From contig CM038218.1 of NCBI GenBank assembly GCA_021442155.1, positions 56,891,277-56,955,276 of the forward strand: a stretch of DNA of 64,000 nucleotides. The letters are read 5' to 3'. A model generated the notes under the pieces. It made no database searches. It saw only the letters and a list, made by a program, of their open reading frames with translations, and had not been told where the DNA came from. Below, piece after piece: positions 1 through 64,000 of this stretch (positions within the stretch are counted from its first letter, which is position 1; each line of letters begins with the position of its first letter). The translations under genes were made by a program, and so were the position numbers. Source of the stretch: Cymbidium sinense (taxonomy: Eukaryota; Streptophyta; Magnoliopsida; Asparagales; Orchidaceae).

Positions 1-601
1 AATTTAGATTCAACATTTCCTCATTTTGATTTCATCAACCAAGTAACACCAAGTTTTCTAAGACTGACATGACAAAAAATGAGCATGCATAGAGCAAATC
101 AAAAACCCTAGATAACTAGAACCGTCTCTACTATAAATACATAGTTCAATAAGTAGCAGATCGGATCGACCGATCTTCAGTTTCTCTAGTTCCTATCAGA
201 ACCACCTCGGCCTCCCGTGTAGCGAGATCCACCATCATATCTAAAGTATAAATCTAACTAACACATGCAAAACAAAGGTTAGTTAAATCACACCACAAAT
301 CCAAGCATATAAATTGGACTTATCACTACACACATGGGTGACTAGTCCACGGCTTGTGGATTATGCTTAGGGATATAAAGCACTAAGAAAAGAATTTATA
401 TTTATTTATGATAGTGGCCCTTAAGATGGCTGTAACCTCTAATGCTCCTCCCGCCTCCATAACCACCACTGCTCCGACCACCATCTCCATATTGACCAAC
501 ACTTCCAGATCCCCCCCATACTTTAAGCCTCGCCTCATCCGCCATATCTGGACTAAGCACGGTTGATAGTGATGTTCACGCCATCAAGGTTCTGCCATTC
601 T
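1..601 (-). pseudogene. GR-RBP 3' gene fragment, inverted copy A with a 190-bp insert
   Basis: Read on the - strand from 601 to 1, this is the same gene fragment found ten times on the + strand further right: end of the RRM, glycine-rich tail, stop, 3'UTR. It starts just downstream of a CCTAATAAACCTAAATCCTAAG stretch, the same upstream context as the + strand copies. The window edge cuts it before its A-tract. The glycine-rich part is interrupted at about 243-425 by roughly 190 bp that match no other copy and replace the short segment between the GGTTACAGCC and GATATGATGGTGG words. Many frameshifts; no protein can be made. Orientation is opposite to all full copies right of 7 kb. Confidence 0.85.
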
Positions 602-1100
602 TAGGATTTAGGTTTATTAGGTTATAGGGTTTAGTTTTATTTTTAAATTTATTTACTTACTTTAGGTTTAGGTTTAGAGCTTAGAGATTAGAGTTTATGG
701 TTTAGGGTTTCGGTTTTAGGGTTTTAGGGTTTATGTTGTTGGGGTTTAGAGTTTAGGGTTATGGTTTAGGATTTACGATTTTAGGGTTTAGGGTTTTATG
801 GATTACGGTGTAGGGTTTAGGGTTTAGGTTTTAGTGTTTAGGCTTTAGGGTTTAGGGTTTTGAGGTTAGGTTTAGTTTAGGATTAGGTTTGTTAGGTATA
901 GGGTTAGTTTAGGGTTTAATCTTTAGGATTTAGGATTTTAGGGTTTATGGTTTAGGGTTTATGGTTAGTTTAGGGTTTAGGGTTTAGGATTGGAGTTAGG
1001 GTTTAGGGTTTAGGGTTTAGGGTTAGTTTAGGGTTTTATTTTTTTAGGTTTAAGGTTTAGGGTTTAGGATTTAGGGTTTAGGGTTTAGTTTTTTTAATTA
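602..1100 (-). repeat. TTTAGGG heptads with boundary motif at the far end
   Basis: Degenerate plant telomere heptads; the + strand reads TTTAGGG, so this is the mirror of the CCCTAAA blocks to the right. The distal end (about 1084-1100, TTTTTTTAATTAAG) is the reverse complement of the right half of the boundary motif that separates AT arrays from heptads elsewhere. On the - strand the order AT array, motif, heptads, GR-RBP piece is therefore the same as in + strand units. Confidence 0.8.
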
Positions 1101-3009
1101 AGGATTTGTTTGTTTAGCTTTATTTAGTTTATTTTCTTATTTATTTTGGCTTATTTTATTTTTTGATTTTTTATTTACGTTTATTCTTTAGTTTTATTTA
1201 GTTTAGTTTATATAATTAAAGGTTTTTTTATTTTTATTTAGGTTTTTTATTTTAGTTTATTTTTTATGTTGGTTTAGGTTTATGTTTATTTTTTAATTTA
1301 TTTTGATTTTTATTTTATTTTTGAGGTTTTAGTTTTATTTTTAATTTTAGGTTTAGGTTTAAGTCTTTATTATATTTTTTAGGTTTAGGTTTTAGGTTTA
1401 TTTTTAGGTTTAATGTTTTAGTTTAGATTTAGGTTTATTTTCAGTTTATTTTATTTTATTTAGTTTAGGGTATAGGTTTAGTTTATTTTAGGTTTAAATT
1501 TAGGTTTTATTTATTTTAGTTTATTTTAGCTTAGGTTTTGGTTTATTTTTTTACGTTTATTTTAGATTTAGGTTTTTTATTATGTTTATTTTAATACATT
1601 TATTTTTAGGTTTATTTTTTAGGTTTAGGTTTTTATTTAGTTTTTATTTTATTTTATTTTAGGTTTATTTTATTTTTATTTTATGTTTAGATTTTAATTT
1701 ATTTAGGCTTTTTATTTTTAGGTTTATTTTATTTTTTAGTTTAGTTTAGGTTTTTATTTATTTTATTTTAGTTTAGTTTTTTAGTTTTTATAATATTTTA
1801 TTTTTATGTTTGGTTCAAGTTTTTATTTATTTTATTTTATTTAGGTTTATGTTATTTTATCTTTTTACCTTTTAGATTTATTTAGTTTAGGTTTAAATTT
1901 TTAGGTTTTCAAAGTTTAGGGTTTAAGATTTAGGTTTTAGGTTTTGGGGTTTAGGGTTTAGGGTTTAGGGTTTTACGATTTATGATTTATGATTTTAAGG
2001 TTTAGGGTTTATGGTTTAGGGTTTAAATTTTAGGGTTTAAAGTATTAAAGTTTATGGTTTAGGGTTTAAGGTTAGTTTTAGGGTTTAGTGTTTAGGGTTA
2101 CAATTTTTTTTTATTATTAATTTTTATTCTTTTAGTTTATTTCATTTATTTTTTATTTACTTTATTTTATTTAATTATTATTTTTATTTATGTTAATTTT
2201 TATTTTTATTTAGTTTAGTTTATTTATTTTAAGTTTATTTATTTTAGTTTAGGTTTTTTATTTTAGTTTATTTTTAAGGTTTTGGTTTAGGATTAGGCTT
2301 ATTTTAGTATAGTTTAATCTTTTTTTTAGGTTTAAGTTTTACTTTTATTTTCATTTTATTTTTAGGTTTAGGTTTAAGTTTTAGGTTTATTTTTAGGTTT
2401 ATTTTTTAGTTTATGTTTAGGTTTTTTTTTTTTATTTTTATTTAGTTTAGGGTTTAGGTGTAGTTTATTTTAGGTTAAGGTTTAGGTTTTATTTATTTTA
2501 GTTTAGTTTATTTTAGTTTAGGTTTTGGTTTATTTATTTTTTAGTTTGTTTGGTTTTATTTATTATATTTTAGTTTAGTTTATTTTTATTTTATTTTATT
2601 TTAGGTTTAGGTTTAGGTTTAGGTTTTGATTTAGGTTTAAGTTTTAGGTTTTTATTTTGGTTAAGATTTATTTATGTATTTTATTGTTTAGTTTTATTTG
2701 ATTATATTTTGGTTCTTAATAATAAATTTTTTTTGGTGGTTTTATTTACTTTTAGGTTTAGGTTTTATTGTTTGGGGTTTGGGGTTTAAGGCTGTAGGTT
2801 TTAGGGTTTAGGGTTTAGGGTTTTAAGGTTTAGGGTTTTTGGGTTTAGGGTTTTTAGGTTTAGGGTTTAGGGTTTAGTGTTTAGGGTTTAGGGTTAGGGT
2901 TTTTTATTTTTTATTTTTTATTTTTATTTTTTTATTTATAGGGTTTAGGGTTTAAGTTTTAAGTTTTGGGTTCAGGTTTTAGTTTAGGGCTTAGCATTTT
3001 TAGTTTTTT
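1101..3009 (-). repeat. Alternating T-rich (TTTA/TTTTA) array and TTTAGGG heptads
   Basis: About 1101-1910 and 2101-2760 are T-rich arrays of TTTA, TTTTA and AGGTTTA words, the mirror of the A-rich arrays further right. About 1911-2100 and 2760-3000 are degenerate TTTAGGG heptads. No coding potential. Transitions are gradual, so inner borders are approximate. Confidence 0.75.
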
Positions 3010-3065
3010 TAAATAGAGAACAAATTTAGATTAAACATTTCTTCTTTTTGATTTCATCAACCAAG
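3010..3065 (-). pseudogene. GR-RBP 3'UTR tail only (inverted)
   Basis: On the - strand this is only the last ~56 bases of the GR-RBP 3'UTR (CTTGGTTGATGAAATCAAAA to the A-tract). It stops abruptly at 3065, where unrelated gypsy sequence begins. A + strand tail of almost the same length sits at 28778-28840, also at the edge of a gypsy-derived block. Confidence 0.8.
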
Positions 3066-3278
3066 AAGAAAGTCAAGATCAAGAGATTATTGGCCGTCGA
3101 TGATCAAAGATTGAGATACCACTAGGCGAGGCCGCCAATGTTAAATATCTGATGGGGCCTACACCACCCAACAATCTACATGCATTACATTGGCCTCATG
3201 GCCATTCGAGTGTTGGGGTACCAACATAGTGGGTTCGATTGATCCTCTTTCTTCCAAGAGTCATCGGTTAATCTTATT
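3066..3278 (+). mobile_element. Tat-lineage gypsy integrase fragment
   Basis: Positions 3130-3278 match, in reverse orientation, the integrase start of the gypsy element at about 21640-21735 (shared words CCAATGTTAAATA, TGGCCTCATGGCCATTC, GACCCACTATGT). In translation it carries a broken zinc-finger end followed by a DPLSSKSH-like stretch, the usual start of the integrase core. Positions 3066-3130 are not identified but precede it without a break. It ends where LINE sequence starts, at about 3278. Confidence 0.7.
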
Positions 3279-6200
3279 CCTAGATAATTCTGTTAAAGGT
3301 ATGACTCGTCTTTAGCTTAAGCTCAAAAGACTTAAACAAAATCTCAATTGGTGGAACAAACACATTTTTAAAAACCTTTTCACAAATCTTAAAGCTATGG
3401 AACAAGAGGTTTGCTCTCTTGAAGAGAGGCTATCTCCAGAAACTTGATGAGTTGAACATTGCCAAGAATAACTTTGTTAATTATCAAAACATGGAAGAAA
3501 CCTATTGGCGTCAAAAAAATAGCAAATATATTCGATGGTGATAGAAACAGGTATTTTCATGCCATTTGTAATAAAGGAAAGCCTTAAACTCGATTATAAA
3601 ATTAAGAACTCTAATGGTGAATGGATAACCGATATGATGATATTAAGGATTACTATCCATCATTTCCAAACTTTATTAAATTCTAATCCGTTCTTTGGGA
3701 ACTTTATCAAACACCCATCTTATCCCTTCTATGATTAATGAGGATAATCATTTACTCACTATATGTCCTTAGAGGAGATTAGTAATACTCTTAAGAACAT
3801 GAACACGACTCATTTAATATGACTATCGACCACTTCTTTCAGCATTGTTGGCCATTTATTAAAACCGACCTAGTTGATGCTGTTATTGATTTCTTTGATT
3901 GCAATCCTATTCCAAAATATTTTTCAAGCACTTCTATTGTCCTTATTTCCAAAACTAACAATCCTGAATCTTGGGGTGATTTTTGACCGATTAGTCTTTC
4001 CACCTTTTTTTCAAAAACTCATTGCTAAATTAATAAATAATAGGCTTAGCCCTTTTCTTCCTAAAATCATCTCCCCAAACCAAACTGGTTTTGTTAAACA
4101 CAGAGCAATATCAGATAATATTCTTCTTGCTCAGAGGGTTCATGACATTGATGTCCCTTCTAGGAGGCAACATCCTATTCAAAGCGGACATTGCTAAAGC
4201 CTTTGACAATCTCTCATGGGATTTTCTCTTTCAAATCCTGAATTTGTTTAGTTTTATAGTTTTATCCGGATTATAAAAGGTGTATCACTAATACGGTTTT
4301 GGTTATCATGAAGGTGAGTCCATAGGTTTCTTTCCTTCTAGCCATGGTTTTAGGCAAGGTGACCCACTATCACCTTCTCTTTTATCATCGCTATTGAATA
4401 CACTGTCAGGAGCCTTAACGATCTTTTCTAATAATCCTAATATGTCATTTAAAACTCATGGAGGTTTCCCATTTCTCATCTTAGCTTTGGATGATTTCAT
4501 TATCTTCTATAGCTCCCTTCAACATGTTAAAACCATTAAGAACCTCTAAATGATTTTGGTAAAGTTAGTGGTCTTTTTCTTAATGAAGGAAAATGGTTTT
4601 ATTCCTTCAACTAAGCTTCCTCTAATAGACTTAACCAAATATCCGAATTACTAACTTTAAGCAAAATCAACTCCCTCTTAATTACTTGGGAATCGCTTTT
4701 AAAGGCCAAAAGATCACACCTTTTGATGATCTAATTAGAAAATTTTTTAACAAAATCTGGGGGAATTTCATTTACTCTCTTTGGTGGTAGGCTTACCTTG
4801 ATCAAGAGCACTCTAAATTCCATGCCTACCTTCTTCAAACCATTGTGCCTACCAACTACCATCAATAGAATTGAGCATCTCTTAAACAATTTTTTGGGAA
4901 CCAATACCTCCTCTACAAGAATGCCGGTCATCTTGGTCTAAAAGTTGTGGTACTCTTGAAGAGGGAGGTGCAGGATGTAAATCCATCAAAGAAGTTATCA
5001 ATGCCTTCTCTTACAAACTTTGGTGGAATTTTAGGAGCAAAAATAGTCTTTGGGCGAATTTCATGACTTCTAAATATTGCCAGGGTAAACATCCTCTCAT
5101 TTGTCCCTTTAAATCGGGTGATTCTCCTGTGTGGAGAAGACTTTGTTCTGTCAAATGGGATGTAGAATCCTTAATTTTTTGGGGCATAAACTCTAGCAAT
5201 TCCTTCTTTTGGCAAGACAACTGGAGTGGTTGTGGATCCATTGATGACTTACTCTACACTCACTCCACTTCCGCTATTAGAGTTAATTCATTCTGGCAAA
5301 ACCACAAGTGGAACTAGTAAGATTCTTGATTCTATTCCTTCCACTTTCTTAAATATGATTACTAATATTCCTATCACTCCTAACAATCATGATCAGTTAT
5401 CTTTAAGCTATCTCATAATGGGATTTCAACCTTAAAATGTGTGGCTTCACACTAAAGACACTCAGATTCTTCTATTGTTTTCTCCAAAATTTGGAATAAC
5501 AATATCCCCTCTTCTTACTCTGTTCTAACTTGGCATATCCTAAAAACTTTATTCCTATTGACTCTTTGTTGTAGGGTAAAGGGTTTTATTTACCCTCTAA
5601 ATGTCAATGTTGTTCTCATATTGAGAATGTTAACCATGTTTTTGTTAATGGGGCTATTGCCTAAAATTTGGATTTGGTATGACGATCTATTCAACACTCA
5701 ATTTTAATTATTCTTTTACTTTATATCAACTTCTTGAAGTTTACTTTTGCAATTAAAGGTCATATTAAAATCATAATAATATTACTCTTATTTGGTTCAT
5801 ATGGATGGACCGAAATGAAGCTAAACATCATGGGATTCATATGAATCACATGAGGATTATTGCTAGAACTAAAAATAAAATTTGTGACTTGTTTAAAGCC
5901 AATTTAATTTATCACAAATATTTTAAAGGCTATAAATCTGTAGCTAATAAACTGGGCCTCAACCTTCCATACCAGCCTTATTATCGAAATGATAGAATGG
6001 TTTTTTGGAAAAAACCTCTTGATCATATTATTAAAATTAATGATGGCTGTCTCTCATAATGGCTCACGGTTGTGGAGGCATTTTGATTCTAAGGGTATAG
6101 TCTTATGTGCATTTGCTTATCCCCTTATTTCCACCTTGTCCCTTATCTTGAGCTTATGGGTCCACAAAGCTCTAGAAATTTGTCATCAAAATGGTGGCTC

Positions 6201-6660
6201 AATATTTGGATAGAGGTGGATGCTCTTCTTGATTGACCTTTTGACTTCTTCCAATATGAGCAGCTTGTTTGTACTACCTCCTCAAGAAAACTAGGGCTCT
6301 TCTCTCTCAATGAATTTTACCATCACTCATGTTTGGCATGAAGGTATGCTTTCTTGATTACCTTGCAAAACTGGGTGTGAGGTTAAACAGTATCATCTTC
6401 TTTGATCAATTTACATTACCCAAATACTTGCGTGGTGCGGTTAACTTGGACAATTCGGGCTTCCTTACCTCGAATCTAATTCTCTCTCTTCTCCCTTTTT
6501 TTACGGTTTTATTTCCTTGTGTTCTTTATGGATACTCCACATAGATATCATTGCTGTCTTGTGCTCTTTGCCATGACTTGCTGCCTTTACCCCTTCTCCT
6601 CTAGTTGGAAGAATATCTTCATAAGATTAATCAATCAACATAAAGAGAACATCAAACCAA
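3279..6660 (+). mobile_element. L1-like plant LINE, 5'-truncated, frameshifted ORF2
   Basis: Remnant of a non-LTR retrotransposon. In order, with several frameshifts: the pre-RT region (LNWWNKHIFKN about 3345-3375; GDRNRYFHA about 3537-3562), reverse transcriptase (SPNQTGFVKHRAISDNILLA about 4072-4130; KADIAKAFDNLSWDFL 4181-4228; HGFRQGDPLSPS about 4340-4380), the catalytic aspartates as ALDDFIIF in place of the usual FADD (about 4484-4507), a zf-RVT zinc finger (CQCC...ENVNHVF, about 5605-5645) and an RNase H-like domain (about 6035-6240). It ends with the typical LPKYLRGAVNLD stretch (about 6415-6455) and a T-rich 3' region. The 5' endonuclease domain is missing. Stops and frameshifts throughout make it inactive. 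The 3' end is set by loss of LINE similarity; no clear poly(A). Confidence 0.85.
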
Positions 6661-7235
6661 ATACAAATAAGCCCAAATCAAGCTTATAAAATATGAAAAA
6701 AATTCAAATTTTGATTGAAGGATCAAATGATCATCGAATCAGACATGTTTCTAATCAAATCGAACAGTTTAATGAGGGAAATTCAACGGAGTCAAAATTA
6801 CTCAAGTGTAAGGTTATTATGAAAGAATATTTTATGATCAATAAAACCAACATGAATCATCCTCGAAATGTTTTGAGAGTTTTATTAAATTTTCTAAAAT
6901 ACCCCTCTCAAAACTTGATAAATACAACACAAATCTAACCATAGTGAGAGGGACTAAGTTTAGAGCCAAGTTTAAGAGCTTGCTAGTCCTAGTAGTCATC
7001 ATTAATGCAACTAATAGTAGCCATTGAAATTAGATGTCATGTCTATTCTTCATTTTATTCATTCTAATGATGATGAAAATGTTGAAATATTTTATATTTT
7101 GAGAAAGATTAGAAGCTTGTTAAATACCAAACTTTCATATCTCATATTGGAGAGAGCAACTTGGGGTAATTTGTTAGCTAAAATAGATGTTGTATAAGTG
7201 ATTTTGTGGAATATTTTCAAGATAATACCCTATGA
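6661..7235. other. Unassigned AT-rich DNA between LINE and satellite
   Basis: About 575 bp of non-satellite, AT-rich sequence. It holds an 81-codon reading frame (6693-6938) without a recognisable domain; I do not regard it as a gene. It may be LINE 3' flank or part of another decayed element. It meets the A-rich array sharply at about 7236. Confidence 0.4.
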
Positions 7236-7720
7236 ATAAAAATTAAAAATAGACCTAAATAAAAATGAAAAAATAAAATAAACTAAAAAACATAAAAAAA
7301 TAAACTAAATAAACTAAATAAACCTAAACCTACTGGTTTACTTAATTTAAAAAAATACTAAACCTAAATAAAATAAAATAAACCTAAGAATAAAAAACAT
7401 AAATAAAATTAAAACTAAATGTAAAACAAAAATAAAATAAACTTAAAATAAAATAAAATAAAACTAAATAAAACATAAACCATAAACCTAAATGTAACAA
7501 TTTTCTTAATTTAAAACTTAAACCCTAAACCCAAAAACTAACCATAAACCTACAACCCTAAATACTAGCTAAACAACCAAACCCAAGTAACAAACCCTAA
7601 ACCCTAAACTATGGATCAAATATGACTCTGTCTTAAGGGAAAACCTCTGCCCTAAACCTATCCCTAAACCCCAAACTCTAAATCCATGACCTACCCTAAC
7701 CACCCACAAACCTAAATCTA
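7236..7720 (+). repeat. A-rich array, boundary motif, CCCTAAA heptads
   Basis: From here on the + strand reads CCCTAAA/AATAAA, the reverse polarity of 602-3009. An early boundary motif (CTACTGGTTTACTTAATTT) lies at 7331-7350. The A-rich array continues to about 7545 and degenerate CCCTAAA heptads follow. Confidence 0.75.
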
Positions 7721-8460
7721 TCAGGCCCAGATCCTAAAACTCATCTTTAAAACCACAACACTCTGATTAAAAAACCTCCCTGTTAACTGGCAAACCTTAA
7801 AGGCTCTCTAACTGACCTGAGCCCTGGGCCCTCTAACTCCTACCATGACCTTCTCACTGGGCCACTGGGCTCTGACTGACCATAAACTGACCTGAAACTC
7901 TACACTGATTAAACTGGGCCTTCTGGATTCTTAAAACCCGACACTGAGGCTTTATACTCTGATTGACCCTTACTTCTGGGCCTACCCCACTCTAATCACT
8001 CCACTCTGAACTGGGCCAAAGGCCCTAACTAGGCCCTCTGAACCAAATTTTACTTACCTGCTGACTGACCTCCCTCTATCTGATGGAGTAATACTAATCT
8101 CCTCCTTACCTGGGCCCACTAAATCTGACCTTCACCCTGAGCACTGGGCTCCATAATCTTAAATCTGACCTATACTTCCACAATCACTGATACTTAAACC
8201 TAACCTGAGCCCAGGCCCTTAAACCCTCTAACTCCTATCCTACTCTTCATTAAATCTCCCAAATAAAACCACTGAGCCCCTTCTGAACTCCTGGGCCCAC
8301 CCCACTCTGGGCCCTAGATTACTCTGGGCCCTAAGTGACCTGGGCCAACTCCTAAAACTGACCTAATACACCTACTGGGCCCTCTAGACTCTCTATGCTC
8401 CACTTAAATCTACCCTTCCACCTCATCTATACTACTCTATCATCTCCCTTGATCGACTAT
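7721..8460 (+). repeat. CCCTGGG-type GC-rich heptad block 1
   Basis: CCCTGGGCC words mixed with CTCTGA, CTGACC and CCCTAAA words. More diverged than the blocks at 11.2 and 34 kb but with the same vocabulary. No coding signal. Confidence 0.65.
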
Positions 8461-8865
8461 CTCTAAATCTTAAAATAAATAAATAAATAAAACAAAATAA
8501 AAAATAAAATAGAATAAAACCTAAAATAAAAAATTTAAAAATAAAAGAAAGAAAAACCTAAACTAAGCAAAAAAAATAAAGCTAAGAATAAAAAACCTTA
8601 ATAAAATAAAAACTAAGCGTAAAATAAAAATAAAATAAACCTAAAATAAAATATAAAAAATACTAAATAATAACCTAAACTTAAAAAGAAACCTAAAATG
8701 AATAAAAGTAATGCCTAAACCTAAACTAAAAAAAAACTAAACTTAACATAAAAATAAAATAAACAAAATAAAATAAAGCTAAACCTAAACTAAAATAAAT
8801 AAAATCTAAATCAACACTTAAAATTTACTAAACTAAACCTAATAAACCTAAACTTGAACCCTAAG
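8461..8865 (+). repeat. A-rich array upstream of GR-RBP piece B
   Basis: AATAAA/CCTAAA words, ending in CCTAATAAACCTAAACTTGAACCCTAAG, the fixed lead-in to the gene fragment. From 8730 to 8865 it is nearly identical to 12110-12244. Confidence 0.75.
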
Positions 8866-9335
8866 AATGGGTAGAACCTTGAGGGCAAGAATATCACCAT
8901 CAACTAGGATCATCTAGATTTGGCGGTGGAGAAAACTCGCAATGGTGGTAGGGGATCTAGAGGTGCTCATGGATATGGAGGTGGTGGTAAGAGTAGTGGC
9001 GGTTATGGAGGTAGGAGGGGTGACGGAGGTTACAACCGTGGTGGTAGCGGAGGGAGAGATCAAGGATATGATGGTGGATCCCGCTACTCTAGAGGCCAGG
9101 GTGGTTCTGATGGGAACTGGAGAAGCTGAGGAACGATCAATCCGATCTGCTGCTTATGGAACTGTGTCTTTATAATAGAGATGATTTTACTTATCTAGGG
9201 TTTTTTATTTGCTCTATGGGTGCTCATTTTTTATCTATATCATCGCTTGTAGCATAGAAAACTGGGGCTGATACTTTGGTTGATGAAATCAACATGAAGT
9301 AATGTTGAATCTAAATTTGTTCTCTATTAAAAAAA
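8866..9335 (+). pseudogene. GR-RBP 3' gene fragment, copy B
   Basis: The source gene encodes a plant class IV glycine-rich RNA-binding protein: an N-terminal RRM and a Gly/Arg/Tyr-rich tail, acting on RNA in nucleus and cytoplasm. Only the end is here. The last RRM segment (consensus over the copies NGQNLDGRNITINQAQSRS) starts at 8866. The glycine-rich tail is open from 8920 to the stop at 9127-9129 (GGYGGRRGDGGYNRGG, ending GSDGNW). The 3'UTR (9130-9327) ends in an A-tract at 9328-9335. RNP1 and RNP2 are absent, and a short deletion near 8915 shifts the frame. It shares private variants with copy D (GGTGCTCATGG, AACATGAAGTAATG). Confidence 0.9.
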
Positions 9336-10581
9336 GAAAACCTTAAACATAAAACCCTAAACCTACTAGTTTACTTAATTTTTTTCTTAAAAAAAAAACC
9401 TAAAGCCTATATCGTAAACCCTAAACCCAAAAACCTAAACCCTACACCCTAAACCTTAATCCCTAAACCATTAAACTAACCCTAATTACTAAACCTTAAA
9501 CCCTAAAGCGAATCCTAAAAAATATAACCCAAAACCCAAAAGAAACCTAAAAATATAAAACCAACTCACTAAAACAACTAAACCCTAAACCCTATAAACC
9601 CTAAACCCTAAACCTAAACCTCCACTATTATACCATAAACCCTAAACATAAAACAAAACCCTAAACCCTACCTAAACTTTTAAAGTGATCCTAAAAACTA
9701 AGTGAGCTAAATAAGATAAAATAAAATGAATAAATCAAAATCATAAAATAAAATTAAAATAAATATAACTAAACATGCACTAAAAAAATAATATAAATCA
9801 AACTAAATAAATAAAATAAATAAAACCACCTAGATAAATAAAAAACCTAAAAAAAACTATGCCTAAAATAAAATAAAATAAACCTAAAATAAAATATAAA
9901 ATCTAAAATAAAAAACCTAAACCTAAATAATAAACCTAAAATAAAATAAAAAAAATAAAATAAAAGCTAAACTAAAAAAACCTAAAATAAAATAAATAAA
10001 CTAAAATAAATAAAATAAGCTAAAATAAATAAACCTAAAAATAAAATAAACCACTAAACTAAACTAAATAAATAAAATAAATAAATAAACCTAAACTAAA
10101 ATTATAACTTAAAATAAACCTAAAACCTAAACCTAAAAATAAAATAAAATTTAAACATAAACCTAAAATATAAAACCTAAACATAAAATAAAATAAAATA
10201 AAACTAAACTAAATTAAAATAACCACTAATGATAAACTAAATAATAAACCAAATAAAATAAAATAAACCTAAATAAAATAGATGAAATAAACTAAAATAA
10301 ATGAAGATAACTATATAAACTAAATAAACCTACCTATGGGTTTTTTTTTAAAGAAAACCCTAAACTCTAAACCACCAACCATAAACCTTAATCCTAAACC
10401 CACAAAACCAAAACTTCAAAACTAAATACTAATCCTTAAACCCTAAATCCCTAAACTATAACCCTAAACCCCAAACCTAAACTCCTAAACCATAAATCCC
10501 AATCCTAAACCTAAACCTAGAGTAACTTAAAAAAATTAAAAACTAAACTAAACCTAAACCTAATTAACTAGCGTAAACCAT
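9336..10581 (+). repeat. Spacer B-C: heptads, A-rich array, heptads
   Basis: About 9336-9690 is CCCTAAA heptads with a boundary motif (CCTACTAGTTTACTTAATTT) at about 9360-9380. About 9691-10340 is the A-rich array. A second, altered motif (ACCTATGGGTTTTTTTTTAA) sits near 10331-10350, then heptads run to the fragment. No gene. Confidence 0.75.
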
Positions 10582-11022
10582 AAGGATAAACCTTGATAGG
10601 AAAATCACCATTAACCACATTTATCTAGATCTGGAGGTGAAACGGCTTATCATAGTGGTGGTGGGGGATCTAGAGGTCTTGGTGGATATGGAGGTGGTGG
10701 TGATGATGATTATGGAAGGAGGCGATGGAGGTTACATTTGTGGTGGTGGTGGGAGGGATAGATCGAGATATGTGGTCGATCCACCTTTCGAGAGAGGTCA
10801 TTCGATGAGCCTTGTATAAATTGTAAAATGGCCGATCCGATCTATTGTTTATGGAACTATGTCTTTATAGTAGAGATAGTTCTACTTATCTAGGGTATTT
10901 TATTTGCTATATGTGTGCTCTTTTTTGGTTTATGTCGTGTATCTTAGAAAACTTACGGTCTTCTTGGGTTGATGGAATCAAAAGAAGAAATGTTGGCGAA
11001 TTTGTTCTTTATTAAAAAAAAC
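10582..11022 (+). pseudogene. GR-RBP 3' gene fragment, copy C
   Basis: Same fragment as at 8866, more decayed. The start reads AAGGATAAACCTTGATAGGA, having lost part of the GGGCAGAAC word. The glycine-rich part has several deletions and the GR-RBP stop region is rearranged (TTCGATGAGCCTTGTATAAA). The 3'UTR from about 10830 is clear and ends in an A-tract at 11013-11022. Private variants (AAATCACCATTAACCACATT, GGTATTTTATTTGCTATATG) pair it with copy E. Confidence 0.85.
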
Positions 11023-11165
11023 CATAACCATAAATCCTAAACCACTAACCTAAACCCAAAACCAAAACTCTAAACCCTAAACCTTAAACACTAAACCCTA
11101 ATCCTAAACCCTAAACACTTTCCCTAAACTATAAACCCTAAACTAATCCTCCACCTTAAACCCTA
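11023..11165 (+). repeat. CCCTAAA heptads after copy C
   Basis: Degenerate telomere-type heptads that grade into the GC-rich block at about 11160. Confidence 0.75.
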
Positions 11166-11880
11166 AAATCCTTCCCTAACTGGACCACTAACTACCTACA
11201 CCCTGGGCCCTAAACTACACTCCCTAGGCCCTGGGCCCTAAACCCTGGGCCCTGGGCCCCTGGGCCCTCCACTCTGAAACTCCCTGGCCCTCACTGATGA
11301 CCTGGGCCAAATGCCTTACTGAGTCCTGATGACGCTGGGCCCTGGGCCTAAACTCTGACCTGGGCCCTGGGCCTAAATCTAATGGGTAATAAAGATAAAC
11401 CTAGCCCTAAGCATCCTAAACTCTAAAGCCCCAGGCTGACCTGGGCCACTAAAAGGCCCTTAAAGTCATGGGCTCAGATCTGACCTGAGTGCTGGGCCCT
11501 GGGCCCTGACTACTGACCTGGGCCACCTACCCCACCAGGCCCTGGGACAGACTGGGTTAAGGCCCTAGGCTGACTTAAATCTGGGCTCTGGGCCCTGGGC
11601 TGCTTAAACATCCTGGGCCCAAACTGGGCCTGGGCCCTGGACCTGGGCCCTGGGCACCCCACTCTAGGCTAAAACTAGGCTCTGACCTGGGCTATGACCT
11701 AGGCCACTGACCCTGACCTAAAAAAACCCTGACCTAGCCATCTCCCTGGGCCCTAGGCCAAATAACCTAGGCCTGGGCCACTGAGCCACTGAGCCCTAAA
11801 CTAAGGCCAAATCTCTGGACCATGGGCTCACTGGGCTCTAATCATGACCAACCCTACCCAAATACACTGACCTGGCTAAA
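11166..11880 (+). repeat. CCCTGGG GC-rich heptad block 2
   Basis: The clearest place to see CCCTAAA turning into CCCTGGG in heptad register: at 11200-11275 CCCTGGG, CCCTAAA and CCCTAGG units alternate. Rich in self-complementary GGGCCC. Confidence 0.85.
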
Positions 11881-12244
11881 CTTAAAAGATAAATAAATGA
11901 CCTACCTAAGAAAATAAAATAAAACCAAAAAAAAAAATATAAATAAAATAAAGAAAATAAAAAAAAGCTAAAAATAAAAATAAAATAAAACTAATAAAAT
12001 AAAATAAAATAAACTATAAAATAATAAAAAAACACGAAATAAAAACTTAAACTTAAAAAACAAACCTAAACTGAAAAACAAGTAATGCCTAAACCCTAAA
12101 CTAAAAAAAGCTCTAAACTTAACATAAAAATAAAATAAACAAAATAAAATAAAGCTAAACCTAAACTAAAATAAATAAAATCTAAACTAACACTTAAAAT
12201 TTACTAAACTCTAAAACCTAATAAACCTAAACTTGAACCCTAAG
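11881..12244 (+). repeat. A-rich array upstream of copy D
   Basis: AATAAA/CCTAAA words; the last ~135 bp are nearly identical to the array before copy B. Confidence 0.75.
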
Positions 12245-12673
12245 AATGGGTAGAACCTTGAGGGCAAGAATATCACCATCAACTAGGATCAGTCTAGATT
12301 TGGCGATGGAGGCGAAGGCGGAGGCAACAGTTATCGCAATGGTGGTAGGGGATCTAGAGGTGCTCATGGATATGGAGGTGGTGGTAAGAGTAGTGGCGGT
12401 TATGGAGGTAGGAGGGGCGGAGGATTTCTAGAGGCCGGGGAGTTCTGATGGGAACTGGAGAAGCTGAGGAATGATCAATCCGATCTGCTGCTTATGGAAC
12501 TGTGTCTTTATAATAGAGATGATTTTACTTATCTAGGGTTTTTTATTTGCTCTATGGGTGCTCATTTTTTATCTATATCATCGCTTGTAGCATAGAAAAC
12601 TTGGGGTGATACTTTGGTTGATGAAATCAACATGAAGTAATGTTGAATCTGAATTTGTTCTCTATTAAAAAAA
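12245..12673 (+). pseudogene. GR-RBP 3' gene fragment, copy D
   Basis: Sister of copy B. It keeps the early part better (GGAGGCGAAGGCGGAGGC at about 12308-12325) but lacks roughly 75 bp of the glycine-rich tail, joining GGAGGGGCGGA directly to TTTCTAGAGGCC near 12425. Stop region and 3'UTR are as in B; A-tract at about 12665-12673. Confidence 0.88.
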
Positions 12674-13896
12674 GAAAACCTTAAACAAAAAACCCTAAAC
12701 CTACTAGTTTACTTAATTTTTTTCTTAAAAAAAAAACCTAAAGCTTATATCGTAAACCCTAAACCCAAAACCAAAATACACCCTAAACCTTAATCCCTAA
12801 ACCATTAAACTAATTACTAAAACCCACCCTAAAAACTAAAACATACCTAAAACCCACCACCTAAAAAGGCTAAACCCAAACTCTAAACTAAACCCTACTC
12901 CACCTCCCTAAACCTAAACCTCCACTATAACTAAACCCTATTATACCATAAACCTAACCACAAACCTAAACCCTGGGCCCTCCGCTAAAAAATCCTAAAC
13001 TAATGATAAATAATAAATAAATAAACATAAATCAACATAAAGATATAAATGAAACATAAACTAACATGCACCTACTTAAATAATATATAAAATCAAAACT
13101 AAATAAAATAATAAAATAAATAAAAACCTAAATAAAATAAATAAAATAAAAATAAAAATAATAAACCTAAAATAAAATAAAATAAAATCTAAACCTAAAA
13201 AAAATACCTAAATTAAAAATAAATAAAAAATAACCTAAACTAAACTAAAAAAAAAATAACCTAAAATAAAATAAAACCTTAAACTAATAATACTAAAATA
13301 AATAAAAAAAAACCTAAAATAAACTACCTAAACTAAACCTAAACCTAAACTAAAAAATAAATAAACTAAAAATAAATACCTAAACTAAAATAACTTAAAA
13401 TAAACTAAAAAACCTAAAAAAAAAAATAAAATAAAATTTAAACATAAACTAAAATAAAATAAAACCTAAACATAAAATAAAATAAAATAAAACTAAACTA
13501 AAATTAAAATAAACCTAAACCTAAACCTAAGATAAACTAAAATAAATAAACCAACAAAATAAAATAAAAATAAACCTAAATAAAAATAAAGATGAAATAA
13601 ACTAAAATAAATGAAGATATATATAAACTAAATAAACCTAAACCTATGGGTTTACTTAGTTTTTTTAAAAAAAAACCTAAACTCTAAACCCTAAACCTAA
13701 ACCATCCAAAACCCAAACCCCAAAACCCTGGCTTAAATCCTAAACCACAAACCTAAAGCCTAAACCAATCTTAACCCACCTAAATCCTAAACCTTAAACC
13801 TAAACCCTAACCCCTCTAAACCATAAATCCCAAATCATAAACTAAACTAAGTAACTAAAAAAACTCTAAACCTAATTAACCTAAATGTAAACCATA
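12674..13896 (+). repeat. Spacer D-E: heptads, A-rich array, heptads
   Basis: Boundary motif CCTACTAGTTTACTTAATTT at about 12699-12718 inside heptads to about 12985; A-rich array about 12986-13640; second motif (CCTATGGGTTTACTTAGTTT) at about 13643-13662; heptads to copy E. Confidence 0.75.
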
Positions 13897-14355
13897 AGGA
13901 TGGGCAGAACCTTGATAGGAAAATCACCATTAACCACATTTAGTCTAGATCTGGCGGTGGAGGTGAGGGCAGAGGCGGCGTTATCATAGTGGTGGTGGGG
14001 GATCTAGAGGTGCTGGTGGATATGGTGGTGGTGGGAGCAGTGGTGATTATGGAGGCCAGAGGAGCGATGGAGGTTACAGCTGTGGTGGTGGTGGAGGAGA
14101 GATCAGAGATATGTGGTGATCTACTACTCGAGAGGCGAGGTCATTGATGAGACTAGATAAATTGTAAATCGATCATTGCTTATGGAACTATGTCTTTATA
14201 GTAGAGATAGTTCTACTTATCTAGGTATTTTATTTGCTATATGTGTGCTCTTTTTTGGTCTATGTCTTGTATCTTAGAAAACTTACGGTGCTACTGGGTT
14301 GATGGAATCAAAAAGAAGAAATGTTGAAACTGAATTTGTTCTTTGTTTAAAAAAA
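13897..14355 (+). pseudogene. GR-RBP 3' gene fragment, copy E
   Basis: Sister of copy C, better preserved: GGGCAGAACCTTGATAGGAA start, glycine-rich words GGAGGTTACAGCTGTGGTGG at about 14070, 3'UTR from about 14170, A-tract at about 14348-14355. The stop region is rearranged as in C (TTGATGAGACTAGATAAATT). Confidence 0.87.
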
Positions 14356-15851
14356 TAAACCACCTAAAAACCTTAAACTAAAACCCTAAACCTAAGACAA
14401 ACCAAAACTCAAACCCTAAACCAAACACTAAACACTAAACCCTAAACCCACAAAAAACCTAAACCCTAAACCCTAATCCTAAACCATAAACCTAACTAGC
14501 TAAAACCTGCTCTAAACCCTGACCCTGGACCTCTACCTGTAACACCTACTAAACCCTAAATTCTAAACCTTAACCCTCCACTCCACCCTCCATCTCCCTG
14601 GGCCCTAAACCCTAAACCTATCCTAGGCCAACCCTAAACTGGGCCCTAAACCCAAACCCAAACTAAAGGCCTGAGCCCTGGGCCAACCCTACCTAGCACT
14701 AAGCAAACCACTGGGCCCTGGGCCCTGGGCTCTGGCTAGACCCAAAAACTACCTAATACAAAACTAAAATAATAAAATAAACACATAAACTTAAATAAAA
14801 ATATTTTAAAATATAAAAATAAAAACCTAAACTAAAAACTAAGTGAAAACTTAAAAATAAAATAAAATAAAATTTAAAAATAAACAAAAAATAAATAAAA
14901 AAACCTAAAGTAAAGTAAAAATAAAATAAACCTAAGAATAAAAAACCTTAGTAAAATAAAAACTAAATGTGAAATAAAAATAAAATAAACATAAAATAAA
15001 ATAAAATAAAAACTAAATAAAAACCTAATCTTAAAAATTACCTAAAAATAAAACCTAAAAGTGAATAAAAAATAAAACCTATACCCTAAACTAAAAAAAA
15101 ACTAAACCTAAAATAAAAATAAAATAAATAAACTAAAATAAACTTAAACTTAAACTAAAATAAATAAAAATAAAATAAATAAAACATAAACCTAAACCTA
15201 AAATAAACTAAACCTGAGCCTAAAATAAACTAAACCTAAACCAACACCTAAAAGATAAAAATAAACTAAAAATAAATAAACCTAAACTTAAAATAAAACC
15301 TAAAATAAACCTAAAATAAAAATATAAAACCTAAACCTAAAAAGATAAAACCTAAACTTAAACCTAAAAATAAAATAAAACCTAAACCAAAAATAAAATA
15401 AAATAAAATTCATAAAAAGTAAACCTAAACTAAAATAAATTAATAAAAAACCTAAATAAAATAAATAAACCTAAAATAAATAAACTAAAAGAAAATAAAA
15501 GTAAACCTAAATAAAATAAAATAAAATAAACTCAAATAAATAAAATAAACTAAATCAACTAAATAAACTAAACCTACTTTTTGCTTAAAAAAACTAAACC
15601 CTTTCTAAACCTAAACTCTAAACCCTAAACTATAAAGCCCTAAACACTAAACCCTAAAACCCTAATCCCTAAACCTTAAACCCTAAGTCCTAAACCCTAA
15701 ACCTATAATCCTAAACCCTAAAACCCTAAACCCTAAACCTAACATTAACCCACCCTAACTCTAAACTCTACCACAACCACAACCCAAACCTAAACCCTAA
15801 ACCAACCCTAAACTCTAAACTCTAAACTCACATTAAATCCTAAGCCTTAAA
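14356..15851 (+). repeat. Spacer E-F: heptads, short CCCTGGG block, A-rich array, heptads
   Basis: CCCTAAA heptads to about 14590; mixed CCCTAAA/CCCTGGG about 14591-14745; A-rich array about 14746-15570; degraded boundary motif (CCTACTTTTTGCTTAAAAAA) at about 15574-15593; heptads to copy F. Confidence 0.75.
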
Positions 15852-16335
15852 AATGGGCATGAACCTTGACGGTAGAAACATCACCATCAATAGGCTGTCT
15901 AGATCACGGTGGTGGAGGTGAGAAGGAGGTGCGATTATCACAGTGGTGGTGGGGGATATGGAGGTGCTGGTGGACTTGGAGGTGGTGGTCGGAGCAGTGG
16001 TGGTTATGGAGGTAAGAAGAACGATGGAGGTTATAGTTGTGTTGGTGGCGGAGGGAGAGATGAGGTATATGATTGAAGATCTCGCTATTCGAGAGGCGGG
16101 GGTGGTTCTGATGGGAACTAAAAAAATTGAAGAATAGTTGATCCGATCTGTTGCTTATGGAAATGTGTCTTTATGGTAAAGATGGTTCTACTTATTTAGA
16201 GTTTTTTATTTGCTCTATGGCTACTCTTTTTTGATCTATGTCATCGCTTGTGTCTTAGAAAACTTGGGGTGCTACTTGGTTGATGAAATTAAAAAGAAGA
16301 AATGTTGAATCTAAATTTGTTCTCTATTAAAAAAA
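15852..16335 (+). pseudogene. GR-RBP 3' gene fragment, copy F
   Basis: Same fragment. Glycine-rich words run from about 15910 to 16110; the GR-RBP stop region reads GGGAACTAAAAAAATTGAAG. 3'UTR about 16140-16327, A-tract at 16328-16335. Frameshifted. A 64-codon frame at 15943-16137 is the +1 shadow of the glycine repeats, not a gene. Confidence 0.88.
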
Positions 16336-16650
16336 CATTAAACCCTAAACTAAATCTTAAACCATAAACCTAAAACTAAAACCCCAAACCCCCCTAAACC
16401 CTAAAGTCCCAAACCATAAACACTAAACCATAAACCCTAAACCCCAAAACCCAAAACCCTAAAACCAAAACTAAAACCTAAACCCTTTAATCCCTAAACC
16501 TTAAAACCATAAACCCCCACCTACCTCACCCCCAAATCCCAAACCCTGACATTAAACCCTAAACCATCACTAACCTACACTAAACCCTAAATCTAACCCA
16601 ACCCTAAACTAATCCTAAACCCAAACCCTAAACTCTAAACCTTAAACTTT
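16336..16650 (+). repeat. CCCTAAA heptads after copy F
   Basis: Degenerate heptads ending at about 16650, where the array is interrupted by ~12 kb of other DNA. Confidence 0.8.
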
Positions 16651-18240
16651 GAATAAAGATGTCATTAGGAGTAGATCTAAAGAATGACCTAATCCTAACA
16701 TAGAACATTTCTTCAAGAGACTTTCCCTTGACTATTAGAGATTTGAATTCCCTAAACCCTAACCCTATCTCATATTATAATACCATATATTATAGTATAA
16801 TCTAGCATCGTATATTTGATCATGTAGTGATGTGTTTTTTTGAAAAAAATGTTTTGAAATGTTTTAGTTTATATGGTATTGTGTATAGTCTATTTTAATA
16901 TAAATCATAAAAGGATTGATTTAATAAATCAGATGATGAAATTTGTTAAATTTGAAATGGGAATTAGGTTGTAGTACCAAAGGTGTTCTACGCCACTTGT
17001 AGTCTAAAAAGCAAGATTTTATATTCTAAATAAATACTATATGTTGTAGCATAGTATAACATCATATATCATAATATACTGTTCTTAACATTTTAAATTC
17101 TTTTAGTATTATACAATCATGCAGTTGAGCCTACAGTAGCATTATTTATAAAAATGTTGATTTAGACTTTAAAATGGTTGAATTTGGCCAAATTCATAAT
17201 TGGTAGAGCATGGCATCATAATATATTATTTCGATTTAAAATATGTAAGTGATACGACTAAAATATATAGTTTTTTATTATTTGGACTAATTTTATGATG
17301 TTTTATCTTAAGAAATCCCTTGTGATTTGATATGCAATATAATATAATATAATGTAATATGTTATAGTGTATTATGACATAGGATGCCATAACATAGTGT
17401 AGCATCATGCATTATAGCATACTACTGTGTATTACTACTTATTGTTTAGCATATTTTAGTTTGTTATAGTATGATGTAGTAGAGTTTGTACTGGTATAAT
17501 TCATAAAAATATTGATTTATGGGCTGAGATGATGGGACTTGGCCAAATTTAAGGCAAGTTTAGGGAACAACATTAGGGGTGTGCTATGGTGTGTCATTTA
17601 ATCAAAAGAATGGAATTTTGTATCCAAAATAAATTTTCATTTTTCAACCATATTTTATAAATTATGTGCTTAAAGTGATTCATTTTAAGGTGTAATGTAA
17701 GATAATATATTATATGAAAGCATATTAAAATATAATGTACATAACTATATAACCTCACATATATATGAATGTGGTGGTGTGTTATTAAAAATTATTGTAC
17801 ATTTTAGTATGTTTTACATTTGTTATAATAAGTTGGGTCAAAACTCACAAAAATTTTAAATTGAAAGTTGAGGTGGAAGAATTTGCCCAAATTCATGGCA
17901 CTCGTCAAGAAGCATCACCAAAATTATGCTATTTTGTACCATTTCTAATAGAAAAATTACAATTTTACATCCAAAATGAACATTATTCATATTTTGAGAA
18001 AATTTTGTTATTTGTTCCTTTTAAGTGATTCTAATGAGGTGAAATGTTAGAAAATATATTATATTATAGCAAATTATAATATAACATCATATATTATAAT
18101 GTAATATAATGTGTTAACTCATATTATAATATGTTTAACATGATATTGTATAGTTAGTTTGAGCTTGCACCATCATAAATAATTAAATGTTGATTAGAAT
18201 GTTAAGATGATGTAATTTGAACAAATACATTATTAAGCTT
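16651..18240 (+). repeat. Degenerate ~330-bp AT-rich tandem repeat
   Basis: Not heptad satellite. A module with TTGATTTA...GATGATG...ATTTGGCCAAATT recurs near 16913, 17156, 17507, 17840 and 18190. A second anchor, TTTTGTATCCAAAATAAA-like, recurs near 17012, 17618 and 17957, followed by stretches of ATATTATAGTATAACATCAT. Spacing is about 240-355 bp. It looks like old satellite or the tandem part of a retroelement. No reading frame of note. Confidence 0.6.
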
Positions 18241-20650
18241 TTTGTTGAAGTATTAAAGGTATGTATAAGAGAAAATATAAAATTTGATGAGAATTCCATG
18301 TCAAGGACATGGAGGAGATCCATTAGGGGATCACACATACATTGGACATGAGATGTGAGGGGTCAATGTCGAGGTCATAGAAGAAGAAAATTTGCTAGGG
18401 ATAAGGTTTGAATTTGATTTGACAATATGATTTGTGGAAGGAAAATATACTAGGGATAAGAATCTATAATCCACCAGGGATTAAGATCGAATTGACTTTA
18501 ATTTGTATAGTCTTAATTGATAGGGAGGCATATCTGCTAGAGATATGGGCTCGAGTCTGCTGGGGATCGGGTATATGAACCTTCCACTAGGGAAGCAGGT
18601 TCAGGCTATCCCCTAGGATTGGGATTTGAGTTTGATTTCATCAATTTGTTTAGGGATGTATCCTCTTGGAATAAGTGTTTGGTTAGATTTCTTTAATTTA
18701 GACTCTACTAGGGGAGTTGGTTTAATTTGGCTCCACTGGAGTGGTTGGTTTTGAATTTGATTTGTTTGCTTGACTTGTTTACATATGATTTGGGGCTCTA
18801 GTGGGGAGAAGGCTGTGATTTAGCTCCACTGGGGAAAATCAGATTGTGTTTTATTTAATCTGAGTTAATGTATGGACCTTGTCGGTGTGCGATGAACCCA
18901 CTGAGAAGGGGTATCTCAGCTTAGACCTAACTCAGGTTTACAAATCCAATGATATAGTCTACCAATTATGGGGTAGAGCTAGCCAACCTATGGGGTTGCC
19001 ATTCGATGTGCAATGTCTATGTTAGGAAGAGGCATATCATACTTATATCTTCCAAAGCAAGGAACAATCACTATAGTGACCTGTTGGATGCAGAACAAAT
19101 CCGACTGGGGAGACTCTTGAGTGAATGTCAATGGGGACTTCTGTCAACTCAAAAGTAGTCAAAATTAATTTTATCTTCAATTCATTTGATTTGATATGGT
19201 TTGTTTGGTTTAGTTTGATTTCAAATTAATGGAATATCCACTAGGGATGTGAGCTTGGTCAAATTTAATAGATTTAATTTATGGACTATTTAGTGTGTGA
19301 TGGACCCACTAAGAAGGGCTATATTAAACTTCTCCTATCTCATATTTACAAATCTGAAGGGATAGTCTACTTGCCATGGGGTAGAGCTAGCCAACCAAAG
19401 GGGTTGGCTTTTGGTGTGCAATGGCTATGCTAGGAAGAAGGCATAGCATATTTACATCTTCTAAATCAGGGAAAAACCACTAGGGTGACTTGTTGGTAGC
19501 ACAACAAATCAAACCTCACTTAGGGATGACTACTGAGTGAATGTTGTTGGGGACTTATGTCAACTTAAGGTAGTCAGATGATTCCTATAGGGAGTTTTGC
19601 TAACACTACCCTAAAGATATGATGTCTGCTTAGGAAAAGGTACCGCTAAGGGCATCTTCCTAAATCCACAACTGAATATATATTTTATTTATATCTTTGC
19701 GTGGGCCCTGTTAGTGTGTGAGGGACCATATTCAGAAAGGGCTATGCCGACTTGACCTATCTCAAATTTATTGGACCAAGGGAGAATCTACACATCCACA
19801 GGATGAATTCTCTAACCACATGGGTGGTGATTAGGAAAGCATCGATAGTAACTTGGGTAGTGTCTAAATGGGATTGCAAAGGATGTGATCCAAATATAGT
19901 GCCCAAAGGGGAGGTGTTGCTAGGGACGTTATCCTGAGCCCTGAAAAAGAAAGCTTATAGGTGTAAGATGGCCAACTCAAGGAGAAGATGTAGCATACTT
20001 ACATCTACCATGAGTGGTGTATCCTAAGGTGTGAGAACCAACCAACCTAAAGTGTATCCATCAGTATAGTGAGAACCAACCAACTTAAGTTGCCCGTCAG
20101 TGTGCAATGATCAATCTAAAAAGAAAGTGTGTAGGCTTATAACTTTCCAAGTAGAACTGATCATCGGGATAGTCTATCATCGGTGGGATAGATGATATCT
20201 AACCTAAAGTGACTACTAAGCAAGGAGCCCTGAAGAAGGACTAAATGCAAACTTGAAGTAGTTAGGAAGGAAGGAGCCACTAGGGGACCTATCCCAATCC
20301 TCAAATATACTCTACCAAATCAGAGCATGAAGGCTAATCAAAGAAGAAAGTGTAGCAGACTCACATCCTCTTTAATGAAGCCAACATGAGGTAGCTTATC
20401 GGCCATGTAGTACGGCCTACTAAACTAAGAAGGCACTTATCGGTGTGTAATGAATAAGTAAGAAAGGAAAGTGTAGCAGACTTACATCCTCCAAAGCAAG
20501 AGGACCATTGGGGTGACACACTAGTAGGGTAGCTAGTCAGCCAGACCTAGAGCAGCTTCTGAGTGAGTGTCACTGGGGGCATTATCTTAACTTAAAGTAG
20601 CCTAAGATAAAAGATATGTGTTTAATTTATATGTTTGTATGTAGTTTGTG
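18241..20650 (-). repeat. Non-coding flank of the gypsy element with ~400-bp subrepeats
   Basis: Lies downstream of the integrase of the Tat-lineage element (which reads on the - strand), where such elements often carry long non-coding DNA. About 18300-18850 is rich in CTAGGGAT and CCACTAGGG words. A ~400-bp unit then repeats from about 18862, 19265 and 19700, sharing GTGTGCGATG.ACCCACT, GGGGTAGAGCTAGCCAACC and GAGTGAATGT..ATGGGGACTT. Partial copies continue at about 20300-20600. LTR borders could not be fixed. Confidence 0.55.
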
Positions 20651-21725
20651 TTTGTGTTGTGTCAATGAAGGTTAGAATGCTGCTTGAGTTCCGTACACCT
20701 ACCCTAAACACATCGTGATAGATTCACAAATAAGAATACTTTCAAAATGGAAGAGATTGAATTCAAAATGGAACTTTCATTGATGATAATTGTTTTCAAA
20801 CATGATTTATTATATTTCTTTAAGTAGAGCCCGTTGATTGGAAGCATTGGGTGCTCTACCTTATGATTAATAAGTTGATAAGATCCTCTTTAGTAAGCCT
20901 TCTCTATGATAAAGGGCCTTCCCAAGTGGGTCCAAACTTGCCTCCCATCTTACAATGGGCAACAATCGATCTCCTCAGATCTAAAATAAGCTCTCTTACT
21001 TGAAAACCTCTAGGATGGACCAACTTATTATGATCTTGAATCATTTTATCTTTTTACAACTCGAGGATTTGGCATGCCCGCAGGCGTCTCTCCTCCAAAC
21101 CTTCAAGCTCTTCTAATTGCAACTTTGCATTCTACTCTATTGTGATCTTGCTACCCACAACAATCCTTAGTGATGGGAGTTGGACTTCTAATGGTAGAAT
21201 AGCTTCAGACCCATACACTAAGGAGAAAAGAGTATATTGAGTTGTATTTTCATATGTGGTTCAGTAGGCCCATAAGGCTTCAACTAACTACTCATACCAC
21301 TGTAAACTTATTGTTATTGTGTCTCTTGTATTTAAATGCATTTTTTGAAGGGTTCTACTAAGCATTTACCCTCGAGTAGTTGATGGTTAAATATCTCCAA
21401 TCTATTCTATGTCTCTAAGAAAAGTTGATCTCAGTGCTCTTGAATGCGGTACCATTATCAGAGATATAATTTATCGAGGCACTCAAAACCTATACACGAT
21501 CTGGTTCTTAAAAAATTAGAGCACATGCTGAGTTGTGACCTCTCTAAGCAAAATCTCCTTCGCCCATTTGGAAAATTAGTTAGTAGCAGCTAAGATGAAC
21601 TGATGGCCCTTGGAAGAAAGAGGATCAATAGGACCCACTATGTCGGTATCCCAACACTTGAATGGCCATGAGGCCATTGTAGGATGTAGAATGTTGGGTG
21701 GTTAGTGTAGGACCACATCATGTAT

Positions 21726-22100
21726 TTAACATTGGTGGCATCGACTAGCTGTATCCATGGATTGATAATTAGCCTCAGTATAGATTAGATGACAGTTGAG
21801 GTAGTAGAGTGCATTTTCCTTCTCTTCGTCATTGGCTTGGGCCAACAAATCACCAAGGTAGTCTTCTAATGTATTAGTGTAAAGTATGAGTAGCTTGCAG
21901 AGATAGGGCTTCATCATCAGGTAATGCTTGATATCTTCGAAGGAATGCTCATACTTGTCTTCCCACTTGAACTTGGTGTCTTTTTTGACAAGTGTTGAGA
22001 ATAGATGACATCTTCTTGATAAGTTGGATATAAAGCATCTTAGATATGCCAACCACCCTTCGAATGATCTAAGTTGAGTTAAACTTTTAGGGGGTGGCAT
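21726..22100 (-). pseudogene. Gypsy RT thumb joined to integrase zinc finger (internal deletion)
   Basis: 124 open codons. They start with the RT connection (PPKSLTQLRSFEGWLAYLR), pass LLAQANDEEKENALYYL and reach TEANYQSMDTA, the first part of RNase H. The next residues are CHQC of the integrase HHCC finger. The rest of RNase H and the second, archaeal-type RNase H seen in copy 2 (50141-50505) are missing. Confidence 0.8.
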
Positions 22101-22717
22101 TTTTAATATCGCCTTAAGCTTCTCTAGATCAATTTAGATTCCCTGGTGTTAGACAACAAACCCAATGAATTTTGCTATATCTACTCCAAATGCATACATC
22201 AGGGGGTTCATTTTGAGGTTAAATTATCTTAAATGTTTGAAAACTACTCTCAAGTCAAAGAGATGGTCTTCCGTTTCTCTACTTTTGAGCACAAAATCAT
22301 CGACATAGCACTCGACTTAATGATGAATGACTTCATTGAAGATTTGATTCAGCCCGGTATGTAGGCATTTTAAGGCTAAAAGCCATGACCTTATAGTAAT
22401 AGATTACGGTGAGGTTCTAAAGTAGTGTTTCTTTCATCTTTAATGGGCCATCTTTATTTGGTTATATCCAAATGAGCCATCCATGAAAAAGAATAATGCA
22501 TGAGATGAGGCAATGTCCACCATCAACTTCAGGATTCATAGTGGAAATTCATCTTTTCAACATGCATTATTTAAATCCCTAAAATCAACACATATGTGAA
22601 TTTGCCCATTTTTTTCTTAATTGACGATGCTGGCTAACCAAGTAGGATATTTTTCTTCTCGAATGAAGCCAGCATCGATTAATTTCTTGACTAAATAAAT
22701 GACCTGTTGTTCTATAT

Positions 22718-23137
22718 CTAATTGCATGTGTCTAGAGCTTGCTTGATAGGGTTAGCAGTAGGCTCTATTGTTAGTTTATGGACTACTACGTCAAGAACCA
22801 ATCCAGGCATCTCTTCATAACTCCATGCAAAGTAGCCCTTAAACTCAATCAATAGCCTAACTAAGTCATTGGTTTCAATTTCATTCAATAAAGAACCGAT
22901 GTATGTCGGGCGTGGATCTTCTTCAGTTCCTAAATTGATTTCCTTGAGCTCGTCGATGGTTGACTTGATCTCTTCTTTCAACTCTGGCAGTTCATCTTTG
23001 ACTTTAAAATCATTTGGATCATCTAAAGTTTCTAAGAACAGCTCCTCATATGAGTTATTATGATTTAAAAAGAACCTATTAGATTCCAAATGATTGGTAA
23101 TGATTAAGCAGTAATAGTCATCATCGACTGGACCCAC
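22718..23137 (-). pseudogene. Gypsy pol segment before the RT core
   Basis: Longest open stretch of copy 1 (139 codons). It covers the acidic linker and the start of the RT region: LGTEEDPRPTYIGSLL, then FAWSYEEMPGL, then HKLTIEPTANPIKQA. The last word leads into the RT fingers in another frame (LIDAGFIREEKYPTWLAS at about 22625-22690), so a frameshift lies near 22720. Confidence 0.8.
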
Positions 23138-24300
23138 TGTACTGAATCGTAGTCCCGGTATTGATTGAGAGCTTTTGTATTTGTTCTTTCATATTCTTTT
23201 GAAGTAGTCTGACCTGTGCTTTGACCAAGTATGTGGGATTAACCCTTTCTTTGCTAAATTATGAACACAAAGAAAGTACCAATCAAAAGGTAATTTTATT
23301 AGATCTTTATATGAATCATCCTCAAGTTCTGCATCAACTTCTTGACTGGAGGATGATGCTCCCAGAAAGAACCTCTGAGTCTTGACACTTGTGGATCACG
23401 TAGGGGCTTCCTTAACTACCAAGCCCTCAGCTTTTTGAGAGGAAAGTGGGGTCAGAGCTAAAGTTTCCAACCGATGCCCAAATGTTTTACATATAGACTT
23501 GGATACACTTATGCTTTGCTTTGGAGCTCGGTATTTATCGCTATCTGGCTCAAGTGTCACCTCCAAGGGAATCTACTGCTAAGAAGAGTTGGCCAGTGTG
23601 CTAACCATATAAGACTCACCATATGAACTAGATTCTAAGTCTATATGGATAGTAGGTGTACTCCTGGTAGCTAGGACAAACCTTTTATTGGGTGGCCAAT
23701 AAGAAGGTTTTCCACCCCTAGGACTACCTCTAAACTCACCTCTTCCTCTACTTGGTTGAGGTCAGGTCGTCCTACCCATATGTTCGAAATGAGTAATAAA
23801 CTATAGGTGAAATCTAATGTCAGGCACCACTTCCCCCTCCAAGTCTATTTCCACTCCCTTTTATTTTCTTTTTCATATTCTCTTTTCTTCTCTTTTTCTT
23901 TTTCTCATTCTTTTTCATTTTTGTTTTCTTTTATTTTTAAACTTTGGCCATGTTCATGAGAATAGACTTGGAAATTTTGAGGGGGGTTGTAAGCCGCATC
24001 CTCATATATGCCAACCTCATGAACTGTAAATGGCTTGAGATCTCTTTTAACATAGTAGACAATCTCACCTCTCATAAACTTCATTCATTAATATAGAAGG
24101 GATGGAGCTATGTTGTTATAATGTATCCATGGTTTCCCAAGCAAAGCATTGAAAGATGTATCCGAGTATATAATGTGAAACTTGCCTTTGGTCTTCCAAT
24201 CATCTATCTCCAAGGGCAACACTATAGAGCCTAAGGCTTGTTGACCTCACTTTTGGAGTGTGAATTCAATTTTCCCATCTTAGACATAGGAGTCTTCTAG

Positions 24301-26250
24301 ACACTATGACTTCTCTAGACATAAGACACTTCAAACAATTAGGTAAACACTTAACCTAAGCCTAAGTACTTAGAAGGGTTAACCATAGGATTAGGTTATG
24401 CCTTAGGGATTAGGATAATCCACTTACCCTATAACCCAAATCCAATCCATGTTCACCTTCTAAAACGAAACCTCAAGTTCAATTCAAACATCAAATTAAA
24501 ATCCAAATCCAAACCCAAATTTCAAAACCAAATGATTGAAATCCATGATCAAATCCAAACTTGAAACCCTTTCTAAGCCATATGACATATCCCATGGACT
24601 TAGCTAAATCTTAATCCAAATCAATCCAAAATAAATTGATATTCTCATATTCAATTTATATCTTCAATCATATTCTTAAATATAAATCAAATCTATATTC
24701 AAATGATCAAAACTAAATCAAACTAAATCAAATTAAATCAAAACCCTTCCTAAGCCATATGACCTATCCCATGGACTTAACCAAATCTTAATCCAAATCA
24801 AATCAAACTCAATTTATTTTCTCATAAATCAATCATATTTTCAATCATCTTCACAAATTGAAATGAACTATAGATATTTAAATCATGAAAACTAAATCAA
24901 ACCAAATTAAAATCCAAACCTAAGCCGCACGACCCAACTCTATGGACTTAGCCAAATTTCTTCATTCCAAAACCCAAATTCAATTGATTTTCTCATGAAT
25001 CAAACATACCTTCAATCATGTTCACAAATATAAATTAAATCTACAATCATCAAGCCAAACCAAAATCAACCCATGTCAAACAACCCTTTTGACTTGAAAT
25101 ATTCAAATGAACCAAAACCCATTTGAACCAATTACAATTATATATCAATCCCAAATCCATATATAAACTCAACTAAATCAAACTCAACCAAAAATTAAAC
25201 CAACTAAACCCAATTGGTCCACTTGACCCAATGTGGCCAATTTGATCTATTTGAGCTAAGTTCTAATCCTACCAAAATTAGATTGAACAAAGTTGATCAG
25301 AGCCTCCCATCATGATTGTTGATCACCCTAGGTTGATCAATTATCATAAATTAGGTCAAACCAAGTCAACTTAGTCATTTGACCAAGTCAACCCCTTAAC
25401 CAATATGAATCCAAACTAGCTAAAGTGCAACTTAAGACAAGTCCCTTAAAACCAATGATTCATACCAAATCAAAATCAATATTTGAATATGAATTGACCT
25501 TCAATTGAGTCAAACCAAACCCAATTGTCCCTCTTGACCCAAGTTGACCCGAATTGACCTAAAAGACCAAATTGGGTCAAATTAAAATATAAACCAAATT
25601 GATTGCAACCAATGACTCAAGTTCATTCAAAATTGATTGTTAAACTTGACTAAATCTATGATTGGACCTAATTGAACCCAATCGACCTACATAGCCCAAA
25701 TTGACCTAAAGGTTCAGGTTGGCCAAAATCAAAACCAAATCTAAATTAATTGAAACCAAAGCCTGCAATCATCTTCAATTGGTCAACTAAACCCAAACCA
25801 ACACCTAACCCAAGCCAATTTGGCCAATTTCATCAAATTGGTCAACTTAACCCATTTGATGCAAATAATTTCAAATGAGCCAAAATCAAATCTAAGCCAA
25901 ACTAAACCAAACTAATTGAACCAATACATCCCAAATAATCATATGAACTTGGCCCAACCCTTGGTTTGACCCAATTTGACCAATTGTTCAACTTGACCAA
26001 CCTAACCCAATTTGACCTAAATGAGTCAAATTGAGGCAAACCTAAATAAATCAACTCTAATTGACTTGAAATTTGGGCTAATCCACTTTTGTCTGATTTC
26101 AAATCTGGCCAAGTCAAATCCAATGCTAAATGATCATTCTACCCTTGGGTCAAAGGAATCACATGAGATAAATCACCCATGTAAGTTGTCATTTCCATTT
26201 CTTGGCCACTTGGTACTCTTCCAATGGTCCACCTAGGCACCTAGGACACT
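24301..26250. repeat. A/C-rich non-coding DNA with a 170-bp triple repeat and TTGACC words
   Basis: Upstream of the gypsy protease. Three tandem copies of a ~172-bp unit start near 24555, 24735 and 24905, each with CCTAAGCCATATGACC..TCCATGGACTTAG and ending in CAATCAT..TCACAAATATAAAT. From about 25200 to 26150 the DNA is built from CAAATTGACC/AACCCAATTGACC words without fixed spacing. No gag gene is visible where one would be expected. Small frames here are by-products of the word repeats. Confidence 0.6.
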
Positions 26251-28777
26251 CTCCAACCTGACCCAAGGGGTTATTGGATCGGACATGACTGATGGGAGGT
26301 AAAATCACCTAGCCCTACCTATTGGAGCATGTGAAACCCATAGGACACTAATGATTCCTCCTTGACAGCCACCTCCACACCTTAAACCAACGAAGCTGAG
26401 CCAACTCACCTCCTCCCTACCACCCATGGCACCCTGAGATGGCCGGATGGAAAATAGAAGCCAAACCTGATCCTACAATCTGATCAAGATGAAGGGGTAT
26501 CTGACTCCTCATTTCCACTCAAACACACACACAAATCATTCCTCGAGCCATACCCAAGATGAGAGCCATTCCCTAAGCTCCCAATCTCATTCCTTGATCA
26601 AAAAATTCCATTCCCATCCATTTTGAAATAGGACACTCCCATTTTTTACCTAACTTCCCCATTTCTCCATCAAACTCAGATTAACTTTGCTCACACCTTC
26701 CCCAGGGCTTGTCAAGCAAGAACAAATCATCTCCCAAGCTTCGAGCATTAGATGGGGACTTTGATCAAAGTTGAGCTATCATCGTTCATGGCATTCTGAG
26801 CGAACATCAAGGAATTGATCTAATTGCTACTAAAGAGGGCTTCATCTCCACTAGATGAAGCTTCTTCAATCATTTGAGCTGCCAGTCTTGAGCTCCGATG
26901 AGGTATGCTTCCAAAGCTTATTCTTAGGAAAAAATGGGTTGGGGCTTTTTGAAGAAAACTTTCATCTCGTGTGATCTTGATTGTTGGATCCCCTCCGATC
27001 GATGCCATGAAGGTGTGGGATACTTTTGGAGTTGATTCGAGCTTGGGTAAGCTCAAATCAAGTGAGAAATGTCGGTCAGACTCCATTCTCCCTCACTCAC
27101 ATGATGTTCGATCACGCACTGTCCATTTCACATGTTTAAAATGGACGGTGATTTGATCTGTCAGATCGATTTGATCTATCAGATCGATTTGATTTGATCC
27201 TATTAAGCTGTGGGATTAATCAAAGCCATCTGATCTTAGATGGATGATGAACAAGAAAGCGCATCTGTCATCACCATGTTGGCATTGAGTCAGATAAGTT
27301 TAAGTAGCCAATCCCAAGGCACCACATGGCGCCAATAGGATTAAGCTTAATTAATCATTTTTAATGGATGAAACTTCTAAAAATCATAGAACATCATAGA
27401 AAAATAAAAACAAAATGTAAGTAAATACTCATTTTAATAGTATTTTAGAGGAGAATTAATTAAAAATGATCTTAACTAATTTTGAATAGTAATTCAAGTT
27501 TAATTACAAAATTAATTAGCTTAATTACTCCTTAATTACTTGAGCAATTAATGCCAAATTTTATGGGTTAATTTAATGGGATGGCCTGTGCCTCCCATAA
27601 TTTTCATCGAATTCATTGCTCACTTAATTAGGAAAATTGACTATTAAACCATAACTACTCTTTTAAGTTAATTAATGATTAATTAATCACATGAACAGTA
27701 ATAAATTGGTTAATTAAGTTTATTAATCATTGTTCAATAGTAAGTGAACTAAGGAATAGGGTTGGAACCCCTTTCCATAAGTTCATTTCACCATTTTTTA
27801 AGATGAAATTAATTAAGATTTAACTATTTAATTAAATCACTTAATCAACTTGATATCATAATCACATCAGACCTTAATTAATTAAATCATAGGGTAGATC
27901 TTTAGGTGTTTAAAATTAAAGGAGTTTAATGAAATTATGGTTAGTCCACATGTGTGGGAAAACCATAAGAGTAATTAAGGAAGTCCCAATCTAATTAAGT
28001 ATTAATCAGGTGCCAATTGCATTAGGCCTTTTATTTCCTAGGATCATTGTAAGTTTATTTTCCATGCATATCATGTTGGCTCATAATTATTTAGTTATTT
28101 ACTTTAAGGTGACATAAGTAAGGGTAATTAATTAATTTGATTAAGAGTTCAACTTAATTAACCCATAAAATCAACTTAATTTCATTTCTGTAAATTAAAT
28201 CAAATCACTAATGTGGGAACGGGTTTAAAACAATAAGTGATGATTTCTCTTCTCCTCTTTAAATAAAATTAAATCCAAAACTTAATTAATAAATAAGCTT
28301 TGGTTTGCTTTAAATAATCTTATTTCATTTGATTGTCCTTAAGAACTAGTTTGGTTGAATGAATCACATGCTTATATTTGATTGTCCTCTTTCCAATCAT
28401 GTTAAATTTTGTATGTCATTTGAATTCATGCATCCATCTTTTCAAAATCAAGTAAAATAAAATGGAATTCCTTTATGTAAGCTTGCATGTGTTGATTTAA
28501 TTTAATATATATGTGCCTATTATCACTATTAAATCCAAATGAATTTTTCAAAAGCTTATAAATGAATAATAATATGTGTTATAATGTTAGGTATAAATAC
28601 ATAAGAAATGCATGTGCTTATAGCTTAAGTGTATGAATGTTGAGTTCTCTTTCCTCTATTCATGTGTTGATTTATATAAGATTGAATGGTAATGGGTATA
28701 TAGTCTAGACATCCCAAGAACATAAGGCTTTAGCAAGCCCCAAGGAGGTCATTTGATTACCTCACTTCCCTGGTTTA
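26251..28777. other. Unassigned block, probably LTR or UTR of the gypsy element
   Basis: 26251-27300 is unique-looking with mixed composition; 27300-28777 is AT-rich with many TTAATTAA words. An 88-codon frame on the - strand (26820-27086) has no recognisable domain. By position (upstream of gag-pol on the - strand) it could be the 5' LTR and leader, but I found no matching second LTR at 16.6-20.6 kb. Confidence 0.35.
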
Positions 28778-28840
28778 TTACTTGGTTGAAGAAATCAAAA
28801 AGAAAAAATGTTGAATCTAAATTTGTTCTCTGTTAAAAAA
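28778..28840 (+). pseudogene. GR-RBP 3'UTR tail only
   Basis: Only the last ~63 bases of the fragment: TTACTTGGTTGAAGAAATCA through AATGTTGAATCTAAATTTGT to an A-tract. The upstream part is cut off by the 16.6-28.8 kb block. It breaks within about 10 bases of the place where the inverted tail at 3010-3065 breaks. Confidence 0.8.
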
Positions 28841-29640
28841 CAAAACCCAAAACCCTAAACTAAAACTGAACCCTAAACCTAAAACCTAAACCCTAAAACC
28901 CTAAACCTAAACCTGACCTAAACCCTAAACCCCCCAAACCTCCCTAAATTGTAAACCCTAACAAACCTAAACTTAAACTAAATAAAGCATAAAAAAAATA
29001 ACTAAACCTAAACCTATATAAAATAAAATATAAAATAAAATAAAAACCTAAACTAAAACCTAAACCAAAAACTAAACCTAAAACTAAAAATAAAATAAAA
29101 TAAAAACTAAAAACTAAAATAAAATAATATCAATAAAAACCTAAACTAAACTAAAAAATAAAATAAACCTAAAAATAAAAATCCTAAATAAAATAAAAAC
29201 TAAATAAAAACCTAAACCTAAAAATAAAATAAAATAAACCTAAACACTAAACAAAAAAAGAACCTAAACCTAAAATAAACAAAATAAGCATAAATATAAA
29301 CCTAAACTAAAATAAACTAAACATAAATTAAACTAAACCAACCACTAAAATAAAATAAACTTAAAATAAACCTATAAACCTAAAAAAAACCTACTAATGA
29401 TTTAAAAAAAACCTACCAAGAATAAAAAAAACCTAAAAAAAAATAAAAATAAAACTATGCTAAAAAAAATAACATAAACTCTTAAACCTAAAAAAATAAA
29501 CTTAAATAAAACCTAAACTAAAATGAATAAACCTAAAGATAAACAAACTACATAAAAATAAAATAAACCTAAAATGAGATAAATGTAAATAAAACTTAAA
29601 TAAATAAAATAATCTGGATAAACTAAATAAACCCCTGGTG
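28841..29640 (+). repeat. Heptads then A-rich array, ending in a boundary motif
   Basis: CCCTAAA heptads to about 28970, then A-rich CCTAAA/AATAAA array. The motif variant CCCCTGGTGGGTTTGCTTAT at about 29631-29650 separates it from the GC-rich block. Confidence 0.75.
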
Positions 29641-30090
29641 GGTTTGCTTATTTAAAAGACCCACAAACCCTAAGATCCTGGGCCCAGGCCCTGATCCTAG
29701 GCCCTGGGCCCTAAAAGCCTAGCCTGACTCCTGCCCTGGGCTCTGGGCCTAAACTGAGGCCACTAGGCTAACCCTGGGCCAATCTGAGCCCTGAGCCCTG
29801 GGCCCTGGGCCCTGGGCACTGAGCCTAACCACTGAGCCCTGGGCCTAACACTGGGCCACTGGGCTATACCCTAAACCCTGGCCCTGGGCTGGAGTCTGAC
29901 CCTAAAGGCCTGGACCCTGACTTAACCTGACTCCAGGATCCTATGACCCACCAGGCTATGGGCCTGAGGCCAGATCCAAAGGCTAAACCTAGGCCCTAGG
30001 CCACTGAGCCATGAGCCCTGAGCCACTGACCTGGGCCCTGGGCCAAGCCCTAACAAGACCTGGGCTCTGATCCTGACCACAACCTCCTAA
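29641..30090 (+). repeat. CCCTGGG GC-rich heptad block 3
   Basis: CCCTGGG runs (GGGCCCTGGGCCCTGGGC at about 29800) mixed with CTGACC and CTGAGCC words. Confidence 0.8.
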
Positions 30091-31034
30091 ACCTGATCTA
30101 AATAAGACCTAAAAATAAAATAAATAAAACCTAAAGATAAATAAATAAAACCAGACTAAGACCTAAACCTAAACTAAAGAAATAAATAATAAAAAATAAA
30201 CTAACAAAATAAATAAAACCTAAACTAAACTAAAATAAAATAAACCTAAGAATAAAGTGCTCGATAAAATAAACTAAGCGAAATAAAATAAAATAAATCT
30301 AAAACAAAATAAAATAAAAACTAAATAAAAACTTGAACCTAAATAATAAACCTTAAAATAAAATTTAAAAATAATAAATAATAAAATCTAAATCCTAAAT
30401 TATAAAAAAAACCTAAAAATAAAAAAAATAAAATAAAACCTAAACCTAAACTATAAACTAAACTAAAATAAATAAAATATACACCTAAACTTAAACCTAA
30501 AGTAAAATTAAGTAAAATAAACAAACTAAAATAATCCTAAACCTAAAATAAAATTAAACCTATTAAACCTAAAATAAAACCTAAACCTAAAAGAAAATAA
30601 AACCTAAACCTAAAATAAAATAAAATAAAACTCATTTAAAAAAATAACCTAACCAGACCTAAAAAACTAAATATATAAACCTAAATAAATAAAACCTAAA
30701 ATAAATAAACTAAAATAAAATAAAATAAAATAAACTAATTAAACTAAAACCTATGGGTTTTACTTAATTAAAAAAAAACCATAAACCCTAAATCCTAAAC
30801 CCTAAACCCTAAACCTGATCCTAAACCCTAAACCCTACCTAAACTCTAAAAATCTAAACCCTCAAACTTTAATGCTAACTGCCCCAATACCCCTAAACCC
30901 TAAACCTTAAACCCTAACCTAAACCAGACACTAAACCCCAAACCCTAAACCTAAAGCTAAAGTAAATAAATAAACTAAAAATAAACCTAAACCCCAAAAA
31001 CCTAATAAACTTAAACATAAACCTAAACCCTAAG
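30091..31034 (+). repeat. A-rich array, boundary motif, heptads before copy G
   Basis: A-rich array to about 30750; motif CCTATGGGTTTTACTTAATT at about 30751-30770; CCCTAAA heptads and the fixed CCTAATAAACTTAAAC lead-in follow. Confidence 0.75.
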
Positions 31035-31500
31035 AATGGGCAGAACCTTGATGGCAGGAACATCAGTCAACAAGACTCAGTCTAGATCTAGCGATGGAGG
31101 AGAAGGTAGTGGTGGCGGTTATCACAGTAGTGGTGGGGGATCTAGAGGTACTGGTGGATATGGAGGTGGTGGTCGGAGTAGTGGTAGTTGTGGGAGGCGG
31201 GCGAGAGGTTCTGCCGTGGTGGGAAGAAGGGAGATGGGGATATGATGGTGGATCAGATACTCGAGAGGGGTGGTTGATGAGGCGAAGAAATTGAAGAACG
31301 GCCCATTTGATCTACTACTTATGGAACTGTGTAGTAACAGTAGAGACAGTTCAAGTTATCTAGGGTTTTTGATTTGCTCTATGCCTGCTCAATTTTTATT
31401 TATGTCATTACTTGAGACTTAGAAAACATAATGTGTTACTTGATTGATGAAATTGAAAAGAAAAAATGTTGAATTTGAATTTATTCTCTGTTAAAAAAAA
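31035..31500 (+). pseudogene. GR-RBP 3' gene fragment, copy G
   Basis: Same fragment. An open stretch 31036-31245 covers the RRM end (with TQSRSSDGGE) and GSRGTGGYGGGGRSSG before a frameshift; the stop region is rearranged (AGGCGAAGAAATTGAAGAAC). 3'UTR from about 31300, A-tract at about 31493-31500. Shares 3'UTR variants with copy H (GCTCTATGCCT, ATTTATTCT). Confidence 0.88.
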
Positions 31501-31795
31501 TCATAAACCATAAACCCTATACTAAAACTACAACCTAAAACCTAATCCCTAAACCCTAAACCCCAATAAACCCTAAACTCTAAACCCTAAACCCTAAATC
31601 CTAAACCCTAAACCCTAAAACCCTAAACTAAACCCTAAACCCTAAACTCTAAACCTAAACCCAAAACCCAAACCCAAACTGCAAACCCTAAATCCTAAAC
31701 ACATAAACCAAACTAAACCCTAAACCCTAAAAAGTTAAAAACCTAAAACTAAACTAAATAAAACATAAAAATAAAATAAGTAAGAAAACCTAAAT
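31501..31795 (+). repeat. CCCTAAA heptads after copy G
   Basis: Heptads to about 31745, then a short A-rich run into which an RTE element inserted at 31796. Confidence 0.75.
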
Positions 31796-33170
31796 AATAA
31801 CAAGAGCAACAACAATAACAAGCCTTTATCCCACTAAGTGGGGTTGGCAACATGAATCCTTCATCTCCATTATGTCCTATTATGTGTCAAATTCTCATTT
31901 AATTCAAGTATACTAAAGTCATTTTGCATACATCTTAACTAAGTCTTTTAAGATCTACCTCTACTTTTTTTAACATAAGGCAAATCTAATGCATCTACTC
32001 TCTTAATAGGGTCATCGGACGACCAACACTTTATGTGGCCAAACCATCTAAGGTGACTCTCTCTAATCTTATCTACCCTTTGGAACTCTCACTTTTTTAC
32101 AACATACTCATTTCATATTTGATATCTAAGAGTATTGCCACTCATCCACCCTAGCATCCTCATCTCTGTAACACTTAACTTAGTCTAATGCTTCTCTTTT
32201 ATTGGCCAAGATTCTGCACCATAAGTCATTGCAGGTCTTACCACCATCTTATAAACTTTTTCCTTAAGTTTAAGTGGAACTTTTCTATCACATAATAGGC
32301 TAGATGCATTCCTCCACTTCAACCATCCAACTTGAATTCTGATAATAATATCTCCATCTATTTCACCATCATTTTGAACAATAGAGCCTAAATATCTGAA
32401 TCGTTCACTCTTATTAACAGCTTGTTAACCTAATGTCACAACACTACCTATAACTTCTACAACTAAAATTACACTCGATATATTTTGTTTTAGATATACT
32501 TAAATGAAAACCTTTAGACTCTAATGTTGACCTCCATAATTCAAGTTTCTCTTGGACTCCCTCTCTAGTCTTATCAGCAAGAAGAATGTCATCAACAAAA
32601 AGCATACACCAAGGTACATCTTCCTGTAAATGTTTAGTAAGAACATCTATAACTAAAGAAAAAAATAGATAAGGGATTAAAGCTGATCGTTGATGTAATC
32701 CAACTGAAATAGGAAAATATTTTATCAAACCTCCTTGTGTTTGGACACAAGTAACAGCTCTAGTATACATAACCTTAATGACTTGAATATAACTAATATT
32801 AACTCCTTTCTATTTTAGAACTCTCCAAAGAACATCTCTTGAAACTTTGTCATAAGCTTTCTCGAAATCAATAAATATCATGTGTAGATCCTCCTTACTT
32901 TCTCTATACTTCTCCATCGAAAATCTTAACAAATGTATAGCATCCATAGTAGATCTACCTGGCATGAAACCAAACTGGTTGTGAGAAACTTTTGTATCAC
33001 ATCGTAACCTATGCTCAATTACTCTCCCATAATTTTATTGTATGACACATTAACTTAATTCCTCTATAATTTGCACACTATTGTGCATCATCTTTATTCT
33101 TAAATATAGGAATCGACAAACTCTTCCTCCACTCATCTGGCATCTTTTTAGTCTTAAAATAGCATTAAAA
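31796..33170 (-). mobile_element. RTE-like LINE, 5'-truncated, copy 1
   Basis: On the - strand it begins inside the RT N-terminus at about 33170 and runs to a 3' end of TTG repeats (CAACAACAATAACAAGCC on the + strand, 31805-31822), as is usual for plant RTE families; TTTATCCCACTAAGTGGGG follows. An open segment 32444-32770 holds the RT core with FVDDILL (aspartates at about 32588-32593), then [10 protein letters not shown]. The usual A of FADD is V here and in copy 2. Downstream, Y-LG-like and WPIKEKH-like words are broken by stops. Confidence 0.85.
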
Positions 33171-33880
33171 AAACCTAAACCAAAATAAAAAAGTTAAAAA
33201 AAAACATAAACTAAAACCTAAACCTAAACTTAACCTAAAAAAACTAAACTAATATCAAATAAATAAAAACCTAAACTAAACTAAATAAATAAATAAAATA
33301 AAAAAAATAAAAACTAAACCTAAAATAAAAATAAAATAAACCTAAAAAAATAAAAAATTAAATTAAATAAAAACCAAAACCTAAACAATAAACTAAACTA
33401 AAATAAAAAAATAAAACATAAACCCAAAACTTAAAAAAACCAAAATCTAAAATAAAATAAAATAAATTGAAACCTAAACAAAAAAAAAAAACTAAATTAA
33501 AAACCTAAACACAAACCTAAAATAAACTAAACTAAACCTAAACCTAAACTAAATAAAATAAAATAAACTAAAAGAAACCTACTAAGATATAAAACCTAAA
33601 AAATAAACCTATAAAACCTAAAACCTAAAAAATAAAATAAATAAACCTAAACCTAAATAAAAAATAAAACTTACTAAAGGATAAAACTAAACTAAAGAAT
33701 AAAAAAATAGGCACTAAAAAATAAACTAAACATAAAAGAAATCTAAAGTAGCATAAATTAAACTAAATAAAAATAAAATAAACCTGGATAAAATAAATAA
33801 GATAAGATAAATAATAAATGGATTAAAATGACCTAAATCTGTTTCACAGTTTAAAAAAATAAATAGATAAATAAATAATA
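33171..33880 (+). repeat. A-rich array
   Basis: AATAAA/CCTAAA words; a degraded boundary motif (CTGTTTCACAGTTTAAAAAA) near 33839-33858 precedes the GC-rich block. Confidence 0.7.
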
Positions 33881-34470
33881 AAGATCTCTGACCCTCAGAG
33901 CCCTGACCCCAGCCACTGGGCTACAGGCTCTGAGCTGCTGCCCTGGGCCCCTGGGCCAGGCCTGACCCCAGGCAGGCCAGACCCAGACTGGAGTGAGCCA
34001 CTAAGATCTTGGATCTGATCCTGGGCCCTGACCTGACCCTGGGCCCTAGGCCTGACTGAGCCCTGGGCTCAGACCCTGACCTGGCCCTTACTGACCCTGG
34101 GCCATGGGCCATGGGCCCTGGGCCCTGGGCCCTGGGCCCTAGGACTGGGCCCTGGGCTGGGCCCAACTTAGGCCAGGCTCACTGGCCAACTGGGCCTGGG
34201 CCACTGGCCCTGAGCCCTGGCTGGCCTCTACAGGCCCTGGGCCAGGCCGGGACCCTGCTTGCCTGATGGGTGACCTGACCCTGGGCCATGAACTGGTGCT
34301 AGTGAGCCCAGCCACAGGCCTGGGCCACTGGGCCCTAGGCCAAGGCTGGGCCCCAGGCCCTGACCTGACCCTGGGCTCTGACCTGGGCCTGGGCCTTGGG
34401 CAAACCCCTGAGTCCAGGCTGAGGCTGAGTGTTGACCTGGGCCCAAGACCATAAATGCTTAAACTGACCA
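33881..34470 (+). repeat. CCCTGGG GC-rich heptad block 4
   Basis: Purest stretch of the variant heptad (34090-34140: GGGCCCTGGGCCCTGGGCCC). Both strands show frames of Gly/Pro/Gln/Ala only (33921-34471); these are low-complexity by-products. Confidence 0.85.
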
Positions 34471-35870
34471 CACCATAAACAAATGCTAGCTAAACCTAAA
34501 CTGGCCAAAATAAAATAAATTAATGAAGATAAACACTGACTGACTAAAAAATAAACTAAAGATAAATAAAAGACTAAATAAAGAATGAAATAAATTTAAA
34601 TATGATAAAATAAACTAAGATGGATAAAATAATATAAATAAATGAGACCAGACTTTTAGGTTAAACCCTACCCTAAACCCTAAAAGATCATACCACCCAG
34701 GCCCTCCTGGGCCCTAAACTGGGCCAGGCCTAAACGTTTGGACCCTCCCCCAGGCTTAGGCCCTAAAGCCCTGGGCCTAAGCCCTAAACAGACCCTGGGC
34801 TCTGGGCAGTGGGCCATCACCTAGGCCTTACATAACAAGATCCCTGGGCACAGGCTGGATCCTAAACTAACTGGGCTAAGTGACCTGACCATGGGCACCT
34901 CTGAGCCACTGGGGCCCATTCTAAAGGCCTCTCCTGGGCTAAAGGCCTGAGGCCCTGGGCTGGCCCTGACCCTGAGGCCATGAGCCGCCCAGACCCTAGG
35001 CCAAAACCCTAAACAGGCCTGGGCCTAGGACCCTACTTAAATCTTGCAAAACCTAAACCCTGTAAATAAACTTAAAATTAAATAAATAAAGAATCTAAAG
35101 CAAAATAAAATAAAATAAAATAAAAAGCTAAACTAAACTTAAAAATAAAATAAACTTAAGAATAAAGGTCCTAAATAAAATAAAACTAAACTTAAAATAA
35201 AATAAAAACCTGATAAAGATGAAACTAAAAACTTAAACCTAAAAAATAAACCTTAAAATAAAATGTAAAAAAATATATAATAAAACCTAAATCCTAAATA
35301 AAAAAAACCTAAACCTAAAATAAAAATGTACATAAAATAAACCTAAACTAAATAAAATAAAACACAAGCAAACTAAACTAAATAAATTAAATAAACTAAA
35401 ACAAACTAATCCTAAACCAAAAAAACCTAAAATTAAACTAAACCTAAAAAATAAAAAAATAAAACCTAAACTTAAAAATAAAATAAAAAAAACTAAATTA
35501 AAATTAAACCTAAAACCAAAACCTAAAATAAACTAAAATAAAACCTAAACTAAGATAAATAAACCTAAAATAAATAAACTAAACTAAATAAAATAAATCT
35601 AAATAAAATAAATAAACTAAATAAACTAAACTACTGGGGTTTACTTAATTAAAAAAACATAAACCCTAAATCCTAAACCCTAAACCCTAAACCTACAATC
35701 CTAAACACTAAACCGAAAACCCTAAACCATAAAAAATCCTAAACCCTAAACCCTAAATGCAAAACTGAAAACCTTAAACCCTAAACCTAAAGCTAAAGTA
35801 ACTAAATAAATTAAAAAATAAACCTAAACCCTAAAACCTAATAAACTAAAACCTAAATCTAAACACTAAG
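34471..35870 (+). repeat. A-rich, GC-rich, A-rich arrays and heptads before copy H
   Basis: Short A-rich run to about 34660; mixed CCCTAAA/CCCTGGG words about 34661-35060; A-rich array to about 35630; boundary motif ACTGGGGTTTACTTAATTAA at about 35634-35653; heptads and lead-in to copy H. Confidence 0.75.
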
Positions 35871-36351
35871 AATTGGCAGAACCTTGATGGTAGGAACATC
35901 ACAATTAACAAGACTCAATCTAGATCTAGCGATGGAGGTGAACATAAAGGCGATTATCATAGTGGTGGTGGGGGATCTAGAGGTGCTGGTGGGTATGGAG
36001 GTGGTAGTAGGAGTAGTGGTGGTTGTGGAGGTAGAAGGAACGATAGAGGTTATAACCATTGTGGTGAAGGAGGGAGAGATTGGGGATATGATGGTGGATC
36101 CCGCTACTCGAGAGGCCAGGGTGGTTCTAATGGGAACTGAAGAAATTGAAGAACAGTCAGTTCGATCTACTGCTTACGGAACTCTGTATTTACATTAAAG
36201 ATGGTTCAAGTTATCTAAGGTTTTTGATTTGCTCTATGCCTACACATTTTTTATCTATGCTATTGCTTGAGTCTTAGACAACTTGGTGTGTTACTTGCTT
36301 GATGAAATCGAGAAGAAATGTTGAATTTGAATTTATTCTATATTAAACAAA
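35871..36351 (+). pseudogene. GR-RBP 3' gene fragment, copy H
   Basis: Same fragment, sister of copy G. Start AATTGGCAGAACCTTGATGG; the glycine-rich part is long and little deleted; stop region GGGAACTGAAGAAATTGAAG. 3'UTR about 36150-36340, with the A-tract interrupted (TATTAAACAAATAATG). The 104-codon frame at 35884-36198 is the +1 Val-rich shadow of the glycine codons and runs past the true stop. Confidence 0.88.
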
Positions 36352-37195
36352 TAATGAACCATAAACTCTAAACTAAAACCTGAACATTAAACCTAAAACC
36401 TAATCCCTAAACACTAAAATCCCTAAACCTAAACCCTAAACCCTAAAATCCTAAACCCTGAACCTTAAAACATAGACCCTAAACCCTAAACCTAAAAGAA
36501 ACCCCTAAACCCAAAACCTAAGTAACCTTAAAACCCACCTAAACCTAAACACCTAAACCATAAACCCACCCTAAAACCTAAAACCTAAACCTAAATTAAA
36601 TAAAACATAAAATAAAATAAATTCAACTTAAACCAAAATAAAAAATAAAAGATAAACTAAAACCTAAACCTAAACTTAAAACTAAAACTATAATAAATAA
36701 AATACTAAACTAAAAATAAAACCAAAATAAAATAAAATAAACCTAAAGTAAAATAAAATAAACCTAAAAAAAAACTAAATAAATAAATAAACCTAAATAA
36801 CTAAATAAACCCTAAATAAATAAATAAAATAATAAACTAACAAATAAACTAAACTAAAAATAAAACCCTAAAAATAAACATAAATAAAATAAACCTAAAC
36901 TAAAAAAATAAAATAAACCTAAACCTAAATGTAAAAATAAAAAAAACCTAAACCTAAATAATAAAATAATAAATAAACTAAAATAAATAAACTAAACTAA
37001 ATATAATAAAATAAATAAAAATAAAATAAACAAATAAATTACTAAATAAAATAAAAAAAATTAACCTAAATCAAATATAAAATCAATAAACTAAAAATAA
37101 ATAAAAATAAATTAAATAAACCTAAACTCTTTTGTAATTTTTAAAATAAATAAATAATAAATAAAAAATAAAAGATCATCCACATGCCTACTCTA
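36352..37195 (+). repeat. Heptads then A-rich array after copy H
   Basis: CCCTAAA heptads to about 36600, starting with ACCATAAACTCTAAACTAAA as after copy G; A-rich array to about 37195 with a degraded boundary motif (CTCTTTTGTAATTTTTAAAA) near 37127-37146. Confidence 0.72.
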
Positions 37196-37800
37196 AAACA
37201 ATATAAATAGCTCTATACTGCTAACTAAACACTGCCTAGGCCCTAGGCCACTGAGCCCCAAGGCCAAAATAAAAAAGATATAAGGTCTAAAGCCCTGGCT
37301 GACCCCAGTGCCCCACTGAGCCCTCGGGCTCAGATCTGACCTAAACCCTGACTCTTTAGGCTAAAACTGACTGACCCTGAGAATAACCACTGACCTGAGC
37401 TAGGCCACTAGCCACAGGCCCTGGGCCTGGCCCTGAATACTGGAAAATGACCAAACTGACCCTGAGCACAGACCTGAACTGGCCTGGGCCATGGAATAGG
37501 ACCCTGTGGCCCTGGGCCACTGAGTCTGCCTGGGCCCTAGGCCCTGGACTGAGCTGTGTACTGGGCTGACCCTGGGCAGCTAAACTGAAACTGGGCCAGA
37601 TAAACCAGGCCAGACCCTGGGCCAAACCCTGACCCTGAGGCAGGCTGGGCTGGGCAGGCAGGACCTGAGCCTGACCTACCCTGGGCTGATCCTGGGCTGA
37701 CCCTGGGCCCACTGACCCTGGGCTCCCTGGGGCCTGACCCTGGGCCTAGGCCCTGGGCCCTGGGCCCTGGGCCACTGGGCCTGGGCCCTAAAAACTAAAC
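37196..37800 (+). repeat. CCCTGGG GC-rich heptad block 5
   Basis: CTGACCCTGGGC and CCCTGGGCC words; clean heptads near 37735-37785. The 118-codon - strand frame (37356-37712) is low-complexity. Confidence 0.8.
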
Positions 37801-38970
37801 TGACCTAGGCTAAAAATAGATTAAATGGACTGCTAAAAAAATCTAGGACCAAAATAATAATAAAAGCCAAGATAAAATCCTAAGATAAAATAAAATAAAT
37901 AAACCTAAACATGACTTAAACCTAAAATAAATAAAACCTAAACCCTAAAAGAAAATTAAACCTAAAATAAAATAAAATTAATAAAATAAATAAACTAAAC
38001 CTAAACTAAATAAACTAAACTAAAATAAAATAAAACTAAAATAAAATAAATGGATAAAATAAACTAAAAATAAACCTTAACTAAACAAAAAATAAAAAAA
38101 TAAAATAAACCTAAAGCTAAATGATAAAAATAAATAAATAAAAACATAAACCTAAGCATGAAATAAAAATAAAACCTAAACATAAAATAAAATAAAAATA
38201 AAACCACTAAAAAATAAATAAAAAATAAACCTAAACAAAAAAATATAAAATAAAACCTAAACTAAAATAAATAAAAAATAAATATATAAAAATAAAAAAA
38301 AATCTAAATAAAAATTAAAATAAATAAAATAAATCTAAAATAAACTAAATAAATCTGACACTAACCCACCCCAAACTTAGGCCCTAAACCCTGGGCCCCA
38401 ACCAAGTGACCTCATATGTCCTAAATCCAGGCCCTGGGCCATGGGCCTGACCCTGACCTCACCCTAGTCCTGGGCCCTAGGCTCTGTGAAATCCTAAATC
38501 TTTAGGCCTGACCTGAGCCATCACCTTAAACTATGACACTGACCCTGAGCCAAATCAGCTGATCCCAGGCTGACCTCATCTACCCTAAGAGGCCACTGGG
38601 CCCAAGGCTGAGCACTGAGCCTGGGCCTTGGGCTGACTCACCCTGGGTTCTCAGACCTGGCGTACACTACCCTGTGGCCTAATGCTGACCCTAAAAACCA
38701 TGAGCCGCTGTGAGTCAGAACTGAGCACAATCAGATCAGCCCAAAATATATTACCTAGCCTTAAACCCTAAACTCTACTCCTGATTGACCTCTGGCCTGA
38801 CCTGTACTGAAAGCTAAAACCTAAACATAAACTAAATGAAACCTAAAATTATAAAATTTAAAACCTAATCCAAAATAAAATTAAAATATAAACTAAAATA
38901 AAACCTAAAACTTAATCCTAAACAAAAAAGATAATAAAACTAAAACTAAACTAAAATAAAATAAATAAAA
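37801..38970 (+). repeat. A-rich array, CCCTGGG-like block 6, A-rich array
   Basis: A-rich about 37801-38350; GC-rich, strongly diverged heptads about 38351-38800; short A-rich array into which the long RTE element inserted at 38971. Confidence 0.72.
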
Positions 38971-41900
38971 CCTACAACAACATAACACAACAACAACAAT
39001 GACAACAAGCCTTAATCCCACTAGTTTTTTGCATGAATCATAGTCTCCATTATGTCCTATTATGTGTCAAATTCTCATTTAATTCAGGTATAAAAAATCA
39101 TTTTTTATACATCTTAACCAAGTCTTTTAAGTCTACCTCTACCTTTTTTTAGCATAAGGCAAATCTAATGCATCTACTCTCCTAATGTCGTCATTGGATG
39201 TGGCTTTATGTGGCCATCTAAGGTGACTCTCCCTAATCTTACCTATCACTAGAGCTACTCCAACTTTTTCTCGAACATACTCATTTTGCATTCTATCTCT
39301 AAGAGTAAAGCCACTCATCCACCTGAGCATCTTCATCTCTGTAACACTTAACTTAGACTTATGCTTCTCTTTTATTGGCCAACATTCTGCACCATAAGTC
39401 ATTGCAGGTCTTATCACCATCTTATAAAATTTTCTCTTAAGTTTAAGTGGAACTTTTCTATCACATAATAGACCAGATGCATTCCTCCACTTCAACCATC
39501 CAACTTGAATTCTACTAATAACATCTCCATCTATTTCACCATCATTTTGAATAATAAAGCCTAAATATCTGAATCGCTCACTCTTATTAATGACTTGCTC
39601 ACCTAAAGTCACAACACTACCACTATAACTTCTAAAACTAAAATTACACTCCATATATTTAGTTTTAGATCTACTTAAACAGAAACCTTTAGACTCTAAA
39701 GTTGACCTCCATAATTCATGTTTCTGTTGGACTCCCTCTCTAGTCTTATCAACAAGAAGAATGTCATCGACAAAAGCATACACCAAGGTACATCTTCTTG
39801 TAAATGCCTAGAACATCCATAACTAAAGTAAAAAAAAAAGAGGGCTTAATGTTGATCCTTGATGTAATCCAACTGAAATAGAAAAATATTTTGTCAATCC
39901 ACCTTGTGTTTGGACACAAGTACTCTAGTATACATATCCTTAATGACTTGAATATAACCAATATTAACTCCCTACGTTTCTAGGACTCTCCAAAGAACAT
40001 CTCTTGAGACTTTATCATAAGCTTTCTCTAAATCAATAAATATCATATGTAGATCCTTCTTACTTTCTCTATGCTTCTCCATCAAACCTCTTAACAAATG
40101 TATAGCATCCATAGTAGATCTACGGCATGAAACCAGATTGTGAGAAACTTATCACATCGTAACCTATGCTCAATTACTCTCTCCCATAATTTTAATGTAT
40201 GGCACATTAACTTAATTCCTCTATAATTTGCACACTCTTGTGCATCACCTTTATTCTTAAATATAGGAACAAACAAACTCTTTCTCCACTCATTTGATAT
40301 CTTTTTAGTCTTTAAAATAACATTAAAAAGATTTGTAAGCCAAGAAATTCCTTGATCTCTAAACATTTCTACACTTCTATTGGAATATTGTCAGTCTCTT
40401 GCTTTTCCACATTTCATTTTCTTTAAAGCTTCACTAACTTCAGATTTACTAATACGATGATAAAAATGAAATTCTCTATTTTTGTTTAGGGTATTATGGT
40501 TTTAAAATCAATCATTTTCAGATCCTTCATTGAAAAGTTTATCAAAATACCTCATCCACCTATTTTCAATATCTTTTCTAAGAAAAGCACTTTGTTATTT
40601 TAGTCCTTAATACCCTCACTTGAACTATGTCTTTTCTCTCTATCTCTTAGGTTGGCTAACTTATACACACATCTTTCACCTTCTTTGGATCTAATCTATT
40701 GTATAAATCACTAAAAGCTAAATTTTTTGCATCATATATTGCTTTCTTAGAATCTCTAAGCTTTATATCTTTCCCAATTCTCGAGTTTTACATCTAAACC
40801 AAGTTTTATAACAATGCTTCTTATTTCTTATCTTTTCTTGCACACTCTGACTCCACCACCAACTATTCTTATTAAAAGAAGCTTTTCCTTTTGATTCTCC
40901 AAGCACATCTTTAACTTGCTTAATTTCACTTGATATTTTTCCCACATAAGCGTTAGCTTCCTTATGAACATCCCAAATTCTAATTTCTTATAGCTTGCTC
41001 TTAAAATATTTTTATTTGTGTTCTTTAAGTGTCCCCATCTAATCCTTGGACAATAATTTAGTTTAATTTTTCTCTTGCAACCTTTCAACTTAAAATCTAA
41101 AACTAATAGTCGATGTTGGGTACTTAAAATTTCACTTGGAATGACCTTACAATCTTTACAATCTAAACGATCTATTTTTCTTATCAGAAAATAATTAATC
41201 TGTGTTTTACTAGATCCATTTTTATAAGTAATAATATGTTCTTCTCTTTTTTTAAATAAAGTATTAGCAACTACAAAATCATAAGCTAAGGCAAAATCTA
41301 AAATAGTTCTACCTTCTTCATTAGTCACTCCAAATCCATAACCACCATGAATACTTTTAAAATCTTCTACCACTCTACCAACATGTCCATTTAAATCTCC
41401 CCAATAAATAATTTTTTTCTTCAAGAGGTATCTTTTGTATTAATCCCTCTAATTCATTCCAAAATTTTTCTTTTGAGATTACCTCCAAACCTACTTGAGG
41501 AGCATAGACACTTATAACATTGATAATCTTAGTATCAACAATAATCTTTAAAGCTATAATTCTATCTCCACATCTATTAATACTTATAACATTATCCTTC
41601 AAACTTTTATCTATAATCACACTTACACCATTTTAGTTCGACTTTTACCTGAATACCAAAGTTTAAAACCAAAACTATCAATCTCTTTGGCCTTTTCACC
41701 ATCCCATTTAGTTTCTTGAACACATAAAACATTTATCTTTCTATGAACCATAATCTATTAATTCCATTAATTTACCGTAGAGTACCTATATTCCAAGATC
41801 TAACCTAATTCTAGTTTCATGGACTAACTTCTTTGCCGTATCCATAATGTGGGAACCCTTGCTTATTTAAACACCCGGCGATCTGCTCTAACATTTTCAG

Positions 41901-42055
41901 CGTATTCAAACCATATAGCCTTCCTTCAGGGGGCCTAGCATTAACACAATGATTTAAAGGATTCATGTCATGATTATTTTGACAAATTTTTGTTTATCTA
42001 CTAGCATAACTCTCCACTTTTTTTTGCATCTGAACTTGGGACCGGCAATGGTAGT
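38971..42055 (-). mobile_element. RTE-like LINE, near full length, copy 2
   Basis: About 3.1 kb on the - strand from about 42055 to a TTG-repeat 3' end at 38971. Endonuclease: VQETKWDGEK at about 41695-41725, then 41375-41620 and 40828-41424, including GDLNGHVG (about 41379-41402) and a TQINYFLIRK segment. RT start is at 40091-40366 (KNKGDAQECANYRGIKLM). RT core and C-terminus are open for 215 codons at 39139-39786, with FVDDILL at the start (aspartates at about 39763-39768), [16 protein letters not shown] and WPIKEKHKSKL. Frameshifts near 41400, 40100 and 39780 inactivate it. Confidence 0.88.
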
Positions 42056-42603
42056 GTTAAATAAAAACCTAAACTAAACTAAATAATAAAAAAACTAAAT
42101 AAAATAAAAACTAAACCTAAAATAAAAATAAAATAAGCCTAAAATAAAATAAAATATAAACTAAATCAAAACCTAAACCTAAAAAATAAACTTAAAAATA
42201 AAACCTAAAAATATATAAATAATAAAACCTAAACATTAAACTAAAAGAAAGACCTAAACCTGAAATAAAAATAAAATAAACTTAAACCTAAACTAAAATA
42301 AATAAAACTTAAATCTAAACCTAAAATAAATAAACCTAAAATTAAACCTAAACCCCAAATAATATAAAATAAACTAAAAATAAACCTAAACAAAAAAAAT
42401 AATACCTAAAAATAAACCTAAAATAAAAATGTAAAACCTAAACCTAAAAAAAATAAAATAAACACCTAAACCTAAACATAAAAATTAAAAATAAAACTTA
42501 AACCTAAAAAATAAAATTAAAATAAAAATAAAATAAAATTAGCCTAAACCTAAACCTAAACTTAAAAATTAACTAAAATAAAAAACATTAAATAAATAAA
42601 CTA
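42056..42603 (+). repeat. A-rich array
   Basis: AATAAA/CCTAAA words between two RTE copies; no gene. Confidence 0.75.
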
Positions 42604-43248
42604 AACAACAATAAGAAGCCATTACTAGGTTATTTATGTGAATCCTTCATCGCCATTGTGTCCTATTATGGGTAAAATTCTCATTCAATTCAAGTATACT
42701 AAGGTCATTTTATATACATCTTAACTATGCTTTTTTGGTCTAACTCTACCTTTCATAACATAATGAAAATCTATTGCATCTACTGTCTTAACTGGGTCAT
42801 CGGACGGCCAACAATTTATGTGGCCAAACCATCTAAGGTCACCCTATCTAATTTTCTCTCCCATTAGAGCTACCCAACATTTTCCTGAACATATACATTT
42901 TGCATTTTATCTCTAAGAGTAAAGCCACTCATCCACCTGAGCATCCTCATCTATGCAACACTTAACTTAGCCTCATGCTTCTCTTTTATTGGCATTCACC
43001 ATAAATCATTGGTCTTACCACCATCTTATAAAGTTTTCCCTTAAGTTTAAGCAAGCTCTTCTATAACAATGGGTGGATGCATTACTACCCAACCATCCAA
43101 CTTGAATTCTACTAATAACATCTCCATCAATTTCACCATCATTTTGAACAATATAACCTAAATATATCGATAAACTCACTCTTTTTAATGACATGTTCAC
43201 TAATGTCACAACACCACCACCATAACTTCTACTAAATTTACACTCCAA
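42604..43248 (-). mobile_element. RTE-like LINE 3' piece, copy 3
   Basis: 3' ~645 bp of the RTE element: the RT C-terminal part ([16 protein letters not shown] at about 43120-43170) and the 3'UTR ending in CAACAATAAG on the + strand. Its 5' break lies at the MECKFS codons (about 43230-43248), almost exactly where copy 4 (45062-45705) also breaks. Confidence 0.82.
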
Positions 43249-44290
43249 AATAAACTAAACTAAAAAGAAATAAAATGAACCCTAAAAATAAAATAAAAAA
43301 TAAATAAAATAAACTAAATAATTTAAATAAACATAAACCTACCGGTTTACTTAATTTTAAAATAAAAATAAAAAATAAAAAAATAAAATATAATCAAAAA
43401 AATAAATAAAATAAACACCTTAATTTTCAACCCTAATAATAAACCCTAAACTCTAAACCCTAAACCACTCTAAACCTTAAACTTTAAACCCTAAACCCTA
43501 AACACTGACCCTAATCCTAAACCCTAAAACCTGACCATATCTTACCCTAAACCCTACCAAAAACACCCTAAACCTAAAAACTTAAACTTAAACTAAATAA
43601 AACCTAAAATAAAATAATTAAAATAACTAAACCTAAATAAAATAAAATAAAATAAAACCTAACCTTAAACATAAAATAAAATAAAATAAAATAAAATAAA
43701 TAAAAATAAAATAAATAAAACCAAAACTAAACTAAAAAATAAAATAAACTTAAAATAAAACCTAACTAAATAAAATTAAATGTAAAAATAAAACTAAAAT
43801 AAAATAACATAAAACTAAATAAAACCTAAACCTAAAAGTAAATCTAAAATTAAAACAAATTTTTTGCTTAAACTAAACCAAAATTAAACTAAACTAAAAT
43901 AATGACTCCTAAACCAAAATAAAATAAACTAAACTAAATAAAACCTAAACCTAAACCTAAAATTAACTAAACTAAACTCTAAACTAAAATAAAATAAACT
44001 AAAGTGGACCTAAACTAAACTAGAAAATAAAACCTAAAATAAACCTAAGCACAAAAAAATAAAATAAGAACCTACTGAGCCTAAAAAAAAATAAAAATAA
44101 AACTTAAATTAAAATAAAAATAAAAAACTAAAACAAAACATAAACCTAAACCTAAAATAAACTAATAGAAAACCTAAACTAAAATAAATAAAACTAAACT
44201 AAAAAAAAATAAAAGATAAACTTGATAAGAGAAAATAAAATAAACTAAGATAAATAAAAATAAATATAACCTAAAACCTGGTTTGCTTGA
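43249..44290 (+). repeat. A-rich, boundary motif, heptads, A-rich
   Basis: Motif CCTACCGGTTTACTTAATTT at about 43337-43356; heptads about 43430-43580; A-rich array about 43581-44270; second motif (ACCTGGTTTGCTTGATTTTT) at about 44276-44295. No GR-RBP piece in this unit. Confidence 0.75.
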
Positions 44291-44725
44291 TTTTTTAAAA
44301 CCCTAAAGGCCTGGGCCCTAGGCCCTAGATCCTGGGCCACTGGGCCTAAATGACCACTGGATCTTGACCACTGGTGCAGGAGCCTAGGCGGAGCCCAGGC
44401 GCCTAGGCCCTGGGCCTAGGCCATGACCACCATGATCCTAAGCCCTGAGCTGGGCCAGGCCTCAGGCCCTAAGCCTAGGCCCTAACCCCAGGCCTGAGGC
44501 CTAGTCAGGCCACTGGGCCCTGAGCCTGGGCCTACCAGGCCACAAACCTGAGCCACAGGCTGAGCCAAGGCCTAGGCCATGGGCTATGGCAGGCAGGTTC
44601 TGGGCCATAAACTGGATCACTGGCCACTAGATCCTGGGCTACTGAGCCCTAAGACCATGGGCTAGGCCACTGATCCTGGGCTGGGCCAGCCCTGACCCTG
44701 ACAGCCCTGGCCCTCGTAACCACTA
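44291..44725 (+). repeat. CCCTGGG GC-rich heptad block 7
   Basis: GCCTAGGCC, CCCTGGGCC and GGGCCACTGG words; more CCTAGG-type heptads than other blocks. Confidence 0.78.
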
Positions 44726-45061
44726 AAAAGACTGACCTAGGTAAATAAGCTAAATAAAACTAAACTAGGTTAGTAAACATAATAAAATAACTTAAAATAA
44801 AAAAATAAAAAAATAAAAATATAATTTAATTAAAAGTAAATAAAACCTAAACTTAAAAGTAAACCTAAAATAAATAAACAATAAACTAAACTAAAAAAAA
44901 CTTAAACGAAATAAAATAAAATAAAATAAACATAAATTAAAATAAACTAAACTAAAATAAAAAAAACTAAACCTAAACCTAAACTTAAACCTAAACATGA
45001 AAAATAAACTAAAATAAAACCTAAACTAAAATGAATAAACCTAAAATAAATAAACTAAACT
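44726..45061 (+). repeat. A-rich array
   Basis: AATAAA/CCTAAA words leading into the fourth RTE piece. Confidence 0.72.
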
Positions 45062-45705
45062 TCAACAACAACAACAGATTATCCCACAAAGTGGGTCATA
45101 TATGAATCCTTTGTCTCCATTGTGTCGTATTATGTGTCAAATGCTCTTTCAATTCAAGTATACTAAAGTCATTTTTTATACATCTTAGCCATGTCTTTTT
45201 AGGTAAACTTCTACCTTTCTTAATATAAGGAAAATCCAATGCATCTACTTTCCTAACCAGGTCATTGGACGGCTGACGCTTTATGTGGCCAAACCATCTA
45301 AAGCCACTCTCTCTAATTTTATCGCCACTACTCCAAATTTTCCGAACATACACGTGCATTTTACCTCTAGAGTAAAGTCACTCATCCACCTAAGCATCCT
45401 CATCTCTACGCACTTAACTTAGTCTCATGCTTCCCTTTTATTGGCCAACATTCTGCACCATAAATCATTGCAGATCTCACCATCATCTTATAAAATTTTC
45501 ACTTAAGTTTAAGCGGTACTTTTTCATCACAATAGGCCAGATGCATTCCTCCACTTCAACCATCCAACTTGAATTCTATGAATAACATGTCCATCTATTT
45601 CACCATCATTTTGAATAATTGAGCCAAAAGTCAGATACACTTTTTTTAATGACTTGTTCTAATGTCACCACTACCACTATAACCTACAACTAAAATTACA
45701 CTCCA
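45062..45705 (-). mobile_element. RTE-like LINE 3' piece, copy 4
   Basis: About 644 bp. An open segment 45096-45359 holds the C-terminal WFGHIKRQPSNDLVRKVDAL word, and the + strand edge has CAACAACAACAG. The 5' break at AATTACACTCCAT is the same point as in copy 3, 2458 bp to the left, so the two are probably duplicates of a single insertion. Confidence 0.82.
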
Positions 45706-46670
45706 TAAATAAAGTAAACTAAATAAAAATAAAAATAAATCTAAACAAAAATAAAAATAAAATAAACTAAAATAAATAAAAAATAAACTAAATAAACCAA
45801 AATCGACCAGTTTGCAAAATATTTATTTTAAAAAAACTAACCCTAAAACTAACCATAAACCCTCAAACTCAGACCTAAACCCTAAACCCTAAAATGACAA
45901 CCCTAAACCCTAAACCATAAACCCTAAACCTTAAAACCCTAAATCTAAAACCTTAAAAACAGGCCCCTAAATCCTAAAACCCTAAACCTTAATCTAACTA
46001 GCCACAAATATTAAACCACAAACCCCAAATCCTAAATCTACCATGAAACCACAAAAAACTTAAATCTAAAATAAATAAACCTAAAAAAATAAAATAAATA
46101 AATAAACCTCAACCTAAATAAAATAATAAAATAAAATAAAATAGCATAAAATAAAACCTAAACTAAACATAAAAAAATAAAATAAAAAAAAACTAAAGTA
46201 AAATAAATAAAACCTCAACTAAACTAAAAAATAAAATAAAACTAAAATAAAATCTAAATAAAATAAAACTAAAATAAAATAAAATAAAATAAACCTAAAA
46301 TAAAATAAAGTAAAAAAATAAAAGAAACCTAAAACACTAAAGTAAAAAAACCTAAACTAAATAAACTAATCCTAAACCCTAAATAAAATAAAATAAATAA
46401 AACCTAAACTAAAAACCTAAGATAAAACCTAAATTTAAAAATAAATTAAAATCTAAACTAAACCTAAAATAAAAATAAAACCTAGACTTAAAAATAAAAT
46501 AAAAATAAACTAAACTAAAAAAAAATCCTAAATTGACATAAAATAAATTAAAATAAACTAAAATAAATCCTAAAATAAACTAAAATAAATAAAAATAAAC
46601 CTAAATAAAAATAAAATAAACTAAAGATATAATATAAACTAAATAAACCTATACCGTTTTGCATTTAAGA
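45706..46670 (+). repeat. A-rich, degraded motif, heptads, A-rich
   Basis: Motif remnant ATCGACCAGTTTGCAAAATA at about 45802-45821; heptads about 45836-46065; A-rich array to about 46640; second motif remnant (CCTATACCGTTTTGCATTTA) at about 46647-46666. Confidence 0.72.
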
Positions 46671-46975
46671 AACCATAAACTGAGCCCTAGATCTGGCCAA
46701 TGAGCCTAAGAGCTCACCAGGCCTGCTCACTGGGCCCTGGGCTCTGGGCCACTGAGGCTTGCCCCAGGCCCTGAGCCCTGGGCCTGAGGCCATGGGCCAA
46801 CAGGCACTGGCACAGGCACTGGGCTGGGCCCCTGGCCCTGGGCCAGGCCACAGGCCATGGGCCCTGAGCCTAAGACCCTGGGCCATGGCTGACCAGGCCT
46901 GGATCCTGGCCAAGACCCTGACCCTACTGCTGCTGGGACCACTGGCACAGGCCCAAAGGCCTAAACCTGAGCAAG
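46671..46975 (+). repeat. CCCTGGG GC-rich heptad block 8
   Basis: CTGGGCCCTGGGCTCTGGGC and CACTGGCACAGGC words; shorter than other GC-rich blocks. Overlapping Gly/Pro/Ala frames on both strands are composition artefacts. Confidence 0.78.
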
Positions 46976-47813
46976 ATAACCCAATAAAATAAGATAAAAC
47001 ATAAACTAAGATAAAAATAAGATAAGATAAAAACCTAACTAAATCTAACCTTAATAATAAAATAAAATAAAATAAAATAAATAAAATCTGGAGTTAAAAA
47101 TAAATAAAAGAATAAAAAACCTAACTAAAATAAAACTAAATGTAAAATAAAATTAAAATAAACCTAAAATAAAATAAAATCAATTAAAACCTCAACCTAA
47201 AATAGAAGCCCTAAAAAAAATAAAAATTAACCTAAAATAAAAATAAAATACAAAATCAAATAAACTTAAACCTAAACTAAAATAAAGCTGAAATAAAATA
47301 ATTAAAATCTAAACTAAACCTAAAATAAATTAAACCTAAACCATAAACTAAATAAAATAAAATAAACTAAAATAAACCTAAACCTAAAATAAATACACCA
47401 AGCAAAATAAAAATAAAAAAATAAACCTAAATAAAAATAAAGAAATAAATAAAATAAATAAAACAAACTAAATAAAATAAATATGTGAAACCTCTTGGTT
47501 TAGTTAATTTTTTATTTTTAAAACATAACCCTAAAACCTAAACTCTAAACTCTAAAACCTCGACCTTCAACACTAAACCCTCAACCTTAAATGAACCACA
47601 AAAAACCCTAAATCCTAAACCTTAAACTCTAAACAACCCTAAAAAGCATTGCCTAAAACACCCTAAACCCTAAACCCTAAACTAAAATGTAAACCCTAAC
47701 CCTAACCTAAACCCACACAAACAACACTATACACACTAAAATTTAAAGTACTAAATAAATTAAAAAATAAACATAAACCCTAAATCCTAATAAACCTAAA
47801 CCTAAAACCTAAG
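46976..47813 (+). repeat. A-rich array, boundary motif, heptads before copy I
   Basis: A-rich array to about 47490; motif CTCTTGGTTTAGTTAATTTT at about 47493-47512; heptads; lead-in TAATAAACCTAAACCTAAAA at about 47789-47808. Confidence 0.75.
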
Positions 47814-48230
47814 AAGAGGTAGAACTTTGATGATAGGAACATCAGCGTCAACCAGGTTCAGTCTAGATATGGCGATGGAGGCGAAGGCGGAGACGGTGGT
47901 TATCGCAGTGGTGGTTAAGGATATGGAGGTGTAGGTGGATATAAAGGTGGTGGTCGGAGCAGTGGTGGGAGGCGAGGAAGAAGATCAGGGATATGATGGT
48001 GGATCTGTCGAAAGGGGTTACGGTGGGAACTAGAAAACGAGATCAGTCTGTTGCTTATGGAACTGTACCTTTACATTAGAGGCGGTTCTAGTTATCTAGG
48101 GTTTTTGATTTTTTATATGTGTGTTCATTTTTTATCTATGTCATTGCTTGTGTCTTAAAAAAGATGGTGTGTTACTTGGATGATGAAATAAGAAAGAAGA
48201 AATGATGAATTTGAATTTTCTCTAAATAAA
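47814..48230 (+). pseudogene. GR-RBP 3' gene fragment, copy I
   Basis: Shortest full-span copy. Start AAGAGGTAGAACTTTGATGA; GGTCGGAGCAGTGGTGG at about 47953; then a deletion of ~60 bp to GAGGAAGAAGATCAGGGATA. The stop region is altered (GGTGGGAACTAGAAAACG). 3'UTR from about 48030; the A-tract has degraded to TCTAAATAAAGAGTG. Confidence 0.85.
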
Positions 48231-50140
48231 GAGTGAACCAGACTAAACCTAAACCTAAACCCTAAACCTAAACCACAAACCCTAAACCCTAAACCATAAC
48301 CTAAACCCACTAATCCTAAAATACTAAAACTTAAATAAACCCTACTAATCACTAAATCACAAACATAAACCTAAATCCCTAAACTAAAGCTAAAAATTGA
48401 AACAAAACTAAATAAAATGAAAATTAAAAAATAAAAAAAAATTAAAATTAAAATAAAATAAAATAATATATAATATAAAACCAAAATTAAAACCTAATCT
48501 AAACCTAAACCTAAAAGAAAGAAAATAAAATAAAAATAAAAAAAATATATAAATAAAAAAAAAAATAAAATAAAATAAACATAAAATAAAAATAATAAAT
48601 AATAAATAATAACCTAAACCTAAAATAAACTTAAAATAAATAAAGAAAACCCTAATGAAAAAAAAAACCTAAACCAAAAATTAAAAAATTAAATAAACTA
48701 AACAACTAAACTAAAGTAAAATAAATAAAACTTAAACCTAAACCCAGAATGAACTAAACCTAAACCTAAACCTAAATAAATAAAGTAAAATAAAATAAAA
48801 TAAATAAACTAAAACTATTATAAATAAATCCTAAAATAAACTAAAATAAAATCCTAAAACCTAAACCTAAAAAAAAATAAAAGAAAAAACCTAAACCTAA
48901 ACCTAAAATAAAAAATAAAACCTAAACCAAAATAATAATAAAGTAAAACTAAACTAAAAAAATAAACCTAAATCAAGGCACGGTGAAATAAATAAACCTT
49001 AACCTTTGGGTTAACTTTTGTTTAAAAATAAGATATTATTATTAAAATAAATTAAATTAAAAATCCTAACCTACCTAAATCTAAACCACGGACCCTAAGG
49101 TTACAACTACTCTAGGCCAGAGTTAAAGACCATAAATCCTAGGCCACTGAGTACAGTAATGGCAGTAAAGTACTTGACAGCCCAGGCCACTACTCCTAGC
49201 ACCCCCACCCTACCTACCCAGACCTACTTAAAACCTAGGCTAACTAAATAAAACCTAAAAATAAAATAAATCAAAAGGCACTGAAACCTAAATAAATTAA
49301 AAGAAAATAAAAATGAAACTCAAAAATAACCTAAACAGGCCTAAACCTGGCATAAACCGGATAAGATGGATGAAATAAAGATAAAAATAAATTAAATAAA
49401 ATAAATAAAACTAGTACAGATAAAATACCCAAATAAATAACCTAAATAAAATAAAAACTTGTGAGTTAAAAAAAATATACCTAAAAAATAAAATAAAAAC
49501 TTAAACTTAAATAAACCTAAAAATAAAACCTAAAATAAAAATAAGACTAAACCCTAAAATAAAAAAATACACTAAACTAAACAAAATAAAATAAACAAAA
49601 ATGTAAATTAAAATAAACTAAACTAAAATAATAAAATAGAACCTAAACCTAAATAAACTAAACATAAACCCTAAACTAATTAAAATAAACTAAACTAAAA
49701 ATAAACCTAAACCTAAACTAAAAAATAAACCTAAAATAAAAAAACTAAACATAAAATAAAATAAAATAAAACCTAACTTAAGCCTAAAATAAATAAAAAA
49801 ACTAATCTAAAAAATAATGTTAAAATAAAATTAAACTAAAGAAAACATAAACATAAACCTAAAACTAATAAAATAAGCTAAAATAGAAACCTAAACTAAA
49901 ATAAAGAAACCTAAAATAAATAAACTAAACTAAATATAAACAAAATAAACCTAAATAAAAATAAATAAATAAAATTAATAAAATTAATAAAAATAAACTA
50001 AATAAAAAACCTATTAGTTTAATTAATTTAAAAAATAAAAAAAAACCCTAAACCCCATAAATAATAAGCCCTAAATCCTAAAACAAACACTAAACCATAA
50101 ACCTAAACCAACCTAAACCCTAAACCTACAACCCTAAATG
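48231..50140 (+). repeat. Heptads, A-rich, degraded GC-rich stretch, A-rich, heptads
   Basis: CCCTAAA heptads to about 48390; A-rich to about 49000; motif remnant (CCTTTGGGTTAACTTTTGTT) about 49003-49022; a short non-A-rich stretch with CCCTAAGG and CCAGGCCACTAC words at about 49070-49260, possibly a worn-out GC-rich block; A-rich to about 50000; motif CCTATTAGTTTAATTAATTT at about 50010-50029; heptads to 50140. Confidence 0.7.
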
Positions 50141-51784
50141 GTAACCTCTAGGATTTGGGCCAATAAGTTCATAGTGTACTTGTGGTAGTGATGGAGCTTT
50201 GGCTTTAATAAACTTATAGGACCCAATGATTTGGTTTATAACTAGCTGAGAATCTCCAAAGATGTTGATGTTCTGGATGCTTAGAGTAACGGCTAACTCC
50301 AGACCGACAATCAGAGCCTCATATTTCGCTTCTTTGTTGGTGCAAGGATTAGACAGATGATATGAGAATCATCACATCCCAGTCTAGAGTTATGAGAACT
50401 ATTCCTACCCTTTCTAGAATAGTAGATTATGGTTCTCCTCTTTGAGAGGAAGCCACCATCAAAGTACATCTCCCGGTGAATGCTAGTATCCCCTAAGTTC
50501 ATAATTTATTCATGGAGATCATCACTAAGTCGGTGGAAGTGGTTGTTTTGTTAAGAAATTCACGAGTGCTTATCCTTTCCTTTGCACAAAGGGGTATGAA
50601 GGTAATGTCAATGAGAGGATCATGTGCCAACTATTTGGATAGCGTCTATGTCATGAGATATTGTATTAGATTAATCCTAGAGTATAAAGTTCACCTTATA
50701 AGGAAGCATGTAGTGTTGTAGCTTTTGGAATGAAAAGATTAGATGATGGTTGAGGTAGTAGAGTGTGTTTTCCTTCCCTTCATCATTGGCTTTGGCCAAC
50801 AAAGCACCAAGGGAGTCATCTAATACAGAGTGTAAAGTATGAGTGGCTTGCCTGACATAAGGGTTGTTAGAACTGGCGGCAACATCAGGTAATGCTTGAT
50901 GTCTTCAAAAGCATGCTCACACTTATCATCCCACCTAAACTTGATATCCTTTTTGATAAGTTGGATATGCCAACTACCCTTGGAATGATCTGAGTTGGGT
51001 TAAACTTTTATTGGTGACATTTTTAATATCGCCCTGATCGTCTCCAGATCGATTTCAATTCCCTAGTGTGGGACATCAAACCCAAGGAATTTCCCTAAAG
51101 CTACTTTAAATGTACACTTTAGGGGGGTAAATTTTCAGGTTAAATTATCTTAACTATTCAAAAACTACTCTCAAGTCAAAGAGATGGTCTTTCTTTTCTC
51201 TACTTTTGACCATGAGATCATCGACATAGCACTCGACTTAATGATGAATGAGTTCATCAAAGATTCGAGTCATAGCCCGTTAGTATGTAGCACCATCATT
51301 TTTTAAGTCTAAAAGGCATGACCTAATAGCAATAGATTGTGATCAGAGTTCTCAAAGCAATGTTCTTTCATCTTCAGGGGCCATCTTTATTTGGTAATAT
51401 CTAGATGAGCAATCCATGAAAGAAAGGCGCATGAGATGAGGAAATGTCCACTATCGACTCACGAGATTGGAAGTGGAATTTCATCTTTTGAACATGCCTT
51501 ATTTAAATCCCTAAAACTAATGCATATGTGAATTTGGCCATTCTTTTTCTTAACTGGGATGATGCTTGCTAACCAGGTAAGGTATTTTTCTTCTCGGATG
51601 AAGCCAGCATCAATCAATTTCTTGACTTCATAAATGACCTGTTGTTCTATGTCTAATCACATGCATCTAGGAGCTTGCTTGATAGGTTAGCAATAAGCTC
51701 TATTACTAGTTTATGGATCGCTATGTTAGGAGCCAATCCAGGCATCACTTCATAACACCATGCAAGAAGTCCTTCAACTAACTC
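50141..51784 (-). mobile_element. Ty3/gypsy Tat-lineage remnant, copy 2 (RT, RNase H, archaeal-type RNase H)
   Basis: On the - strand, from the gap leftwards: RT (about 50740-51784) with YVDDLMVKS (aspartates in 51217-51222), a shortened RNase H (about 50510-50735; YSRINLIQYLM), then an archaeal-type RNase H: 50311-50502 with REMYFDGG, and YEALIVGLELAV plus the IFGDSQLVINQI segment at about 50200-50320 in other frames. This second RNase H is typical of the Tat group and is what copy 1 lacks. A small deletion after NHHLI removes the start of RNase H. The right end is lost in the assembly gap; the left end abuts heptads at 50140. Confidence 0.83.
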
Positions 51785-51884
51785 NNNNNNNNNNNNNNNN
51801 NNNNNNNNNNNNNNNNNNNNNNNNNNNNNNNNNNNNNNNNNNNNNNNNNNNNNNNNNNNNNNNNNNNNNNNNNNNNNNNNNNNN
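51785..51884. other. Assembly gap (100 N)
   Basis: Exactly 100 undetermined bases, the usual placeholder for a gap of unknown size. It splits a gypsy RT on its left from A-rich satellite on its right, so the true missing length could be several kilobases. Confidence 0.98.
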
Positions 51885-52475
51885 AAATGTCAAAATAAAA
51901 CCTAAACTGACTTTGGAAATAAAAGAAATGAATATAAAAGATAAAATAAAATAATACTTAAATAAAAATTAACCTAAACTTAAACCTAAACTAGAAAATA
52001 ATAATAAAAAAACCTAAACTAAATTAAATAAAATTTAAAATAAATAAAATAAAACTAAAGAAAATAAAATAAACCTAAATAAAATAAAAAAATAAAATAA
52101 CCTAAAAAAATAAGAAATAAACTAAATAAATCTAAACCTACCGGTTTACATAATTTTAAAAATAAAAAACCCTAAATTTGAAACCCTAAACTTTAATCCC
52201 TGAACCCAAAACCTAGAAATTAACCCTAAACCTAAAGCCCTAAACCCAAACCTTAAAAAATTAACCCAAAAAACCTAACCCCAAACCTAAAATCATAAAC
52301 CCTAAAACCCTAAACCCAAAATTAAACCTAAACCCTACACCTAAACCTAAACCCAAAACCCAAAAACCAAAACTCTAAACCCCAAACCCTAAATCTAAAC
52401 CTAAAGTAACTAAATAAATTAAAAATAAACTAAACCAAAATACTAATAAACCTAAACCTAAATCTAAACCCTAAG
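51885..52475 (+). repeat. A-rich array, boundary motif, heptads before copy J
   Basis: A-rich to about 52135; motif CCTACCGGTTTACATAATTT at about 52138-52157; CCCTAAA/ACCCAAAACC heptads; lead-in ACTAATAAACCTAAACCTAA at about 52442-52461. Confidence 0.75.
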
Positions 52476-52934
52476 AAAGGGAAGAACCTTCACGAAGAAT
52501 AACACTCAACCAAGCTTCTAGATCTGGTAGTGGGCAAAAGCGAGGTGGCTTATCATGGTGGTGGGAGAACTAGATATTGGTGGATATAAAGGTGGTGGTA
52601 TGAGCAGTGGTGGTTATAGAGGTGGGAGGAGCGACGGAGGTTACAACCGTAGTAGTGGCAGAGGGCAAAATCAAGGATATGATGGTGGATCCCATTATTC
52701 AAAAGGCTGGGGTGGTTCTGATGAGAACTGGAGAAACTGAAGAATGGCTATGATCCACTTATGGAACTATGTCATTATAATAGATGGTTCAAGTTACTAG
52801 GGTTTATTATTTTTCTATCGTGCTCATTTTATATATATGTTCAGCTTGTGTCTTAGAAAACTTAGTGTGTTACTTGGTTGATGAAATCAAAAGAAGAAAT
52901 GTTGAATCTTAATTTATTCTATTAAAAAAAAAAA
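52476..52934 (+). pseudogene. GR-RBP 3' gene fragment, copy J
   Basis: The glycine-rich half is open in the correct frame from 52555 to the original stop at 52738-52740 (GGYKGGGMSSGGYRGG, NQGYDGGSHYSKG, ending DENWRN). The RRM end (from 52476) is frameshifted and lacks DGR. 3'UTR about 52741-52920; A-tract of about 13 (52922-52934), the longest of all copies. Confidence 0.9.
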
Positions 52935-54470
52935 CCCATAAAAAAACTACTAAACTAAACCTAAAACCTAAACTCTAAACCTTAAACCATAAACCCTAAA
53001 CCCTAAACCCTAAACCCTATAAACTAAAAATAAACCCTAAAACCTAAAAACCTAAACCCAACAAACCTAAAACTCCCAACTAAACTAAACCCTAAACCAA
53101 CCTAAACCCCAAACCTACATTTAAAATGCTAAAACCAAACCCAAACTAAATAAAACTTAAAAGTAAAATAAATAAAAAACTTAAACTAAAAAATAAAATA
53201 AATAAATAAAATAAAAACTAAAAAAACTACCTAAACTGTAAAAAATAATAAAATAAAAAAATAAAACTAAAATAAAATAAATAAAAAAACTAAAATAAAA
53301 TAAAAATAAAACCTAAATAAATAAAAAAACTAAAACCTAAAATAATAAATAAAATAAAAACTAAATAAAAATCTAAACCTAAAATAAACCTAAAAAATAA
53401 ATAAAAATAAAACCTAAACCCTAAACTAAAAAAAAAAAACTTAAACTTAAAAAAAATAAAATAAACCTAAATGTAAACTAAAATAAACTAAACAAATAAA
53501 ACCTAAACCTAAACCTAAACCCTAAACCTAAACCTAAACCTAAACTAAAAACCTAAATGTAAATAAAACTTAAAATAAAATAAATAAATAAACTAAACCT
53601 AAATAAAAATAAAAAAAAACTAAACTAAATAAACCTAAACCTAAAATAAAATAAAATAAAATAATGAAAATAAACTAAATTAAAATAAATAAAACTAAAC
53701 TAAACTAAAAAAATAAAATAAACCTAAGAATGAAAAACTTAAATAAAATAAAACTAAATGTAAATAAAAATAAAATAAACCTAAATAAAATAAATAAATA
53801 AATAAACCTAAAATAAACCTAAAAGTAAAACCTAAAATAAATAAAAAAATAAACCCAAACCCTAAACTAAAATAAAACTAAACCTAATATAATAAATAAA
53901 TAAAAAGAAAATAAACTTAAACCTAAACTAAGTAAACAAAACTAAAATAAATAAAACCTAAACTTAATCCTAAAATAAAATAAACTAACATAAACCTAAA
54001 GTAAATAAAATAAAATAAACTAAAAATAAACTAAACCTAAACTAAAAATAAAACCTAAAAATAAGCCAAAAATCAAAACCTAAAACCTAAACCTAAAAAT
54101 AAAATAAAAACCTAAACCTAAACCTAAAAATAAAAAATAAAACCTAAACCTAAAAATTAAATAAAATTAACTCAACTAAAAAAACCTACTAAACCTAAAC
54201 CTAAAAATAAACTAAAATAAAAAAAACATAAACTAAAATAAATAAACCTAAAATAAATCAACTAAATTAAACAAAGATAAAAAATAAACCTAAATAAAAA
54301 TAAAAAATAAAATAAACTAAAATAAATAAAAAATAAACTAAGTAAACAAAATAAACCTAAACCTACTGGTTTACTTAATTTAAAAAAAAAACCCTAAACC
54401 CTAAACCCTAAACCCTAAATAAACCCTAAACCTAAAGCATAAACCCTAAAACCCTAAACCCTAACCCTAA
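52935..54470 (+). repeat. Heptads, long A-rich array, boundary motif, heptads
   Basis: Heptads to about 53140; A-rich array to about 54355, with runs of perfect CCTAAA hexads at 53500-53550; motif CCTACTGGTTTACTTAATTT at about 54362-54381; CCCTAAA heptads to 54470, where the copia element inserted. Confidence 0.78.
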
Positions 54471-56668
54471 CGAGTCACTATAGAACCCAAGAGGAGGGTG
54501 AATTGGGTGATATTAAAAATTTTTAAAGTTAAATCTTAAATTTTATGTTTTAGTAGAAAATTAATTTTAGATTTTATAATGATAAGATACAATTCTTAAT
54601 GCACAAAATAAAAGTATAAAAGTAAAGAGAGATAATAGGCACATAATGTGGTTAAACCTCAAAAACACACCCACGCCAGCCACCCATAGGAATCCACTAA
54701 ATGCAAAATAGCTTATAAATAGTACTCTCCTATAATGGGGTGATTACAACCCTTACAACAATATGTACTCTCTTACAAAGGGGCGAGTACAACCCCAATA
54801 TAAATTTTATAGCACAAAAAGAAAAATACAAAATAATAAATTTTGATAAAATAAATCTCTCCAAATATACCAAGCTATCCAATTCAAAAGTGATCTCACA
54901 ACTTATAAATGATCACTTTATAACTTAAAATTTTGGCAAGATAAAATGCTCACTTAATATTGATAAGAAATAATAAAATAAATATCTTAAAGTGATCATC
55001 TAAGATGTTTATGTTATTACAATTTGTAGACTAATATAAAATAATTTCAAAATAAATTCACAATATTATTTTGCATAATAAAATAAATTTTAGTAAGGAA
55101 TAATATATTTTATTTTAACCAAAAGATGCTTTCAATTAATGCAAATGATCACAAAATACTTAAATAAAATTAGTATATGATAGATCTAAGTAGGCTAGTA
55201 AGCTTTTAATTAAAGAGAGATCTAGCAAATATAAAAATAACTTCAGTACAATAAATTAATTTAAAATGCTTAAAATATACTTCTAACATAGATCTAAGAA
55301 TAAATGATCTTTCAAGACTAATGAAGAAATATTTTAAGAAACCCAAAGAAATTTGTAGGAAGATAAAAATTTCAACAAGTTGAAATAAATCCTACAAACT
55401 ATCACAGAGTATTTCACAAAAAAAAATGATTGAAGAAACTTTGATGTGAAAACTTAGACTTTGATGTCCAAAGACAAATCCACCAAAAAAATATAAATTG
55501 GAAAGAATAAATAGATGGTGAAAATAGTATGAACAACTAAAATGGATTAAGATCAAGAAAACAAACTCAAGTAATTTGAAAGCTAAAGCTTAGTTGAAGA
55601 TGTTGAAGCTTCCAAACCAAGGATTTGATCTTGCAATATTTGGAGAACACTTGGAAGGAAAATCTAGGAGATTTTCTCTTAGATTTTGTGGAGGGATTTT
55701 GAATTTGAATGAGGAATGCTTTCATGAAGAGAATGAGGGCTATTTATAAGCAAGTAGGTCATTTTGAATTATTTCAAAAAATATATTATTCTAACATCAT
55801 ATTATCATATAATAATTTAATATTTAATAAAAATATAATTTAAATTAAATAAATATTAAATTTAAATTGCCAAAATTTGGCAAGTCAAAAATAATAAACT
55901 ATGGCTCTTAATATATTCAAAGCATGTTGCATGCATTAATTATTAAACTTAAATAATGTTTCAAAAGTCATAACAAATTCAATTTTAATCAATCATGGGT
56001 CATGTAACCTATTCAATTAAAGGAAAAAAAAATCCAACGAACCCGTTGGAGATAAAATCAGATATAAATTTGATTATAAAATGACTTTGGCTAAAATACA
56101 AAATTATACATATTTTTATTAATTTTGAAATATGATATTTAAATATTATGATATAATTTATATATAATCATACATATGTTAGTTTTCATATAACCTTAAA
56201 ATTAAATTAAATATTTAATTATATTAAGTATATAAACTAATTACACTTAATAGTCATAATTTATTATCATTTATTTTTTGACAATTCAAATGCTATGTAT
56301 GAAACATATAATTGAATGTTAATTAGATATAGATTTATATAAATTAACCTCATTATCATTATTTCAAATAAAGAAAAATAATATGTTAAGTTGTAAGCAA
56401 ATTGATTCATGCTAATGAACTCATATGAATTTCTAAGATAGTTATAATTGCATATAACCTAAAATATTGTATCTTGAGCTTCACATTATCCATTTTGATC
56501 TATCTTTCATTCTTCATTTCTTACATTTCTCAAATATGTATTAGATGTATTGGATATGTAATTAGCAATTAATTTATCTGAAATGCATAAAACATATTAG
56601 AACATCCAAGCATTCATTTGTTATCATCTAAATTGATTGGATTGAACATGAGGCTCATTAAGGCAACA
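54471..56668 (-). repeat. Copia 3' LTR
   Basis: Matches 60770-62788 along its length from TGATATTAAAA (54508) to TTAAGGCAACA (56668). The outer ~37 bp (GAGTCACTATAGAACCCAAG and following) have no partner in the other LTR, yet look like a normal SIRE LTR end (AATTCACCCTCCTCTTGGGT in sense), so the other LTR has probably lost this part. Confidence 0.85.
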
Positions 56669-56683
56669 GTCTCCCCCTTTTTG
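56669..56683 (-). other. Copia polypurine tract
   Basis: In sense orientation CAAAAAGGGGGAGAC directly before the 3' LTR, the primer site for plus-strand DNA synthesis. Confidence 0.85.
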
Positions 56684-56899
56684 ATGATGACAAACTAATG
56701 TTGGGTATTGATCTTGATGAAGGTTGACCTTTCATCATAGTTTTGAAAAAAATTTCTCTTCTTAAAAAAAATTTATGCACAAGAGATGAATATTGTTGCT
56801 CCCCCTAAATGTATGCATGAAATAAACTTAATACTAAGCAACATTTTACTCTTCTCCCCCTTTTGACAATATCAAAATGTGAGAACAAAATACATATAG

Positions 56900-58460
56900 T
56901 TTTAAATATTAGGATCTAACATTCCAAGCATGCGTCTATAGAAATGTTCTTTTGGTAATGGTTTTGTACTAATGAAATTAATATTAACATTACCTTTCAA
57001 AACTTGATCCCTAATAAAATGATGTCTAATTTTTATATGCTTTGTTCATGAGTGCTAGATAGGATTTTTAGTTAAACAGATAACACTAGTAATGTCACAT
57101 TGAACTAGAATGTGAGCTTACTTAATACCAAAATCTTTTAATTCCTTATTTAACCAAAGGACTTGAGCAACACAACTACCGACAACTATGTACTCATCCT
57201 CAGCAGTGGATAAAGCTACAAAATTTTGTTTCTTAGATGACCAAGACACAATGATGATCCTAAAATTGACATGTGCCTGATGTGCTTTTTTATCTACTTT
57301 TTATCTAACAAAATCAGTATCAGAATAAGCAACCAAATCACATGATAAAGAATTTTTAGGATACCATAAACCTAACTTAGTAGTGCCTATCAAATACCAA
57401 AAGGTATAAAAGTGAGATTGACTGATATTAAATGATATTCTTTTGGGTTGGTCTAAAAATGAGCACACAAATAAACAACAAACATAATATCAGGCCTACT
57501 AGCAGTAAGGTATAAAAGTGAACCTATCATATTCCTATAAAGTTTTTGATCAGATATTCCTAATTCATCTAAATCCAATTTTGTAGATGGGCTCATAGGA
57601 GTTTTACTAGATTTAAATCTTTTCATGTCAAACCTCTGAAGCAATTCATTTGTGTACTTGGTTTGATAGATGAATGTGCCATTTTCTTATTGCTTCACTT
57701 GAAGACCTAAGAAAAAAAATAAGTTCTTTCATCATAGATTCATTTCAAACTCTTTAGACATCAAAGATGAGAACTCATGGCATAAAGATTCATTTGTACT
57801 TCCAAATAATATATCATCTACATACACTTGTACCACAATCAAATCATCATCTATGCTCTTAAGGAATAAGGTCATATCTACTACCCTTTCTAAATCCATG
57901 ATCTATCAAAAAGTTACTTAACCTATCATACCAAGAATGAGCCTATTTTAAACCATATAAGGCTTTCTTTAATTTATACACATGATTTGGACAATCAAGG
58001 CTCTCAAATCCAGGTGGTTGCTCTACAAATACATCTTGGTCAATAAATCCATTCAAAAATGCACTCTTGACATCCATTTGAAAAGTTTAAAATCCCTAAA
58101 ATAAGCATAAGCAAGGAGTAACCTAATAGCTTCTAGTCTTGCTATGGGTGCAAAAGATTCTTCAAAATCTATACCTTCAACTTGTTTGTACCCTTGTGCA
58201 ACTAACCTAGCTTTATTTCTAATAATACAACCTTAATCATCTAGCTTATTCCTAAAGACCCATTTTGTTCCAATGATATTTTGATCTTGCGGTCTTGGGA
58301 CTAATTCTCAAACATCATTTCTTACAAATTGATTCAACTCCTCTTCCATAGCAATAATCCAAAAAATATCTTTTAATGCTTCTTCTAAATTTTTAGGTTC
58401 AACCTTAGATAAAAATGTTGAATGATCTACAACCTTTCTACTATGTCTTCTAGTCATAAC
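56900..58460 (-). pseudogene. Copia reverse transcriptase and RNase H
   Basis: On the - strand: RT start (EPKNLEEALKD in 58308-58658), GTKWVFRNKL (about 58240-58275), [20 protein letters not shown] (about 58160-58225), KKALYGLK-like region (about 57950), catalytic YVDD at 57813-57824 within VVQVYVDDILFGS, KTPMSPSTKLD in 57453-57644, then RNase H with AYSDTDF (about 57310-57333) and STAEDEYIVVGSCVAQVLW (about 57155-57212). Several frameshifts and stops separate these pieces. Confidence 0.87.
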
Positions 58461-58658
58461 TCCTTTTGAAGGATCTCTTATAATTAGTTCCTTTGGATGA
58501 TTTTTATTATATTTCCATTCTTTAGGCAATGAATCATCTACATTATCTTCTAAAGATATTTTCTTAAGATTATCAATCTCTTGATCAATCACTTCATTTC
58601 TAATGGGATCAATTAAATTTTCATCAAAAATAACATGTATTGATTCTTTTATAATCAT
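58308..58658 (-). pseudogene. Copia integrase-RT linker
   Basis: 116 open codons: an acidic, low-conservation linker, then SKGVMTRRHSRK and FLSKVEPKNLEEALKD, the usual entry to the copia RT. It ends in a stop where QLVRNDVW-type sequence should continue. Confidence 0.75.
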
Positions 58659-58689
58659 TATTCTCTTATTGAAAACTCTATAAGCTCTA

Positions 58690-59470
58690 CTAGAGAGTAT
58701 CCTAAGAAAATATTATCATTTGATTTGCAATCAAACTTACCTAGATGCTTTTTCCATTATTCAAAATAAAGCATTTACATCCAAATACATGAAAGTGTTC
58801 AATCTTAGGCTTCTTTCCAAAAAATAATTCATAGGGTGTCTTCTTCAAAATTGGTCTAACATAGATCCTATTCATCATATAACATGCATTCTACTTTTAA
58901 AAAATGTTTTGGCAATTTATACTCATCAAGCATAGATCTACTTAATTCAATTAATATTCTATTTTTTCTTTCTACTACTCCATTTTAATGGGGAGTTCTA
59001 GGTGTAAAAAAATTATGTCTAATCCCATGTTCATCATAATAATCCTCAAATAATTTATTTTCAAATTCACCACCATGATTAGTTTGAACCCTATTAATCA
59101 AAAGGCCTTATTCTCTTTGAATATATTTAGAAAACTTTCTAAACTAACCAAAAACATCATCCTTATAAGTTATGAACAAAATCCAAGTATATCTAGAGAA
59201 ATCATCAACAATCACGAAATCATAATTTTTACCACCTAAGCTAGTGGTGCTAATTGGACCAAATAAATCCATGTGCAACAATTCTAGAGGTCTAGAAGTA
59301 GAAACAATATTTTTTACTTTTAAATGAGCTTCTAGAATGCTTGCCATGAATACATGCATCACAAACATAGTTTGAATGAAAATTTAATTTAAGAAATCCA
59401 ACTACTAAATCAAGTTAAGTAATTTTATTGAGTGTGTGCATGTTAATATGACAGTCTTCTATACCATAAC
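58690..59470 (-). pseudogene. Copia integrase
   Basis: Open part 59144-59368 has RPLELLHMDLFGPIS, with the first catalytic Asp, and IVDDFSRYTWI. In another frame NGVVERKNRI (about 58965-58995) carries the catalytic Glu, preceded by a stop in place of the usual Gln. The zinc finger before it is degraded. Confidence 0.83.
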
Positions 59471-59533
59471 CATATATCATCTTGAGTGCTTTTAAAATAA
59501 AGTAAAAATTCAAATTAACATCATGAAAGCTAT

Positions 59534-59848
59534 CTATAAATATTTTATGTCTTTTCCTACTAAGAAAACATTTTCATTATTTTTTATAATACAATATGAT
59601 GTATGAAATACTACATTCAAACCTTTATCACATAATTGACTAATAGAAATTAAATTATGCTTTAATCCTTCTACTAGAAAAACTTTATCTAAAGTGATGG
59701 AATTCTTACTAATAGAACCAATGCCAATGATCTTACCCTTTGCATTATCTCCATATGTAACAAATCCTCCATCACTTGATTCTAAAGTTGTGAATTTATC
59801 TTTATCTCTTGTCATATGTCTTGAACATCCATTGTCCAAGTACCACAT
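59534..59848 (-). pseudogene. Copia protease, active-site DSG changed to DNG
   Basis: 104 open codons starting at WYLDNGCSRHMT. Copia proteases use D-S/T-G; here the middle residue is Asn (codon at 59831-59833), which fits loss of activity. The following LVEGLKHNLISISQLCDKG is the usual pre-integrase region. Confidence 0.82.
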
Positions 59849-60390
59849 GCCTTCTTTGATTTTGCTTTGAAGGCATTCCTACAAAAGAAAATCACATGTT
59901 AACTTTTGGAACCCAAACATGTTTGGGTCCACATTCTAAATTTGAAGCAAGATATCTAGCATGTGTGGTTTGTGTAGTGCTTGTACCTTTTGGTACCCAT
60001 ACATAAGAAGATTTCTAGTATTTTATAATTTATGTGCATAAATCAAATGAAATATGCCCTTTTTATCATAATAGTTGCACCAACATTAGTGTTTTGCATA
60101 TGGCTTACGATAATTATAAGGTTTATGAGTGGGATGTGTATGATGCAAATAATTTTTATTAAATGTTTTACTTGATGAAGCATTATAATGAACTTGTGAT
60201 TTCAATCATAATTCTAATCTTGCTTTTAACAAGATATTCTCTTTCAAGTTTAGATACATGTAAGGAACAATTTAATAAAGAATTATTTTACTTTTAAATT
60301 ATCACATTCTTTTTAAATCATAAAATTCATATCTAAATTTTTTATATTTTATGGTTTTGTATTTTCTTTTTAATTTTTTATATTCAATAA

Positions 60391-60710
60391 CTAAATCATT
60401 AAAGCATCATCTAATTCATCATAAGATATATCATTACATACCTCTTGAGAATCTAAGTCAGATTCTCCATTTTCCATAAGACATATGTTGACCTCTTCAT
60501 CGGATGAGCAAGTACTTGATTCATTTGAATCTAGGTTGGCCCATAAAGCCTTCTTCTTCTTCTTATGGTACTTTTTCTCCTTCATATTTTTTCTTCTTTC
60601 CAATCTCTTTCTTCTTTGATTCAACAAGTTTTGGACAATCACCTCTTTTGTGTCCGGGCTTGTTACATTGGTAACAAATGTTCCCTTCACCTATAGAAAT
60701 TTCTTAGTTT
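60391..60710 (-). pseudogene. Copia gag remnant with CCHC zinc knuckle
   Basis: ICYQCNKPGHKRGDC, a complete CCHC knuckle, lies at about 60635-60680 in one frame. The continuation with a Lys-rich run and an acidic SSTCSSDEEVN segment is open in another frame (60391-60690). Only ~60 bp separate the knuckle from the 5' LTR, so the N-terminal gag region, several hundred codons in this group, has been deleted. Confidence 0.83.
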
Positions 60711-60769
60711 GAAATTTATAGTTTTAGATTTTTATACCTTTGATTCTTCTTAAATTTTAAATTGATAGC

Positions 60770-62788
60770 TGATATTAAAAATTTTAAAGTTAAATCTTAA
60801 ATTTAAGTTTTTAGAAAATTAATTTTAGATTATATAATGATAAGATACAATTCTGTCTTTCAAAAAGTGATTAAAGTAGAGAGACAATTACATAATTTTT
60901 TTTAGTTTATAAACCCCAAAATCTTACATAAGATTTGACTAAGAATCCACTAAATGAAAAAAATAGCTTACAAATAGTATCTCCATATAGTATACAAATA
61001 AAAATATGTACTCTACAAATAGTACAACCCCAATATAAATTTTCATGAAAAGAAAAATACAAAATAATAAATTTTGATTAAATCTCTCACAAGTATACCA
61101 AGTTTTCAAATAGTGATCTCACAACATATATGATCACTTACAACTTAAAATTTTCAAAGATAAAATGTTCATAATATTGATAAGAAATAATAAAATAAAT
61201 CTATTAAAGTGATCTTACTAAGATGTTTATGTTACAATTTGTAGACTAATATAAAAATGATTTCAAAATAAATTCACAATATTCTTTTGCACAATAAAAT
61301 AAATTTCAAAAAGGAATAATTTATTTTATTTTAAAAAAAGATGCTTTCAATTAATGCAATGATCACAAAATACTTAAATTAAAATTAATTATATGATAGA
61401 TCTAAATAGGCTAGTAAGCTTTTAATTAAAAGAGAGATCAAAAAATGTGAAATAATTTAAAGCACAATTTAATTTAAAATGTTTAAATATATTTCTAAAA
61501 AATAGATCTAAGAATAAATGATATTTCAAATAAGACTAATGAAGAAATATTTAAAAACCAAAAAAGAAATTTGTAGGATGATAAAATTTCAATAAGTTGA
61601 AAAGAATCCTACAAACTATCACAAGTTTTCACAAAAAAAAAAAATGATGAAAAACTTGAGGTAAAAACTTTAATTTGATGTCAAGACTAATCCACCAAAA
61701 AAAATATAAATTGGAAAGAATAAATAGATGGTGAAAATAGTATGAACAACTAAAATGATTAAGATCAAGAAAACAAACTCAAGTAATTTGAAAAGCTCAC
61801 TTAGTTGAATATGTTTGGTCTTTCAATTTGGAGAAACTAGGAAAATCTGATTTCTCTTAGATTCTTGGAGAATTAAATAATGCTTTCATGAAGAGAATGA
61901 GATATAAATATAAGAAGGTCATTTTGAATTATTTCAAAATATATTATTCTAACATCATTTTATCATATATAATTTAATATTTAATAAAAATATAATTTAT
62001 ATTAAATAAATGTTAAACTCAAATAAATTCAGCTATTCACATGGGAAAAAATAATAAAATATGGCTCTTAATATATTCAAGAATGTATGCATTCATTATT
62101 AAAATCCTAATGTTTCAAAAGTCATAATAAATTCAATTTTAGTCAAGCGTGGATCATGTAACCTATAATTAAAGGAAAAATCCAAGGAATCCATTAGAGA
62201 TAAAATCAGGTATAAATTCCTTGATTATAAAATGACTTTGGCTAAAATACAAAATTCAAGATATTTTTGTTAATTTTGAAATATGACATTTAAATATTAT
62301 GATATAATTTATATATAATCATACATATGTTAGTTATCATATAACCTTAAAATTAAATTAAAATATTTATTTATTAAGTATATAAACTAATTACAATTAA
62401 TAATCATAATTTATTACCATTTCTTATTTTGACTATTCAAATGCTGTAAAAACATAATTGAATATTAATTAGATAGATTTATATAAATTAACCTAATATC
62501 ATTATTTCAAATAAAATAAAAATAATAGTTAAGTTGTGAGCAAATTGATTCATGCCAATGAATCATATGAATTTTATAGTTATAAATGCATATAACCTAA
62601 AATATTGTATCTTTAATACATTATCATTTTGATCTTTCATTCTTTAAATCAAACATATTATGAGATGTATTGGATATGTAATTATTAATTATATGTGAAA
62701 CACATAAAACATACATTAGAACATCCAAAACATTCATTTGTTATCATTAAAATTGATTGGATTGAACATGAGGCTCATTAAGCCAACA
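60770..62788 (-). repeat. Copia 5' LTR
   Basis: About 2.02 kb against ~2.16 kb for the matching part of the other LTR. The difference comes from many scattered small deletions rather than one. It ends at TTAAGCCAACA (62788). The gag-side edge starts at TGATATTAAAA, lacking the last ~37 bp of the LTR. Confidence 0.85.
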
Positions 62789-62884
62789 TAACCCCAAACC
62801 CTAAACCTAAAGTTACTAAATAAATTTAAAAATAAACCTAAACCCTAAAACCTAATAAAGCTAAACCAAAACCTAAACCCAAAG
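62789..62884 (+). repeat. Heptads and lead-in to copy K
   Basis: CCCAAACCCTAAACC heptads, then AGTTACTAAATAAATTTAAA and CCTAATAAAGCTAAACC, the fixed stretch found before most copies. Confidence 0.8.
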
Positions 62885-63367
62885 AATGGGCAGAACCTTC
62901 ATGGCAAGAAAATCACCATCAACCAGGCTCAATCTAGATTTGGTGATGGAGGCAAAGTGAGGCGGTGATTATCGCAGTGGTGGTGGGGGATCTAGAGGTG
63001 CTGGTGGATATGGAGGTGGTGGTCAGAGCAGTGGTGGTTATGGAGGTGAGAGGCATGACGGAGGTTATAGCCGTGGTGGTGGTGGAGGGAGAGATTGGGG
63101 ATATAATGGTGGATCCCACTACTAGAGAGGCCAAGTTGGTTCTAATGGGAACTGGAGAAACTATAGAATGGTCGATCCGATTTACTGCTTATGGAACTGT
63201 GCCTTTACAGTAGAAACGAATCTAGTTATCTAGGGTCTTCCTATTAGCTCTATGTGTGCTCATTTTTTATCTATGTCATTGCTTATGTCTTAGAGAACTT
63301 GGTGTGTTACTTGGTTGATGAAATTGAAAAGAATAAATGTTGAATCTAAATTTGTTCTCTAAAAAAA
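62885..63367 (+). pseudogene. GR-RBP 3' gene fragment, copy K
   Basis: Least deleted copy. It reads nearly through in the GR-RBP frame from NGQNL, with QAQSRFGDGG and GGGGSRGAGGYGGGGQSSGG, to GSNGNWRN, but has TGA near 62957 and TAG near 63123 and ends NWRNY by loss of the stop. 3'UTR about 63160-63350, A-tract 63361-63367. The 82-codon frame 62965-63213 is the +1 shadow. Confidence 0.9.
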
Positions 63368-64000
63368 TAACCCAAAACTAAACTAAACCCTAAACCCTAA
63401 ACCCTAAAAAAGCTAAAACCTAAACCTCAACTAAATAAAACCTAAAATATAAAAAAAAAAAACCTAAACCAAAATAAATAAAATATAATAAAATAAAAAA
63501 ATAAACTTAAACTTAAACCTAAACTTAAACCTAAACTTAAAAAGAAATTTAAAAAATAAAAATTAACTAAAAGAAAATAAATAAAAACCTAAATAAAACT
63601 AAAAAAAAAAAACTTAAATAAAATAAAAAATAAACCTAAAATAAAAATAAAATAAACCTAAAATAAAATAAAATAAAACTAAATAAAAACTTAAATCTAG
63701 ATAATAAACCTAAATAAATAAAAAATAAAATCTAAACCCTAAACTAAAATAAAACCTAAAACAAAAATAAAAATAAAATAAACCTAAACCTAAACTAAAA
63801 TAAGCTAAACAAAAATAAATAAAACCTAAACCTAAACCTAAAATAAACTAAACCTAAACCTCAACCTAAACTAAATAAAATAAATTAAAATAAAAATAAA
63901 CCTAAACCTAAACTAAAAAATAAAACCTAAAATAAACCTAAAATAAAAACTTAAAACCTAAACCTAAAAAATAAAATAAAAGCTAAACCTAAACCTAAAA
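63368..64000 (+). repeat. Heptads then A-rich array to window end
   Basis: A few CCCTAAA heptads, then AATAAA/CCTAAA array running off the edge. Confidence 0.8.

Follow-up and report, generated by a model that had tools for sequence, protein, structure and literature searches.

How did part of a plant gene come to be repeated inside telomere-like DNA? The question is raised by a 64,000-nucleotide stretch of the Cymbidium sinense genome (3.53 Gb), referred to here as the window, which lies on contig C5 at 56.89 Mb. A first-pass annotation of this stretch had proposed that a single 5'-truncated retrocopy of a glycine-rich RNA-binding protein (GR-RBP) mRNA landed in heptad DNA and was then amplified with the heptads. 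We evaluated this proposal using the copies in the window, a likely parent gene, and loci fetched from the same genome.

Module copies and their 5' break

A module of ~480 bp, corresponding to the 3' part of a GR-RBP gene and its 3'UTR, was found in the window as ten plus-strand copies, one inverted copy, and two 3' tails (Table 1). These counts, already given in the first-pass annotation, were recovered by blastn and by a profile HMM trained on the ten plus-strand window copies (manual adjustment moved some copy starts by as many as 3 bases). All ten had HMM E values of 1.1e-105 or below and began at HMM position 1-4, and chance is excluded as the source of the module matches in the window. 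Two details were corrected: the inverted copy and the minus-strand tail both fall outside the annotated range (8866-63367), and the tails, described as starting at the shared 5' point, comprise the last ~70 bp only. Homology searches for the GR-RBP returned flowering-plant matches with no clear best genus.

Table 1. Positions of module copies and of example elements of the surrounding repeat unit in the window
Positions	Strand	Feature	Basis
1..598	-	Inverted module; 186-bp insert (242-427) splits copy; cut at window edge	HMM
3006..3074	-	Module 3' tail adjoining LINE-like stretch (judged by eye)	HMM
8866..9335	+	GR-RBP retrocopy module (probable), type A	blastn, HMM, tree
10580..11020	+	Module, type B	HMM, tree
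12245..12673	+	Module, type A; identity to 8866 copy 96%	HMM
13899..14354	+	Module, type B (W_13900); 3' junction TTCTTTGTTT + A7	HMM, tree
15852..16335	+	Module, type C; without lead-in	HMM, tree
about 28769..28840	+	Module 3' tail adjoining other DNA	HMM
30780..31030	+	CCCTAAA heptad block, period 7	
31035..31499	+	Module	HMM
33900..34500	+	GC-rich (CCCTGGG)n block	
35629..35666	+	Boundary motif R (GGTTTACTTAATT + A-run) before heptads	
35795..35870	+	Lead-in (AAAGTAACTAAATAAATT ... CTAAG)	
35871..36351	+	Module	HMM
47814..48232	+	Module, 3' end decayed	HMM
52476..52930	+	Module carrying 11-A run	HMM
53150..54340	+	A-rich block, period 5-6	
62885..63369	+	Module; LTR-bearing element directly before its lead-in	HMM

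Differing 5' breaks had been named as evidence against a single capture. Across the window and the fetched loci, the break is shared by 32 of 42 module rows, which start at HMM position 1-6; the remaining 10 comprise both tails, the inner portion of the copy interrupted by the insert, and seven rows that begin farther in. The junctions of six of the latter were inspected. One (L028) adjoins unrelated DNA, one (L032:9347) still displays the original 5' junction followed by an internal deletion, and one (L026) has a decayed 5' end behind a lead-in. The other three (L032:4972, L010:7384, and L010:9238) join A-rich or heptad DNA and are provisionally read as deletions. The upstream lead-in, previously described as shared, is widespread rather than universal: a loose motif test on the fetched loci detected it in 23 of the 32 rows that have a 5' end. 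In the window, AAAGTAACTAAATAAATT (5 places, with up to 2 mismatches) and CCTAATAAACC (4 places, exact) occur only just upstream of modules.

The likely parent gene and the A-tract

The annotation had also described a terminal A-tract. An A-run of at least 7 follows the module in 29 of the 36 copies that reach the 3' end, and shorter runs were found in the copies at 35871 and 47814 and in the plus-strand tail. Runs of this length were present in 20 of 3,627 twenty-base windows from heptad blocks and were common in A-rich blocks (594 of 4,745). Considered within the window alone, the A-tract is weak evidence because A-runs also trail a separate short motif (motif R), where they likewise precede heptads. 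On sequence comparison, it is the likely parent gene that settles the matter.

This gene, L038, was obtained by the suggested search of the same genome and lies on contig C13. It has two exons, separated by an intron at about 475-563, and the module matches its positions 657-1146 (466.7 bits), downstream of the intron and wholly within one exon. The alignment runs from the middle of exon 2 (between GGGGATG and AATGGG) to one point past the stop codon, TTTGTTCTTTGTT. Beyond the module end, the parent reads TGATCATTCTG, where the copies have A's; that is, TTCTTTGTT is followed by TGATCATTCTG in the parent, and TTCTYTRTT by the A-run in the copies. Searches of the window and fetched loci (blastn, E up to 1e-3; 355,884 bases, loci partly overlapping) with the L038 3' flank, upstream exon 2, intron, exon 1, and 5' region yielded 0 matches each. 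Parent sequence continuing past the A-tract, which would have spoken against the earlier proposal, was found neither in the window nor in the fetched loci.

Because no fetched locus carries parent sequence past either edge, the A-tract very probably represents a poly(A) tail with no genomic template, and the module a retrocopy truncated at its 5' end. Processed pseudogenes are marked by a poly(A) tract that closes the mRNA-derived sequence and is missing from the parent; such a tract was observed here with one parent locus compared. Both module flanks are heptads, which masks any target-site duplication.

Capture of genomic DNA by break repair or by a gene-capturing DNA transposon, with later amplification and an incidental A-tract, would also fit a module that lies in one exon, so that intron loss gives no contrast, and would fit the A-runs behind motif R. 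However, homology stops at one point and gives way to an A-tract missing from L038, no downstream parent sequence is present within the fetched loci, and long A-runs are rare in heptad blocks; we regard this capture as improbable. It would be revived by another GR-RBP paralogue with genomic TTTGTTCT.TRTT plus an A-tract, L038 alone having been compared. Of 213 RRM candidates, 150 were scored, giving 90 matches, most of them 30-55% alike, and L038 was the sole locus fetched. Our confidence in a retrocopy is set marginally lower because a closer paralogue with a genomic A-tract is possible. The proposal of a single retrocopy amplified with its heptads is thus supported.

The composite unit, its spread, and its decay

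The module multiplied within a larger satellite unit. This follows from shared flanks, types that cross chromosomes, a conserved A-B-C order, and uniform orientation. Period 7 was detected in all four heptad blocks tested, and the heptads, at 56.9 Mb of the 200.8-Mb contig C5, are interstitial telomeric repeats. Five successive modules (8866-15852) form a tandem series with a spacing of 1.65-1.95 kb, and type A and type B modules each recur at ~3.3-3.4 kb. As in a satellite, the unit is common to arrays on several chromosomes. At eight loci on C1, C3, C5, and C9, which are the best matches to one type-A copy and include the window's own copy, a flank similarity of 71-90% begins ~390 bp upstream of the module and reaches motif R on its downstream side.

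Within the window alone, the pairwise flank signal was modest: the control's 95th percentile was exceeded by 11 of 45 pairs in the nearest 70 bp upstream; by 4, 2, and 1 of 36 pairs farther upstream; and by 3, 10, and 0 of 45 pairs downstream. In the tree, types A, B, and C each form a 100/99 clade with members on two or more chromosomes. The A-B-C order occurs both in the window and in L009, on two chromosomes, with matches of 74-75% that jointly span window positions 11883-16310. Copying of multi-unit blocks between chromosomes was shown for C5/C3 and C9/C1. This evidence covers part of the family only, because none of seven near-full copies from random regions belongs to type A, B, or C. 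Going beyond the original proposal, the amplified entity is a multi-kb, multi-type unit on many chromosomes.

Sampling of 20 random 10-kb regions gave ~30% of bases that appeared satellite-like, together with 11 module matches, which fell in 5 of the regions. A genome search with the module gave 40 scored matches among 9,759 first-look candidates, on many contigs. Such numbers might suggest a mobile element with many independent insertions, but flanks and unit order are common across chromosomes, orientation relative to the heptads is identical in 42 of 42 module rows, and the copies lack coding constraint, which makes this reading very unlikely. The window also contains gypsy and RTE open reading frames, whose best named plant matches are in orchids (Phalaenopsis, 63%; Dendrobium, 75%); one RTE match (92%) is filed under the bacterium Chromobacterium and was taken for plant contamination. 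The related Cymbidium ensifolium has 2n=40 and a 3.56-Gb genome, and the main text of the source contains neither "telomer" nor "satellite" (PMC8633000). In Vanilla planifolia, AAG repeats are abundant in the non-endoreplicated part (PMC13340410).

The window copies decay neutrally, with a methylation-type pattern. Codon positions 1, 2, and 3 change near-equally (0.144, 0.161, and 0.149), and the synonymous share (59 of 215 distinct changes) is close to the 24% expected (p=0.30). Transitions, one or more per site, were found at 32 of 34 CHG and 16 of 18 CG sites versus 102 of 169 CHH sites (p=6e-6), and the copies accordingly look like residents of methylated heterochromatin, as far as methylation can be read from substitutions. 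Indels that are not multiples of three, scored against the majority consensus, affect 10 of 10 copies (1 to 7 each; the consensus is out of frame at one gappy stretch, which makes the smallest counts uncertain), and 7 of 10 contain stop codons, disabling changes typical of processed pseudogenes. It is scarcely credible that the repeats are kept for a coding or regulatory function of the fragment: the consensus does restore a GR-RBP-like reading, split over two stretches of frame, but the codon-position, synonymous-share, and reading-frame tests gave no sign of function beyond satellite sequence.

Proposed origin and related systems

In all probability, then, a processed pseudogene fragment was captured in heptads and amplified as a composite satellite unit. 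Reverse transcription of a polyadenylated GR-RBP mRNA would have halted within exon 2, and the resulting 5'-truncated, A-tailed cDNA would have been inserted into heptad DNA of the telomere type. The first cDNA strand may have been primed by TTT of the G-strand (TTTAGGG) annealed to the poly(A) tail, whether at a telomeric end that had broken or by target-primed reverse transcription of the L1 type. The retrocopy would then have been incorporated into a unit that also comprises CCCTAAA heptads, blocks rich in A, and (CCCTGGG)n blocks. This unit multiplied as a tandem array while its copies diverged, and in part of the family types A, B, and C arose. Multi-unit A/B/C blocks were then copied between chromosomes, possibly through ectopic recombination or circular-DNA reinsertion.

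A more tentative reading, considerably less likely than not, is that telomeric DNA itself was the site at which the retrocopy formed, and that the product founded a satellite filling a large share of the genome. A host mRNA would be reverse transcribed from its poly(A) tail, with TTT at the G-strand end as the primer, and TTTAGGG repeats would then extend the truncated cDNA at its 3' end, giving a G-strand junction of CCCATTC with TTAGGGTTTAGG. The satellite so founded would make up roughly 15-46% of the genome (estimated from a small sample), with gene-fragment copies of the order of 10^5, and motif R (short sequence, A-run, and heptads) would be a second, shorter sister product.

Processed pseudogenes made by LINEs show 5' truncation, a poly(A) tail, and a 3'UTR extending to the poly(A) site, and are normally single dispersed copies. 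The module is likewise 5'-truncated and A-tailed, but here one retrocopy appears to have been amplified as a satellite. E3900 and D1100, composite satellites on the B chromosome of rye, similarly have a kb-scale unit with a captured coding fragment; theirs is retrotransposon derived and confined to one dispensable chromosome, whereas the present unit, found on many chromosomes, joins a probable processed host-gene copy to heptads of the telomere type. Transposable-element-derived satellites also arise by capture of retroposed sequence and tandem amplification (PMC9659126), whereas the source here would be a cellular mRNA. Interstitial telomeric blocks of Cycas share the expansion of heptad variants away from chromosome ends, and their variant TTCAGGG is one T-to-C step toward the CCCAGGG of the present satellite; unlike here, the passages that describe them mention neither a gene module nor partner blocks rich in A, and no unit types in a fixed order (PMC9827991). 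In the literature, no satellite with a GR-RBP fragment appeared among the matches listed, as judged from titles and the starts of abstracts.

A host mRNA copy whose parent is known serves, within a telomere-like satellite, as a marker of single origin. Birth, amplification, type formation, and chromosome spread are therefore traceable as a family tree, which plain heptad repeats do not permit. False GR-RBP fragments may litter the gene annotation of such genomes. The findings suggest that a host-gene retrocopy can attain satellite copy numbers in sequence that apparently accounts for much of a 3.5-Gb plant genome.

The module and its likely parent gene

In the window (G000:C5:56891277-56955276 of the 3.526-Gb assembly), blastn and a profile HMM both recovered ten full plus-strand module copies of ~480 bp, one inverted copy interrupted by an insert, and two 3' tails, the same counts that the first-pass annotation had listed. 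The window consensus contains two clean frame pieces (NGQNLDGR... and ...GSDGNWRN-stop), and their predicted product is the end of a plant glycine-rich RNA-binding protein (GR-RBP). In a protein database search, GR-RBPs from many flowering plants matched a hand-made consensus composite (at least 158 proteins at E values up to 0.001 among 7,999 candidates scored; 120 listed). The 3' tails at 3074 (minus strand) and 28769 (plus strand) start at HMM positions 418 and 415, within about 3 bases of each other, yet adjoin different DNA.

A genome search with the RRM part returned at least 90 matches (150 of 213 candidates scored). Two neighboring matches at C13:36950260-36950555, 65% and 81% alike, resemble a GR-RBP gene that has a single intron, and this locus (L038, a 2.5-kb piece) was the sole RRM match fetched as a parent candidate. 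Its intron lies at about 475-563 (gt...ag; placed by eye), and the module aligns to 657-1146, from AATGGG in the middle of exon 2. The copies' consensus agrees with the parent in 254 of 282 coding positions and in 177 of 202 positions of the 3'UTR; individual copies are 74 to 85% alike to the parent.

Ends of the module

The first-pass annotation had proposed the capture of a single 5'-truncated retrocopy, a reading against which parental sequence beyond the A-tract would argue; none was found in any of the 42 rows (whole or partial module copies in the HMM set) or by blastn of the parental flanks. At the 3' end of the module, the parent reads TTTGTTCTTTGTT/TGATCATTCTG (slash, module end). In the 34 rows reaching HMM position 484 or beyond, an A-rich tract replaces the parental continuation, and beyond it lies satellite DNA, heptad-type or other. 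Because this selection is biased, the HMM itself containing the A-tract, the remaining 8 rows were also read individually, and the parent's 3' continuation was absent from all of them: five are cut off by the insert or by the edge of the window or of a locus, L009:6872 is deleted down to heptads, the end of window copy 47818 is decayed, and L019:5661 lacks the 3' half. Blastn at E up to 1e-3 matched none of five parental segments (3' flank, upstream part of exon 2, intron, exon 1, 5' region) to the window or the fetched loci, which together total 355,884 bases with partial overlap. Runs of at least seven A's occur at the module end in 29 of 36 copies, compared with 20 of 3,627 windows in heptad blocks; they are commoner in A-rich blocks (594 of 4,745). 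We conclude that the A-tract is what remains of a poly(A) tail.

The common 5' start claimed earlier stood for the 32 of 42 rows that begin at HMM positions 1 to 6, but not for later starts and tails. Of the seven rows outside the window that start later, six were inspected (the seventh being L032:3954, starting at position 10): one abuts unrelated DNA, one has an internal deletion with the original junction kept, one has a decayed 5' end, and three abut A-rich or heptad DNA and are read as deletions. The consensus differs from the parent at 53 sites, at 12 of which (two falling at the A-tract) none of 30 copies has the parent base. These 12 sites fit one shared founder; they could instead reflect change in the parent.

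Satellite surroundings and amplification as a unit

Satellite makes up roughly half of the window (~32 kb; borders set by hand), and LINE, LTR-element, and other inserts make up the rest. Around the modules, CCCTAAA heptad blocks (period 7), A-rich blocks (period 5 to 6), and GC-rich blocks form a mosaic. CCCTGGG (reverse complement CCCAGGG), which is CCCTAAA with all three A's changed to G, was the top heptamer class in six of seven GC-rich blocks tested, and the strongest lag was 7 in four and 6 in three; similar blocks are present in locus L011 (C1). Motif R (GGTTTACTTAATT plus an A-run) is frequent at transitions from A-rich to heptad DNA. By an HMM trained on eight of its eleven window matches (E up to 0.0054), it lies ~240 to 340 bp upstream of five of the ten plus-strand modules (spacings by hand), downstream of the 8866 and 12245 modules, and at module-free places. 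It might derive from the terminal part of a different polyadenylated transcript.

Coordinates of satellite and inserted features in the window
Feature	Positions	Remark
GC-rich CCCTGGG blocks	11187-11890, 29690-30070, 33900-34500, 37200-37830, 38380-38740, 44310-44740, 46680-46960	
Motif R	7326, 9359, 12697, 13640, 30747, 35629, 43335, 47488, 50007, 52134, 54359	HMM E up to 0.0054
Longer RTE copies	31797-33171, 38975-42060	
Insert in inverted copy	242-427	186 bp
N run	51785-51884	100 bases

Array polarity flips across 3064-7235 (TTTAGGG left, CCCTAAA right); the interval itself contains LINE-like and other DNA. RTE-type LINE fragments at 42600-43250 and 45060-45712 share a truncation point, ACACTCCA, and their enclosing units are 73.5% alike across ~2 kb; they look like another captured sequence that was amplified along with the satellite. 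An element at 54471-62789 (~2.1-kb direct end repeats, 82% alike; outer borders by eye) separates heptads from the lead-in of the 62885 module and therefore was probably inserted after that unit existed.

That the module was amplified with heptad DNA, as first proposed, agrees with unit flanks, copy order, and cross-chromosome clades. Eight 3.5-kb loci (C1, C3, C5, and C9), picked by similarity to the 8866 copy, which is included, align at 71 to 90% identity from ~390 bp upstream of the module through the R just downstream, with a second R and a type-B lead-in ~1.2 kb farther on. Among 30 near-full copies placed in a tree, type A has 11 copies, type B 4, and type C 2; each type is a 100/99 clade represented on at least two chromosomes. 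The other 13 copies, including all 7 from random regions, belong to none of the types. The A-B-C order at 12245/13900/15852 (C5) is repeated at 4423/6439/8537 in L009 (C3), whose matches (74 to 75%) jointly cover window positions 11883-16310. Loci L010 (C9) and L011 (C1) have a two-unit block in common, and each of its units groups with its counterpart on the other chromosome at 100% bootstrap. Within the window, 8866/12245, 10583/13900, and 31035/35872 pair in the tree, which indicates local duplication too. The heptad C-strand is the module sense strand in 42 of 42 rows, although rows are not independent events.

Scale, decay, and possible mechanism

Sixty random 10-kb regions were drawn on four contigs and 20 were fetched. 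A crude rule applied to 250-bp bins classed 61,000 of 200,000 bases, in 10 of the 20, as satellite-like; 11 module matches fell in 5 regions, leaving half of the satellite-like regions without a module. Resampling regions gave 15 to 46% satellite-like sequence and 15 to 105 modules per Mb, or, if the four contigs represent the genome, about 5x10^4 to 4x10^5 copies (orders of magnitude). A genome search with the module yielded 9,759 first-look candidates (40 scored), and one of six fetched contig ends (the start of C1) carries a module. Compound satellites, telomere-like satellites, and processed pseudogenes are each already known; we found no report of all three combined, with a parent gene and this apparent scale, in open-licence literature (most subscription journals lie outside it).

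Substitutions are about equally frequent at first, second, and third codon positions; 59 of 215 distinct changes are synonymous, a share that is as expected (p=0.30). Against a majority consensus that itself loses the frame in one gappy stretch, all ten window copies have indels whose length is not divisible by three, and seven have stop codons. Sites with at least one transition, which are not independent in related copies, numbered 32 of 34 for CHG and 16 of 18 for CG versus 102 of 169 for CHH (p=6e-6), 44 of 120 for A, and 31 of 140 for T. CHG- and CG-biased transitions are expected in methylated plant heterochromatin, a pattern that the decay appears to match.

We regard as established that a polyadenylated GR-RBP mRNA was copied with 5' truncation, in one orientation to the heptads, and amplified at the unit level, and that in part of the family blocks were copied from one chromosome to another. 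Reverse transcription may have been primed by the TTT of the G-strand on the poly(A); L1-type endonuclease sites are TTTT/A, which resembles TTT/AGGG. A LINE-like stretch adjoins the 3074 tail (by eye). Priming at an open telomeric end instead would lead to the identical orientation. Candidate routes of spread are ectopic recombination and circular DNA, the latter named for other interstitial telomeric repeats in a review (PMC8621592).
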